Part shown: piece by piece, positions 1-64,000 of the stretch
Layout of the letters: every line of letters begins with the position of its first letter
Position numbering within the stretch: position 1 is the first letter of the stretch
Assembly: GCA_033398695.1 (NCBI GenBank)
Contig: CM065804.1
Location: 48,143,501-48,207,500, forward strand
Reading direction: 5' to 3'
Origin: Orobanche coerulescens
Lineage: Eukaryota > Streptophyta > Magnoliopsida > Lamiales > Orobanchaceae
Length of the DNA: 64,000 nucleotides
Notes under the pieces: model-generated
Database searches by the model: none
Told to the model about the DNA's origin: nothing
The model's input: the letters and a program-made list of their open reading frames with translations, nothing else
Position numbers and translations under genes: made by a program

Positions 1-131
1 TTACATTCAGCTTTTACTGTTTTAATTATTGTGATTAATTAAGTATACTCTATACATTTAGTTGCTGAATCCACTGCAACCTACTGTATCCAAGACTTCC
101 GCTACGCACTCAGATTTAAAATCCATACAGT

Positions 132-410
132 TTGTTGTTTAAACTATTTCCCAAACTGTATCCAGTATACTTAGTGGCCAACAGAGAAGATAAAATTCAG
201 TTCATTAAGGATGGTCTGAATAAAGAGAATTTAGATAATATCGAAATTTCTCTTGACACGCATCCTAGTGGACTCGTACATTACAGAATTCGATGTTTGT
301 GGAATAAATTCAAACCAGAATATGAACAACGTCTTGGGAATCTGACGTTAAAAGACCCTGTTTGCCAATTTTTAGGAAAATTGGATGGGAAGCTTCTCCC
401 CGACTCATAG
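132..410 (+). CDS. Unrecognised 92-residue ORF
   Basis: An open frame of 92 codons. I do not recognise the product. It is hydrophilic, with a charged N-terminal half and no signal peptide or membrane segment. It lies upstream of the broken LOG-like sequence on the same strand, in a stretch that leads into Tat/Athila-type 3' non-coding DNA, so it may be a remnant of an extra ORF carried by that retroelement or a piece of a captured gene. No promoter or splice signal supports it as a free-standing gene, and chance cannot be excluded. Confidence 0.25.
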   Translation: MLFKLFPKLYPVYLVANREDKIQFIKDGLNKENLDNIEISLDTHPSGLVHYRIRCLWNKFKPEYEQRLGNLTLKDPVCQFLGKLDGKLLPDS

Positions 411-718
411 AAGGCATTTAGGCCATTTCTGAACGTAAAATCAGAGGAAGATGTGAGCCACAATCACAACTACTGTACATACACGTGAGTATCTTTTATT
501 TTTGTCGTATGGTGAGATTTTCTGAATAAAAAATGTGATACGCGATAAATGCATTCATTATTCTATTGAGTAGTTGAAGCACAATCAACGCAATCACAAA
601 CTTGTTTAGCAATTTTTCCTCATTTTTCTTTTATAAATAAACTTTGTGCTTGTTTCTTTTATTTATCCCTCAAACTTGTACTTTTCTCTTTTTCTCTCTA
701 AAAAATTTATTTTCAAAA

Positions 719-1315
719 ATGGAGTCATCATCTTCAACAAAAAAATTTAGCACAGTCTGCATTTTTGGTGGAGCTAGTTATGGAAAAGAGGCATGCTTTA
801 CTGAAGCAGCCCACAACTTGGGTCGTACCTTAGGAGAAAAATGCATTCATGTAGTTTACGGAGGAGGAAGTCTAGGATTAATGGGATGCGCCACTTCGCC
901 TATATGGAAGGAGTAAGAGTCCGGGAATAATTCCAAAACCTCCGTCGAAAGTAAAATCACCGGGTCAACTATTGGAGATGAGTTTAGATCTGTTAATATG
1001 CAAGATCGCATAACTCACATGATAAATAATTTTGGCGCCTTTATCACCCTTCCCGGTGGTTTTGGCACTCTTGAGGAACTTTTTCATGTAGTTACCAGAG
1101 CCCAGCTAAATGTTCATCAAAAACCAATAGGTCTGCTTAATGTCAATGGTTTATTTGATGGTTTACTATCTTTCATCGACTATTCTGCTGAAAAGGGTTT
1201 TATTTCCGAGCTTGCTAAACGAATCATAGTCGTTGCAACAACACCAGATGAACTAATAAAAAAACTCAATGAATTTGTTCCTCAACTAGATCCAGCTCTA
1301 GCTAAAATTGTCTAG
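719..1315 (+). pseudogene. LOG-like cytokinin phosphoribohydrolase, intron-less and broken
   Basis: LOG enzymes release free cytokinin from cytokinin riboside 5'-monophosphates. The start chosen is the ATG at 719, since the family-like protein begins there. The nucleotide-binding motif VYGGGSLGLMG is present near residue 50 and the PGGxGTxxE signature as LPGGFGTLEE (about 1050-1080); the C-terminal half runs in one frame to 1315. Between about 885 and 950 the reading changes frame twice: first TAA at 914-916, a GIIPK block in another frame, then a return to frame at ITGSTIGDEF. The segment that is MHQRKAEM in active LOGs reads MQDRITHM, losing the conserved Arg/Lys pair. Plant LOG genes normally have several introns; none is visible, which suggests a retrocopy or capture. 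A TATA-like TATAAATAAA lies near 632-641, and no poly(A) tract follows. Confidence 0.75.
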
Positions 1316-2096
1316 ATGGAAGATTTTACCGTGAGAAAACGAAAAGTGGATTCATTCCTCTCTCTTTGATAACCCATGTCGGACCTCTTGTTTTTTTTTT
1401 ACTTTCTGTCGTGTGTAATAATCATGCTAAATCGTGGCAGCTTAAGGAGTGTCTTCTTGATCTCTTGACGCGCATCTATTCGCGATTTATGTTTTGTTAT
1501 TTTATTGCTGTAATTTTTATTGTGTGGTTTTTTATTAAAGCATTGATGGCAGCGTAAGGCGACTCTTCAGACTTTCTTGATGCGCATCTTAAAAATTATG
1601 TTATACTTCCGAGTATATTTTATTTTCTTTTGTTGTGTGCCTCGTATATTTATTCTCTTGCAGATTCTAAAAGGCATTAGCTCAAGCATCAACTTTCTTA
1701 ACAGGGAGTATTCTGCTTTTCTGCATTGCTTTTTTTTTTTTTTTTTTAAAAACTGAGGACAGTTTTATTTTCAAGTTTGGGGGTGGTATGTTTTGGTGTG
1801 TTAGTATTTTGGAGATCTGGCCATAACACCAATAAGTTAGCTATATACAAGCTTCTAAAATCGTTTTAAACCGGTTAAAAATTATATATTCCAAAATTTT
1901 TGAGCCTTAATATCTCTTTCCAAGCCTTGTAGTTATCATATTAAATCGAGTCATTCGTTACCTTGAGAAAAGAAGAATCAGTCGGTTGATGAAAATTAGA
2001 ACTGAAATTTACTTAATTTGTGGAGTTTTTGATTTTTCATGCTTAAACTAAGAAATGATTTTCTGCAAAAATTCTATTCCCTAAAAAAAGGAGTCA

Positions 2097-2397
2097 TTGG
2101 TGAAAAGAGCTACACGTTAGCAAATAACGGTGTGAAAGCTATCACCTAAAAAAAATGACGAAAAGGAGAAGTGTTGAGCAGCAACAGCTGCCTAATTTTG
2201 GGGGTCTTAAATTTTGCGAAAAATAAAGGACTAACCATTGTTGGTGCGTAGCTGCCGTCTCACAGAAAAATTGGTGAAAAGATCTACATGTTAGCAAATA
2301 ACGGTGTGAAAGCTATCACCTTTTAAAAAAAATGAGATAGAAATTGTGTTGGTTAAAAGAGCTACACGTTAGCAAATAACGCTGTGAAAGCTATGAC
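2097..2397 (+). repeat. Three copies of a 49-50 bp direct repeat
   Basis: Copies at 2097-2146, 2271-2320 and 2349-2397 share TTGGTGAAAAGAGCTACACG at the start and GTGAAAGCTATCACC at the end, with a few substitutions. Spacing is irregular (174 and 78 bp). GGTGA at the start and TCACC at the end of each unit are inverted copies, so each unit could fold at its ends. They lie in the 3' non-coding part of the Tat-type element. Confidence 0.85.
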
Positions 2398-2856
2398 TAA
2401 AAGGGATGTAGTTTATGAGCAGATTTGAATTAATTAGCGGCTGAATTTCAATATACTCAATTTCGTGAACAATCACAATATTTGATAACGTCAATGAAAT
2501 TCTTCTTCATATTGAGTCGAAAAATAAGCGAGTGATCGAGAGCAACCATTAAAGGGAGTCGTGTGTTTCACGGGTGGGAAAGAAATAATCAACCTTTTGG
2601 GGGGAAAACCTTGAATTTGGAATTACAAAATAAAAACCGTATTTTAACTTCAAAATCATCAGTAGATTTATTTTGAATCCTGATTCATTTCTATCTACTG
2701 TATATAGCTGGTTGTTGTATATTAATGGCATTTTGATCTCCTATTCCCTTTTTATATTTTATGTGTGTATTAGTATTTTTGTGTCTTATTTTTATTTTTA
2801 TTTTTATTTTTTGTGTGTGATTAATAAAGAGTCTTGCTCGGGACTAAAAAGAATTC

Positions 2857-2868
2857 AAATTTGGGGGT
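2857..2868 (+). other. Polypurine tract of Tat-type element
   Basis: AAATTTGGGGGT directly precedes the LTR start TGATAAGTG. This is the expected plus-strand primer for a gypsy element and identifies the following LTR as a 3' LTR. Confidence 0.6.
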
Positions 2869-3252
2869 GTGATAAGTGTTAGTTTTATACACTTATCCAT
2901 AGTTTGTATCGATAAATAACACCCATAATTGAGCAAGTCTACTCGTTTTTTGCTTTAATTAAGTAGTTTTTAATTTATTTATTTTTATCGGATGATGATG
3001 TAAATCTAGTCTTAATCGGATTGAATAACTGATTTACTCAAGAAATAACATGTTTATAAAATATTCTCTTTGCTTAATTTTAATATATTCATATTGTAGG
3101 GCTTTCCGAAACGAATTCGGCAGTCTTTCCGGATTCAAAATCAGAGTTATATATCAAAAGTTATCATCCGAAGAAGATTTGGGGCAAAAACGCAAAGCCT
3201 GAGAAATTCTGGGCAACGTAACTCTCAAAGCAACCAAATTGACGAAGCCAAG

Positions 3253-3308
3253 TTACGGCCGTAACTACTGAATGTTACGGCCGTAACTACTGCATGTTAC
3301 GGCCGTAA
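3253..3308 (+). repeat. Palindrome array, TTACGGCCGTAA x3, 22-bp pitch
   Basis: Perfect palindromes at 3253-3264, 3275-3286 and 3297-3308, each start exactly 22 bp from the last. The spacers are similar here (ACTACTGAATG and ACTACTGCATG), so this array could also be read as a 22-bp tandem repeat. It ends 128 bp before the TATA box. Confidence 0.95.
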
Positions 3309-3436
3309 CTCTTGACAGATTGTGATAATTTGTCTAATTTTTTATACTTTTTGTGTATTATTGAGGGGATGGCTGACATTGATCCGATCTATTGTAATAA
3401 TGCTGGAGTTTTGGAGCTATTAGATGACTTTAGGTG

Positions 3437-3444
3437 TATAAATA
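3437..3444 (+). promoter_or_regulatory. TATA box of Tat-type LTR
   Basis: TATAAATA in the context AGGTGTATAAATAGACC is a near-consensus plant TATA box inside the LTR, as expected at the U3/R border. Confidence 0.6.
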
Positions 3445-4447
3445 GACCCCTTAGATCCTTCATCATTCATCATTCGTCTTATAATTTTCCACTTTTTGTA
3501 ATATTTTCTTTTTGTTTGAAGAACACACTTGTGTTCTTGAGTGATTTGTGTAAGAGTGGTATAGCATATATTGTTTAGAGAGTTTATTGCTTCTTTCTCC
3601 TTTATCTACTAAGGGAGTGAGGATCAATTCTTTCTCTTGATTCAACTAATAATGACCACTCAAGCTTGTATTATGTATATTAGACCTTCATGGGCTAAGT
3701 TACCTTTAGTTGGGATTATAAACAAGGTTAGTCATGTTATTTAAGTTTGTATAAAGATCTATTGTAAATTACTTATTATTGTGTGTGATTTTCATTGTTT
3801 TAACAATCTTTATTTGTTTGGCCAATAAATGACGATATTTATGGTCTTCATATGTTTCGAAAGAAAATATGTTTGATTAGATCAAATGATCTTCACTCTA
3901 AGTTGTTCTAGGGGATAGAAATATACCTCTAGACCTTAGATGATTCTTTGAGTTATTTTCATAAATCCTAGTGCTATGTATTGAAGCCAATCAACATAGA
4001 AATATAGTTGATTGATTTAATATGTAAGGGGCGTTTTATAGTTCGAAAGAGAAACCGTCTTTTTAAGGAAAATCGAATCTACACAACATAATAAGTAAAT
4101 TCATCTTATGATCTCCTATACATCTTCTATAACTAATGACGAACTAAGTTTGTAATCCCAACTATTTCATTTTATCGTTAATCAATCTATTTTTTGTGCA
4201 ATCTTTTTATTTCCTTAAAATATTAGAACTATTATTACATTTTCTTTGCAATTATTAAACCAAACTCTTTAATTGTGTGTTTCACTCATCTTAGTAGCTA
4301 TAAAAAATAGACTAATAGTGTATAATTCAAATTATAACCAAACTTCCTCGTGGGATCGATAAACCGGACTCAAAAAGTCCACTTACTATTTGATACGATA
4401 TCGTGCACTTGCGATAGTTACACTAAGAACGTGTCAAGTTTTTGGGG

Positions 4448-4478
4448 CACTGTAATAGCCGCCTTTTGGGGTGTTACA
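4448..4478 (+). mobile_element. Remnant of the 5' LTR of element 1
   Basis: These 31 bp are identical to the end of the 3' LTR (32010-32040), starting CACTGTAATAGCC and ending GGGGTGTTACA. The rest of the roughly 2.7-kb LTR is missing; the Tat-type LTR ends 11 bp upstream. A deletion or illegitimate recombination is implied. Confidence 0.9.
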
Positions 4479-4483
4479 GAAGA

Positions 4484-4495
4484 TGGTATCCGAGA
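4484..4495 (+). other. Primer binding site of element 1 (tRNA-Met type)
   Basis: TGGTATCCGAGA lies 5 bp after the LTR end. It differs by one internal base from the TGGTATCGGAG found at the same place in elements A, B and C, and matches the initiator-Met tRNA 3' end type used by many plant LTR elements. Confidence 0.8.
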
Positions 4496-4927
4496 GTCGT
4501 TTTACCTTTAAGAGTCATTGAGAAATGAACTAATATCAAGAGAAATTCGTGTCACGTGTGACCTTTGCAAGCGCCTGACCCTATGAGCCAAATAGGATAT
4601 GTACTTTACGAGCCATGATTTAATTACTGGCATGATATTGTTATCAGAATGGATCTCTTTGTTGATCTTGATTATTTGAGGATCCGTGGCAGGATTTATC
4701 TGATTGATAATTCGAGGTAGATTCTGGATTGATTATGTGATTGAAATTGTTCGACTCGACGTCGATATGATATTTTGTGTGGCACTAGTAGTGTTGATAA
4801 TTCATTATGAACTGTTTTCATGAATATCTAGTTCCTTGTTGCTATTAACTTAGCATGAATTTTGATTGGTCATAAAGACTGTCATGAACTGTGCTTATGG
4901 TTATTATTATTGTTTGATTCTTTCAGT

Positions 4928-6000
4928 ATGGAAAGAAATCTGAGAGGCCGTGGCAGAGGGGCACGAGGCCGCGGAATGGGCTGAATCCCGATACCACGAG
5001 CCAACACGCGCTCAAATGTGGAGCAGAGTTCTGCAGGCAGTGATTCGCCTTCTAGGGACCAATCGCACCACACTGGATGCGAGGATGCGCGTGTCGATCT
5101 TTACGTTGTTATGCAGGGCATGATGGCTCAAATGACCCAGATGGGTCAATTAATGGAAGCTATGCAGAGAGCTACTACTGGCCAGCAATAGGGCCTCATC
5201 CTCCACATCCTGTACATGGCGGATCCGTGAGTCGAATCATCAGCGACACCTCTCGCCAGCGACCCCCGACTTTTGAAGGCTCCTCTGAGCCTGCTGATAT
5301 CATACATTGGATTGAACACTTTGAGAAATTATTCGAGATGGTGGTCTGCCCAGAGGAGAATCGCGTCTCCGTAGCACCCTACTATCTTAGCAAGGGCGCC
5401 CACACCTGATGGCTTTCTGTGAGGCCAGCTGATGGTGTATATACTTGGGAGGATTTTAAAAACCTCATGTTAGACCCTTACTATCCAGGGCCACTCCGTG
5501 AGGCCAAGCTATCAGAATTGCTGAACCCGGACCCGTCTGAAGACGATGATGTACTATCTATTGTCGAGAAATTTCAAGCACTTCTTCCTTTCACCTCGTC
5601 GATTGTCCGAACAGAGACCGATAAGATCAAATATTTTCTCAAGAGTCTTAAACCCCGAATGAGAATGCAACTGTTGAATCACCACTGTACAGCCCTACCG
5701 GAGTTCATCGAGAAAGCTCTGAATACGAACTCACCGCAAAGGAGATCTCTTAGAAGCAACCACATTCCAACAAAAAAAGATCCAAGAACCAGAATCAGAC
5801 TTACAGTAACTGGGGGATATTCAGGGAGCCCCAGTCGTTGTCGAACCCTTCTGAATGACCACCCATGGCATCGAAGTCAGCCAGATCTCATGCTCCAGTT
5901 TAATCTTTTGTCCAGGACTGTGTACCTCCGTCCACTTCTTATCAGACTACCTGGGCGAACAGAGGGATGGGCCGGGGAAACCAAGCTGGTACATCAAACT
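4928..6000 (+). pseudogene. gag: Gag of element 1, broken
   Basis: Gag forms the retrotransposon capsid. It starts MERNLRGRGRGARGRGMG at 4928, the Arg/Gly-rich leader typical of Tekay-like Gag, but hits TGA at 4982. The frame continues and meets TAG near 5188, then changes frame. The capsid-like part (PTFEGSSEPADIIHWIEHFE, about 5260-5320) continues past TGA at 5407-5409, where a Trp of the WWL-type motif would stand, to about 5750. The zinc-knuckle segment expected before the protease is unrecognisable (about 5750-6000 reads as low-quality, out-of-frame sequence). Confidence 0.8.
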
Positions 6001-6009
6001 GCAAAACCT

Positions 6010-9000
6010 AGGATTTACGAGATGAAGAAGGCCGATGATCCCGAAGCCAGCATGATTGCAGGTGCTCTCGAGATCCGATCTCAGCCCATCTGTGTTCTGT
6101 TTGATACTGGTGTTTCATATTCCTTTTTATCTTCTTCTTGTTTGAGTCATTTGCAATTAGATCATGTTACCAATTGTGAACCTTATGTAACTAGTCTACC
6201 CGATGGTAGAAGAATTGTTGGGAATCTTGAAGTGCATAACTGTCCGATTTGCATGAATGACCATGAGTGGTTGTCAAACCTAATTGTAGTCGATTTACCT
6301 AAAGATGATGTAATCTTGGGTATCGATTGGATGGATCGTCATGATGCCATACTTAGCGTCCGCAAGCGGATAGTGACCGTCACATCTGAAGATGGCGTTG
6401 AGTATATTTTTCAGGGTGACAATCCCAGCCGTTCCGGGAGAGTCATCAGCACTATGAAAGCAGCGAAACTGCTTAATCAAGGGTGTATTGGTTATTGGTG
6501 TTACATGACCAAAATAGCGGATCGACCAGTTGAATTGGCCGATATTCCGGTAGTCCAAGACTACCCAGATGTATTTCCGGATGAGTTTCCAGGCTTACCT
6601 CCACATTGTGATGTAGAGTTTACTATTGAGTTAGAGCCAGGTACGTCCCCACTTTCGAAAGCACCATATCATATGGCTCCGACCGAGATGCAGGAGTTGA
6701 AGAACCAGCTTGAGTAGTTGACCGAGAAAGGATATATTCAACCTAGTGCGTCTCCTTGGGGAGCATCAATGCTACTTGTATGGAAGAAAGACGAATCTCT
6801 GTGTTTGTGTATTGATTACCATAAATTGAACCAGGTAACCATCAAGAACAAACATCCATTGCCTCGTATTGATGATTTATTGGATCAACTTTTGGGAGCT
6901 GTTGTGTTTTCTAAGATTGACTTGAGGTCTGAGTATCATTAGTTGAGGATTCGAGAGTCTGACATTTCGAAGACCGCTTTTCGTACTCGCTATGGGCATT
7001 ATGAGTTCGTAATGATGCCTTTTGGACTGACTAATGCACCCGCGGGATTCATGGAGTTGATGAATCGAGTTTTTATTAATTATCTGGATCGCTTTGTAGT
7101 TGTTTTTATTGACGGCATTCTGATTTACTCTCGTGACCATGAAGAGTATGAACGTCATCTCCATCTAGTTCTCGGTGCGTTGAGGCAGGAACAGCTTTAT
7201 GGGAAGTTTTCCAAATGTGAGTTCTAGATGCCTTAGATTATTTTTCTTGGGCATGTGATATCAGCCGAAGGGGTGAGAGTAGACCCACAGAAGACAGAAG
7301 CTATCCGAGACTGGCTACCTCGAAGAACGTGAAGGAAGTTCGCAGTTTCCTGGGTCTAGAAGGTTATTACCGACGGTTCGTAGAAGGTTTTTCCAAGATT
7401 GCGCAACCGATGACTAACCTGTTGAGGAAGGATAAGAAGTATTTGTGGTCAGGGGCATGTCAGCAAAGTTTTGATGAACTCAAGAGTCGATTAATTTCAG
7501 CACCTATTTTGGTTCTACCAAAAAGAACGGAGGGATTCGTAGTGTATAACGACGCATTGAGACAGGGCCTTGGATGTGTACTAATGCAGGAAGGGAAGGT
7601 GGTTGCCTATGCATCGAGACAATTGCGACCCTATGAAGTTAAATATCCGACCCATGATTTGGAGCTAGCGGCCATGGTGTTTGCTTTGAAAATATGGCGC
7701 CACTATCTGTATGGAGTTACCTGTCAGATCTTTACTGATCACAAGAGCCTGAAGTATATTTTTACTCAGAAGGAGTTGAACATGAGGCAGAGAAGGTGGC
7801 TAGAACTAATAAAAGACTATGATATCGAGATCATTTATCATACGGGCAAAGCAAATGTGGTTGTCGATGCCTTGACTCGTAAGACTATACATGATCAGAT
7901 ACTTGCCCGCTTGACAGTTGAGAGAGAATTGCAGTTGGAATTCGTGAGGCCGTAAATTGAAGTTTGGTTACAGCATATTCAGGGACAACTTTGCACACTT
8001 TAGATTTCATCATCCCTTGATGATAGAATCAGATCGAAGCAGGTTACGGACCCATTCTTATCTCGAGTTCGGGATGAAATAACTCAAAAGAAAGCCCCTA
8101 GATTTGTGATCCACGAGGATGGATTGATATGCTTCAGGAATCGAGTTTGCGTACCCATAGACGACGAGTTGAGGAACTCTATCCTGAGAGAGGCCCATGC
8201 TACCCCATACTCCATTTACCCGGGGTCTAGAAAGACGTATAAGGATTTAAAGCAATATTATTAGTGAGGTAATATGAAACGTGAAGTTGCAGAGTTTGTT
8301 TCGAGATGTTTAACCTGTCAGCAGGTTAAGATTGAGCATCAACGACCCGCACGAATGCTGAAACCGCTCCCAATTCCCGTGTGGAAATGGGAGGACATAT
8401 TGATGGATTTTATCACTAGCTTGCCGACGAGTCGTCGAGAGATGAAAATGATTTGGGTGATTATGGACAGTCTAACCATATCAGCCCACTTTTTAGAGAT
8501 TAAAGACACCTGGGGACCCGATAGATTGGACCAGCTGCTTATTAAAGAGATTGTAAGGTTACATGGTACCCCCAAGAGTATTGTATCCGATCGTGATGGG
8601 AGATATGTGTCTCACTTCTGGAAAGCAGTTCATCGTGCAATGGGTACGTAGTTGAACTTCAGTACGGCATTTCATCCGCTAACTGATGGTAAGTCTGAAC
8701 GGACTATCCAAACTCTAGAGGATATGTTGAGGGCGTGCGCTCTTGATTGGAAGGATGATTGGGAAGCCCAACTGCCCTTGATGGAATTCACTTACAATAA
8801 TAGTTGGCATGCTCCGATTCAGATGGCACCATATGAAGCATTGTATGGCTGTCGTGGTTGGTCTCCGTTGTGTTGGGATGACCTGTCTGAATCTTTGGGT
8901 ACAGAACCTGATATGTTGTTAGTAGCCCGAGAGAAGATCGCTCTGATTAGAAGTCGTTTGTTAACAGCTCAAAGCCGATAGAAGTCTTACACAGACAACC

Positions 9001-9425
9001 GTCGACGACCACAAAAGTTCATGGTCAGCGACCATGTACTAATGAAGGTGTCCCCTACTCGAGGTGTTTTTTGTTTTGGGAAGAGAGGCAAGCTGAGTCC
9101 GAGGTATATCGGGCCGTTTGAGGTTTTGGAACGAGTAGGCGATCTGGTCTATCGTCTGGCATTTCCACTAGCTCTGAGTCGGATTCATAACGTGTTTCAT
9201 GTCTCCCAGTTGAGGAAATATGTTGCTGATCCGAGTCATACACTTCAGTTCGATGAGATCGAAATAGCGGAGGATCATTCATACGAGGAGCTTCCCGTAC
9301 AGATACTTGAGAGGAGGATCAAACTGTTGCGGAACAAGACAATACCCCTACTGAAGGTTCAGTGGTCACGACACGGAGTCAAGGAAGCTACATGGGAGAC
9401 GGAGAGCAGCATGCGAGAGAGGTAA
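6010..9425 (+). pseudogene. pol: Pol of element 1: PR-RT-RNaseH-IN-chromodomain, broken
   Basis: Protease has LFDTGVS (about 6098). RT spans about 6550-7227; its catalytic YxDD box reads FIDG near 7110, so a catalytic Asp is lost. RNase H (about 7329-7900) lacks the first catalytic Asp context seen in sister copies (VVYNDA rather than VYSDA). Integrase keeps CLTCQQV of the zinc site and the DDE blocks MDF, SDRDG and KSERT (about 8300-8710). The chromodomain (KVQWSRHGVKEATWE) ends at 9423. Stops at 6715, 6940, 7225, 7953, 8649, 8979 and frameshifts near 7230-7330 and 7960-8270 disable it. Most stops replace a Gln or Trp codon of the sister elements. Confidence 0.92.
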
Positions 9426-9455
9426 CCCGAGTTGTTTACCCCTTAGTTTCGAGAA

Positions 9456-9460
9456 TGAAA
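9456..9460. repeat. TSD of element A, left copy (TGAAA)
   Basis: TGAAA precedes the TG of the A 5' LTR and recurs at 19047-19051 directly after the CA of its 3' LTR. A 5-bp duplication is standard for Ty3/gypsy integrase. Confidence 0.9.
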
Positions 9461-9616
9461 TGTAATATCCGGATTTATTACAGTGTATTTCATCTGTATT
9501 CAAACCATGTATTATTTCGGATTGGTGATTTTGATTATTGGAGTATGATATCTAGTGCATTAATATCATTACGCATAAGTATAGAAACATGCAAAATTGC
9601 TCAAGCAACCTTGTGA

Positions 9617-9837
9617 TAGCGCACGCTAAGAATGTATCTTAACGCGCGCTATCGGGCCATTTTTAGCGCACGCTATGCAGGTATGAGTAACGTGCGCTAA
9701 GGACTCAATTATTGAGCGGGCACTGCCTGCGCGCCAAGGGACATGGGTCCGGATAAGATTCCCGCTGACGCACCCGGACAAAATCTGAAGTCAACCATTA
9801 TTAGCGCACGCTAAGGGATGCTTAGTAGCGTGCGCTA
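9617..9837 (+). repeat. Palindrome array 1 of A 5' LTR (TAGCGCACGCTA type)
   Basis: 12-mers start at 9617, 9640, 9664, 9688, then 9802, 9826: steps 23, 24, 24, gap 114, 24. Units are TAGCGCACGCTA, TAACGCGCGCTA, TAGCGCACGCTA, TAACGTGCGCTA, TAGCGCACGCTA, TAGCGTGCGCTA. All have CGNNCG at the centre. The array ends 22 bp before the TATA box. Confidence 0.95.
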
Positions 9838-9859
9838 ACTTGTCAATAATGCAGAATAT

Positions 9860-9866
9860 TATAAAT
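9860..9866 (+). promoter_or_regulatory. TATA box of A 5' LTR
   Basis: TATAAAT in AATATTATAAATGAGAC. The same box is at 17102-17108 in the 3' LTR and 44509-44515 in element C, always just after the two-unit part of the array. Confidence 0.65.
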
Positions 9867-10677
9867 GAGACATCAACGGCTTGGGCTTTCATTTCCTTCG
9901 TTTTTACTTCATCTTTGAGAGTCCAGAGAGCAAGAATCTCCCTTCTAAACACTTAGAACGTTTATGAGTGATCATGGAATGATTGAGTATCATTTGTGAG
10001 TGATCATTGAAGAGAAGTAACACCTTGGAGTGGCACATAACCAACCGGAGTCGAATTACACCTTGTGGTTCAGTGAATCCAGCATATTAAGGTATGTTCA
10101 ACCTATCACCAGTCTTAGATTTGGATTTCCAATGGATATGATGATCATGTTATCGAGATATTGAATTTCATTAGTGAATTATTTCAACAACATCATGTTT
10201 AGAAGATTGGGATGTCTACAATTACGTTATTATTGTTGGAACCTTGAAGTTGGAATCCTAGTACTTCAATTGATGAGAGAATATTCGGAAGTTAACAATC
10301 CATATGATTTATGTGATCATGATTTGGAAAAGATGTTATAAGGACTTAAAGAAAGAATCATCTTAGGAAATATTCTTTCGTATAAGTCGGGATTGTTAGT
10401 TCACCTCAAGATGAAGTCTGAATATGTATAATGATAGTAGCATCTAACACATCAACCGGAGATAACCAACCTTGCATGAAAAATTGTAATCAAGATGGAT
10501 TATGGTGTCATGATGATTATACGTATATTTTTGCATCTTGAAGTTGATATCATCCTGGAGATCATTCATAAGAGTAAGAACTTGGTATTCATGGAAGTAA
10601 CATGAATTATCACGAAGGATTTCATTGTTTCGAACATGGCAAGAATAGCGATCGCTCAAGCAAATCGCCATGCGAGA

Positions 10678-10891
10678 TAGCGCACGCTAGATTGCGCTTA
10701 ACGCGGCGCTATCGAGTACTAGTTAGCGTGCGCTACGTTTGGTACGTAACGTACGCTAGACCACCAGTCGAGTCAGTTGGCTGATCAGTGAAGTACTGAC
10801 CATGCATAGTTAACGTGCGCTAGTAATTGTTGTTTGCGTGCGCTATCGGGCAGACGTAACGCACGCTACACAGAATACTTAGCGTGCGCTA
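10678..10891 (+). repeat. Palindrome array 2 of A 5' LTR, downstream of TATA
   Basis: Units start at 10678, 10699, 10724, 10747, then 10811, 10834, 10857, 10880; the last four are at exactly 23-bp pitch and the first four average 23. The 3' LTR (about 17934-18132) and element C (45340-45555) carry the same array. It lies about 0.8 kb past the TATA box, so it would be in the transcribed leader if transcription starts there. Confidence 0.92.
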
Positions 10892-11755
10892 AGCTATTCG
10901 GGCAGATTGCAGTTTATGAACTTTTGACCGTTAATCGAATTGTTTAACATTTGTACGACGTGAGATAAATCCTATATTATTTCTTTTGTTAAGGTTTGGT
11001 CTAGTTACGTGATTAATTGAGGAGGACGATCGTCGAGTGTTCATTTCCGTGGAAGTGTTATTATTGTCTTCAAATCAAGGCAAGTACCTTAATTGTTTTA
11101 TGTAATGTTGTTATACATATTGTCGTGCATGTATGTCGTTATTGTATGTCCACCTCGTGTTGGTCCGACGGGATCATCGGGGGATCTATGCTAGCGTCTT
11201 ACCGGATCATCGGACGGGTTTTTCCACCACGGGTTGGTCCGACGATCATCGTGGGTTCTAGGCAGTGAACGCTGGATCGATGGAATTACCATGTGTATGT
11301 ATTGATATCATGTTGTGATTATCAGTTGTGTATGTTATGTTTGAGTTTCTCGTAGGAGAAGACTCGTTGGTATTTTGTCGTTTACGTTATTATTATTATT
11401 CACCGTGAGATATGAATAATATGTTGTGGTACTTGTACTAGCATCGTTGTGCTAACCCCTTCGGGGTGAACATTTTGTTTGTGTTCGGGACCCGGAGAGC
11501 GGGAAACAACCACCTGGAACAAGATGACAACGAGGGTGCATAGTGATGTCCCGAACTGGTTTATTAATCTGTTGTTTATTCGTTATTTCAATAAGAACTC
11601 GAGTACGAAGTCGTTTGTGATGCTATGAATTTGGTAATCTATTATTGAGTTCTGTTGAACAATTGTACTATTCTGTATTGGGTCGAACGATGTACCGTAA
11701 TTCCGTTATTTCCATTTATTAGTACCCTTTTTATACTTGTTCAATTCTTCACCTT

Positions 11756-11780
11756 GTAAATCCTTACGTAAAGGATTTAC
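11756..11780 (+). other. Stem-loop near the 3' end of the A LTR
   Basis: Arms GTAAATCCTT and AAGGATTTAC (10 bp) flank the loop ACGTA. Copies occur at 18984-19008 and, with the loop changed to ATGTA but arms intact, at 46413-46437 in element C. It sits about 35 bp before the LTR end; a role in RNA 3' end formation or packaging is only inferred. Confidence 0.6.
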
Positions 11781-11819
11781 GGCGCAGAATATTCCCAATA
11801 TATCGGGGTGTTACGAATA

Positions 11820-11831
11820 TGGTATCGGAGC
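11820..11831 (+). other. Primer binding site of element A
   Basis: TGGTATCGGAGC, 5 bp after the LTR end; tRNA-Met type. Confidence 0.85.
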
Positions 11832-12047
11832 TAAGATTATGGATATCTTGGCCGTTGGGTTAAAATAGGGTCATTTATGTCTTTTGGGGTAACCGGCCGT
11901 GAATGACATCACCGCACCGCCACGTCTTCATGCGAACGGTGGTTGTAAGTTCCTAAACTCTATCTCGTTCTTTGCATATTGTATCTCTTTATACTCGGAT
12001 ATTAGAACGATGTTGTTTTCTCGTATATTGAGTATTTATGCTTACGT

Positions 12048-13110
12048 ATGTTGAGAGGCGGGCGTGGACGTGGTCGCGGTCGTGGACGCGACGAAGAAAT
12101 GCCGAAAGGGAGGCGTCGCCTTCTAACCAGTTATCATAGCTCGGCGAGCCGCAAAGAATCTATTAATAATGAACCAGATCCTGTTGCAGAGATCCTTCGT
12201 CAAGTGGTGAACCAGATGACTGGCCGCCTGTGTCGTGGACCGAATGCAAGTGGCGGTGGGACTACGGCAGGGAGAGAGACAGCAAGGGATCCAGATATGG
12301 GAAATCGAGGTGACCGGTGGTCGCAAGAAGTGGCAAAGATGCAACCACCCAAATTCGACGGTATTTCGAGACTCCCACCAGGATCATTGGTTAAAGGAGC
12401 TGGAGAAAATCTTTGCCGAATCAACCGCCAGACGATAGGAAAGCCTCTATCGCTCAATATTTTACGATAGGGAAGCGTCCGAATGGTGGGAAGCCATCCG
12501 GCTGTAGACCATGATGCCGATTGACAGAGTTTAGATTAATGATGGAAGCTCGATTGCCCTCGGCCCCGTGAGGGAAGCCAAAGTTCGAGAGTTTTTCTCC
12601 GCTCGGCCTTTCCGATGTGCGTATCCTGCAATCAAGACGTTTAACCAAAGAATGGCATTTGTTCGACATCTGGTCAAAACAGATGCGTAAATGATGATTC
12701 ACTTCGATATGAGAATGAAACCGAAGTCCAGAGGTACATGTCCGGATTCGAATGTACCACACTCCGCCAATACCAGATAAGGCGTTGGCATATGAGATCA
12801 AGGAAGCGGCCATGGAGAAATTTGCGAAACCAAGAAACAGAAAGTCTCTGGTACTTTTACGAGCACAAGAACAGTGGGGCCCGTAAGGCCCAGTCATCCT
12901 TTCACTCTTTCAGAAACCTCCGCACCCGGCTAGGAACGGAAGGAACTTGGGCGACATCAACTCTTACCGATGTTACCAGAAATGCTTTAATCTGCGCCAG
13001 ACGGGGCACTATCGACGAATTGCCCCCTTCCGCCGTGACTTGTTTTGACTGTGGACGAGAGGGACATCGGGCGGTGTTTTGTGAAGAGGCCGCAAAGTCT
13101 TCGAGCCCGT
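12048..13110 (+). pseudogene. gag: Gag of element A, heavily frameshifted
   Basis: ATG at 12048 opens MLRGGRGRGRGRGR, the same basic leader as element C (46713). Capsid-like sequence follows in pieces over all three frames (for example QPPKFDG-like text near 12340 and MSGFECTTLRQYQ near 12738). The zinc knuckle CFDCGREGHRAVFC is readable near 13040-13080. Compared with element C there are many one- or two-base losses and changes, a large share of them at CAG/CTG trinucleotides. Confidence 0.85.
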
Positions 13111-13309
13111 ACACCACAACTACCCGTAAGGAGGCGGTATTCCACAGACGCAGCAAAGTGTTCAGATGCCTCGAATTTTGGCCGCGGCGAGGCAGAGGAC
13201 AATGGGACCGAAAGGGGACATCGAGTGCCGGATCTGTTCCCACGTCCGCATTTGAGATGAGGAGGACAGACGATCGTGATGTCATTGCCGCATCGTGCAC
13301 TTGCCCGCA

Positions 13310-16300
13310 TCCTTTCCCGGCCATTAGCGTTTTATTTGATACAGAGCTACACATTCTTTCATATCTTTGTCTTGTGTAAATCGTTTGAATATTTCCGGTT
13401 TCATGCTTGTGAACCTTATGTGGTTGGGTTACCGAGTGGAGAAAGGATTGTCGGAAATTTAGAAACTAGAAATTTCCCGTATCATTTGGAGGCAGAGAGT
13501 GGCTCTCAAACCCGATCGTGATAGAAATGCAAGGAGATGACTGATACTCGGAGACGATTGGCTTAATCGGTGCGGAGCAATTGTAAACTACCGAAGGAGG
13601 AATATCTCATTGTCGCCGACGATGGTTCCGAGATTCTCGTTTGAGGGATGGAAACCGGAAGCCTGTGAAAGTTGATCAAGGCGATGAAAGTCACAAATTG
13701 TTGAAACAAGGTCAGTATCAATCGGTGCTACGCAATGAAGAAAGAAGAAGAAAGGGTGGAACTTTCATCTATTCCTGTGGTGAACGAATTTCCAGATGTA
13801 TTTCCTGATGAATTACCTGGGCTACCTCCACGAAGGGATGTAGAATTTACTATTGAACTGGAACCTGGAGCGACACCAATTTCTAAAGCACCGTATCGTA
13901 TGGCACCTACTGAGATGTACGAACTGAAGAAGCAGCTGGAGGAGTTACTGGACAAGGGCTATATTCAGCCAAGCGTTTCACCCTGGGGAGCGCCAGTTCT
14001 TTTTGTCCGAAAGAAGGATGGATCGCTCCGACTGTGTATTGACTATCGAGAGCTGAACAAGATGACGATTAAGAACAAGTACCCGTTGCCACGGATTGAT
14101 GATCTGTTTGACCAGCTGCAAGGGGAAACAGTATTTTCTAAAATCGATCTGAGATCAGGATACCATCAACTGAGTATTAAGGAGTCTGATGTTCCGAAAT
14201 CAGCGTTCAGAACTCGCTACGGGCATTATGAGTTTGTAGTGATGCCGTTTGGACTCACTAACGCACCTGCTGTATTTATGCAATTGATGAACAGAGTGTT
14301 CATTGAATATTTGGACAAATTTGTGGTCGTATTTATTGATGACATCCTGGTGTATTCTAAGAGTCCGGAAGAACATGCGCAGCATTTGCGGATAGTATTG
14401 GAGCTTTTGAGAAACGAGCAATTGTACGCCAAACTTGCTAAGTGTGAATTTTGGCTAAAAGAAGTAATGTTCCTCGGCCATGTGGTGTCAGCTAGAGGAG
14501 TCCGAGTGGATCCTCGAAGATCGAAGCAATATTGGATTGGAAGCCTCCAAAGAATGTGAAGGAGGTCCAAGCTTCTTAGGACTTGCTGGATATTACCGTC
14601 GATTCGTGGAAGGATTTTCTAAAATTTCCCGCCCACTTACTCGACTTCAGAAAACTCAAAAGTTTGAGTGGAACGAGTCGTGTCGACTAGTTTTGATGAG
14701 TTAAAGAAGAGATTGACAACGGCACCGATTCTATCACTTCCGCAGGGAACCGAAGGATTCATAGTTTACTGATGATGCTTCGAATCAAGGACTTGGGTGC
14801 GTGTTGATGCAGAATAATAAGGTGGTCGCTTATGCGTCGCGACAACTGAAACCTTATGAAGTGAATTACCCGACACATGATTTGGAACTAGCAGCAGTGG
14901 TTTTTGCCTTGAAGATTTGGAGGCATTATCTGTACGGGACTCACTGTCAGATCTTTACGGATCATAAGAGTCTCAAGTACATATTCAGTCAGAAAGAGTT
15001 GAACATGCGGCAAAGAAGATGGTTGGAACTGATTAAGGACTATGACTTGGATATTTTATACCATCCAGGCAAAGCGAATGTAGTGGCCGATGCACTTAGC
15101 CGCAAGCCTGTCTCTATTCAGATACTGGAGACACTGACCTCCCAACTTAGCCTTCAGCGAGAGATGATTCGTGAAGGGATTGAAGTGTGGTTACAGAGAG
15201 TCCAGCGACAACTGTGCGTGATGGAGATAACTTCGTCATTAACCGAAGAAATCAAATCTAGACAGGCAAATGATCCTCTGATGATTCGGTTGCATGACGA
15301 AGTGATCAAAGGAAAGGCCCCCGGATTCATAATTCATGACGATGGAGTTTTGAGATTTCAGAACCGACTCTGTGTTCCCGATGTTGATGTTCTGAAACAG
15401 ATGATTATGAAGGAAGCTCATAGTTCGCCCTATTCTATCCACCCGGGCACCAGTAAAATGTATAAGGACTTGAAGCAGAAGTTCTGGTGGGGCAACATGA
15501 AGAAAAACGTAGCGGACTATGTTTCGAAATGCTTGACTTGTCGTGAGTTAAGATCGAGCATCAACGGCTCTTTGGAATGTTGAAGCCGCTCCCGATTCCT
15601 GAATGGAAGTGGGAGGACATATCAATGGACTTTATCACTAATATGCCGAAAACCAGGACAGGAATGAACATGATTTGGGTGATAGTTGATCGTTTAACTA
15701 AATCGGCTCATTTTCTAGGCATTAAGGATACGTGGGGACCAGAGAGGTTGGCACGAGTCTTTATTTCAGAGATAGTTCGATTACATGGTACGCCGAAGAC
15801 CATTGTTTCGATCGAGACGGCCGCTTTGTGTCTCACTTTTGGAAGGCGCTCATAAGGCCTTGGGACCGAATCAACTTCAAGATGACTTATCACCCGCGAT
15901 CGACGGACAATCTGAGAGAACTATACAAACGGTGGAAGACATGCTAAGGGCCTGTGCCTTAGATTGGTCAAACGATTGGGAAGTTCATCTACCGTTGATT
16001 GAATTTACGTATAACAATAGTTGGCATGCTTCCATTAAGATGGCACCGTTTGAGGCATCATACTGAAGGAGATGCAGATCGCCCCTATGCTGGGACGATT
16101 CATCGGACTTGATCGAATGTAACTGCAGTTGATCGAGCGGACTCGAGAGAAGATAGCCTTAATTTGTGAAAGGTCATGATCGCCCAGAGTCGCCGTGAAA
16201 TCCTATGCGGACGTACGTCGTCGCCCATTCGAGTTCAATACTGGGGACCATGTACTTTTGAAGGTTTCTCCTACTCGGGGAATTTTTCGTTTCGGAAGAA

Positions 16301-16663
16301 AAGGAAAGCTGAGTCCGAGATATATCGGACCATTTGAGATCCTCGAGAGAGTTGGGGAGTTGGCATACAGATTAGCATTACCACCGTCATTGTGCCATGT
16401 TCATAACGTGTTCCACGTATCCCGAGCCATGGAGATATATACCAGATCCCAGTCATATCATCGATTTCGGCGAGATCGAAGTCGAACAGGATGGGACGTT
16501 TGAGGAAAAACCAGCCAAGATACTCGAGAGTCGAGTTAAGCAACTGAGGAACAAGTCAATCGTTTTGGTCAAAGTTTAGTGGTCACGTCATGGAACGGAA
16601 GAAGCCACTTGGGAAACAGAAGCTGATATGAAGTCTAGATATCCCGAGTTATTTTCGTCTTGA
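13310..16663 (+). pseudogene. pol: Pol of element A: PR-RT-RNaseH-IN-chromodomain, frameshifted
   Basis: The protease region (about 13320-13520) has lost its DTGA box by frameshift. RT is open from 13735 to about 14510 with FIDD and [10 protein letters not shown] intact. A frameshift near 14515-14570 separates the rest. RNase H is open from 14801 (about 14830-15110, including FTDHKSL), after a disruption near 14770. Integrase has CLTC near 15535, then a shift; MDF and the SDRD region follow to about 15830, where a base loss breaks the second Asp block. The chromodomain (about 16530-16650) has an in-frame TAG before WSRHG. Translation would end YPELFSS at 16661-16663. Confidence 0.92.
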
Positions 16664-16678
16664 GTTTCGGGACGAAAC

Positions 16679-16698
16679 TCCTTTTTAGTAGGAGAGTA
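16679..16698 (+). other. Polypurine tract of element A
   Basis: CTCCTTTTTAGTAGGAGAGTA region immediately before the 3' LTR TG at 16699; the purine part is AGTAGGAGAG. Position rather than purity makes the case. Confidence 0.6.
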
Positions 16699-19046
16699 TG
16701 TAATATCCGGATTTATTACAGTGTATTTCATTTGTATTCAAACCATGTATTATTTCGGATTGGTGATTTTGATTATTGGAGTATGATATCTAGTGCATTA
16801 ATATCATTACGCATAAGTATAGAAACATGCAAAATTGCTCAAGCAACCTTGTGATAGCGCACGCTAAGAATGTATCTTAACGCGCGCTATCGGGCCATTT
16901 TTAGCGCACGCTATGCAGGTATGAGTAACGTGCGCTAAGGACTCAATTATTGAGCGGGGCAGCTGGCTCGTGCGCCAGCGGGACATGGGTCCGGATAAGA
17001 TTCCCGCTGACGCACCCGGACAAAATCTGAAGTCAACCATTATTAGCGCATGCTAAGGGATGCTTAGTAGCGTGCGCTAACTTGTCAATAATGCAGAATA
17101 TTATAAATGAGACATCAACGGCTTGGGCTTTCATTTCCTTCGTTTTTACTTCATCTTTGAGAGTCCAGAGAGCAAGAATCTCCCTTCTAAACACTTAGAA
17201 CGTTTATGAGTGATCATGGAATGATTGAGTATCATTTGTGAGTGATCATTGAAGAGAAGTAACACCTTGGAGTGGCACATAACCAACCGGAGTCGAATTA
17301 CACCTTGTGGTTCAGTGAATCCAGCATATTAAGGTATGTTCAACCTATCACCAGTCTTAGATTTGGATTTCCAATGGATATGATGATCATGTTATCGAGA
17401 TATTGAATTTCATTATTGAATTATTTCAACAACATCATGTTTAGAAGATTGGGATGTCTACAATTACGTTATTATTGTTGGAACCTTGAAGTTGGAATCC
17501 TAGTACTTCAATTGATGAGAGAATATTCGGAAGTTAACAGTCCATATGATTTATGTGATCATGATTTGGAAAAGATGTTATAAGGACTTAAAGAAAGAAT
17601 CATCTTAGGAAATATTCTTTCGTATAAGTCGGAATTGTTAGTTCACCTCAAGATGAAGTCTGAATATGTATAATGATAGTAGCATCTAACACATCAACCG
17701 GAGATAACCAACCTTGCATGAAAAATTGTAATCAAGATGGATTATGGTGTCATGATGATTATACGTATATTTTTGCATCTTGAAGTTGATATCATCCTGG
17801 AGATCATTCATAAGAGTAAGAACTTGGTATTCATGGAAGTAACATGAATTATCACGAAGGATTTCATTGTTTCGAACATGGCAAGAACAGCATCGTCAAA
17901 GAAATCGCCATGCGAATAGCGCACGCTAGGATTGCAGTTTAACGTGCGCTATCCAGTACTAGTTAGCGTGCGCTACGTTTGGTACGTAACGTACGCTAGA
18001 CCACCAGTCGAGTCAGTTGGCTGATCAGTGAAGTACTGACCATGCATAGTTAACGTGCGCTAGTAATTGTTGTTTGCGTGCGCTATCTGGCAGACGTAAC
18101 GCACGCTACACAGAATACTTAGCGTGCGCTAAGCTATTCGGGCAGATTGCAGTTTATGAACTTTTGACCGTTAATCGAATTGTTTAACATTTGTACGACG
18201 TGAGATAAATCCTATATTATTTCTTTTGTTAAGGTTTGGTCTAGTTACGTGATTAATTGAGGAAGACGATCGTCGAGTGTTCATTTCCGTGGAAGTGTTA
18301 TAATTGTCTTCAAATCAAGGCAAGTACCTTAATTGTTTTATGTAATGTTGTTATACATATTGTCGTGCATGTATGTCGTTATTGTATGTCCACCTCGTGT
18401 TGGTCCGACGGGATCATCGGGGGATCTATGCTAGCGCATTTGGATCATCGACGGGTTTTTCCACCACGGGTTGGTCCGACGATCATCGTGGGTTCTAGGC
18501 GATGAACGCTGGATCGATGGAATTACCATGTGTATGTATTGATATCATGTTGTGATTATCAGTTGTGTATGTTATGTTTGAGTTTCTCGTAGGAGAAGAC
18601 TCGTTGGTATTTTGTCGTTTACGTTATTATTATTATTCACCGTGAGATATGAATAATATGTTGTGGTACTTGTACTAGCATCGTTGTGCTAACCTTCGGG
18701 GTGAACATTTTGTTTGTGTTCGTGATCCGGAGAGCGGGGAAACAACCACTGGAACAGTATGACGACGAGGGTGCAGAGTGATGTCCCGACCGGGTTTATT
18801 TATCTGTTGTTTATTCGTTATTTCAATAAGTACTCGAGTACGAAGTCGTTTGTGATGTTTTGAATTTGGTGAGTTCTGTTGAACAATTGTACTATTCCTG
18901 TATTGGGTCAGAACTGATGTACTGTAATTCCGTTATTTTCATTTATTAGTACCCTTTTTATACTTGTTCAATTCTTCAGCCTTGTAAATCCTTACGTAAA
19001 GGATTTACGGCGCTGTAATATTCCCGAATATATCGGGGGTGTTACA
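16699..19046 (+). mobile_element. 3' LTR of element A
   Basis: Starts TGTAATATCCGG and ends GGGGGTGTTACA, followed by the TSD TGAAA (19047-19051). Near-identical to 9461-11814, including both palindrome arrays, TATA box (17102), hairpin (about 18690) and stem-loop (18984-19008). The complete final A is present here. Confidence 0.95.
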
Positions 19047-19058
19047 TGAAACTCCTTT

Positions 19059-19071
19059 TAAGGGGGGAGTA
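19059..19071 (+). other. Polypurine tract of element 1
   Basis: TAAGGGGGGAGTA directly before the 3' LTR TGTAACATCC at 19072. It was cut from its pol gene by the insertion of element A. Confidence 0.8.
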
Positions 19072-19264
19072 TGTAACATCCGACAGTAATTTCTTATCTA
19101 CTGTTGTATTTTTTGGATAATTTGATTATACTTGTAATCATGTTACATTAAGTTAATGTTTATTAATGTCGCAGAATGGACTTGTTTATGACTATCATTC
19201 GCATTGTGGTTGATTTCTTGACGTTGTGTAGATTGTTACATTTTTGGGCTAGAATTTCTGTGTT

Positions 19265-19588
19265 CAACGTACGCTAAGACTTCAACCTAACGTACGCTAT
19301 TTAGATGGATTTACGTACGTAATGGAGTGCTGGTTACGTACGTAATGCTTGGAATCTTATCTGATCTCACTTTCGGCGTGGGGGGCCGGACATGATCCGG
19401 ATAGATGGCCTTTTCGAGACAGCCAGGTTGACATACATTACGTACGTAATGCCGTTGCCCATAACGTACGTAATGAAGTTAGTGTTCTGAGGCAGTAACA
19501 TCTGGAGACAGATTACGTACGTAAAACTTTCGGTGTAGCGTATGTAAAGGGGTTAACGTACGTTATCTTCATGCGATAACGTACGTAA
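19265..19588 (+). repeat. Palindrome array of element 1 LTR (TTACGTACGTAA type)
   Basis: Units start at 19265, 19288, 19311, 19334 (23, 23, 23), then 19438, 19462 (24), then 19513, 19536, 19554, 19577 (23, 18, 23). Forms include TAACGTACGCTA, TTACGTACGTAA, TAACGTACGTAA and the decayed TAGCGTATGTAA. Spacers show no similarity to each other. The array ends 12 bp before the TATA-box position. Confidence 0.96.
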
Positions 19589-19802
19589 CGAGCTGTGCAG
19601 TTTAGAAAAAGACAGCTTGTATCTTTCATTTGCACGTCCAAACTCCGATTTTTCTCTCCAATAATCATCCCTCTGCCTCACTAGATCGTTTTTACACCCT
19701 TCCAACTTGTGTTTGAGCTTTTCATCTTGGATTGGAGCTTGTGGATTGGAAGTTTAGAGTTGTTCTTGTAGCTTGGAGTGTGTTCTTGTGTTCTTGGTGG
19801 TT

Positions 19803-19807
19803 GTTCT
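19803..19807. repeat. TSD of element B, left copy (GTTCT)
   Basis: GTTCT before the B 5' LTR recurs at 30077-30081 right after its 3' LTR, proving B inserted into the element 1 LTR. Confidence 0.9.
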
Positions 19808-21792
19808 TGTAATATCGTACCTTTCCATTTTTAGCAGTTTTCATTTTTGGTGATGTTTTCACGAAATTTCATTTTATGTCATGTTTTGCCGTATGAACGT
19901 TCGATTCTCGTAAAACTCGTTCATTTTCGTTGTTTCTTGGTTTGTGCAAGTTCGTATGGTTAAGTTGGCCGTGTTGAGACTTTTGGTTCGTTAATGCGAC
20001 GTCGTTTCGTGATTTTCGGGCACTTGGGCCATTTTTGTAGTTTCCTATAAGTTTAGGGAATCTCATTTTTGTTGTCGCATTACGGACCCTCCGGTGGTCG
20101 GAATTATATTTTCTTTCACCGCTTAGCTCCGTCATCTTGATTATTTCGTGTTTATGTTTCTGGATTCTGGCCTTGTCGTGCATTTCGAGTTTTGTACCTT
20201 CAGCAGCCAGATCTTGATCCGATGCAAGATCAATCTGCGTGGGTAGCGCACGCTACTCCTATTCCCTTGCGTGCGCTACCGGTGTGCAGTTAGCGTACGC
20301 TAACTTGTTTTTGTTAGCGTGCGCTATCGAGTGGTATTTAGCGCGCGCTAAGCCTGTCTGGCGCACGCTAGCGACGGGGGCAGCAGCTCCTGGACTGTTG
20401 CAACCCCCGTTAGCGCGCGCTACCTTTTGATAGTTAGCGTGCGCTAACTATGCGTTTTTAATAGATCAGCGGGCAGTTCAGAAACAACATTTTTCATTCT
20501 TTTCTTTCGTTTTCTTCACAGGGCGACTCCAGAGGGCGATTCCCTTCAGTGTTGATCGGAGAATTCTTCGTATTCCATCACCGTAGAATCGTGTTAGCAT
20601 ATTACCATCAGTGTAATCATCCTCCATCGTCTGAATCCGAGGTATTTTCTTCAGGAACCCTAACTTGTCTAATATGGGGGTTTTTCGGGTTTTTCGTGAT
20701 TGATTCCGAATTGTTCATGTATGTTACGAAATTCCTTACCGATTACTGTTATTGGGTGATTCCCAATCCGTTATCCTCTACTTTAATCCGTGAATTGTTG
20801 ATATGGGGAGATTTTGCGTAAACCCTCGCCCGTATCAATTGAACATTTATTGTCATGAATTGTAATCGGGGTTATGGGTGTTTTCCGTTCGATTATTGTT
20901 GTCCGTTAGGACTGAGTTATATTGATCCTTCATTTAGGAACCGTCGTTTTCTGTCCGGATCATTCGTAGTCGTTGTTCGTCCCCATTTCGTTGGAGATGT
21001 CTCAAAGGCAAGTACTTTACATTTGTTTACCTGTTCTAGTATTTGAATTATGGCTATTCGTGGTTGTGTGGATGGATATGTGTATGTTCACCTAGGGACG
21101 GTCCGACGGGGCCTCTAGGGATACGTATTGCCGTGAGTGTGCGTATCACGAACTATGGTTAACCACCCAGGAATGTCCGACGGGGCTCTGCGGGGTACGG
21201 TGGCCGTGAGTCTCGTACCAATGGTTAACTTTGAATTATTTTGTTGGAGAAATGTGTTTTGTGCTTGTGCACCGTAAATATTCCGGAATATAAATGATTT
21301 CTAAAATGATTTTGGCGCATATATTCATCTGATTAGAATGTAGTTCAAATGGATTGTACTTGCACTAGCAGTTGTCGCTAACCCCTTAAATGGGGGAAAT
21401 ACTTTTTGTATTTCAGGTACAGGTCTTGGAGACAAGCGAGCACTCGATCCGTATGAGGATGATGGGCAAGCATGATACTGTTCAGTAGTCAATTGTTGGT
21501 GTTCTGTTCTGTCGGTGGTTATTGATGTCTTGTTTTGGGATTTCTGTATTATAAAATTGGTTTAAGTACTCGAGTACTTCCTTTTTGAATTTGTTAACGT
21601 TGTGTTCCCATTTTGGGAAATGGATTTGATGTTAGACTTTATTTGTCGGATTGTAGTCTTTTATTTGAATTGTCGTTTTGTTGATGGTTGTATGTCTTTG
21701 TCGGATGTTATTTTGGTACGCTAGCCTGGTAGATTCCACGGTGTGGGGTCCATGGCGCTGTAATATGCCCTGATCGTCTTGGGGGTGTTACA
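19808..21792 (+). mobile_element. 5' LTR of element B
   Basis: Starts TGTAATATCGTACC, ends GGGGGTGTTACA. It is shorter than the 3' copy, mainly because about 90 bp are missing near 19845 between two TTTTGGTG repeats present in the 3' LTR (about 28060 and 28150), a microhomology deletion. Holds a palindrome array (20244-20445), a CCGACGGGG-type duplicated block (about 21095-21190) and a hairpin (21381-21396). Confidence 0.95.
20244..20445 (+). repeat. Palindrome array of B 5' LTR (TAGCGCACGCTA type)
   Basis: Units start at 20244, 20267, 20291, 20314, 20339, 20359, then 20411, 20434: steps 23, 24, 23, 25, 20, gap 52, 23. Forms include TAGCGCACGCTA, TTGCGTGCGCTA, TAGCGTACGCTA and TAGCGCGCGCTA. 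Only a weak TATA candidate (TTTTTAATAG, about 20455) follows. The 3' LTR repeats the array at about 28550-28751. Confidence 0.95.
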
Positions 21793-21797
21793 GATTA

Positions 21798-21809
21798 TGG
21801 TATCGGAGA
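21798..21809 (+). other. Primer binding site of element B
   Basis: TGGTATCGGAGA, 5 bp after the LTR end; tRNA-Met type. Confidence 0.85.
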
Positions 21810-22020
21810 TTAGGTTTATGGATACCTAGACTGTCGGTTATTTGGGTCTAGTTGAGTGTCGTTTTTGAACAGTATCATTGCTATGCCATCATCTCAGTAC
21901 GCCGGTGCTCGTAAGTTTTCCTAACTTGACTCGTTGCTTTGTTCTGTTCTATTCCTTTCTTGGTATCTTGTTGTGTCTTGCGTTTGAATTGTACTCACCC
22001 ACTACTTCTTCAGAATTCCT

Positions 22021-23308
22021 GCTAGTAGAGGACGCGGACGCGGTAGGGGACGTGGCGCAGCCGGTGGGGCGGCCATGTCCCGTAACTCGGGAACCGATTC
22101 GGCTATACCTTCTTTTTCGAACAGTGTCCCACCTAGTTCCGGGGGTCAGCAGGACCAGTCTGCTAGCTCCGATAATGCACATGAGAATGTTGGAGTGGCG
22201 AACATTTTGCAGCAAGTAGCGAACCAGATTACGCTACTAACTTAGGCCGTCCTGGTCGGCCAAGCTAATGCCAACCCAGTTTCGCCTACTGGATTCAATA
22301 ATGATAAGCTACTACAGGACGTGATTCGTATGGGTCCTCCGCAGTTTGATGGTGCTTCCTACCCTTCCGGTTGGGAGAGTTGGTTGTTTGAGATGGAAAA
22401 GGTGTTTTAAGCTGCCAACTGCTCTGAGGAGAGGAAGGTACCCATCGCTTAGTACTTCCTCGCCAAAGAGGCGGCAACGTGGTGGCAAGCGGTGAAACCA
22501 CGTGATCGGGCAGCCACGTGGGCAGAATTCCGAGAGCTGATGGAAGACGAGTTTTGTCCGTGGCCAGTTAAAGAGGGGAGGATCCGAGCCTTCTTTGAGG
22601 CTAAGCCCCAGGATGTTCCTATCTCTCAAGCTATCAAGGACTACAACCAACAGATTCATTATGTGAGAAACCAAGTCCGAGCTGAGCTTGATAAGATCTA
22701 CCACTTCGATATGAGGATGAAACTGAGGGTGCGTCACTACATGTCTGGTATGGGATGCACAACTTTGAATGAGTATCAGAATAAGGCGATGGCTTACGAG
22801 ATGTCATTTGCTGCGACAGAGACGACAGCCGAGGGGAAGAAATAGAAGACCTCCGACCAGTTTTCGGGAGGCAAGTCAGGTGGGCATCCGAAGGCTCAGT
22901 CTAGTTCGAGAGTCTTCGGGGGTCAGTCTTCATCATTTGGGAGAGGAAACGGTTCTAAGTCTGCTCCTACTGGTTCCGTTTGCGGTCCTACGTGCTTTAA
23001 CTGTGGTCGTCCCGGCCACATGATGAGTGAGTATGATAGTCCCCCGAATCAGTGTCTTGCGTGCGGTCGGATGGGACATCGTGCTAAGTTTTGTACGGAT
23101 GCAGTTCGGGCACCAGTTACTCAGATATCAGCTCCAGCTGCGGGAGAGCTGAGTGTGAATCAGACACCGACAGTTCCTTAGCCACAACAGAGTTTTGGTA
23201 GAGGTCGAGGACGTGGACAGCCTTCTAGAGGGGGAGCTTCTAGTGAGGGGTCTGTTCCACCCCGAGTATATGAGATGAGACGAGCAGGAGATCCTGACGC
23301 GACGGTGG
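22021..23308 (+). pseudogene. gag: Gag of element B, five nonsense codons
   Basis: A single frame runs from the Arg/Gly-rich leader (SRGRGRGRGRGRG-like, from 22024) through capsid-like text (PPQFDGAS near 22338; AATWWQAVKP near 22470) to two zinc knuckles. The first reads CFNCGRPGHMMSEY, its last Cys replaced by Tyr; the second, CLACGRMGHRAKFC, is intact (22990-23097). Stops at 22243, 22408, 22450, 22843 and 23179 are all in that frame with no frameshift; four are TAG, and several stand where a Gln is expected. No ATG in this frame is evident before the leader, so the start is unclear. It ends at the solo LTR H. Confidence 0.88.
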
Positions 23309-24174
23309 TGTTGCGATTTTTACTACACGCAAGTGCACGTCATCGTTTACAAGTAATAAAGTGATAAGTAGAGTATCGTTCCCACGAGGATTGAATCTCT
23401 AACTACCGACGTTTTCGTATTCCAATTTTATTTGAACTATCGAAGTTGGGTTTTTGGATTAATAACTAAAAGAATTAATAAAAGACTAAATGAAACGATA
23501 GCTTGAATAAAGGTAATCAAATGATAAATAAGTCTAGAGTTCTGAATCCACCTTAATTTATCCGAATTTAATCTTGATTATCCGTAATAAACAATTTTCC
23601 CAATTTATTGAAGGCGGAGATTGCTAAAATATTCTACCGCCTCTCCCGAGGTCAATAGATTTATCTAACGTCGACTAACGCACTCTATCCCTAGGTGAAT
23701 TATCTCGTCGCTAGGCAAAAAGCATGAAATCTCCTAAAGGCCACGTAGTTCCTATGAGTATATTCCTATCTCACAGAATAAAACGGTCCTTACCAATAGT
23801 TCCTCACCAAATCTCCTCTCCCGATTCAAGTGAATGATTAAATCAATACAACTATTGGCCGATAATTGCAAGCATTAAACTTAATTGGGAAAACTCAATA
23901 AAAGGTAATAAATTGGATAATATCAATCAATTCGTCAAAAGAACGGTTTCATCAAAACCCTAGATTAGGGCTTTAGCCTGACATACTAAAAGCTGACAAT
24001 ACAGAATAAATAAACGAAAGCATAAAATTCAAACGCAGATGAAGCTCGGATTCCTCCGTTCTTGACTCCCGCCTCGCCTCAATTCTTCCTTTCCTCCTCT
24101 TCTCTGTCTCCGGCTTGACTCTCCTAGGTTTAGATTCAATGATTCCAAGATAATTAAATTAGGGTCTTAAGCCC

Positions 24175-24182
24175 TATTTATA
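24175..24182 (-). promoter_or_regulatory. TATA box of solo LTR H (minus strand)
   Basis: TATAAATA on the minus strand, in GAGCTATAAATAGGGC. It lies 93 bp downstream, in LTR sense, of the GTGCCGCGGCAC repeat cluster. Confidence 0.6.
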
Positions 24183-24274
24183 GCTCAGCACTTCCATAAA
24201 TCACGTCCGTATTAGTTGGTTGAAAACGGCTTGAAACGGCCCAAAATCCGCGAGACGTACCAAACCCGCTAAGT

Positions 24275-24440
24275 GTGCCGCGGCTCATCAACCTGTGCCG
24301 CGGCACATCGCCAAAATCAATACCAGGCGTAATTAAATCCTTCGTGCCGCGGCTCACATGGGCTATTCCGCGGCACAGTACACCTACTCGCCCTTGGTGG
24401 TGTCTTCCTTTGCCGGCTCGGCTTCCTTGTGCCGCGGCTC
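24275..24440 (-). repeat. Palindromic GTGCCGCGGCAC cluster in LTR H
   Basis: Five copies (starts 24275, 24295, 24344, about 24365, 24429). One is the perfect palindrome GTGCCGCGGCAC, three are GTGCCGCGGCTC and one is TTCCGCGGCAC. Steps of 20 and 21 bp occur but the others are wider, so the pitch is less regular than in the other LTRs, and the core is CCGCGG rather than CGNNCG. Confidence 0.9.
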
Positions 24441-24603
24441 ATAGTCCAGCTTTTGCTGCTACCGTTTTGCCTCGTTTAAGTTTCCGGACTTCAATTTCCT
24501 GTCAATCATACAAAATTAAGGCATTAAAAGCTCATTTAGATGATTTCACACTCCAAAATACTACAAAATAATGATGAATAAGCGTATAAAAATACGCCTA
24601 ACA

Positions 24604-27600
24604 GGTGGCTACAGGTACCATTCACATCCTTGACCATCCTGTTTCCGTATTATTGGATTTTGGTGCTACGCATTCTGTCATATCTATGGATTGTGTGCGT
24701 CGTCTGCGTGTTGATTTCCTAGTTGTGTGTGAACCATTTATTGTTAAATTGCCTAGTGGGGATAGCATCGTGGGGGATCGTGAGATTAGAGATTTTCCAG
24801 TGAGTATCGCGGGGAGGGTTTGGCCTTCTAATCTGATTGCGGTAGATATTAGAGATGAAGATTTGATTCCGGGCGAGGATTGGCTGGACCGTCATGGGGC
24901 AATCATGAATTATAGAACGAGAACCATTTCGATTTTAGCCTCTGACGGTACCGAGCATTCTTTTGTGGGGCGTAAGCGGAGTAGTCAGAGGTTCTTGATC
25001 AGCGCTTTGAAAGCGGTGAGACTTCTTCGAGGAGGTTGCACAGGGTATTGGTGTTACGCTTTGAGATCGGGAGAAGGGGGAGTCGAGCTATCGTCTATTC
25101 CGGTAGTGTGTGAGTATCCTGACCTCTTTCCAGACGAGTTGTCGGGTTTGCCGCCGGACCGAGATGTTGAGTTTACCGTCGATTTAGAGCCGGGTGCAGC
25201 ACCGATTTCTAAGACGCCATATCGTATGGCGCCTGCCGAGATGCTTGAGTTGAAGAAACAGTTGGGAGAGTTACTAGACATGGGGTATATTCAACCGAGC
25301 ACTTCGCCTTGGGGCGCACCGGTCTTGTTTGTGAAGAAGAAGGATGGGTCGCTACGTTTATGTATCGACTACCGAGAGTTGAACAAAGTGACTATCAAAA
25401 ACAAGTATCCGCTCCCTAGGATTGATGATTTGTTTGACTAACTGCAAGGGGAAACCGTGTTTTCAAAGATTGATTTGAGATCGGGGTATTATCAGCTCCG
25501 AGTGAAGGATACTGATATTCCGAAGACGGCCTTTCGGATGAGATACGGTCACTACGAGTTTGTGGTTATGCCTTTTGGGCTTACCAACGCCCCATCCGTG
25601 TTCATGCATCTTATGAACAAAGTCTTTATCGAGTACCTCGATAAGTGTGTAGTCATTTTTATCGATGACATCCTGATTTACTCGAAGAACGAGGAGGAGC
25701 ATGCCCGTTATTTGCATATCGTGTTAGATATTTTGAGAACTCAGCATCTTTTTGCGAAATTCTCAAAGTGTGAGTTTTGGTTACGGGAGGTTATGTTTCT
25801 CGGTCATGTGATCTCGGCCGAGGGTGTTCGTGTGGACCCACATAAGGTAGAGGCAATGTTGGATTGGGTGCCGCCCAAGAACGTGAAGGAGGTCCGTAGT
25901 TTTCTGGGCTTGGCCGGATATTAACGTAGATTCGTTGAGGGGTTTTCTAAGCTCGCTCGACTGCTGACTCAGTTGTTACAGATGTCAGAGAAGTTTGTGT
26001 GGACCGATGAGAGGAGTTGAAGAAACGGTTGACGACCACTCCTATTTTGGCGTTACCGAGTGGTAACGAGGGTTTCTCAGTTTGTAGTGATGCTTCGGGC
26101 CAAGGGCTCGGATGTGTACTTATGCAGCACGGGAGGATGATTGCCTATGCTTCCCATCAGTTGAAACCGTACGAGTTGAATTACCCTACGCACGATCTTG
26201 AGTTGGCCCCAGTTGTATTTGCGTTGAAGATCTGGCGTCATTACTTGTATGGCTCGTCGTGTCAGATTTTCCTCGATCAGAAAAGCCTGAAGTACATTTT
26301 TACGCAGAAAGAGCTTAACATGAGACAACGGAGGTGGTTGGAGTTGATCAAAGATTACGACCTCGAGATTCTCTATCATCCGGGTAAGGCAAATGTGGTG
26401 GCAGATGCCTTGAGCTGGAAATTGGTATTGCTTCGGGCGCTTGAGTTGCTTATGGCTCAGTCGGGACTTCAGCGAGAGTTTATGAGGTTGAGTATTGAGA
26501 TTGTGCTACCAGAGAGTTTCGGGCAGTTGCGTACACTTGAGATTTCGTCGTCTTTAGTCGACGACATTAAGTCGGGACAGTTAGAGGACCCGATGTTTAT
26601 TCAGCTTCGAGAGAATGTAGGGATGGGGAAAGCCCCGGGATTCATGATTCATGAGGATGGTGTGTTGAGTTCCAAGGTCGGCTTTGTGTTCCGAATGACT
26701 TGGAATTGAGGCAGAGTATTATGCGAGAGGCTCATGCGTCACCTTACTCAGTCCATCCGGGCTCGAGTAAAATGTATAATGATTTGAGAAAGAATTTCTG
26801 GTGGAATGACATGAAGAATGAGGTAGTCGAGTTTGTGGCTAAGTGTTTGACTTGTCAACAAGTCAAAATCGAGCATCAGCGGCCAGCCGGATTGTTGAAA
26901 CCACTTCCCATCCCGAAATGGAAGTGGGAGGATATCTCCATGGATTTTGTCACGAACTTGCCGAGGACGAAGACCGGAATGAATATGATGTGGGTGATCG
27001 TAGACCGACTGACTAAGTCGACACATTTTCTGGGCATCAAGGATACGTGGGGTCCAGAAAAGTTGGCTTGTGTTTTTGTCGCGCAGATAGTGAGACTTCA
27101 TGGTACGCCGAAGACCATTATTTCTGACAGAGACGGCTGGTTTGTATCGCATTTCTGGCAGGCGGTACACAAGGCATTGGGGACACGTTTACGTTTGAGT
27201 ACATCTTTCCACCCTCAGACCGACGGGCAGTCCGAACGTACCATTCAGACGTTCGAGGACTTGTTGCGCGCGTGTGCGTTAGATTAGAGTAGTGACTGGG
27301 AGGAGCATCTGGCCTTGATTGAGTTTACGTATAATAATAGTTGGCATGCGTCGATCAAGATAGCACCGTATGAGGTGCTTTATGGCCGACGTTGCCGATC
27401 AACGATATGTTGGGATGAGCCGTCCAATCTAGTTGGCACTGATCCGGACCTTGTGTTGGAGACGAGGGAGAAAGTTGAGTTGATTAGAAAGAGAATGTTG
27501 GCAGCTCAGAGTCGATGAAACTCTTATGTGGATGTTAGGCATCGACCTTTGGAGTTTGCGGTGGGAGATCATGTTCTGTTGCGAGTGTCTCAATTGAAGG

Positions 27601-27981
27601 GAGTTTTCTGTTTGGGGAAAAGGGGAAGCTCAGCTCGAGGTATATTGAGCCTTTCGAGATATTGGAGAGAGTCAGTGAGTTGGCATACCGTTTGGCTTTG
27701 CCTCCATCGTTGCGTCATGTTCATATATATTTCACGTCTCTCAGCTGAGGAAGTATGTTCCGGACCCGTCCCATGTTATTGATTTCGGAGACGTGGAGAT
27801 CGAGAAGGATGTTACGTTTGAGGAGAGGCCCGTTAGAATTTTAGAGCGTCGAGACAAGCAATTAAGGCACAAAACCATTCCTTTGGTTAAGGTGCAATGG
27901 TCGAGGCACGGAGTAGAAGAAGCGACGTGGGAGTTAGAGGAGGATATGCGTTCGAGGCACCCCGAGCTTTTTGATTCTTAA
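24604..27981 (+). pseudogene. pol: Pol of element B: PR-RT-RNaseH-IN-chromodomain, broken
   Basis: Protease active site reads LLDFGATHS (about 24650) instead of DTGA/DSGA. RT (about 25080-25924) has FIDDILIYS and is cut by TAA at 25439-25441 where Gln is expected and TAA at 25922. RNase H is open at 26017-26709 ([10 protein letters not shown]), then a frameshift near 26690. Integrase (26700-27287) shows EAHASPYSVHPG, CLTCQQV, MDF, SDRDG and QSERT blocks, with stops near 27285 and 27518 and a shift near 27640-27780. The chromodomain HGVEEATWELEEDM ends at 27981. Confidence 0.93.
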
Positions 27982-28000
27982 GTTTCGGGACGAAACTTTA

Positions 28001-28016
28001 TTTTAGAGGGGGAGAA
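28001..28016 (+). other. Polypurine tract of element B
   Basis: TTTAGAGGGGGAGAA just before the 3' LTR TG at 28017. Confidence 0.75.
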
Positions 28017-30076
28017 TGTAATATCCGTACCTTTCCATTTTTAGCAGTTTCCATTTTTGGTGTATGTCTATTTTTATCAACTTGCTTGTAACCGTTTCGA
28101 CATTTTGAATCTACTTTATTCTTGGAGTTTTTCCATTTGGTCGAGTTTTGGTGATGTTTTCACGTAATTTCATTTTATGTCATGTTTTGCCGTATGAACG
28201 TTCGATTCTCATAAAACTCGTTCGTTTTTGTTGTTTCTTGGTTTGTGCAAGTTTGTATGGTTGAGTTGGTCGTGTTGAGACTTTCGGTTCATTAATCCGA
28301 CGTTGTTTCGTGATTTTCGGGCACTTGGGCCATTTTTGTAATTTCCTATAAGTTTAGGGAATCTCATTTTCGTTGTCGCATTACGGACCCTCCGGTGGTC
28401 GGAATTATATTTTCTTTCATCACTTAGCTCTGTCATCTTGATTATTTCGTGTTTATGTTTCTGGATTCTGGCCTTCTCGCGCATTTCGAGTTTCGGACCT
28501 TCGGCAACAGCGTACTGATCTTAGTAGTACTGAGCTGCTGCGTGGGTAGCGCACGCTACTCCTTATTCCCTTGCGTGCGCTACCGGTGTGCAGTTAGCGT
28601 ACGCTAACTTGTTTTTGTTAGCGTGCGCTATCGAGTGGTATTTAGCACGCGCTAAGCCTGTCTGGCGCACACTAGCGACGGGGGCAGCAGCTCCTGGACT
28701 GTTGCAACCCCCGTTAGCGCGCGCTACCTTTAGATAGTTAGCGTGCGCTAATATGTGTTTTTAATAGATCAGCGGGTAGTTCAGAAACAGCATTTTTCAT
28801 TCTTTTCTTTCGTTTTCTTCATGGGGCGACTCCAGAGGGCGATTCCCTTCAGTCTTGATCGGAGAATTCTTCGTATTCCATCACCGTAGAATCGTGTTAG
28901 CATATTACCATCAGCGTAATCATCCTCCATCGCCCGAATCCGAGGTATTTTCTTCAGGAACCCTAACTTGTCTAATTTGGGGGTTTTTCGAGTTTTTCGT
29001 GATTGATTCCGAATTGTTCATGTATGTTACGAAATTCCTTACCGATTGTTATTTGGGTGATTCCCAATCCGTTTTCCTCTAGTTTAATCCGTGAATTGTT
29101 GATACGGGGAGATTTTGCGTAAACCCTCGCCCGTATCGATTGAACGTTTATTGTCATGAATTGTAATCGGGGTTATGGGTGTTTTCCGTTCGATTATTGT
29201 TGTCTGTTAGGACTGAGTTATATTGATCCTTCATTTAGGAACCGTCGTTTTCCGTCCGGATCATTCGTAGTCGTTGTTCGTCCCCATTTCGTCGGAGATG
29301 TCTCAAAGGCAAGTACTTTACATTTGTTTACCTATTCTAGTATTCTAATTATGGCTATTCGTGGTTGTGTGGATGGATATGTGTATGTTCACCTAGGGAC
29401 GGTCCGACGGAGCCTCTAGGGATACGTATTGCGGTGAGTGTGCGTATCACAAACTATGGTTAACCACACAGGGATGTCTGACGGGGCTCTGCGGGGTACG
29501 GTGGCCATGAGTCTCGTACCAACGGTTAACTTTGAATTATTTTGTTGGAGAAATGTTTTTTGTGTTTGTGCACCGTAAATATTCCGGAATATAAATGATT
29601 TCTAAAATGATTTTGGCACATATATTCATCTGATTAGAATGTAGTTCAAATGGATTGTACTTGCACTAGCAGTTGTCGCTAACCCCTTAAATGGGGGAAA
29701 TACTTTTTGTATTTCAGGTACAGGTCTTGGAGACAAGCGAGCACTCGAGCCGTATGAGGATGATGGGCAAGCATGATACTGCTCAGTAGTCAATTGTTGG
29801 TGTTCTGTTTTGTCGGTGGTTATTGATGTCTTGTTTTGGGATTTCTATATTATAAAATTGGTTTAAGTACTCGAGTACTTCCTTTTTGAATTTGTTAATG
29901 TTGTGTTCCTGTTTTGGGAAATGGATTTTATGTTAGACTTTATTTGTCGGATTATAGTCTTTTATTTGAATTGTTATGTCTTTGTCGGATGTTATTTTGG
30001 TACGCTAGCCTGGTGGATTCCACGGTGTGGGGTACACGGCGCTGTAATATGCCCTGATCGTCTTGGGGGTGTTACA
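28017..30076 (+). mobile_element. 3' LTR of element B
   Basis: Starts TGTAATATCCGTACC, ends GGGGGTGTTACA, then GTTCT TSD. Contains the palindrome array (about 28550-28751), duplicated CCGACGG block and hairpin (about 29690). It retains the roughly 90-bp stretch missing from the 5' LTR. Confidence 0.95.
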
Positions 30077-30081
30077 GTTCT

Positions 30082-32040
30082 TCGTTTCTAAAGGTATGTT
30101 GTACGATTCTACTCTATATTTTCGTAGTTATGATGTTAGTGATATAGATTACTACACCTAGTGTTGAATTAATCAAGTAAAACATGTTTGTAGTTAAGCT
30201 TTTAACACTTATTAATGAATATGATAATTAAGGGTTTGGAATGAGGTGTTCTTGATGTTTTAATGATAATGATCATGTTTAATCGAATCATACACTTCTT
30301 GCTAGATTATTAACATCATTAAGACAATAATAATCCTTAGTTTTATCATAGTTAAGTGTAATCAATGGAATTGTTGGCAAAAGGTATTGGAACACCTTGA
30401 TGAATGTTAGAAATTAGTGTTGTTCTTGAACCTAAACTTCAACTTTATTTCTGTTTTTGGCCTAGCCAGGCCTTTGTAAGATGATAAAAGATATTGTTGA
30501 AGACAACCAAGCTCTTATATGTTCATGATAATCGGTCTTATTGATATATTGAACATCATAATAAGTTGATAATGTTCTTAGGAAGATATTATTGATCATT
30601 GGTGATGTTCTTGGAAAGTTATTCGATATAAGATGATATGAACGAACATAAATGATTGTTTAACATGGTCTTGATAAACTCTTATTCATAAGAACCATAC
30701 GAGTATTTGGAAATATTTTGTAAACCGATCATACGAATGAATTGAGGTAAATAGAGTTCTTGGAATAGAATTTTGATATCTTGAGATAGTTAAACTATTC
30801 AAATTGAATTTTAGGGTGTCGTCTCACTGAATTCGATATCGGTGATTATATGGATGTGTTATTGAGTGAAATATATTTCAGTTAAGGTTGATTGTTCGAG
30901 CAACTAATATTAGTCGAGGACCATCCGTTCGTTCGACAAGGAAGGATTATTCTCGTCTCCGTATTGAGGTAAGTTATCTTGCTTGGTTATAATGATGATT
31001 GAATTCTTGTGATGGTTATACGTTTTGTGAATATGAAACACTTATTGAATCTAGATTCGTAGTTCAATATTGTTCTTGATGATGTTCCGTTTCTCATCAT
31101 GGGATTGCATTCCCAAGTTCGTAACTTTGAATCATTGATCTCGTTGATCCTTATTGTCACTTTGGTGAGTTATTGATCCTTAATCGGATATGTGTTTTGT
31201 TGAATTCTTTGTCATGTTGTATCGTGACATATCTGGAATCATATCTGCGTGCCGATAGGTTATTGTGTAGGATTTTTATCCAGGCACATATATAGTCATA
31301 CGTGGATGTTTCCATATTGGACTGTGCACACGAGACGTAGTTCGTGAGGCTAATTAGGCACATTGTCACACGTATATTCTGGATTCCGTATATGGGGTGG
31401 ACATGTGCATGGACACATTTTCGGATCGAGCGTACTGTGATGTCCATCTTGAGCCATGTTGTTTGATCGTTCATAGTCCATGTATGATTGGATATGTTCG
31501 ACGGTTTGTGACTCATTGTTCATATGACCGAGGGGTATGTTCTATAGTCGGGATGTTTTCTTTGAGATCTAATATATGTGAATTGTATAATGTCGGGAGA
31601 ATCATTTATCATGTATATCTGACCCTATGTTTTGGGTGAAATACTTGTGTTGTATTTTAGGTCGAGGCAAATGCAAGGCATGGGAAGAGCATTGTGACAG
31701 CAAAGGGTTCGAAGGATACTAGTTCGGGGGGCCCAATTCTTTTGTTGTCCGGTTATGTTCATACCGTGTAATGTTATTTTTCCGCTCCACTTAATCTATT
31801 GTCCGACTGTATTATTATTTGAAGTATATTCCATCTCCATATGGTTTATACTTGTATTTCGGATTCTGTGTATGTTAAGGCCATTGGCCGTACTATTTAT
31901 AACTCCTAATCAGAGTAATAACTATTTATTGTGGTTCGGTATCACAAGATAATATATATTTAATTTGTATTTTGGTATCGCATGGTGGGTCGCAGTGTGG
32001 GATCCACGACACTGTAATAGCCGCCTTTTGGGGTGTTACA
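30082..32040 (+). mobile_element. 3' LTR of element 1, second part
   Basis: Continues the LTR begun at 19072 after removal of B and one TSD; ends CCTTTTGGGGTGTTACA, identical to 4448-4478. The combined LTR is about 2.7 kb. It includes a short hairpin ACCC/GGGT (31622-31637). The segment about 31250-31460 matches, in reverse orientation, LTR G (about 52080-52290), and 30082-30989 matches LTR I in reverse orientation. Confidence 0.9.
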
Positions 32041-33797
32041 TAACCAAGCAAGATAACTTGCCTCAATTCCATAGGTGAAAGATAGTCCTTCTCCAAATGA
32101 TCAAACGGACGGTATCCTCGATTAAATACTCAATCAAACAAGCAACCTTGAATGAAACGTAATTCATTCAATAATACATTCACATAATATTGATATCAAT
32201 TCGTAGGAAACGATGCTCGAACCAACCCAAATAATTCACTCTATTCCAATGAACATTCTACCGATTATTGATGAATTTCAATACATATGGTTTGTCTTCC
32301 ACAAATCGGATTACTATACTAAAATGTCCTTTTAATACTCTTGTTATCACTATAAACAAGTTTATGCATTAAACACCTTCAATTCACTATTAACAATCAG
32401 ATTAACCAAGTTCTTACGGTTCTTCAACATCTACTTCTATACAAAGACCATCATAAATGAATTCAATACATTATCAATCACAATTAGCATTACCATCTTA
32501 AGTACACTATCCACTTTATTATGATGATCTATACTTCTTTAAGTTATCAACACATTCAATTAATTAAAACTTATAGTTGCATTCATCCGTATTCTTATCA
32601 AATCTCAGGACTTTGCTAAGCCGAATCAACAAAGGTGTTATATCTTTTAAGATTTTTGGACTAAGAGAAACATCATTCCTAATCTCTAACATTCATCAAG
32701 TTCTTCCCAAGGTAGGAAATATACCTAACATGGTGTTTTAACACTTCTATGATATCAATTCCATTGATTAAATTTAACTGCGATGAAGCTAAATGATTAT
32801 CATTATTCTGCTGATGTTAATACAACCAGCAAGATGAGTATGATTTTTATAAACGTGATCATTATCAATAAAACGTCAAGAACATATTCATTCCAAACCT
32901 TTAATTACCATATTCATTAATAGGTGTTAAAAAGCTTAACCACAAATATGTTTTACTTGATTAATTCAATACTAGGTGTAGTATACCATATCAATATCAT
33001 CATAACTACGAAAATATAGAGTAGAATCACACAACTTACTTCCAGAAATGAAGAATAAACCACCAAAACTACAAGAACACACTCCAAGCTTCAAGAACAC
33101 CTTCCAAACTTCCAATCAACAAGCTCCAATCCAAGATGCAAGGCTCAAATACAAGTTGGAAGAGGGTATAATCGGTCTAGGTAGGCAGGGGGACGATAGC
33201 TTGGAGAGAAAAATCAAAGTTGGAACGTACAAATGAAAGACACAAGCTGTCTTTTTATAAACTGCACAATCTATTACATACGTTATAGCATGAAGCTAAC
33301 GTACGTTAATCACTTTACGTACGCTACACATAAGTTGTTACGTACGTAATCTACCTCCGGAGGCTACTACCTCAAAACACCAACCTCATTATGTGCATTA
33401 TAGCCTCAGCATTACATACGTAATATACGTCAACTTGGCTTTCTCGAAAAGGCCAATTATCCGGATCATGTCTGGCCCCTCATGCCGAAAGTTGAGATCG
33501 GATAAGATTCTAAGCATTACATATGTAACCAGTACCCCATTACGTACGTAAAGCCAACACATTAGCGTATGTTAAGTTAAATATTAGCATATGTTAAACA
33601 CAGAAAACATAGCCAAAAAATGTAACAATCTACACAACGTCAAGAAATCAACCACAATGCGAATGACACTTATAATCAAGTCTATTCTGATATATCCCGA
33701 CATCAATAAACATTAACTAAATGTAACATGATTACAACAATACTCAAGTTATCCGAATAATACAATAGAAGTTAAGAAATTACTATCGGATATTACA
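32041..33797 (-). mobile_element. LTR I: truncated inverted LTR of the element 1 family
   Basis: On the minus strand it begins TGTAATATCCGATAGTAATT at 33797 and matches the element 1 LTR up to the position equivalent to 30989, where it stops against the end of the element 1 3' LTR (32040/32041). The palindrome array in reverse includes starts at 33274, 33297, 33315 and 33338 (23, 18, 23). The TATA box TTTATAAAAAG is intact on the minus strand (33252-33261). Confidence 0.88.
33252..33261 (-). promoter_or_regulatory. TATA box of LTR I (minus strand)
   Basis: Minus-strand TTTATAAAAA, 12 bp after the last palindrome of the array. The element 1 copy has G in place of T at the third base of TATA. 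Confidence 0.6.
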
Positions 33798-33923
33798 GTA
33801 TTTGACCTGTTTGATGCAAAACATAATGGGCAATTAGACTTTGAAGAGTTTGCGCGGGCTTTATCAGTTTTTCATCCAAATACTTTTACTGATGACAATA
33901 TTGATAATCTATCTAATGTGTAA
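33798..33923 (+). pseudogene. CBL calcium sensor fragment, EF-hand exon
   Basis: CBL proteins bind Ca2+ through EF hands and activate CIPK kinases. This piece reads [20 protein letters not shown] then [13 protein letters not shown], closely matching the CBL exon around the first EF-hand loop, then diverges and stops at 33921-33923, where an intron would be expected. It begins at the exon edge (V of VFDLFD) directly against the terminus of LTR I; the preceding CBL exons are not in the window. Best read as one exon of a CBL gene disrupted by the retroelement. Confidence 0.75.
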
Positions 33924-34302
33924 AAAGAAAAAAAGGGGAAAAAATTTATCGTGGGAGAGAAGAGAGTGAGAGGGTTTAAAATTTGATGTGGGATAAAAGG
34001 AGGAAATAATTTTGTAGTGGGAGGGAATGAATCTAGATGGGTTGAAAATTTAATATGGGAAAAGTAAATAAATAGAGTTGCAAAATAAAATAAAAAAGCT
34101 CTAAATTGCACAAAGGGGGTATTGAACCATTGCCACTTCTTTCAAGATATCATCTCTTTTCCACCAGACCAAATCACTCATAATTATTATTCTCTTAGCT
34201 TATTAGTAATATATAAAAAATAGCTTCGGTTAGACCCCCTTAGACCCCCTATGTACAATTCCGGCTGGCCGGAGGGGTCCCGGGACCCCCCTGGACCCCC
34301 TA

Positions 34303-34316
34303 CAGATCCGCCCCTG
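34303..34316 (-). mobile_element. hAT-like terminus (CAGGGGCGGATCTG)
   Basis: Minus-strand CAGGGGCGGATCTG, preceded on the plus strand by GC-rich GGACCCCC-type direct repeats (34237-34300), resembles the ends of a plant hAT-like family. The possible 8-bp TSD would be ATGCCTAC (34317-34324); I do not find a matching left end between the two CBL pieces, so extent is unknown. Confidence 0.45.
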
Positions 34317-34700
34317 ATGCCTACTCATACTTAGGTGTCCACTGATATTGGGCCAACTCTGCTTAGTAACAGTCGTTAAATGCTGAAAAAAGGCGATGGC
34401 TTCTTGAACCTAACCATTCTGTACTCCAAAAGATAGTTATTTTCTCAACATACTTCAAGAACTTGTAATATACTTATATTGTATTGCTTGTGTCTGACTT
34501 TACTTTTATAAGTATATTTTCTCAACAGTCAAGAATTTGGTTGTTGTGTCGTATAGTACAGATGTTTGATTATTTAATTATTTGCTGTTTGATTCTTAAA
34601 ATATACTTATATTGTATTGCTTGTGATTGACTTTAATTTTATAATTATTTTGCTTTATCCTGATATTGCTCTTACTTTGCCAAATATCTGTTGTTTCAAT

Positions 34701-34752
34701 TTCATTCCAATTATATGATCTGAAGAAGCAAGGATTCATTGAAACACAGGAG
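34701..34752 (+). pseudogene. CBL fragment, second exon-like piece
   Basis: Reads SFQLYDLKKQGFIETQE, matching the CBL segment SFQLYDLKxQGFIExQE that follows the first EF-hand exon in known CBL genes. A GT (34753) follows at the usual exon end. The AG acceptor before it is not evident (TTTCATTCC). Together with 33798-33923 it shows two consecutive CBL exons in order and on one strand, with an intron-sized gap containing a hAT-like end. I find no convincing later exons. Confidence 0.7.
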
Positions 34753-35319
34753 GTCGGTTAATTAGTTTTGGCCCTAACAATCTCTCCAATCCTTGAATAT
34801 TGTAGTGGAACATGTATATTAAGATTATTTGGTCGACATATTCAAATGAACTAAATAGTTATTGCTGCTCTTTGTATTCCTAGATTATATCTTAATATAG
34901 TACTGCACAGCAAGGATTTTTTATCTTTATTTATTTTGGTTAATGACTGATTCATATATTTTATTTTGTTGTTCAGGCAAAAGATGCTCCTTAAACCGTT
35001 GTTTTAGCAGGCGTTGCTCCACCTGTGTGTTCCACGGATGAAGCTTATGATTCTATTAGTTTAACTTGTTAGTTGTTTATATTTTCAATATATAACTAAT
35101 GTTCCGTACTTATTTTATTCCCAATGGGTTGGTTCGGAATTTTTTTTACATGTGTTAATTTTCAGCATTACATTGTGATTTTTATGTCTTGTAAAAATTA
35201 ATTGGAGTGTTGTGTGAATACTTTGAGAAATATGTTTGGATTGTATTATGAATTTATTGTGAAAAATAATTAGATTTCATTCAGAGAAAAATGGGATATT
35301 ACTATTTTTTTTGTATTTT

Positions 35320-35620
35320 TTTCAATATTTGTGACTTCTAAAAACAGTCATAAGACAGTCAAGAAAAATGATATTTGTGATTGTCCAGGGAAGTTACGAA
35401 AGTTGAAATTCGTGACTGCTAATGACAGTCTAAATGATATTTGTGACTGCCATGGAAAGTGGTATTGTATAGTCATATAAATGAGGTTTTGTCATTGTTT
35501 TGTGACTGTTTTGGACAGTAAAAAAAAACTTGTGACTGGTGATTTTATGACAGTCATTTATGGCTGTTTGCCATTTGTGACAGTTTTTGACAGTCAACAA
35601 ATCGTGATTCTGGTATAGTG
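35320..35620 (-). mobile_element. CACTA-like terminus with subterminal repeats
   Basis: The minus strand starts CACTATACCAGAATCACG at 35620, the CACTA signature, followed inward by many GTGACTGT/GACAGTC and inverted copies (about 35330-35600), typical subterminal repeats that bind CACTA transposase. No left end with CACTA was found in the window, so size is unknown. Confidence 0.65.
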
Positions 35621-36448
35621 ATATTTAATTTGGGGAAACTCGTTGGTTAATTAATATTACTACAATTCTTCCGCCGTAATTATGAATTCTTGATTTTGGT
35701 ATTTTGTTGCCTTAAATTAATAAATCTTTTTCAAGTCAGTGTAGCGACTAGCGACTCGAATTTATAGACGAGAATTATATTATTCTCAAAAGAATTTTTT
35801 TTTCTAAAATTTACTTTTATTACTTTTTCCTATAAATACTCCTAGAAGGTCGGGGCGTTACAAAAATAAATTGAACAATCATAAAACTAATCCAAATCTA
35901 TATTATTATTAAAAGAGAGTCATAAAAAACGCGTGTCTTTATGTGGATATTTTGGATTAATTATCTTTTATTTTCTAAAGATACGCCAACTCCTACACAC
36001 CAACTAAGGGTGAAAATTGGGCGGATATTTCCCGCCCGATCCGGAGCCGGATCCGGTCAGATTCGAATTCGGGAAGAAAATTTAGTATCCGGTCGGATAC
36101 GGGATCGGATTCCGGATTATGTACTATCTGCCCGTATTCAAAATTTCCCATATTTTATCGAATATTTCCCGGATTACAAATCCGGATATCCGATTTTATT
36201 TAGTAATTTTTTTATAATATCTTTATCTTATTTAATAATTAATAAAATTAAAAAATACTCTACAAACCCTAAAATTCAGCATTAAACAGGAAAATCCTTT
36301 CTATCTCTCTCTCTCTCTATCGCCGCTCTACCTCTCTTTCTCTATCCCTCTCGTTATTTTGCTCTACCCCTCGCTCACAATTGTGAAATTATTTTCATGT
36401 CTTTCTACACATTTGGCATCTTTTTCTTTCAATTAGTTTTGTCTTTAT
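35621..36448. other. AT-rich non-coding spacer with fragments
   Basis: No gene seen. GGTCGGGGCGTTACA (about 35848-35862) looks like an LTR end. At 36007-36180 there is a CGGATCCGG-rich segment starting near AGGGTGAAAATTGGGCGG, reminiscent of hAT-type non-autonomous elements. A TC microsatellite lies at about 36302-36320. None is strong enough for its own entry. Confidence 0.4.
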
Positions 36449-36652
36449 TATAATACCCAAGATCACTGTTCCGGTTTTGTTGAATTTTCTTCCGTCGAAC
36501 GGTTTGTTATCATTCACGTCTTTGGAATCGTATGCTTGTACGGTGGCATGTTGAGTTTCATAGCCTGCTCGTTATCATTTTGGATCTTAGTCAGTGAGTT
36601 TACGTGATCGAGACGTCGTCGAGTCTCTAGCCGGGTAGTCGGAGGGCTCGAG

Positions 36653-36940
36653 TTACGGTCGTAAGGTCTGGCCGATTACGGCCGTAAGGCAACCGCATGT
36701 CCTGGCCTGGGAGGAATCGGTTACTGCCGTAAGGCTTCGTTATGGCCGCAAGGCATTGGCCGGTTATGGCCGTAATGTGTCGGCAGGTTTCTGGCAGTGG
36801 CCCTGGGAGTTCGGTTACGGTCGTAAGGCCATGCCGAGTACGGCCATAAGTGTCGTAACGTACATAAGGTGTTGGCCACTACGTACGTTATAGGCGTTGA
36901 CCGAGTTATGGCCGTAAGACCCTGCCAGTTACGGCCGTAA
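36653..36940 (+). repeat. Palindrome array of LTR F (TTACGGCCGTAA type, mixed)
   Basis: Units start at 36653, 36676, 36721, 36740, 36764, 36815, 36838, 36856, 36879, 36906, 36929. Steps of 23 dominate, and the run 36815-36879 has steps 23, 18, 23, the same as the last group in the element 1 LTR. Most units are TTACGGCCGTAA-like, but 36856 and 36879 are TAACGTACATAA and CTACGTACGTTA, so two motif cores coexist. The array ends 12 bp before the TATA box. Confidence 0.93.
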
Positions 36941-36952
36941 TACTGTCGGCCA

Positions 36953-36958
36953 TATATA
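36953..36958 (+). promoter_or_regulatory. TATA box of LTR F
   Basis: TATATA in CCATATATAGGCC directly after the palindrome array. Confidence 0.5.
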
Positions 36959-38717
36959 GGCCTGGGCTCGGCCAAACTCCATTTCACTTTGTTTTTTTTA
37001 TCTTGTGGCGGCTGGAGACTGGAGTATTCGGGAAGTGGAGTTTTTGGTCGATTCTAATCAATTTCAAGGCGTTTTGGAAGACTCTTGTCGATTATATCAT
37101 CACTGAATCCTTGTTCTTCGCCGTATCGAGGTAATTCTTCCGTAGAAACCTAGTTGTGTAATTTTTGGGGGTTTTCTTCGTGATTCATTGATTTTTTCCG
37201 ATATTGATGAATTTTTCATGGTAATCTCGTTGTATTGGTCATGATATTCAGATTTTTTAACTCGTTTATCGATTTTCATCACCCGAGACTTGATTCTCGA
37301 TTTCCTCAAAGAAACCCTCAGATTCTTGTTGTTTTTCGAGTTGTTTCAGATTCCGTTTAGCGTTATTGATTCATGGTGATATTATTTTCGTAGTTTTTGT
37401 GGAGTTGTCGAGTTCTTGGAAGTTCGAGGGCTACCCGATCGTGTCCGTTCGTTGTTCCGTTTCTCATGGTATCGAGGCAAGTATCTTGCCCATACATTTC
37501 GTGTTTCGTAGACGTGATAGTTGGCAATTGATTATATGTGGAATTTTATTGTTTTAATAAACTTTCAAAAAAGGATCGGTATATTCTCGATAAAGGTTTT
37601 CCTTCGAAGATAACTCGTATGCTTGGTGAATAAATGTGTTTCCAGAAAATGTGTATCTGTGTCGCATGATGAAAGGTGTTGTGATTGCATTACGTGATTA
37701 TAGTAGACTCGTTTCCACTGGTCGAGGATTGTGTATTGATACGTGTACTCATTCGGTGAATATGTGATGTTGTGTGACATTAGTTGTGTGTATATTTCGG
37801 ATGAAGTGGCCATTATAGGAAGTACTTTACATTTTTTTGCATATTCTACTATTTGAATTATGGCTTCCCGTGGTTGTTGTAGATGTGGATGTGTATGTTC
37901 ACCCAGGGATGGTCCGACACGGCTTCTGGGGATACGTATTTCCATGTGTGTGCGTATTGCGAACTATGGTTAACCACCCAGGGATGGTCCGACGGGGCCA
38001 CTGCGGGGTACCGTGGCCGTGAGTCTCGTACCAACGGTTAACTTTGATATGTTTTGTTGGAGAACTATGATTTTGGCGCATATTTCATCTGATTAGAATG
38101 GCAGTTCAAATGGTATTGTACTTGGTTGGAATGGCACCAGAACATGTGTTGTGTATGATTCGTCTCTTGGTTGCGATATTTTGGTAGGGGTACGTGAGTC
38201 CTGTGGTTGCTCCGTACATTGTAGCTTTGTGGTGTGTCGAGTTCGACTATATGGTTAAGTTGCAGAGTTGTGCTCTCTGATGTCATTCTATAAGACTGTT
38301 GTCAGGGTAATGTTTGACACTGTGTAGTTTCCGTTGGGTTATTCTTTCGAATATGTGATGTGGATGAATTGGGTCGTGGACCCCGTGTTTGTGATTGAAA
38401 TGTATGGTTGGTTCGTACACCCCATGTGTTGTTATCGGAATTGTATTTTGGAAAAATGATGTTTTGGGCTGTGTCCCTAAGTGGTTTCGAAAGGTTTGAG
38501 AATTCTTAAATCCCAAATGTTTTCAAAACTCCCGAGATCGTAAAGTGTCTTGTAAGATGTATAATGGTTTTGTTCCTACTTTTCATAATTCAAATTGTTT
38601 TGATCAAGTGATTTATCTTGGGATATATATCCGTGATTATTATGTCTTGGAGTATGTTGTGTATGGCTTGTATTTGTGTTTTATACTTGCACTAGCAAAA
38701 CAGTGGAGTTTTGTTAA

Positions 38718-38735
38718 CCCCCGAGTATTCGGGGG
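38718..38735 (+). other. C/G-run hairpin in LTR F
   Basis: CCCCCGA - GTAT - TCGGGGG, a perfect 7-bp stem. It is at the same relative place as hairpins of different sequence in elements A, B, C and 1 (see findings). Confidence 0.65.
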
Positions 38736-38839
38736 ATGGATGTCTGTATTGTGTCCAGGTACTTGTAGGTGGCTGGGGAGCAATTCACAGGATCGTTACG
38801 AAGGATGATGGAAGATGACGATACTAATCACATGAAGAC

Positions 38840-39129
38840 CGGTGATTCCTTGTCCGATAGAAAAGGAAAACGGTTTACCTTGGACCGACACAAAGACAAG
38901 TACGAGTGGTTTATCACGGACCAATAGAAGACGTGATTGTAAACGGTTATCCCTCGACCGATAGAAGAGAGGCGCAGAGGTTTTTATCTTTAACCTATAG
39001 AAAAAGATACCAAGAGAGGACGTAGGCTCGTTTATAGCCGAACCTCTATAAATCTGTGCGTCATTTAAATTTCCGCACATTTAATTTACGCTTCCGCAAC
39101 ACAGCGCATATTCTGATCTTGCTCCAACA
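38840..39129 (+). mobile_element. 5' LTR fragment of element D
   Basis: Only the downstream part of the LTR remains, ending TTGCTCCAACA. It matches 43980-44106 of the 3' LTR. The upstream junction with LTR F is near 38820-38845. The promoter and palindrome array of this LTR copy are missing. Confidence 0.8.
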
Positions 39130-39131
39130 AT

Positions 39132-39143
39132 TGGTATCGGAGC
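39132..39143 (+). other. Primer binding site of element D
   Basis: TGGTATCGGAGC, 2 bp after the LTR end; tRNA-Met type. Confidence 0.85.
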
Positions 39144-39186
39144 AGTAACTCCAATACACGGCTTAACATCCGAGGAGTCGATCCAA

Positions 39187-40683
39187 ATGGCGTTTCAATT
39201 TGCTCCAGTCGAAGGCCTTGCTCTTAACCGACCACCATTTTTTGATGGCGCAAATTTCATGATATGGAACAAAAAGATGTCAATATTCATCCGAGCTTAT
39301 GACATCGAGATTTGGAAGATCATTTGTCTTAGCCCGAAAGTTCCAATCAAACCTGACGAATCTCTCAAGAGTTTCGAAGAATATAACGACGAGGACTGGA
39401 AAAGCGACCATCTAAATTGTAAGGCTACTCAACTCTTATATTGTGCCTTAAATCCGGAAGAGGTCAATCGTATCTCATCGTGTGAAAGTGCTAAAGAGAT
39501 ATGGAAAATTCTTGAAATCACACACGAAGGGACAACTCAAGTCAAGGAGACGAAGATCAATATGCTTCTCCATGGCTACGAGTTATTCATGATGAAGGGT
39601 GACGAGTCCATCACCAACATGCTTGACCGATTTTCGGTCATCACAAATGGACTAGCTTCATTAGAAAAACCATTATCTAGTAGTGAAAAAGTCAAGAAAA
39701 TTTTACGATCACTACCTAGCGAATGGGACGGCACCGTGACCGTGATCATGGAATCTAAAGATCTCAATACGCTTGATTTTAGCGCCCTAGTCTGTTCGCT
39801 AATTAATTATGATATAGTGTTAAAATCACGAAGTGTCAAGCCAAAGCCGAAGAAACGATCAATAGCCTTAAAGGCTAAGATGTCAAAGAAAGAAAAAATC
39901 CCGGTGGATGATAGCGATGAAGAATCGGCATATTATGCCAAGAATATTAATAAGTTCCAAACCTTATTAAACCGGAGAACGAAGGACATATCGGCCGAAT
40001 CTAAGAAATTCGATAATAATTGTCGATTATGTGGTAAACCAGGCCATTTTGCCAAGAATTGCGAAGCTAAACCAAAGAAGGAGGTTCTCGTTGCAACATG
40101 GAGCGATGAAGATGAAGATAATGATTTTATCAATCAAAATAATCTCGCTCTCATGGCCTGAAATTCATTCGACGATAGCGACGTCGAAAGCCAAGTAAGT
40201 AGTTCTTACGATGAATTATTTGAAGCATTTGAATTATTGCATACGGATTATCAAAATGCATTATCAGAAATAAAATCCCTTCAATTTAAAAATAAATCTT
40301 TGGAAATTGAAAATTCCAAAATTCTTGAAAAAGGGAAATTTGTTGAAATCGATCATTCTAAATGCCTTGAAAATGAAAATATTTTAAAGGATGATCTTGT
40401 TAAAATGCAAACCGAGCTAAAAAATTTGATAAAGAAATTTTCTTTCGGAAACGAGAAATTTGAAAATATGCTCTCGGTTCAAAAGTTTACTTTAAATAAA
40501 GATGGGTTAGGATTCAAACCACGTTTTAAAAACGAATCCGTAAATTTCAAAATATCCCATTGTGAAAAATATTTGAAAATCGGGGATCATATTTCAAACT
40601 GTAAGAGCCCAAGACGGACGACTAAAATTAAAAAGATTTGGGTTCCTAAAGGAACAAATATTTTAAATATCGTCTACGTCTAG
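39187..40683 (+). pseudogene. gag: Gag of SIRE-like copia element D, one nonsense codon
   Basis: MAFQFAPVEGLALNRPPFFD opens a copia-type Gag (UBN2-like capsid domain, about residues 20-215). A CCHC zinc knuckle CRLCGKPGHFAKNC lies at about residues 279-292, followed by an acidic stretch. TGA at 40159-40161 interrupts an otherwise open frame that continues to 40683. The second part is a Lys/Glu-rich, probable coiled-coil segment (about residues 350-430) and a degenerate second knuckle HCEKYLKIGDHISNC, ending in KKIWVPKGT, a SIRE-type signature. Total about 498 codons. If the TGA were read through, Gag would be whole, so this copy may have been active in trans until recently. Confidence 0.9.
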
Positions 40684-41250
40684 AAAGAAAAACCAACTCT
40701 CAGTTGGATCCCCAAAAATTGATCTTTTATCAATATATTTTACTCAGGGGAGTAACAATTTTTTAAAGGGGAGATAATATTTTCAGGGGGAGTTTATACC
40801 CTTTTCATAAATATAGTTATTTATCATTTGATATCATGCATATTTTATATTTGGTATCATTATATTTATTTTTTTTCACACTTTTTGATGAAAACAAAAA
40901 GGGGGAGAGAAAGGAGAATGAAATTAACCCTGAAAGGGGGAGAAAAATCGAAAACGAAGAAAAGTCGAAAAGTTGAAATTGAAAAGAAAAATGGAAGTTG
41001 AAAGGAGAAGAAAAGTCGAAAAGATGAAGTTGCAAAGAAAAATGAGGAGACGTTGAAAAGATGACGAAATCTTGAAAATTCGAAAAGAAAAAGAAAAGGA
41101 AAGAAGGAGTTGAAAAAGAAATGGGAGAAGAAACTAACGAAACGGACAAAATCAAAAACTTTGGTCTGTATACATATACATATACTTGTATTTTTTGCAG
41201 GTAAATCCCATTGACGAAGTGTTGTTTTGTAATCATCAAAATGGGGGGAT
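40684..41250 (+). other. 3' non-coding region of element D with purine tracts
   Basis: Contains several GGGGAG runs (40745-40790), AAAAAGGGGGAGAG (about 40898) and a purine-rich segment of repeated GTCGAAAAG/GTTGAAA words (40940-41130). ATGGGGGGAT (41241-41250) directly abuts the 3' LTR start TGTTGG and is the likely polypurine tract. No copia pol remains. Confidence 0.7.
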
Positions 41251-41256
41251 TGTTGG

Positions 41257-43226
41257 TGTTAGGAGTATGCCCTCGAATGCCACTCAGAGGATGTTGAGTG
41301 AGGGCATTGTACTTGTTATTATGTAAATCATCAATATAAGGCAATGTATGTTTCTTTATTTACTGGTAGTTACTGGCATTCCTAAACTCGTAAATATACA
41401 TATAGAAACTAGTCCGTGTATTTGAGAGCAAAACATTCCACTCCTTATTGGATAAGGGGGTCGGCACTGGAAAGGTTTATAGCTCAAATACTTAATCGTT
41501 CGCAATTCGATGAAACTTGACTGGGCGTTAAGTTTATGTAAAGACTTGTATGACGTGTTCTTTGACAAGGAGAGTGCCTGTCGAACACTAATGGTTAGTG
41601 GTAGCGCACGTTATAGGTATGCTAATTGGATTAGTATACTCGAATCGACTCACCCTCGATTCGTCACACGGATTTCACTCCGGGACAGTCAATGATGGAA
41701 TCGAAAGGTTGTGATAGGTATTCGTGAACCTTCGACTTGAGGATTTAGTAGAGATGTTCTTGTGACGTCAAGATTTTCATTAGAGTAGTTCGACCCTGTA
41801 AACCGGAAGGCGGGGGTCAACCTCGACGTGCATCTTGACGGGCAAGTAGCAGGTCCTACTGAATACCAAGATAGAATTCTTTCTCCTGTTAGTGAACGGG
41901 TTATATGTCCTATGCGGTTATTGGCAGATGAGATCATAAGTCTTTGGCCAAAGCAATGGAGCTAGCTGTATTAGATACACGAGAGCTCGATGATCTCGAT
42001 TTGCATTAACGCATGCATAACGTCAAGTACAGATGGGGTTTGACTGACCGTGACCCTATAACTTGATCGGGACATTTGAAAGAAGGGTTTATACATTATC
42101 TTTGGTATTCACGACATAATGGTTCTTGAATGATCCCAATCATTCGTTCTCAGTCGGGGTACAGTGTAGGCCACCAGGCTGGCTAGGTGGTGCTACTACT
42201 CTTTGGTTCCTCCCATTGCTGACTGAGACGGACCTACCGAGTCTCGCATTAGGATTGACGACGGAATAAATCGAGCTTAATCTCTCATTATGAATATTAG
42301 ATATTGGATATCTAATTTGAGACATTGGATGTCTAAATCGATTGATTGGATAAATTGATTTACGGCCTAATGGATTAAATAAATTACTGGGTGATTAATT
42401 TAATTCATGAATATAATTATTTCTTGGAGAAATTAATTATATTATTTTGTATTTGATATGTTTAATTAATTGGATTAATTAAACAATATAAATACATCGG
42501 AACGGAATTGGAGTTTATCTGTTTGGACTCTCGAGAGTCCGAAACGAACCGAACTCGTCCGATTTCTTCTAGAGGCCGGCCCCCACCTTGATTTCCTACC
42601 TTGATCATTGTCTTGTTTTCTTGTTGGAAGACTTTTGACATATGAGATTTCATATCTCTTATTATAAGGGTAAGGGAGATTTTGTGGGTGAAAGATTATC
42701 TTGTGAATGATTTGAAGACCAAAATAAAACCTCCTTTTCTCTCCTCCTTGTGGTCTCACGGCATTTATCATTTTCAAGAGAGAGGGAAGAAAAAACTTGG
42801 TCTTGTGTTTTTCATCATTCACATTTTCTTAGAGAAAAATTGTTGAGAGATATATTATACACTTAGAGTGTAATAATAAAAGCTTCATCACTTGATTCTA
42901 GCCGTAACCTTAGAGGTTAATCGAGTGTTGTTGTTCCGATCGTTTTTCCGGCGCGTGGCAAGTAGAGACGCGGTGCTTTCGGCGTTGGATCGTTCAAGAG
43001 ATTGGAGCGGATTGGATTCGTAGAGATCAATCAAAGCTTGGGGAATAGCTCAAGAGAAGGTTACCATTTAATCAACGGACTTCGAGGGTTAGTTTCTTAC
43101 GACTCTTGCTTTTCGTTTATATATTCGTATATACGTAGCTCGATCGATCCTCGTAGGGATTCGGATCAAATTAATTTTCGTTTTACCGCTTCCGCTGGGC
43201 CTTCGTTTTAGGCACCGAATCCCAAC
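41257..43226 (+). mobile_element. Solo LTR E inside the 3' LTR of element D
   Basis: Starts TGTTAGGAGTATGCCC, ends CGAATCCCAACA, flanked by GTTGG at 41252-41256 and 43227-43231 (5-bp TSD). No internal sequence and no second LTR. Removing it joins TGTTGG to AACATTTTGTTCC, the D LTR start. I see no palindrome array in it. The superfamily cannot be assigned from an LTR alone. Confidence 0.88.
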
Positions 43227-43358
43227 AGTTGGAACATTTTGTTCCATACATGCTTAATAATATTTTGATGATTAAAGTTGATACACAAAACAAAACAACA
43301 AAAAGATGAAGCAAAGCATCGAAGAAGACGAAGTGCAAAAAGCTGGAATTTGCAAGGC

Positions 43359-43652
43359 TAACGTACGTAAACTGTTAATCATAGCGTACGTTACAAGTGT
43401 GAAATAACGTACGTAAAGGATGGTACATAACGTACGTAAAGGTTTTCAAACGAGAAGAACGTTGGCAAGAGTCAAAGTCAGAAAAGCAGCAACGGATATA
43501 TGACGTCAGCAATGATGTAAGCTTAACGTACGTAATGCAAGATCGGCTAACGTACGTAAGGAAAGAAACGAATGCTACTGGACTGAAACTGGTACGTGCT
43601 AACATACATAATCTTTGATGTTTAACGTACGTAACACTGTTAGCATACGTAA
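43359..43652 (+). repeat. Palindrome array of copia D LTR (TAACGTACGTAA type)
   Basis: Units start at 43359, 43382, 43405, 43428 (23, 23, 23), then 43524, 43548 (24), then 43600, 43623, 43641 (23, 18). Units include TAACGTACGTAA, TAGCGTACGTTA, TAACATACATAA and TAGCATACGTAA. The group pattern four, two, three with 23/24/23-18 steps is the same as that of the unrelated gypsy element 1 LTR. Confidence 0.96.
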
Positions 43653-43717
43653 TGAAAGGAAGATAGCAGCCGTAATCTATGCACAGGGAGTTAACGGCTA
43701 GTTTGGTTGATGAAGGC

Positions 43718-43725
43718 TATAAATA
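43718..43725 (+). promoter_or_regulatory. TATA box of copia D LTR
   Basis: TATAAATA in GGCTATAAATACCAC, 66 bp after the palindrome array. Confidence 0.65.
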
Positions 43726-44106
43726 CCACATCTTTGGTATTATTCCATACAACAACTTCAAGCATACTACTCATTGATCAGATATTTATATTGATATTAT
43801 TGTTGTTGTGATATTGAGCTTATATTGTTAGTTTGAGGGTTTATACATTCAACATTATACATGAGAGGTAAAAGAAAAGATACGATTGGATTCGGTGTTA
43901 TTAGGATCAAGGATCTGGCATTATTAGAATCGCAATCGATATCTAAGTGAGGTTTATCTGGTACCCATAGAAATCTAGAACGGTTTGTTCCTTGTCCAAT
44001 AGAAAATAAAAATTGTTTAACTTGGACCAACACAAAGACAAGTACGAGTGGTTTATCACGGACCAATAGAAGACGTGATTATAAACGGTTATCCCTCGAC
44101 CGATAG

Positions 44107-46477
44107 TGTAATATCCGGATTTATTACGGTGTATTTCATCTGTATTCGAACACTGTATTATTCGGATTTGTGGTTTTGATTATTGGAGTATGATATTTCT
44201 TGCATTGCTATCATTGTACATAAGTATGGAAGCATACAAAAATTTCTCATGCAAACTCGTGATAGCGCATGCTAAGAATGTATCTTAATGCGCGCTATCG
44301 GGCTACTATTAGCGCACGCTATGTAGGTAGGAGTTGCGTGTGCTAAGAACTCAATTATTGAGCGGGACGGCTAGCACATGCGCCAGCCGGGACATGGGTC
44401 CGGATAAGATTCCCGCGGACGAACCTGGACAGTTCTGAAGTCAACTATTATTAGCGCACGCTAAGGAAAGCTTAGTAGCGTGCGCTAACTTGTTAAAATG
44501 CAGAATATTATAAATGGGACAACAACCCATTTTGGCTTACATTTTACTCGTTCCTTCTGCATTCTTGTGAGGCCAGAGAGCTGAGATAACCCTCCTACAT
44601 ACTTAGAACACATATTGTTGGTGTATATATATTGGTTATCACTTGGGAGTAATCATTGAAGTGGAATAGCACCTTGGAGTGGCATACAACCAACCGGAGT
44701 TGGATTCTACCTTACGGTTCAGTGATTTTCATCATATTAAGGTATGTTCAATCTATCTCCAGACTTAGAGTTGGATTCTAACGATTTGGATGATCATGTT
44801 AACAAGATATGGATTTTCATAGATGAATTATCCAAGTATATCATGTTTGGAATATTGAGATGATTAAGCCTTAAGTACCTTGATTATGATCATCATGATT
44901 CGAATCTTATTACATTGAACAAGTAAAGGAAGCTTCTATCATTGGTAATCCGAATCTAATAGATGACTTCATAGCAATCTTGGACTTGACTTTAACATCA
45001 TTATTGTTAGATAAATCTAAAGGATTGATCATGGAAAGATTTATCTAGTATAGATGGAACGTTTAACAACTTCATCATGATAATATTGATTGATATAAAG
45101 GTGTCGATATCAACCGTTAAGCCTTTCGAATTGTCGTATGAAGATTTGTAGTCGGAATGGAATATGGTTTTATATTGGTATGCATATCCTTGAATCCGAA
45201 GTTGTCTTTATCCGTAAAATCATTCATAAGGGTATGAACATGATAGTCATGGAGGTAACATGAATTATCACGGAAGATTTCATTGTTTTGATCATGATGA
45301 GAACAGTTTACTGCTCAGCAGTAAACTGCCATGCATAGATAGCGCACGCTATGCTATGAAGATTAACGTGCGCTATCGAGCACGAGTTAGCGTACGCTAC
45401 ATTTGGTATGTAATGTACGCTAAGCCATCAGACGAGTCAGTCGACTGATCAGTGTAGTACTGACCATACATAGTTAGCGTACGCTAGGCTTTGTTGTTTG
45501 CGTGCGCTATCGAGCAGACTTAACGCACGCTACACAGAGTACTTAGCGTGCGCTAAGCGATTCAGCGGTGCATTTTATGAACTTTTGGCCATAAATCGAA
45601 TTGTTAAACATTCGTACGACGTGAGACAAACCCTATATCATTTCTTTTGTTAAGGTTTGGTCTCGTTACGTGATTGATTGATGAGGACGACCTTCGAGTG
45701 TTCGTTTTCGTGGAAGTGTTGTTCTTGTCTTCAAATCGAGGCAAGTACCTTAATTGTTTTATGTATTGTTGTTATACGTATTGTCGTGCATGTATGTCGT
45801 TATTGTATGTACACCTCGTGTTGGTCCGACGGGATCACCGGGGGATCTATGCTAGCGTGCGCTGGATCATCGGACGGGTTTCTCCACCACGGGTTGGTCT
45901 GACGGGATCATCGTGGGTTCTAGGCAGTGAACGATGGATCGTCGGAATTACCATGTGTATGTTATGATATCATATTGTGATTATCAGTTGTGTATGTCAT
46001 TTTTGAGTTTCTCGTAGGAGAAGACTCGTTGGTATTTTTCTTGTCGTTTACATTATTCGTGAGATATGAATAATATGTTGTGGTATTTGTACTAGCATCG
46101 TTGTGCTAACCCCTTCGGGGGTGAACATTTTGTTTATGTTCAGGATCCAGGAGAGTGGGAAAACAACCATTGGAGCTGCATGACGACGAGGGTGCAGAGT
46201 GATGTTTCGGCCGGGTTTATTTATCTGTTGTTTATTCGTTATTTCAATAAGTACTTGAGTACGAAGTCATTTGTGATGGATTTGAATTTGGTGATGTATT
46301 ATTGAGTTCCTGTTGAACAATTGTACTTTCAGTATTTGGTAAGAACTGTTGTATCTTAATTCCGTTATTTCCATTCGTTAGTACCTTTTAATGTCTGTTC
46401 AATTCTTCAGCCTTGTAAATCCTTATGTAAAGGATTTACGGCGCTGTAATATTCCTGAATATATCGGGGGTGTTACA
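44107..46477 (+). mobile_element. 5' LTR of element C
   Basis: Starts TGTAATATCCGG, ends GGGGGTGTTACA. Has both palindrome arrays: 44263, 44286, 44310, 44334, 44452, 44476 before the TATA box (44509), and 45340, 45364, 45388, 45411, 45474, 45498, 45521, 45544 after it. A hairpin with 12-bp arms CAGTTTACTGCT / AGCAGTAAACTG (45304-45328) stands just before the second array; in A this site is degraded. Also a UUCG-type hairpin (46109-46122) and the stem-loop at 46413-46437. Confidence 0.95.
46109..46122 (+). other. UUCG-tetraloop hairpin in the C LTR
   Basis: ACCCC-TTCG-GGGGT: 5-bp stem with a C(UUCG)G loop, an exceptionally stable RNA hairpin type. Followed 25-30 nt later by TTTATGTTCAGG, a splice-acceptor-like sequence. 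A has the weaker form CCCCTTCGGGG. Confidence 0.6.
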
Positions 46478-46482
46478 GAATA

Positions 46483-46494
46483 TGGTATCGGAGC
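46483..46494 (+). other. Primer binding site of element C
   Basis: TGGTATCGGAGC, 5 bp after the LTR end; tRNA-Met type. Confidence 0.85.
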
Positions 46495-46712
46495 TAAGAT
46501 TATGGATATCTTGGCCGTTGGGTTAAAATAGGGGTCATTTATGTCTTTTAAGGTAACCGGCCGTGAATGACATCACTGCACTGCCTACGTCTTCATGCGA
46601 ACGGTGGTTGTAAGTTCCTAAACTCTATCTCGTTCTTTACATGTTGTGTCTCTTTATCCTCGAATATTAGAACGATGTTGTTTCCTGTATATTGAGTATT
46701 TATGCTTACAGT

Positions 46713-47830
46713 ATGTTGAGAGGCGGACGTGGACGTGGTCGCGGTCGTGAACGCGGACGAAGAAATGCTAAAAGGGAAGCGTCGCCTTCTAATCAGGCCA
46801 GTCATAGCTCAGGCGAGCCGCAACAATCTATTAATAACGAACCAGATCCTGCTGTACCAGAGATCCTTCGTCAAGTGGTGAACCAGATGACTTAGTTCGC
46901 CCAGGTCGTGGACCGAATGCAAGTGGCGGTGGGACTACAGCAGGGAGAGAGACAGCAAGGGATCCCAGACATGGGAAATCGAGGTGACCGGTGGCTGCAA
47001 GAGGTGGCGAAGATGCAACCACCCAAATTCGATGGTATTTCTGAGACTCCCACCTGGGATCATTGGTTGAAAGAACTGGAGAAAATCTTTGCCGGAATTA
47101 ACTGCCCAGACGACCGGAGAGCCTCTATCGCTCAATATTTTCTGATAGGGGAAGCGTCCGAATGGTGGGAAGCCATCCGGCCTGTAGACCATGATGCCGA
47201 TTGGACAGAGTTTAGATTAATGATGGAAGCTCAGTATTGCCCTCGTCCTGTGAGGGAAGCCAAAATTCGGGAGTTTTTCTCCGCTCAGCCTTCTGATGTG
47301 CCGGTATCCCAGGCGATTAAGACGTTTAACCAACAGCTGGCATTTGTTCGACATCTGGTCAGAACAGATGCAGAAATGATGATCCATTTCGATATGAGGA
47401 TGAAACCAGAAATCCAAAGGTACATGTCCGGATTTGAATGTACCACACTCCGTCAATACCAGGATAAGGCGTTGGCATATGAGATCAAGGAAGCAGCCAT
47501 GGAGAAATTTTCGGAATCAAGAAAGCAGAAAGTCTGGTACTTTTACGAGCATAAGAACAGGTCCCGTAAGGCCCAGTCATCCTTTCACTCTTTCAAGAAA
47601 CCTGCACCCGATTAGGAGCGGAAAGAACTTGGAGTGACATCAACTATTACCGATGTTACCGGGAAATGCTTTAAGCTGCGCCCAGACGGCACTATCGACA
47701 AATTGCCCCCTTCTGCCGTGACTTGTTTTGATTGTGGGCGAGAGGACATCGGGCGATGTTTTGTGAATAGAGTGCAGAGTCTTTTAGAGCCGTACACCAC
47801 GGCCGATCGAAGGAAGCCGATATCAACAGA
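46713..47830 (+). pseudogene. gag: Gag of element C, lightly broken
   Basis: MLRGGRGRGRGRERGRRNAK at 46713. TAG at 46893-46895 replaces a Gln; the frame goes on through the capsid-like domain (QPPKFDGISETPTWDHWLKE near 47010; ASEWWEAIRP near 47155; FDMRMKPEIQRYMSGFECTT near 47388). TAG at 47613-47615 follows KKPAPD. The zinc knuckle starts CFDCGRE at about 47722 and then shifts frame through loss of one G in a GGG run near 47745 (compare CFDCGREGHRAVFC in A). The most complete gag of the A/C family here. Confidence 0.9.
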
Positions 47831-47839
47831 CGCATCAAA

Positions 47840-50800
47840 GTGTTCGAGATGCCTCGGAATTTTGGCCGCGGACGAGGCGAGAGGACAATGGAACCGAAAG
47901 GGACATCGAGTGCGGATCTGCTCCCCACGTGCATGCGAGATGAGGAGTACAGGCGATCGGAGATCTTTCTTATCGCATCAAGTACTGTCCAGATCTTTTC
48001 CCAGCCAGTTAGCGTTTTATTCGATACAGGAGCTATGCATTCTTTTATATCTTTGTCTTGTGTAAATCGTTTGAATATTTCCGGTTTTCATACTTGTGAA
48101 CCTTATGTGGTTGGTTTACCGAGTGGAGAGAGGATTGTCGGAGACTTATAAACTAGAAATTTCCCTGTATCGTTTGGAGGCAGAGAGTGGCTCTCAAATC
48201 TGATCGTGATAGAAATGCAAGGAGACGACCTGATACTCGGAGACGATTGGCTTAATCGATATGGAGCAATTGTAAACTACCGAAGGAGGAATATCTCGTT
48301 GATCGCTGACGATGGTTCCGAAATTCTATTTGAGGGATGGAAACCGGGAAGCTCAGGAAAATTGATCAACGCGATGAAAGCTGTCAAATTGTTGAAACAG
48401 GGTTGTACTGGATACTGGTGCTATGCAATGAAGAAAGAAGATGAAATTGTGGAACTTTCATCCATTCCTGTTGTGAACGAATGTCCAGATGTATTTCCTG
48501 ACGAGTTACCTGGACTACCTCCACGAAGGGATGTGGAATTTACCATTGAGCTGGAACCCGGAGCTACACCAATTTCTAAGGCGTCGTATCGTATGGCACC
48601 TACTGAGATGTACGAACTGAAGAAGCAGCTGGAGGAGTTACTGGACAAGGGCTATATTCAGCCAAGCGTTTCACCCTGGGGAGTGCCAGTTCTTTTTGTC
48701 CGAAAGAAGGATGGGTCGCTCCGACTGTGTATTGACTATCGAGAGCGGAACAAGATGACGATTAAGAACAAGTATCCGTTGCCACGGATTGATGATCTGT
48801 TTGACCAGCTGCAAGGGGCAACAGTATTTTCTAAAATCGATCTGAGATCAGGATATCATCAGCTGAGGATTAAGGAATCTGATGTTCCAAAATCAGCGTT
48901 CAGAACTCGCTATGGACATTATGAGTTTGTAGTAATGGCGTTTGGTCTCACTAACGCACCTGCTGTATTTATGCAATTGATGAACCGTGTGTTCATTGAA
49001 TTTTTGGATAAATTTGTGGTCGTGTTCATTGATGACATTCTGGTGTATTCTAAGAGTCCGGAAGAACATGCGCAGCATTGCGGATTGTATTAGAACTTTT
49101 GAGAAACGAGCAATTGTACGCCAAACTTTCTAAGTGTGAATTCTGGCTAAAGGAAGTAATGTTCCTCGTCCATGTGGTGTCAGCTAAAGGAGTCCGAGTA
49201 GATCCTCAGAATATCGAAGCAATTATGGATTGGAAGCCTCCAAAGAACGTGAAAGAAGTCTGAAGCTTCTTAGGACTTGCTGGATATTATCGTCGATTCG
49301 TGGAAGGGTTTTCTAAAATCTCCCGCCCACTTACTCGACTCCTGCAGAAAACTCAAAAGTTTGAGTGGAATGAGTTGTGTCAGGTTAGCTTTGATGAATT
49401 AAAGAAGAGATTGACGACGGCACCGATTCTATCACTTCCACAGGGAACTGGAGGATTTATAGTTTACAGTGATGCTTCGAACCAAGGACTCGGGTGCGTA
49501 TTGATGCAGAATGATAAGGTGATCGCTTATGCGTCACGACAGCTGAAACCTTATGAAGTAAATTACCCAACACATGATTTGGAGCTAGCAAGGTGGTTTT
49601 TGCTTTGAAGATCTGGAGGCATTATCTGTATGGGACTCACTGTCAGATCTTTACGGATCATAAGAGTCTCAAGTACATATTCAGTCAGAAAGAGTTGAAC
49701 ATGCGGCAAAGAAGATGGTTAGAGCTGATCAAGGACTATGACTTGGAGATTTTGTATCATCCAGGTAAAGCAAATGTAGTGGCCGATGCACTTAGTCGCA
49801 AGCCTGTTTCTATTCAGATGCTAGAGACGCTGACCTCCCAACTTAGCCTTCAACGAGAGATGATTCGTGAAGGAATTGAAGTATGGTTACAAAGAGTCCA
49901 AGGACAATTGTGCGTGATGGAGATAACTTCATCACTAACCGAAGGAATCAAATCTAAACAGGCAGATGATCCTCTGATGATTCGGTTACGTGATGAAGTG
50001 ATCAAAGGAAAGGCCCCCGGATTCGTAATTCATGATGATGGAGTTTTGAGATTTCAGAACCGACTCTGTGTTCCCGATGATGATGTTCTGAAACAAACGA
50101 TTATGAAGGAAGCTCACAGTTCGCCCTATTCTATCCACCCAGGCACCAGTAAAATGTATAAGGACTTGAAGCAGAATTTCTGGTGGGGCAACATGAAGAA
50201 AGACATAGCGGACTATGTTTCGAAATGCTTGACTTGTCAGCAGGTTAAGATCGAGCATCAACGGCCTGCCGGGATGTTGAAGCCGCTCCCAATTCCTGAA
50301 TGGAAGTGGGAGGACATATCGATGGACTTTATCACTAATATGCCGAGAACCAGGACAGGAATGAACATGATTTGGGTGATAGTTGATCGTTTAACCAAAT
50401 CAGCTCATTTTCTAGGCATTAAGGATACGTGGGGACTAGAGAGGTTGGCACGAGTATTTATTTCAGAGATAGTTCGATTGCATGGTACGCCGAAGACCAT
50501 TGTTTCTGATCGAGACGGCCGTTTTGTGTCTCACTTCTGGAAAGCAGTTCATAAGGCCTTGGGGACCGAATTGAACTTCAGTACAGCTTATCACCCGCAG
50601 ACTGACGGACAATCCGAGAGGACCATTCAAACGGTGGAAGATATGCTGAGGGCTTGTGCCTTAGATTGGTCAAACGATTGGGAAGCTCATCTACCGTTGA
50701 TTGAATTTACCTACAACAATAGTTGGCATGCTTCCATTAAGATGGCACCGTTTGAGGCATTATACGGAAGGAGATACAGATCGCCCCTATGCTGGGACGA

Positions 50801-51141
50801 TTCGTCAGACTTGATCAGAACAGAACCAGAGTTGATCATACAGACTCGAGAGAAGATAGCCTTGATTCGTGAAAGGCTGTTGACCGCCCAGAGTCGCCAG
50901 AAATCCTACGCGGACTTACGCCGTCGCCCATTGGAGTTCAATACTGGAGATCACGTACTTTTAAAGGTTTCTCCTACTCGGGGAATCTTTCGTTTCGGAA
51001 GGAAAGGAAAGCTGAGTCCGAGATATATCGGACCATTTGAGATCCTCGAGAGAGTTGGGGAGTTGGCATACAGATTGGCATTGCCTCCGTCATTGTGCCA
51101 TGTTCATAACGTGTTCCACGTATCCCAGTTACGGAGGTATA
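47840..51141 (+). pseudogene. pol: Pol of element C: PR-RT-RNaseH-IN, truncated
   Basis: Protease has LFDTGAMHSF (about 48020) and a TAA at 48149-48151. RT is open from 48206 with [10 protein letters not shown] and FIDDILVYS (about 49025), then a one-base loss near 49077 shifts frame. TGA at 49261. RNase [12 protein letters not shown] (about 49465), a shift near 49590, then FTDHKSL. From 49593 a 517-codon frame carries the rest of RNase H, the integrase zinc site (HPG ... CLTCQQV), DDE blocks MDF, SDRDGRF, QSERT, and the GPF/Y-like [19 protein letters not shown]. It stops at QLRRYM where the inverted LTR G begins, so the chromodomain is lost. Confidence 0.95.
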
Positions 51142-52585
51142 TGTAACACCCCCAAATCCCATTGGGTTATTACAGTGACGTGGACCCCACATCAGGTGAT
51201 CCACCAGGCGAACACGACTAAAATACAACAAACTGACTAAAATGGGAAATCACAGACCCTACTAGGACGTCCGACGTACTATTCCGATATGGAATTTCAA
51301 CGACAAGGATGGGCCTACATGGCCAAAATAAAATACAACAACATACACGAGCCTTGCTCGGATAATACAAAATGACAACGACTGAACAAAATTGGAGTAC
51401 TCCAACTGTCTGACCAACATGAACACCAAAATATCTCGGACTAGTATCGCTCGAATGCCTCGTCGCCCTCGTCATGCCCCTGTGTCTCAATTCTCTCCTC
51501 GAAAGTACCTAAAACATGAAAACATGTTCCGCCCCCACGGGGTCAGTCATCCAGTATAATGAATATCAAGTACATGCACAACATGATATGCATCCAAAGG
51601 CAGAATAAATAGTACAACAATGGTAGTACGAGATGCTCACAAACCAAAGTAAGAATCGAGCATTCGTGGAATACTATGCCCATGGCATACGATCAATACC
51701 TGCTCAATAGATTAGAACATAATTGCCCAACGGCGAAACATCAATATAGAACACAACAATACATTACCCGAAGGTAAATCAATCCAACGCTGAAATAAAT
51801 AAGGATCACAATGCCCGAAGGCTCAAACGGAAATACCGTTACATCACAATGGCACGAAAGCCCTCAAAGCTGCCAAAATATCATGATGGCACGAAAGCCC
51901 TCAAGGCCGCCAAAATATCACGATGGCACAGAAAGCCGAGCGGCCGTAAATCATCACAATACTGAGATCTCAAAGAAACAAACTGATTATCGAACATACC
52001 CCTCGGGCGTATGACGCTCAATCACAAAGCGTCGAACACATCGATAAAACATGGTCTATGAGCGATCAAAAATTATGCGGCTCAATGATGGACATCACAG
52101 TACGCCCGATCCGGAAATGTGTCCGTGCACATGTCCACCCCGTATACGGAATCCAGAAATATACGTGGGACAATGTACCTAATTAGCCTCACGAACTACG
52201 TCTCGTGTGCACGGTCCAATGCGGAAACATCCACGCATGACCATCGTGTGCGGCTAAAAATCCTACACAATAACCAATCGGACGCAGATATGATTACGGA
52301 TATGTCACGATACAACATGACAACGAAACTCAAAGGATAACACATCCAATACAGATCATACGACTCACCAAGTGAACGATGACACACGAATAATGAAAGA
52401 TCGACACGACCAACAATATTCAAAACAACCATCTTGGGATCAAAATCCCTAAGGACCGATTAACACGAACAACGATCACAACACAACAGTTCGGGAAATC
52501 CTCAACCTTCAAAGATCACAAAATTACCGAGTTCACAAGAATAATAGTGTGCTGCCTTGAATCGGTCAACACGACAATAATAATT

Positions 52586-53060
52586 CAACGGATGGGAATT
52601 ATCGTTGATAATCCCAATTCAATACTTCGATTACCGTAGAATGGCCAATCGATAACAATTATACAATGGATGGGAATTATCTTTTTAACAACGGGTGGAA
52701 ATTATATTTGATAATCCCAATTCAATATATCGATTACCGTTAGAGCGGACAATCGATAATAATTATACAACGGATGGGAATTATCTTTGATAATCCCAAT
52801 TCAATACTTCGATTACCGTAGAATGGCCAATCTATAACAATTATACAATGGATGGGAATTATCTTTTTAACAACGGGTGGAAATTATATTTGATAATCCC
52901 AATTCAATATATCAATTACCGTTAGAGCGGACAATTGATAATAATTATACAACGGATGGGAATTATCTTTGATAATCCCAATTCAATATATCGATTACCT
53001 TCAGAACGGTTAACCGATAACAATTGTACAACGGATGTCTCGGCACCTTTAATCGGTTAC
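52586..53060 (-). repeat. 182-bp tandem repeat in LTR G, about 2.6 copies
   Basis: CAACGGATGGGAATTATC recurs at 52586, 52768 and 52950, exactly 182 bp apart. Each unit contains shorter subunits built from GATGGGAATTATC, GATAATCCCAATTCAATA and CGATTACCGT. Long identical stretches suggest recent duplication inside the LTR. Confidence 0.92.
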
Positions 53061-53177
53061 CGATAACGAAGATGATAATCGAATACGTCAATGCCTTCAA
53101 TCGGCCAAAACGATATCAATAGAAAAAAAACACTGATATCAATAACGACGATTCACAAAAAAAATATCTTGATCGAG

Positions 53178-53305
53178 CATCAATCAATAATAACAATCGA
53201 TACGTCGATGCCGCGAACCGGCTATCGACAACAATATCTCGAAGAAACATCAATCAACAATAACAATCGATATGTCGATACCGAGAACCGGCTATCGACA
53301 ACAAT
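53178..53305 (-). repeat. 70-bp tandem duplication in LTR G
   Basis: CATCAATCAA(T/C)AATAACAATC begins at 53178 and again at 53248, each followed by GAACCGGCTATCGACAACAA; few mismatches. Confidence 0.85.
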
Positions 53306-53707
53306 ATTACCAACAAGTATTGCAATGCCTTGGATCGGCCATTTACGAACAACAATAATATTTGGCATAATTTGCCGAAAGGTATCGTATCAAACAATCC
53401 CCTGATATCAACAAAATCATAAAGAGACCAAGTCTCGAAATGATACACACATTCATACACATACATGATAACATTAATCTCATTGACCAGTACAAGTATA
53501 AAACTTGCCTCAAACCGAAGGCGAGAAAGTCCTTCCACGATCAACGTCCTACCACGAATCGATAAACGCGTCCTCCGACAATCACAAGCACTCGAACAAC
53601 CTTGAATGAAATACAATTCATTCGATAACACGATATCGACCGAAAACAACACAATAGATAATTCCGATTCCAACACGAACACATACTATACTCGTATTTA
53701 TCCGAAT

Positions 53708-53742
<35 letters not shown>

Positions 53743-53745
53743 CAG

Positions 53746-53789
<44 letters not shown>

Positions 53790-53863
53790 TATATCTATAA
53801 CTCTATATATATATACACAAAACCCATGCACACTGTGCACATGCACACACAAATCTGCAACAC

Positions 53864-53900
<37 letters not shown>
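53708..53900. repeat. AC/AT microsatellites
   Basis: (AC)n at about 53708-53720, long (TA)n at 53720-53741, 53750-53786 and 53861-53900, with AC-rich text between. The last TA run ends at the MULE terminus. Confidence 0.95.
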
Positions 53901-53904
<4 letters not shown>

Positions 53905-54324
53905 ATAGGTTCAGGTAGGAAAGCTTTTTTCCGTAAGAAATAAGAATGATTTTGGGCCTTAGATCTTTGGTGATCAATGGCTGCGATTTATTCACGTTGT
54001 GCTAAGAATTTAGCCTAAGTGTGCTACGCGGAATATTATTGTGGGGATATATTTGTAATCATACATATTGTATGTTTGGTATTTCCTATAATCATGGGAT
54101 TTCATATCCCACTTTCCCATCTAAAAAAAAAACGTGTAAGCCGTTATTTTTTTTCTCTTTCCTCCATCTTTTTATCTCTTCCCTTCATCCTTCATACTTT
54201 CTCCATCATTATACCCTAATTTCATACATTAAATTGCTGCAAATATAATCCCTACGTTCAGATTTTATTTTTTGTCTTGTTTCTCTAAACTTTCGATAAC
54301 TTCTCGTCAATTCAATTCGGAATT

Positions 54325-57300
54325 ATGGTTTCTACAGGTATTTTTTTTGTTTATTGTTTGTTCTTATTTTTGTTCGTTTGTTCGTTCTTATTCAATCAAT
54401 GTTCATTTATACACAGTTTTTCGCTGGTATTCAGAATAAATTCGTTGAATTTTCGTCTAGGGTTGAATGTTTTTCGTTCATTTATTTCATATTTTTTCAT
54501 TGAGTTATACATATTTTTATCCAATTCAATTTTAATTTGCTAATTTCGTCAGTATTTTACTTTCTTCAGTGGTTTGTATTTATTTATCTTGTTAGTTGTT
54601 TACGGTTTTTTTTCGTTCATTGTTTTATTTGTCTTTTTTTTTTTTGACATATAGCAATACATGACAACCCTAGGTGAAAGATATTTATGTTGCACTTTCA
54701 AAGATATACGTAGCACTTTATATGTTTTTTATTAGCATTCATTTCTGTTTTGGCTGAAGGCTTTATGCGTTGGCACCTTTCACAACTCAGTAGCAGTATT
54801 TATGATTTTTTTTTGCCATTGCATTGTGTTTTAGTTGAAACTTTTTTGGTTGCCCTTTCGTACAATAAGTAGCAGTTTTTGTGGCATATCTTGGCATTTT
54901 TTTTGTTGCACTTTCCCACAATCCAGTAGCACTCTTTTTGTTAGCTTTTGGCATTTATTATGTTTTACAGAATGCCATAATTTATATCGACTCTTTAGCA
55001 TAGAATCTTTATGTTCTGTACGTAATATGTTTTCTGCTTGCATATTAAAAAAATTTGTTGTTTAATTGAGTTGTTATTTTTGAATTTTCAGCGGGGGGAA
55101 GTACGTCGGAAGATGTCACCAAATTTATTGTACCTTCTTGCAAAGAAGGTATGAAACCTTACGTGGGTAAGGTTTTCGAGAATTTGAAAGAGGCAGAAGT
55201 TTTTTATAAGGATTACGCTTCTGATTGTGGGTTTGAAGTGCGCAAGGCAACGACTGTCAAATCCAAAGACAAGAATATTATTTGGCGGTATGTGGTATGT
55301 AACAAGGAGGGATCAAAGAACGTTGCCAATAAAGTACTTTCTGGTAACAAAAAACGACGTAGGATGGACACCAGAACTGGATGTAAAGCTCGTGTAGTCA
55401 TCCGATTAGAAGGTTGTGTAGGATATGTCGTTACAGGATTTATTGAGGCCTGATCATGATATGATTTCGAGGCGTACAAGCATCTCATGAATTCTTGTAG
55501 GAAGGTTACTCCGCACACAAGTTGATGATTGGTAAATGCGGGAGAGCAAATATAGGTCCGATGCGATCGTTTCGTTTTTAAGGAGCTAGTTGGTACATAT
55601 GAGGATATTGGGTGTACTACTATTGAATTCAAGAACTATGCTCGTGATATGAGGGCATTTGCGAATGGAGTTGATGCAGAAATATTGCTCCAAAAGTTGG
55701 AAAGCAAGCGTGATTTTTGCGCGGGTTTCACATTTGACGTTGCTGAGGATGAGTGGCATCAAGTGAAGTGTTTATTTTGGGCAGACCCTCTGTCTATCCA
55801 AAACTATCAAATTTTTGGGGAGGCTGTCTCGTTTGATGCTACTTATTCGACAAATAGGTGAATGATGAAAATATTTCTAATTAGTACTATTGTGTAATGT
55901 TTTGTATTTTGTTGAGCATGCTGACTTCATGTGCAAATGTTATATAATATCGTACAATATTTTTTAGGTACAGTTTATGTCTATCTCAATTTTGATAGAT
56001 TGTGCTAATTTGTAAAACTATATGTGCTGCATAATATAGCTTACGTGCAGTTTGTTTTAACATGATGTGCTGTTCCTTTAATTTTGTAGATATTTATTCA
56101 CTTTCGTTTATAACTGTAGGTACAAAATGATTTTCACGCCATTTACGGGAAGAGACAATCACGGTAGATGTGTCACTTTTGGCGTTGGTCTGTTAACAAG
56201 GGAGGATTACGAGTCATATTCATGGATTCTTTCCAGGTTCGCAGATTGTATGAAAAGGCATCCTAAGATGTTGATAAGATGAGGATCCCGCAATGAAAAA
56301 TTTGTGGCAGAGGTGTTTCTGACACTTTGCATAGGCTCGTATGTGGCACATAATGAGAAAGGTTCTTTGAGAAAGTGCGAAAATTTTGAATGAAGATTCG
56401 AGTTCAAGAATAAGTTGTTCGGCTTGGTTTGGTCGGAGATGTATGACCCAATAGAGTTTGAAGAAAGATGGCACAATGTGATGAGCAGTATGGATTGTGT
56501 GATCACAAGTGGTTACGCAATTTGTTCTCAATGAGATCTTCATGGATTCCTTCATATTTTCGTGAGTTGGAAATGAGTGGGTTGTTCAAAACAACCTCTC
56601 TATCCGAGAGTGAGAATAGCTTCTTTCGACAATATTTGAATAAGCATCATGACACAGCGAATTCTACATTCATTTTGGTAGTGCAATTGATGCGCAACGT
56701 AATTCGCATGACAAATTATGTTATAAAGATCAAACAGTCTACCTGTATTGAAAACTCATTTTGCGATTGAGCTTCAGCCGCAATCGTATACACTTTGAGT
56801 ATGTTTCAAGGTGCGGCGTGAGATTTTGGCTGCGGTGCATGAATGCAATTTCATCTATGGTTCATAAAGATGATACATCAATATATCATGTTGTTGCTAA
56901 CGATGAGCTGAAGTTTGAAGTTACATATTTAATTCTTTGAGGAATCATTTTCATGTTCGTGCAAGTACTACACTCGGAAAGGTCTATTGTGCAGGCATAT
57001 TTTTGTGATGATGTTCAACATGAATGTCACATCTATCCCCCCAAAGTACATTTGCCATCGATAGACAAAGGTTGCTTCTGCTGAGATTGCAGATAAACGA
57101 GCCAACTCTGGTTATTCTCATCCGAGTGGCAATAATGAGTTGTTTATAGAGGCTTGTAAATGCATTGGTTTGGTTGATGGTGATCCAGAACGCCGAGTGC
57201 AGTTTCTTCAAATTCTTAAAGATGCGAGTGCTAAATTCTCATCGAAAAAGATCTAATGCTGAGCAGAAAGACATAGAAGGGAATGATGCCATGTTCGAGC

Positions 57301-57515
57301 AGTATTATGGTTTACCCAAACCGAAGACCTGCAGACTATTGGCACCTGAAGTGTGCAGCACTAAGGGTGGTGCAGTGAGGTTGAAGTCTCATAGGGAGAA
57401 GGCCATTGCAGCAGCAGTGGCAGCAAACAAGCCGTTAAGGGGTTGTCGTACGTGTAAAACTAAGACCAATCATGATACAAGGAATTGCCCGAGTAAAATA
57501 CTCGGTAGAGGTTGA
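54325..57515 (+). pseudogene. FAR1/FHY3-like MULE transposase, degenerate
   Basis: Model: exon 1 MVST with a partial Ala codon (54325-54337, donor GTATTT), intron to 55091 (acceptor TTTTCAG), exon 2 from 55092, which restores frame. The FAR1 DNA-binding domain follows (KPYVGKVFENLKEAEVFYKD at 55157; WRYVVCNKEG; CKAR). Small indels near 55453-55600 break the linker. The MULE transposase domain starts FWADPLSIQNY and SFDATYSTNR; a likely intron spans about 55858-56118, then YKMIFTPFTGRDNHGR. More stops follow. SWIM zinc finger CSCKYYTRKGLLCRHIF is at about 56957-57007. The C-terminal zinc knuckle-like CRTCKTKTNHDTRNC ends near 57495; stop at 57513-57515. Confidence 0.8.
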
Positions 57516-58420
57516 TTTGTAGCAGTTAACTACATGGTCTTTGGCAGTATAGTTACTTCGAGTTATAACTGGTTTGTTAGTTTGTTTATTTTTTGTACAG
57601 GCTTATAAGGTGGTCTTGTACTCATATTTATTTCATTGGTGTATTTTGGAGATTTATGTTGAACATGCATCTGAATAAGTCATTTATGAACTTTTTTTAC
57701 TGTTTAGCATAGGTGTGCTACGTTTATATCAATATCGTGCTAAGTTTTACAATTTGTAGTGCTGGTCGTGAGCATTAGTGTGATACACGAGGTAATGAAC
57801 AGTGTCTTAGATTCAATGTTGAACATGTAAGTTTACGCATGTCATTTATGTACGTCCCTTCTTGTTCATTTGAGGTGTGCTACGTTCTTATTAATATCAT
57901 GCTAAGTTTGGTAAGCAGTCGGAAAAATCAGGTAAAGGCAATGAACCTCATATTATTCAAATACAAATGGATCGATTTACTTATGTGCCGTATTATCTTA
58001 TTCAAAGAATCGCCTAAAATAATTTTATCCATGATTCAAGGAATTGCTAGTTTGCTCGTTAGAGGTTGAGTTATAACTGGTCTGCTAGTTTGGTTATTGC
58101 TTGTCCAGACTACGAAGGTGGTCTGTTTACTCACATTTAGTTCATTTTTATTTTTGTAGTTTGGATATTTAATGTTGAATATGTATTTGCAGAAGTCATT
58201 TATGTACATTTTTACTGTTCAGCATAAGTGTGCTAACTTTATATTAATATCGTGCCTAGTTGTAAATTTTGTGGTGCTGGGCGTGAGCATCACTCTGGTG
58301 CACAATGCAATGAAGATCATATTATTAAAATACACATGGATCGATTTATTTGTGTGCCATGTTATATTGTGTAGTGCAATATTGATGTACTTGTATATGT
58401 TAAAAAAATTCAACTGTAAC
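57479..58420 (+). repeat. Partial triplication downstream of the FAR1-like gene
   Basis: AAGGAATTGC ... GTAGAGGTTGA and GAGTTATAACTGGT recur (57479-57575 and 58037-58085). Blocks with TTGAACATG..., GTCATTTATG, GTGTGCTA and ATATCGTGC recur at about 57658-57760, 57818-57910 and 58171-58260. The segment AAATACAAATGGATCGATTTACTTATGTGCC (in part) at about 57960 has a copy at about 58330. The copies are diverged, with no coding content. Confidence 0.7.
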
Positions 58421-58543
58421 CCACATGATTAATAATTAAAAAAACATAAGATCCATTCTAATAATGAAACCCTGAGCCATTCCAAAGTTTTAACAAATAA
58501 ATAAAAAATATAACGAATTTTCAAGTAATTTAAATAACATTAA

Positions 58544-61500
58544 TTATCCTAGTAATAATGTTTCTGGCTTAATACTTGAGTCTGCACACACTTTACGGTA
58601 ATGTGTCTCTGCGTTTCCCAATACGGAGTCTTTAACTATATTTTCTGGCCAATTGATCAAAGCAGCACAATAACGAATCCTCATCAATAACAATTGTTTG
58701 TCACCTTTGCCTGAAATCCCACAGGTCCATTTGGCTGAAACATCGCCCATGAACGTCTCAATATGTCTCATTAAATACACTCCACTGTCTACTAAATTAC
58801 GTTTGTCACCCCATTTTATTACTGGAATCTGAAAAGTCGATTTCTCGAGCAGTTTAGCCTTTGTCACAAGGCCTCTGTAGAATAGGTATTCTGCCAGTAT
58901 AGTTCGCTAGTAACAAAATGTACAAAATTAATAAATTTGGGTTAAAGTTATATTCAATTAACTAAACAATATTAACAGAAATAAAAAACATACCAAGTTA
59001 GGTAGTAAATCACCATATTTCTGCGCCTGACATTCTGATGCATCATCATTAACACTATCTAGTACGACCATTTTGCTATTTTTTAGGCAGACACAAACCG
59101 CAAAGTATTTGTTCTCCTTATAAACTGGAAAAACAAACTGGACAGAAAAAATACAATTTTAATATGACAATATATATATATATAATAAAATTTATCTAAA
59201 AAATAAAAATATTCAGTGATAGATACTTACGATATCTATGTCACTCAACTCTAAATGGGCGTTGCTACTCAGCTCAGATGTGATATTCTCAAAAAAAGAA
59301 TCCTTGCGTTCCTCGAGTGTCAAATCATTAGCTACCAGTGCATCAGTCTACCAAAGAACAATGGAGTACGAAAAATCAGTAATTTAAAACATGCGGGGAA
59401 GGTTAAACATAAGAAGAAAATGACACATACACATAAGAAAGTGTTGGCAAAAAAACGTGCAGGGGAACCATCCCCACGACTACTCTCAAGATGGTTTAGC
59501 ATCAAGCACCAAGCGTCCACCACTCCAACTCCAATTTTATGATTTTTTGCAAGTGTATACATGTGTTCTCTTGTGATCTCGACATCTCCATATGCAAAAA
59601 GTATAGTTTCCCTAATTACAAAAAATGTAAACGCAATAAGAAATAAGTCTATGCTGGAAGGTTGTGTTAGTTGTCTTACTCGGTATTTGGACTGTTTTGA
59701 AGTGCATATATCCCACACTTTATTTCATTTTTTGTAAGACGTTTGTCTGGATTTATCTGTCGTACCAAAAAAGGGGATCGAAAAGCTATAGGCTTATTCA
59801 ATACATTCTTCGCCCTTCTCTTTTTAATGGCTGCAACTGTATCTGTAGGTGAAATCTATAAAAAAAGAAGATATATATCAACAATATATAGGTTAGACAT
59901 AAAAGTGCAAGCTGTTCATATATTTTCCCATAGATATATCGATCTTAATCCATTTATCATAACCATGTGTTCACATGAATTTAAGGGTTACATACACTCG
60001 CATACATTAGCATAGATCATAACCCATGTCCCAATGACTTCAAAGACTAAAATTCAGCAACTGTATTTTCTGTTTAGATTATTCTACAACCATATCGAAT
60101 CTACTTCTTATTTTGCCTCGATGAACGACGCAAGACAACTTTGTTTAGGCTTCTTCGGTGGCGGCTTGAGTTACTCGAGATGCTCGATAATTTGCTTTAG
60201 TCCTTGCGGTGTACCACATCTCCTAATCGTTTCTGCAATATCGGATATATAGTCCGTAAATCAAGCCGCATTCATTCCTATATGCATTAAAAATATTGTG
60301 CAACCTCATGTAGTCAAAGCTGCTAACTCGAAACTAAGTGTGCACGATTATGAAGTCAATCAACAAACATGAAGATTTGAATATGTGCTATATAAATAAC
60401 AAACGAGTGATATTAATATACTTTGTATGTGCTAGATGGAATATCCGAGCACTTATTTAACTGAATGTTTCAAAAGATGCAAGAGCAACAACCTACGAAT
60501 GCAAACACCATATAATATATGTGCAGGCAATATTCCTTAAAATCAAATCAGAAAGCTGTGTTTAATAATTCCCGTGACTTAGAAAAACATAACAAAAATG
60601 ATGCCTATACTGAAAAGCATTTCAAACAACACAAGACACAGACCAAACAAACGATTTTCAGCATAATTATACCACACAAATCAGGATCCCAATATAATTT
60701 CTCAATTTCCAAAATACACCATTGCATGTATCCGTTAACAAGAATGCAACAAAACATTCAACCTCACTAACCCGTGTCATCGCATCTTAAACAATATATT
60801 AAGTTCCACTTACCTTGGTTGTCTTCTCAGTTTCAGCATTTGAAGCTCCAGCATCCCCTCCCTCAACATTTCCGGCATTAACAAAAACATCCACAGCTCC
60901 ATCAACAATATTGTTTATTCTGACATCAAAAACAACATTCCCAGCTCCACCATCTCTTCCTTCCTGCTGCACATACAAAGTTAGCTTAATTAAAATCAAT
61001 ATTCACATGTTCTTTATTATATAATGAGCTAACCTGGACATTCTTTCTTTGCGGTGAAGCTCCAATGCCAAATTCGTTGGCGGCGATGAATTCCACATTT
61101 GGGTTAGTCGAGGCGAATGAGGGCATCTCCTCGATTTGACCCATTGCTTGTCTCTTTTTCTAGCTCTTTGTCTACATCGTTCAATAGCTTCACAACATCA
61201 GGATGGTTGCAGAAGACATCAAAATCTTGTGTCGATTCTGGTATACAAGATCCGGGCTGTGTGGAAATCACTGTTGAACAGGATATGGACTTCATGGCTT
61301 TGTCAATGGTCCGGTGAAACGAAGGCGTGTTCACAACATCTTCGGGAGCTGTCTCTATCAACTTCATCATGTGGACGGCCAATTTCGTAATTTTTTTCGC
61401 CAAACTCAGCACCTCAATGGTCACACCCGCTCCACTCTTTGTAGCTTCAGCTGCTACTTCGCTGGTTGATGGGATGGTTAAGTCATGAACTTCGTCTTGC

Positions 61501-63547
61501 TGAGTTGCAGGATCAACGCAAATCAGAATCGGCTCTTGAGGAAGTCCGTCACCGAAACAACCTCCCTTTATCTCTGCCTTCTCTCTCTGTTCCTCGAAGC
61601 TTTGTTGTCCATTCACAATGATAGGGAATTCTCGTAGAGTTATGCACTTTGTAGCGGACTCGATCGACGTAGAATAACTGTTCCATTACGGAAAAAAATC
61701 CTCGAGTTAGAATGGTCAACAGAAAAAACGGTGCTAACAAACAGAGTTATGTGTGGTATGTTATAGCACAAATTATGCTAACTAAGCAAAACACTAATCT
61801 TGAAAATTAAAAAGTACAACTTTAATGAGTAAATTAAATGTCAAAACTTAAAATGTTGTTCAATTTCATCCAATATTATGCCAAATATTAACTTTATTAT
61901 GCTAAATAAGGAAATAAACTATGCTAATAATTTGTAAAAAAGATGCTAACATCAGCTTGGCAAACCTACAAGAATTTTCCCAACAAATAAGTGGAAAAAC
62001 AATCTAGAATTTAAAATTTGAGAATTTATACAGTACCTGAAACAATTTCACAACATTTTTTTCGCATATTGTAGTCACTGACCTCTCAATTAATCTAGAA
62101 TTTGATAATACAGTTAAGGAAAAGAACAGTGGGTGGACGTGATTAAATTTAAAATTTACCATAAGGAAAAGCAACGGTCCAACGAAATGTGAGGCATTTT
62201 CCTCGGCATATGCTGTCTTGTTCTCGATCAAACTGCGCATCACATACTCCGACCAGTTCCACTCCTTAATTTTACTTAAATCCGCTAGGCAATTGAGAAT
62301 ATATGAGCTGACGTAGCCATTCGCTGTGCTTTCCATGAAAGTTGACTGAATAGCTATCATAAAAAGGCGCTTGAACCATTCACCTCCGTCGACACAGCTA
62401 AGTGCAGCATCGTGCAGCTTCTTGATGGTTATCTTATGTCGCTTCGTATTAGGTATATAATCCATCATTTCATCAAACAATGGAGATTCATCCTTCTTCT
62501 GAAACCTTCGCACAATTTTTCTCCCTTTAGGGAATCCATATACCCTTATCACATCGTCGTCGGTGACTAGGATTCTTCGATTCCCTGTGAGTAAGAGCTC
62601 AGAGCTGTTGTGGTTGAACTTGTCAACTACCCGACGCAAGCCTAGACGGGACGATGGTTATGTTCAAATCTCGCACGAGTTGAAACCCCATCTCATCAAT
62701 TGCGTTGAGTTGCTTGTCGTTTAATTTTGAAAGTGTTTTAGTAAATGTAATAAGGTTGCGGCTAGGCGAGGCTTGGGAATGTCTCGTCCTCGACATCTTC
62801 CTCAACCTCTACCTCGACCGTCATCTTCATCCTCAACCTTTTCCTTTTATCCTTGTACTCGTCATCGGACCGTCGGCATCTTCCTCGGACCACTTGGGCT
62901 CCTCATCATTTTCACCACTCGGTATTTCTTGACATTCTCATCACTTCATTAGTATCTTGTTCAATAACCATTGGTCCCTTGCCTTTGCTTCTAGCTTTTC
63001 CCTTTACCTTTTCCCTATCACGGGCTGTAAAGTAAATAATTTGTTAGTCATTGAATCTATCAATAAATGAGAAAATATAGAAACCTACTTATGTGCTAAA
63101 ATAAATCAACAATGAGGCAGTACAAATGAACAAAGTGCCCTGACTGAACCGCGTCGAGATTATAGTAATTTGCACAACTAACCAAACAAAAATGATCATC
63201 AAACCAATATAATAATCAAGCATGATCACCATAACAACTATTAAAAAATACAACTTTAAACAATAAATTAAATGTCAAAATTAGAAAGATTCTAAGATAA
63301 TTCAAATTAAGTGCTAATTAAAACAACAATCTTTACGGCTAGATAAAAAATTCAGAAGCACAAACTAACCCTTTTCAATGGTATTTTTTTTCCTCGTTGG
63401 TGCTTCCTCGCTACTTTCAACAAAGTCATCGTCTTGATTTGGGTTATTGACCCCATCACTTCTTCTACGTTTATTCGCAAATTCATAAATAACCAACGCA
63501 CTTTCTTGCTTTCCCTTGCCTTTTTGAATCCCTTTGTCCTTTCCCAT
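58544..63547 (-). pseudogene. Ulp1-like (C48) protease-domain gene of the MULE, degenerate
   Basis: Ulp1 proteases cleave SUMO. Reading leftwards from MGKDKGIQKGKGKQ (63547): a basic/acidic low-complexity N-terminus; then a conserved plant domain (MGFQLVRDLNITIVPSRL and LRRVVDKFNHNSSELLLTG, one-base shift at about 62640) down to about 62040; a linker exon (61616-61104); then KNHKIGVGVVDAWCLMLNH (about 59530); a core strand KYFAVCVCLKNSKMVVLDS (about 59060-59110); and VDSGVYLMRHIETFMG (about 58750-58790). Catalytic His would stand at the Lys of KYF, Asp (LDS) is kept, and the Cys of DCG is Ser (AGT). It therefore looks catalytically dead. Exon borders are approximate, and frames shift in the acidic region near 62850-62930. 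Confidence 0.65.
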
Positions 63548-64000
63548 AACTGATAAAAAAAGCCATACACATAATCCAAAATATTAATTTAGTTGTTACT
63601 GTCATGTAAAACCCCTAATGTTAAAAACTAAACTTGTATGTGCTAAATATGCATATGATGGGTGCTAAGGAATATATTAACCAATTCGATAGTCGACATC
63701 TTTCATTGAAATAAATATTAATCTTCAAGAATGTGGTTTTTTTGAGTTTTTAGTTGGACAGAATAAATTACAACCAACATAGCTCTACATAAGGATAAAT
63801 AAATGAGAAAATACAACAGCTTACTCATATGCGGAATAAACAATATTTACCATTTACATTACTGAAGGTGCAGGAACCATGTATTTAAAGTGCAAAGTTT
63901 TTAACATAAATGTGCTAGTCAAAATCATAACCAGTGCAAAGAGTTGCTTAAGTTAATCATAACTGTTATAAATTCTTGTGTGCAAGATAAGAAACAAACT
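63548..64000. other. AT-rich right edge, no feature seen
   Basis: No gene, terminal repeat or LTR recognised. TGTGCTA words like those elsewhere in the MULE (63640-63920) suggest it still belongs to that element. Confidence 0.4.

What the first reader, a model, noticed from the sequence alone, without database searches (positions are those of the whole stretch)
3253..45555. CpG palindromes at a 23-bp pitch in the promoters of several unrelated LTR retrotransposon families
Seen directly: 12-bp palindromic or near-palindromic motifs with core CGNNCG recur at 22-24 bp steps in the Tat-type LTR (3253-3308), element A (9617-9837 and 10678-10891), element 1 (19265-19588), B (20244-20445), LTR F (36653-36940), copia D (43359-43652), C (44263-44487 and 45340-45555) and inverted LTR I (33274-33600). 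The 11-bp spacers are not conserved in most arrays, so selection seems to act on motif and spacing. In the six families where I can place a TATA box (A/C, 1/I, F, D, Tat, and the looser H) the array ends about 12-130 bp before it. Known parallel: arrays of short motifs bound by VANC anti-silencing proteins in VANDAL MULEs. I infer a DNA-binding factor, perhaps methylation sensitive given two CpGs per site, that reads a 23-bp lattice.
Basis: partly seen in the sequence, partly recalled or inferred. Interest (0 to 1): 0.88.

Follow-up and report, generated by a model that had tools for sequence, protein, structure and literature searches.

The report
Near-palindrome lattice in plant retrotransposon promoters
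Promoters of different kinds of jumping genes in one plant genome carry rows of a 12-letter, near-palindromic DNA word set about 23 letters apart; the word and its spacing are kept while the DNA between changes, which points to a protein that reads the row.

Summary
The window holds 77 exact TWRCGNNCGYWA sites (0.65 expected), 75 inside the arrays. In six non-redundant arrays 32 of 47 steps are 22-24 bp (4.0 by random placement). Twenty random 10-kb stretches of the same 3.6-Gb genome hold 130 exact sites (0-2 in five shuffles) with a sharp 23/24-bp peak; nine control motifs show no such pairs. Between families, sites are conserved and spacers are not. Fifteen copies of Sirevirus-like family D keep steps 23-23-23-96-24-52-23-18-23 (134 of 135 within 1 bp) although five of their seven short spacers diverge about three times as much as the flanks. 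A gypsy family has nearly the same vector. So selection acts on motif and geometry. Corrections: most arrays belong to one gypsy lineage; F, B and Tat spacers are related; only 10 of 53 sites are perfect palindromes; the pitch is local. Best reading: a composite LTR enhancer read by a DNA-binding factor, akin to Sirevirus palindromic boxes. Factor, dimer binding, methylation sensitivity and anti-silencing are untested.

The parts
   Evidence: spacers repeated, so a simple tandem repeat; TATAAA from base 129 downstream. Tat assignment not tested.
9461..19046 (+). element A, gypsy; LTRs about 9461-11812 and 16699-19046
   Evidence: self-alignment; 5-bp target duplication TGAAA at 9456-9460 and 19047-19051
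9617..9837 (.). array A1 (6 sites, steps 23,24,24,114,24); TTATAAA from base 22 after it
   Evidence: a 10-of-12 match at 9597 was left out
10678..10891 (.). array A2 in the 5' LTR, about 0.85 kb downstream of A1
   Evidence: weaker matches at 10646 and 10922 left out
16855..17079 (.). array A1 in the 3' LTR of A
17917..18131 (.). array A2 in the 3' LTR of A (steps 23,24,23,64,23,23,23)
8982..9422 (+). integrase end of element 1: SH3_Tf2-1 domain and a chromodomain match below Pfam's cut-off
   Evidence: Pfam; assignment to element 1 from the order of parts
19072..19805 (+). 3' LTR of element 1, preceded by a purine tract; element split by insertion of A
   Evidence: end approximate
19265..19588 (.). 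array of element 1 (10 sites, steps 23,23,23,104,24,51,23,18,23)
20244..20446 (.). array B in the 5' LTR (steps 23,24,24,24,20,52,24)
28547..28750 (.). array B in the 3' LTR
33274..33596 (-). array of inverted LTR I (33051-33797), relative of element 1
   Evidence: TATAAA from base 15 after the array on the minus strand
36653..36940 (.). array F (11 sites of 10 or more of 12; contains 24,51,23,18,23); TATATA from base 13 after it
   Evidence: LTR shares 281 bp at 83% with B
39187..40161 (+). gag of Sirevirus-like copia element D (best relative 82% identical over 66% of the query, Orobanche gracilis)
40785..40942 (+). three AGGGGGAG purine tracts in D, as described for Sireviruses
   Evidence: the same word occurs three times in B
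41257..43227 (+). solo LTR nested in D's 3' LTR (target duplication GTTGG); one isolated site, no array
   Evidence: read
43359..43675 (.). array D (10 sites, steps 23,23,23,96,24,52,23,18,23); TATAAA from base 43 after it
   Evidence: three 10-of-12 matches (43457, 43501, 43566) left out
44263..44487 (.). array C1 in the LTR of element C
   Evidence: TTATAAA from base 21 after it
45340..45555 (.). array C2 in the same LTR
   Evidence: its two halves are a diverged duplication, 74%

Best explanation
The arrays are composite cis-regulatory modules (LTR enhancers) of gypsy (chromovirus-like) and Sirevirus-like copia elements in an Orobanche-like plant. Each 12-bp site TWRCGNNCGYWA is bound by a sequence-specific protein, probably as a dimer on the two CG half-sites; neighbours 23-24 bp apart let bound proteins contact each other, and special steps (18-20, 51-53, 63-65, about 96-124 bp) set a fixed layout, often just upstream of TATA, so that the element is transcribed. 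Shown: sites, pitch, genome-wide occurrence, conservation of sites and geometry against turnover of spacers. Inferred: the protein, that it is host-encoded, dimeric, cooperative, activating and sensitive to CpG methylation.
For: Motif-specific 23/24-bp peak in random genomic DNA. Between families, sites change less than spacers and the rest of the LTR: A against C non-CpG 5/102 vs 19/105 (p=0.004) vs 378/1888 (p=3e-5), CpG 4/54 vs 37/154 (p=0.009), and alike when sites are picked in C; element 1 against I 1/64 vs 26/104 (p=2e-5). Between the two LTRs of one element there is no significant non-CpG difference. Steps kept in 134 of 135 in 15 D copies and 98 of 99 in 11 element-1 copies, including relatives with replaced spacers. 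Same step order in D and element 1, 8 of 9, permutation p=0.002. Arrays A1, C1, I, F and D end 12-42 bp before a TATA-like word.
Against: No protein, binding, expression or methylation data. Co-variation of the two half-sites is seen only across pooled families (p<=0.002) and vanishes when shuffled within arrays (p 0.22 to 1), so it does not prove a dimer. Registered spacers of D and element 1 are slightly more alike than shuffled letters (0.34 vs 0.26, p=0.043), so shared vectors may partly be common descent. B and A2/C2 lack a clear TATA. F and B spacers are related. No common phase across long gaps.
Confidence: 0.6

Rival explanations
1. Anti-silencing platform: a protein encoded by some transposable element, or a host demethylation complex, binds the array and removes silent marks, as VANC proteins do on VANDAL elements.
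For: Dense short motifs in non-coding TE DNA and rapid divergence of the region parallel VANC targets (PMC5735166 passages; PMC10398659 abstract and passages). CpGs of sites are kept between A and C.
Against: Among the 10 window ORFs scanned with Pfam no DNA-binding regulator was recognised, and one had no match. VANC targets are tandem repeats that evolve together; here spacers of six of the eight arrays tested are not significantly alike. No methylation data.
Confidence: 0.2
2. Ordinary tandem repeats: the arrays are minisatellites spread by slippage, with the pitch a by-product of the repeat unit.
For: Tat is a 22-bp tandem; F and B spacers are related; the halves of C2 are a duplication. 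Simple 23-bp repeats with this kind of core exist in bacteria.
Against: In A1, A2, element 1, D, C1 and C2 spacers are not significantly more alike than shuffled letters (p 0.06 to 0.80). Sites and step vectors persist while spacers are replaced.
Confidence: 0.06
3. RNA-level function: the near-palindromes act in the U3 part of the transcript, by pairing with each other, as siRNA source or packaging signal.
For: Element 1 array folds better than all 100 shuffles, z=-6.0. Maize Sirevirus palindromes are small-RNA hotspots (PMC5311732 passages).
Against: D array z=-1.4, 8 of 100 shuffles as good; only 10 of 53 sites are perfect palindromes; a fixed pitch is not needed for RNA pairing.
Confidence: 0.06
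4. Host silencing sites: a host repressor recognises the sites and recruits silencing.
For: Sites occur in large numbers in repeats.
Against: Elements would be expected to lose such sites; instead sites change less than spacers and the rest of the LTR between families.
Confidence: 0.04

Closest known systems
Repeated motif (RM) boxes of Sirevirus LTRs (Bousios et al. 2010, PMC2829016; one section and passages read)
   Same: High-copy palindromic CpG boxes in the upper half of the LTR; their CpG islands lie on average 37 bp before TATA; boxes are conserved against LTR divergence. Element D is Sirevirus-like.
   Different: Their core is CGG-CCG and the boxes were absent from the classic Ty1/copia elements studied; here the core is CGNNCG (CGGCCG in F and Tat and in the last site of some D copies) and most arrays are in gypsy elements. 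The passages read report no fixed pitch, shared step vector or swapped spacers.
Palindromic cis-region of maize Sireviruses (Bousios et al. 2016, Genome Res; not held, known only as cited in PMC5311732 and PMC10760457)
   Same: Palindrome clusters in the cis-regulatory region with high sequence variability and many small RNAs.
   Different: Pitch and sharing across superfamilies not described in what I could read.
VANC target arrays in VANDAL elements (Hosaka et al. 2017 PMC5735166, passages; Sasaki et al. 2023 PMC10398659, abstract and passages)
   Same: Many copies of a short word in non-coding TE DNA, fast evolution, and one unrelated TE (AT9TSD1) with the same motifs.
   Different: Motif YAGTATTAY is not palindromic, arrays are tandem repeats with motifs in one orientation, and the element encodes the binder.
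NAC transcription factor sites (PMC4081100, passages)
   Same: The core CGT[G/A] occurs on either strand in 48 of 53 sites; NACs bind as dimers.
   Different: The NAC palindrome CGT-N7-8-ACG occurs once in the six arrays. A lead only.

Membership tests
Sirevirus RM boxes | host element is a Sirevirus | tested here: inconclusive
   D: copia gag and three AGGGGGAG tracts (a word also found in B) fit; A, B, C and element 1 are gypsy, so not met for them
Sirevirus RM boxes | palindrome with CGG-CCG core | tested here: not met
   A, B, C, element 1 and nearly all D sites have TA, CA/TG or CG centres; F, Tat and the last site of some D copies have CGGCCG
Sirevirus RM boxes | at least eight copies, mostly in the upper half of the LTR, shortly upstream of TATA | tested here: met
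   D: 10 sites, TATAAA from base 43 after the array
VANC target arrays | binder encoded by the element | tested here: inconclusive
   10 window ORFs scanned, no DNA-binding regulator recognised; other copies in the genome not examined
VANC target arrays | arrays are tandem repeats evolving together | tested here: not met
   spacers not significantly alike in A1, A2, element 1, D, C1, C2; related in F and B
VANC target arrays | binding causes hypomethylation | not testable with these tools
   no methylation data
NAC binding sites | palindrome CGT-N7-8-ACG | tested here: not met
   one match in six arrays

The most novel reading that the evidence does not exclude
The arrays are a convergent or exchanged regulatory chassis: two superfamilies of LTR elements in one genome keep the same factor and the same spacing grammar, and replace fixed-length spacers wholesale, perhaps by recombination between identical sites. 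Because the pitch is about the length of a 24-nt siRNA, such an siRNA cannot match fully a copy with other spacers, so the array keeps binding its activator or anti-silencing factor while escaping RNA-directed methylation. On the order of two million sites (extrapolated) may also titrate that factor.
Probability: 0.18. Interest if true: 0.92.

Novelty: new variant of a known kind. Interest (0 to 1): 0.74.

Why it matters
Plant LTR promoters are known to hold palindromic boxes, but their reader is not named in what I read. A strict local pitch, a step vector shared by a copia and a gypsy family, and spacers that turn over while site and length stay fixed turn this into a testable protein-DNA geometry. 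It offers a direct probe for the factor that drives, or protects from silencing, elements common in a 3.6-Gb genome, and a natural experiment on how promoters might escape siRNA recognition.

Tried and rejected
Overlap of site positions at one offset (all matches of 10 or more of 12) was mostly not significant, e.g. element 1 against D p=0.19 by step shuffling and 0.034 by random placement, because the 96 and 104 gaps differ; a step-order test on hand-picked sites was used instead. An automatic motif that allows CpG decay gives the same D vector, misses the first site of element 1 and some sites of F. One lattice phase per array: rejected, p=0.27. Donors of D spacers: a few exact 11-mers elsewhere in held DNA, none inside the listed arrays. 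Four-gamete proof of block exchange: no complete set, so swapping rests on spacer identities that are mostly either high or near chance and on mixed combinations. Hypervariable spacers were not seen in the A2 family (short spacers 0.255, flanks 0.225, sites 0.102). Collection scans gave no plant arrays: 2 viral contigs with short tandem repeats, 0, and 11 bacterial contigs. Papers holding the site letters: 18 listed, none on retrotransposons by title.
Full report
WHAT WAS CHECKED. The 12-mer TWRCGNNCGYWA occurs 77 times exactly in the window; a Markov null gives 0.65 (max 3 of 60), and 75 of 77 lie in the listed arrays. Pairs at 23 bp number 23 against none in 100 shuffles. In six non-redundant arrays (A1, A2 of the 3' LTR, element 1, B, F, D; 53 sites) 32 of 47 steps are 22-24 bp; random placement gives 4.0. 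Tat, C, I and second LTRs were left out of that count as copies or tandem repeats, and weak matches (9597, 10646, 10922, 43457, 43501, 43566) were not taken as sites.

ELEMENTS. The host is close to Orobanche: the gag of D has its best hit, 82% identical over 66% of the query, in O. gracilis. Element A (9461-19046) has a TGAAA target duplication and by order of parts sits inside element 1, whose coding part ends with SH3_Tf2-1 and a chromodomain match below the cut-off. A and C are 87% alike over 7 kb; alignments confined to internal parts of A, B, C and element 1 give 64-68%, so these are one gypsy lineage. F shares part of its LTR with B. D is copia-type with a Retrotran_gag_2 gag, three AGGGGGAG tracts (the word also occurs three times in B) and a 3' LTR split by a nested solo LTR with target duplication GTTGG (read). 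That solo LTR has one isolated site and no array.

GENOME-WIDE. The window lies in a 3.646-Gb assembly. One hundred random stretches were drawn; the first 20 could be read. They hold 130 exact sites (0 to 2 in five shuffles), with 37 pairs at 23 bp and 17 at 24 bp; 9 of 20 stretches have at least three clustered sites. Of 155 adjacent steps up to 130 bp, counting sites with CpG decay, 100 are 22-24 bp. Nine control motifs gave at most 4 sites each in the sample and no pairs at 22-24 bp. Extrapolated, this is roughly two million exact sites, with a wide error because sites cluster. With sites masked, 35 arrays (13 window, 22 sample) fall into 17 groups, some of them two arrays of one LTR. One sampled array (L035) lies about 1.2-1.5 kb from a D-like gag; of the 9 array-bearing stretches 8 contain chromovirus-like pol or protease matches and L025 none.

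SELECTION. Sites were picked in one sequence and scored in the other. A against C: non-CpG changes 5/102 in sites, 19/105 in spacers, 378/1888 elsewhere; CpG changes 4/54 against 37/154 elsewhere. Picked in C: 4/72, 15/60, 392/1983, and CpG 0/36 against 36/165. Element 1 against I: 1/64, 26/104, 66/497; its CpG changes (7/32 against 7/30) show no protection, perhaps because both copies have decayed. Between the two LTRs of A or of B, sites are not significantly better kept than spacers or the rest at non-CpG positions; one CpG comparison, A5 to A3, differs from spacers (1/54 against 7/20, p=0.0003) but not from the rest of the LTR (8/157). With sites picked in either LTR of A, CpG change is 5/60 in sites and 13/161 in the rest.

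GEOMETRY. Element 1 has steps 23,23,23,104,24,51,23,18,23 and D has 23,23,23,96,24,52,23,18,23: 8 of 9 agree in order (permutation p=0.002), and F holds 24,51,23,18,23 (p=0.024). Registered short spacers of D and element 1 show 0.34 identity against 0.26 for shuffled letters (7 spacers, p=0.043): a weak trace of common origin cannot be excluded. In 15 D copies (16 held, one near-duplicate dropped) 134 of 135 steps are within 1 bp of D's, and in 11 element-1 copies 98 of 99. These copies were found by similarity to the arrays, so they are not a random draw, except that I lies in the window and L033 came from the random sample; L033 keeps the vector with other spacers.

CHANGING SPACERS. In D copies, non-CpG divergence is 0.41-0.49 in spacers 1-3 and 0.48-0.58 in spacers 7-8, lower in spacers 5 (0.199) and 9 (0.258), against 0.004-0.144 in sites, 0.106 in the 84-bp gap, 0.180 in the 40-bp gap and 0.167 in flanks. 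Across about 870 bp of the LTR in eight copies the windows outside the array are 0.03-0.17, those dominated by short spacers 0.25-0.41. Spacer types travel as blocks in different combinations, which suggests exchange. In element 1 the effect is milder (short spacers 0.252, flanks 0.138, sites 0.065) and in A2 absent.

READING. A protein that binds the site and contacts its neighbours explains a kept word, a kept pitch and freer spacers; five arrays end 12-42 bp before a TATA-like word, which suggests an enhancer. That it is a dimer is inferred from the two CG half-sites; half-site co-variation does not survive a within-array control. RNA pairing fits element 1 but hardly D. The nearest precedent is the Sirevirus box. 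Novelty rests on ten paper searches in an open-licence library; the 2016 maize paper could not be read.

Noticed in passing
L005-L011, L013 (bacterial contigs): Bacteroidales-type and Treponema MAGs carry 23-bp tandem repeats with a TNACGNNCGTNA core and repeated spacers; my pattern fixed the 23-bp step, so that pitch follows from the query.
   Followed up: partly
window 52563-53037: Direct repeats of 79 and 103 bp in alternation.
   Followed up: no
window 9617-10891 and 44263-45555: LTRs of A and C carry two arrays that start about 1 kb apart; the stretch after array A2 resembles the promoter stretch after the arrays of element 1 and I, so the long LTR may hold two promoter modules (read).
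   Followed up: partly
window 36856-36890: Array F mixes GC- and GT-centred sites with two TA-centred sites just after the 18-bp step, hinting at two related specificities.
   Followed up: no
window 917-1312: ORF with a lysine-decarboxylase-like domain (PF03641), perhaps a fragment of a LOG-type host gene (that name is recall).
   Followed up: no
gaps of arrays A1, B, D and element 1: Long gaps share short words: CTGGACTG (B, D) and GGACATG-N2-TCCGGATA or close to it (A1, element 1), perhaps sites of a second factor (seen, no statistics).
   Followed up: no
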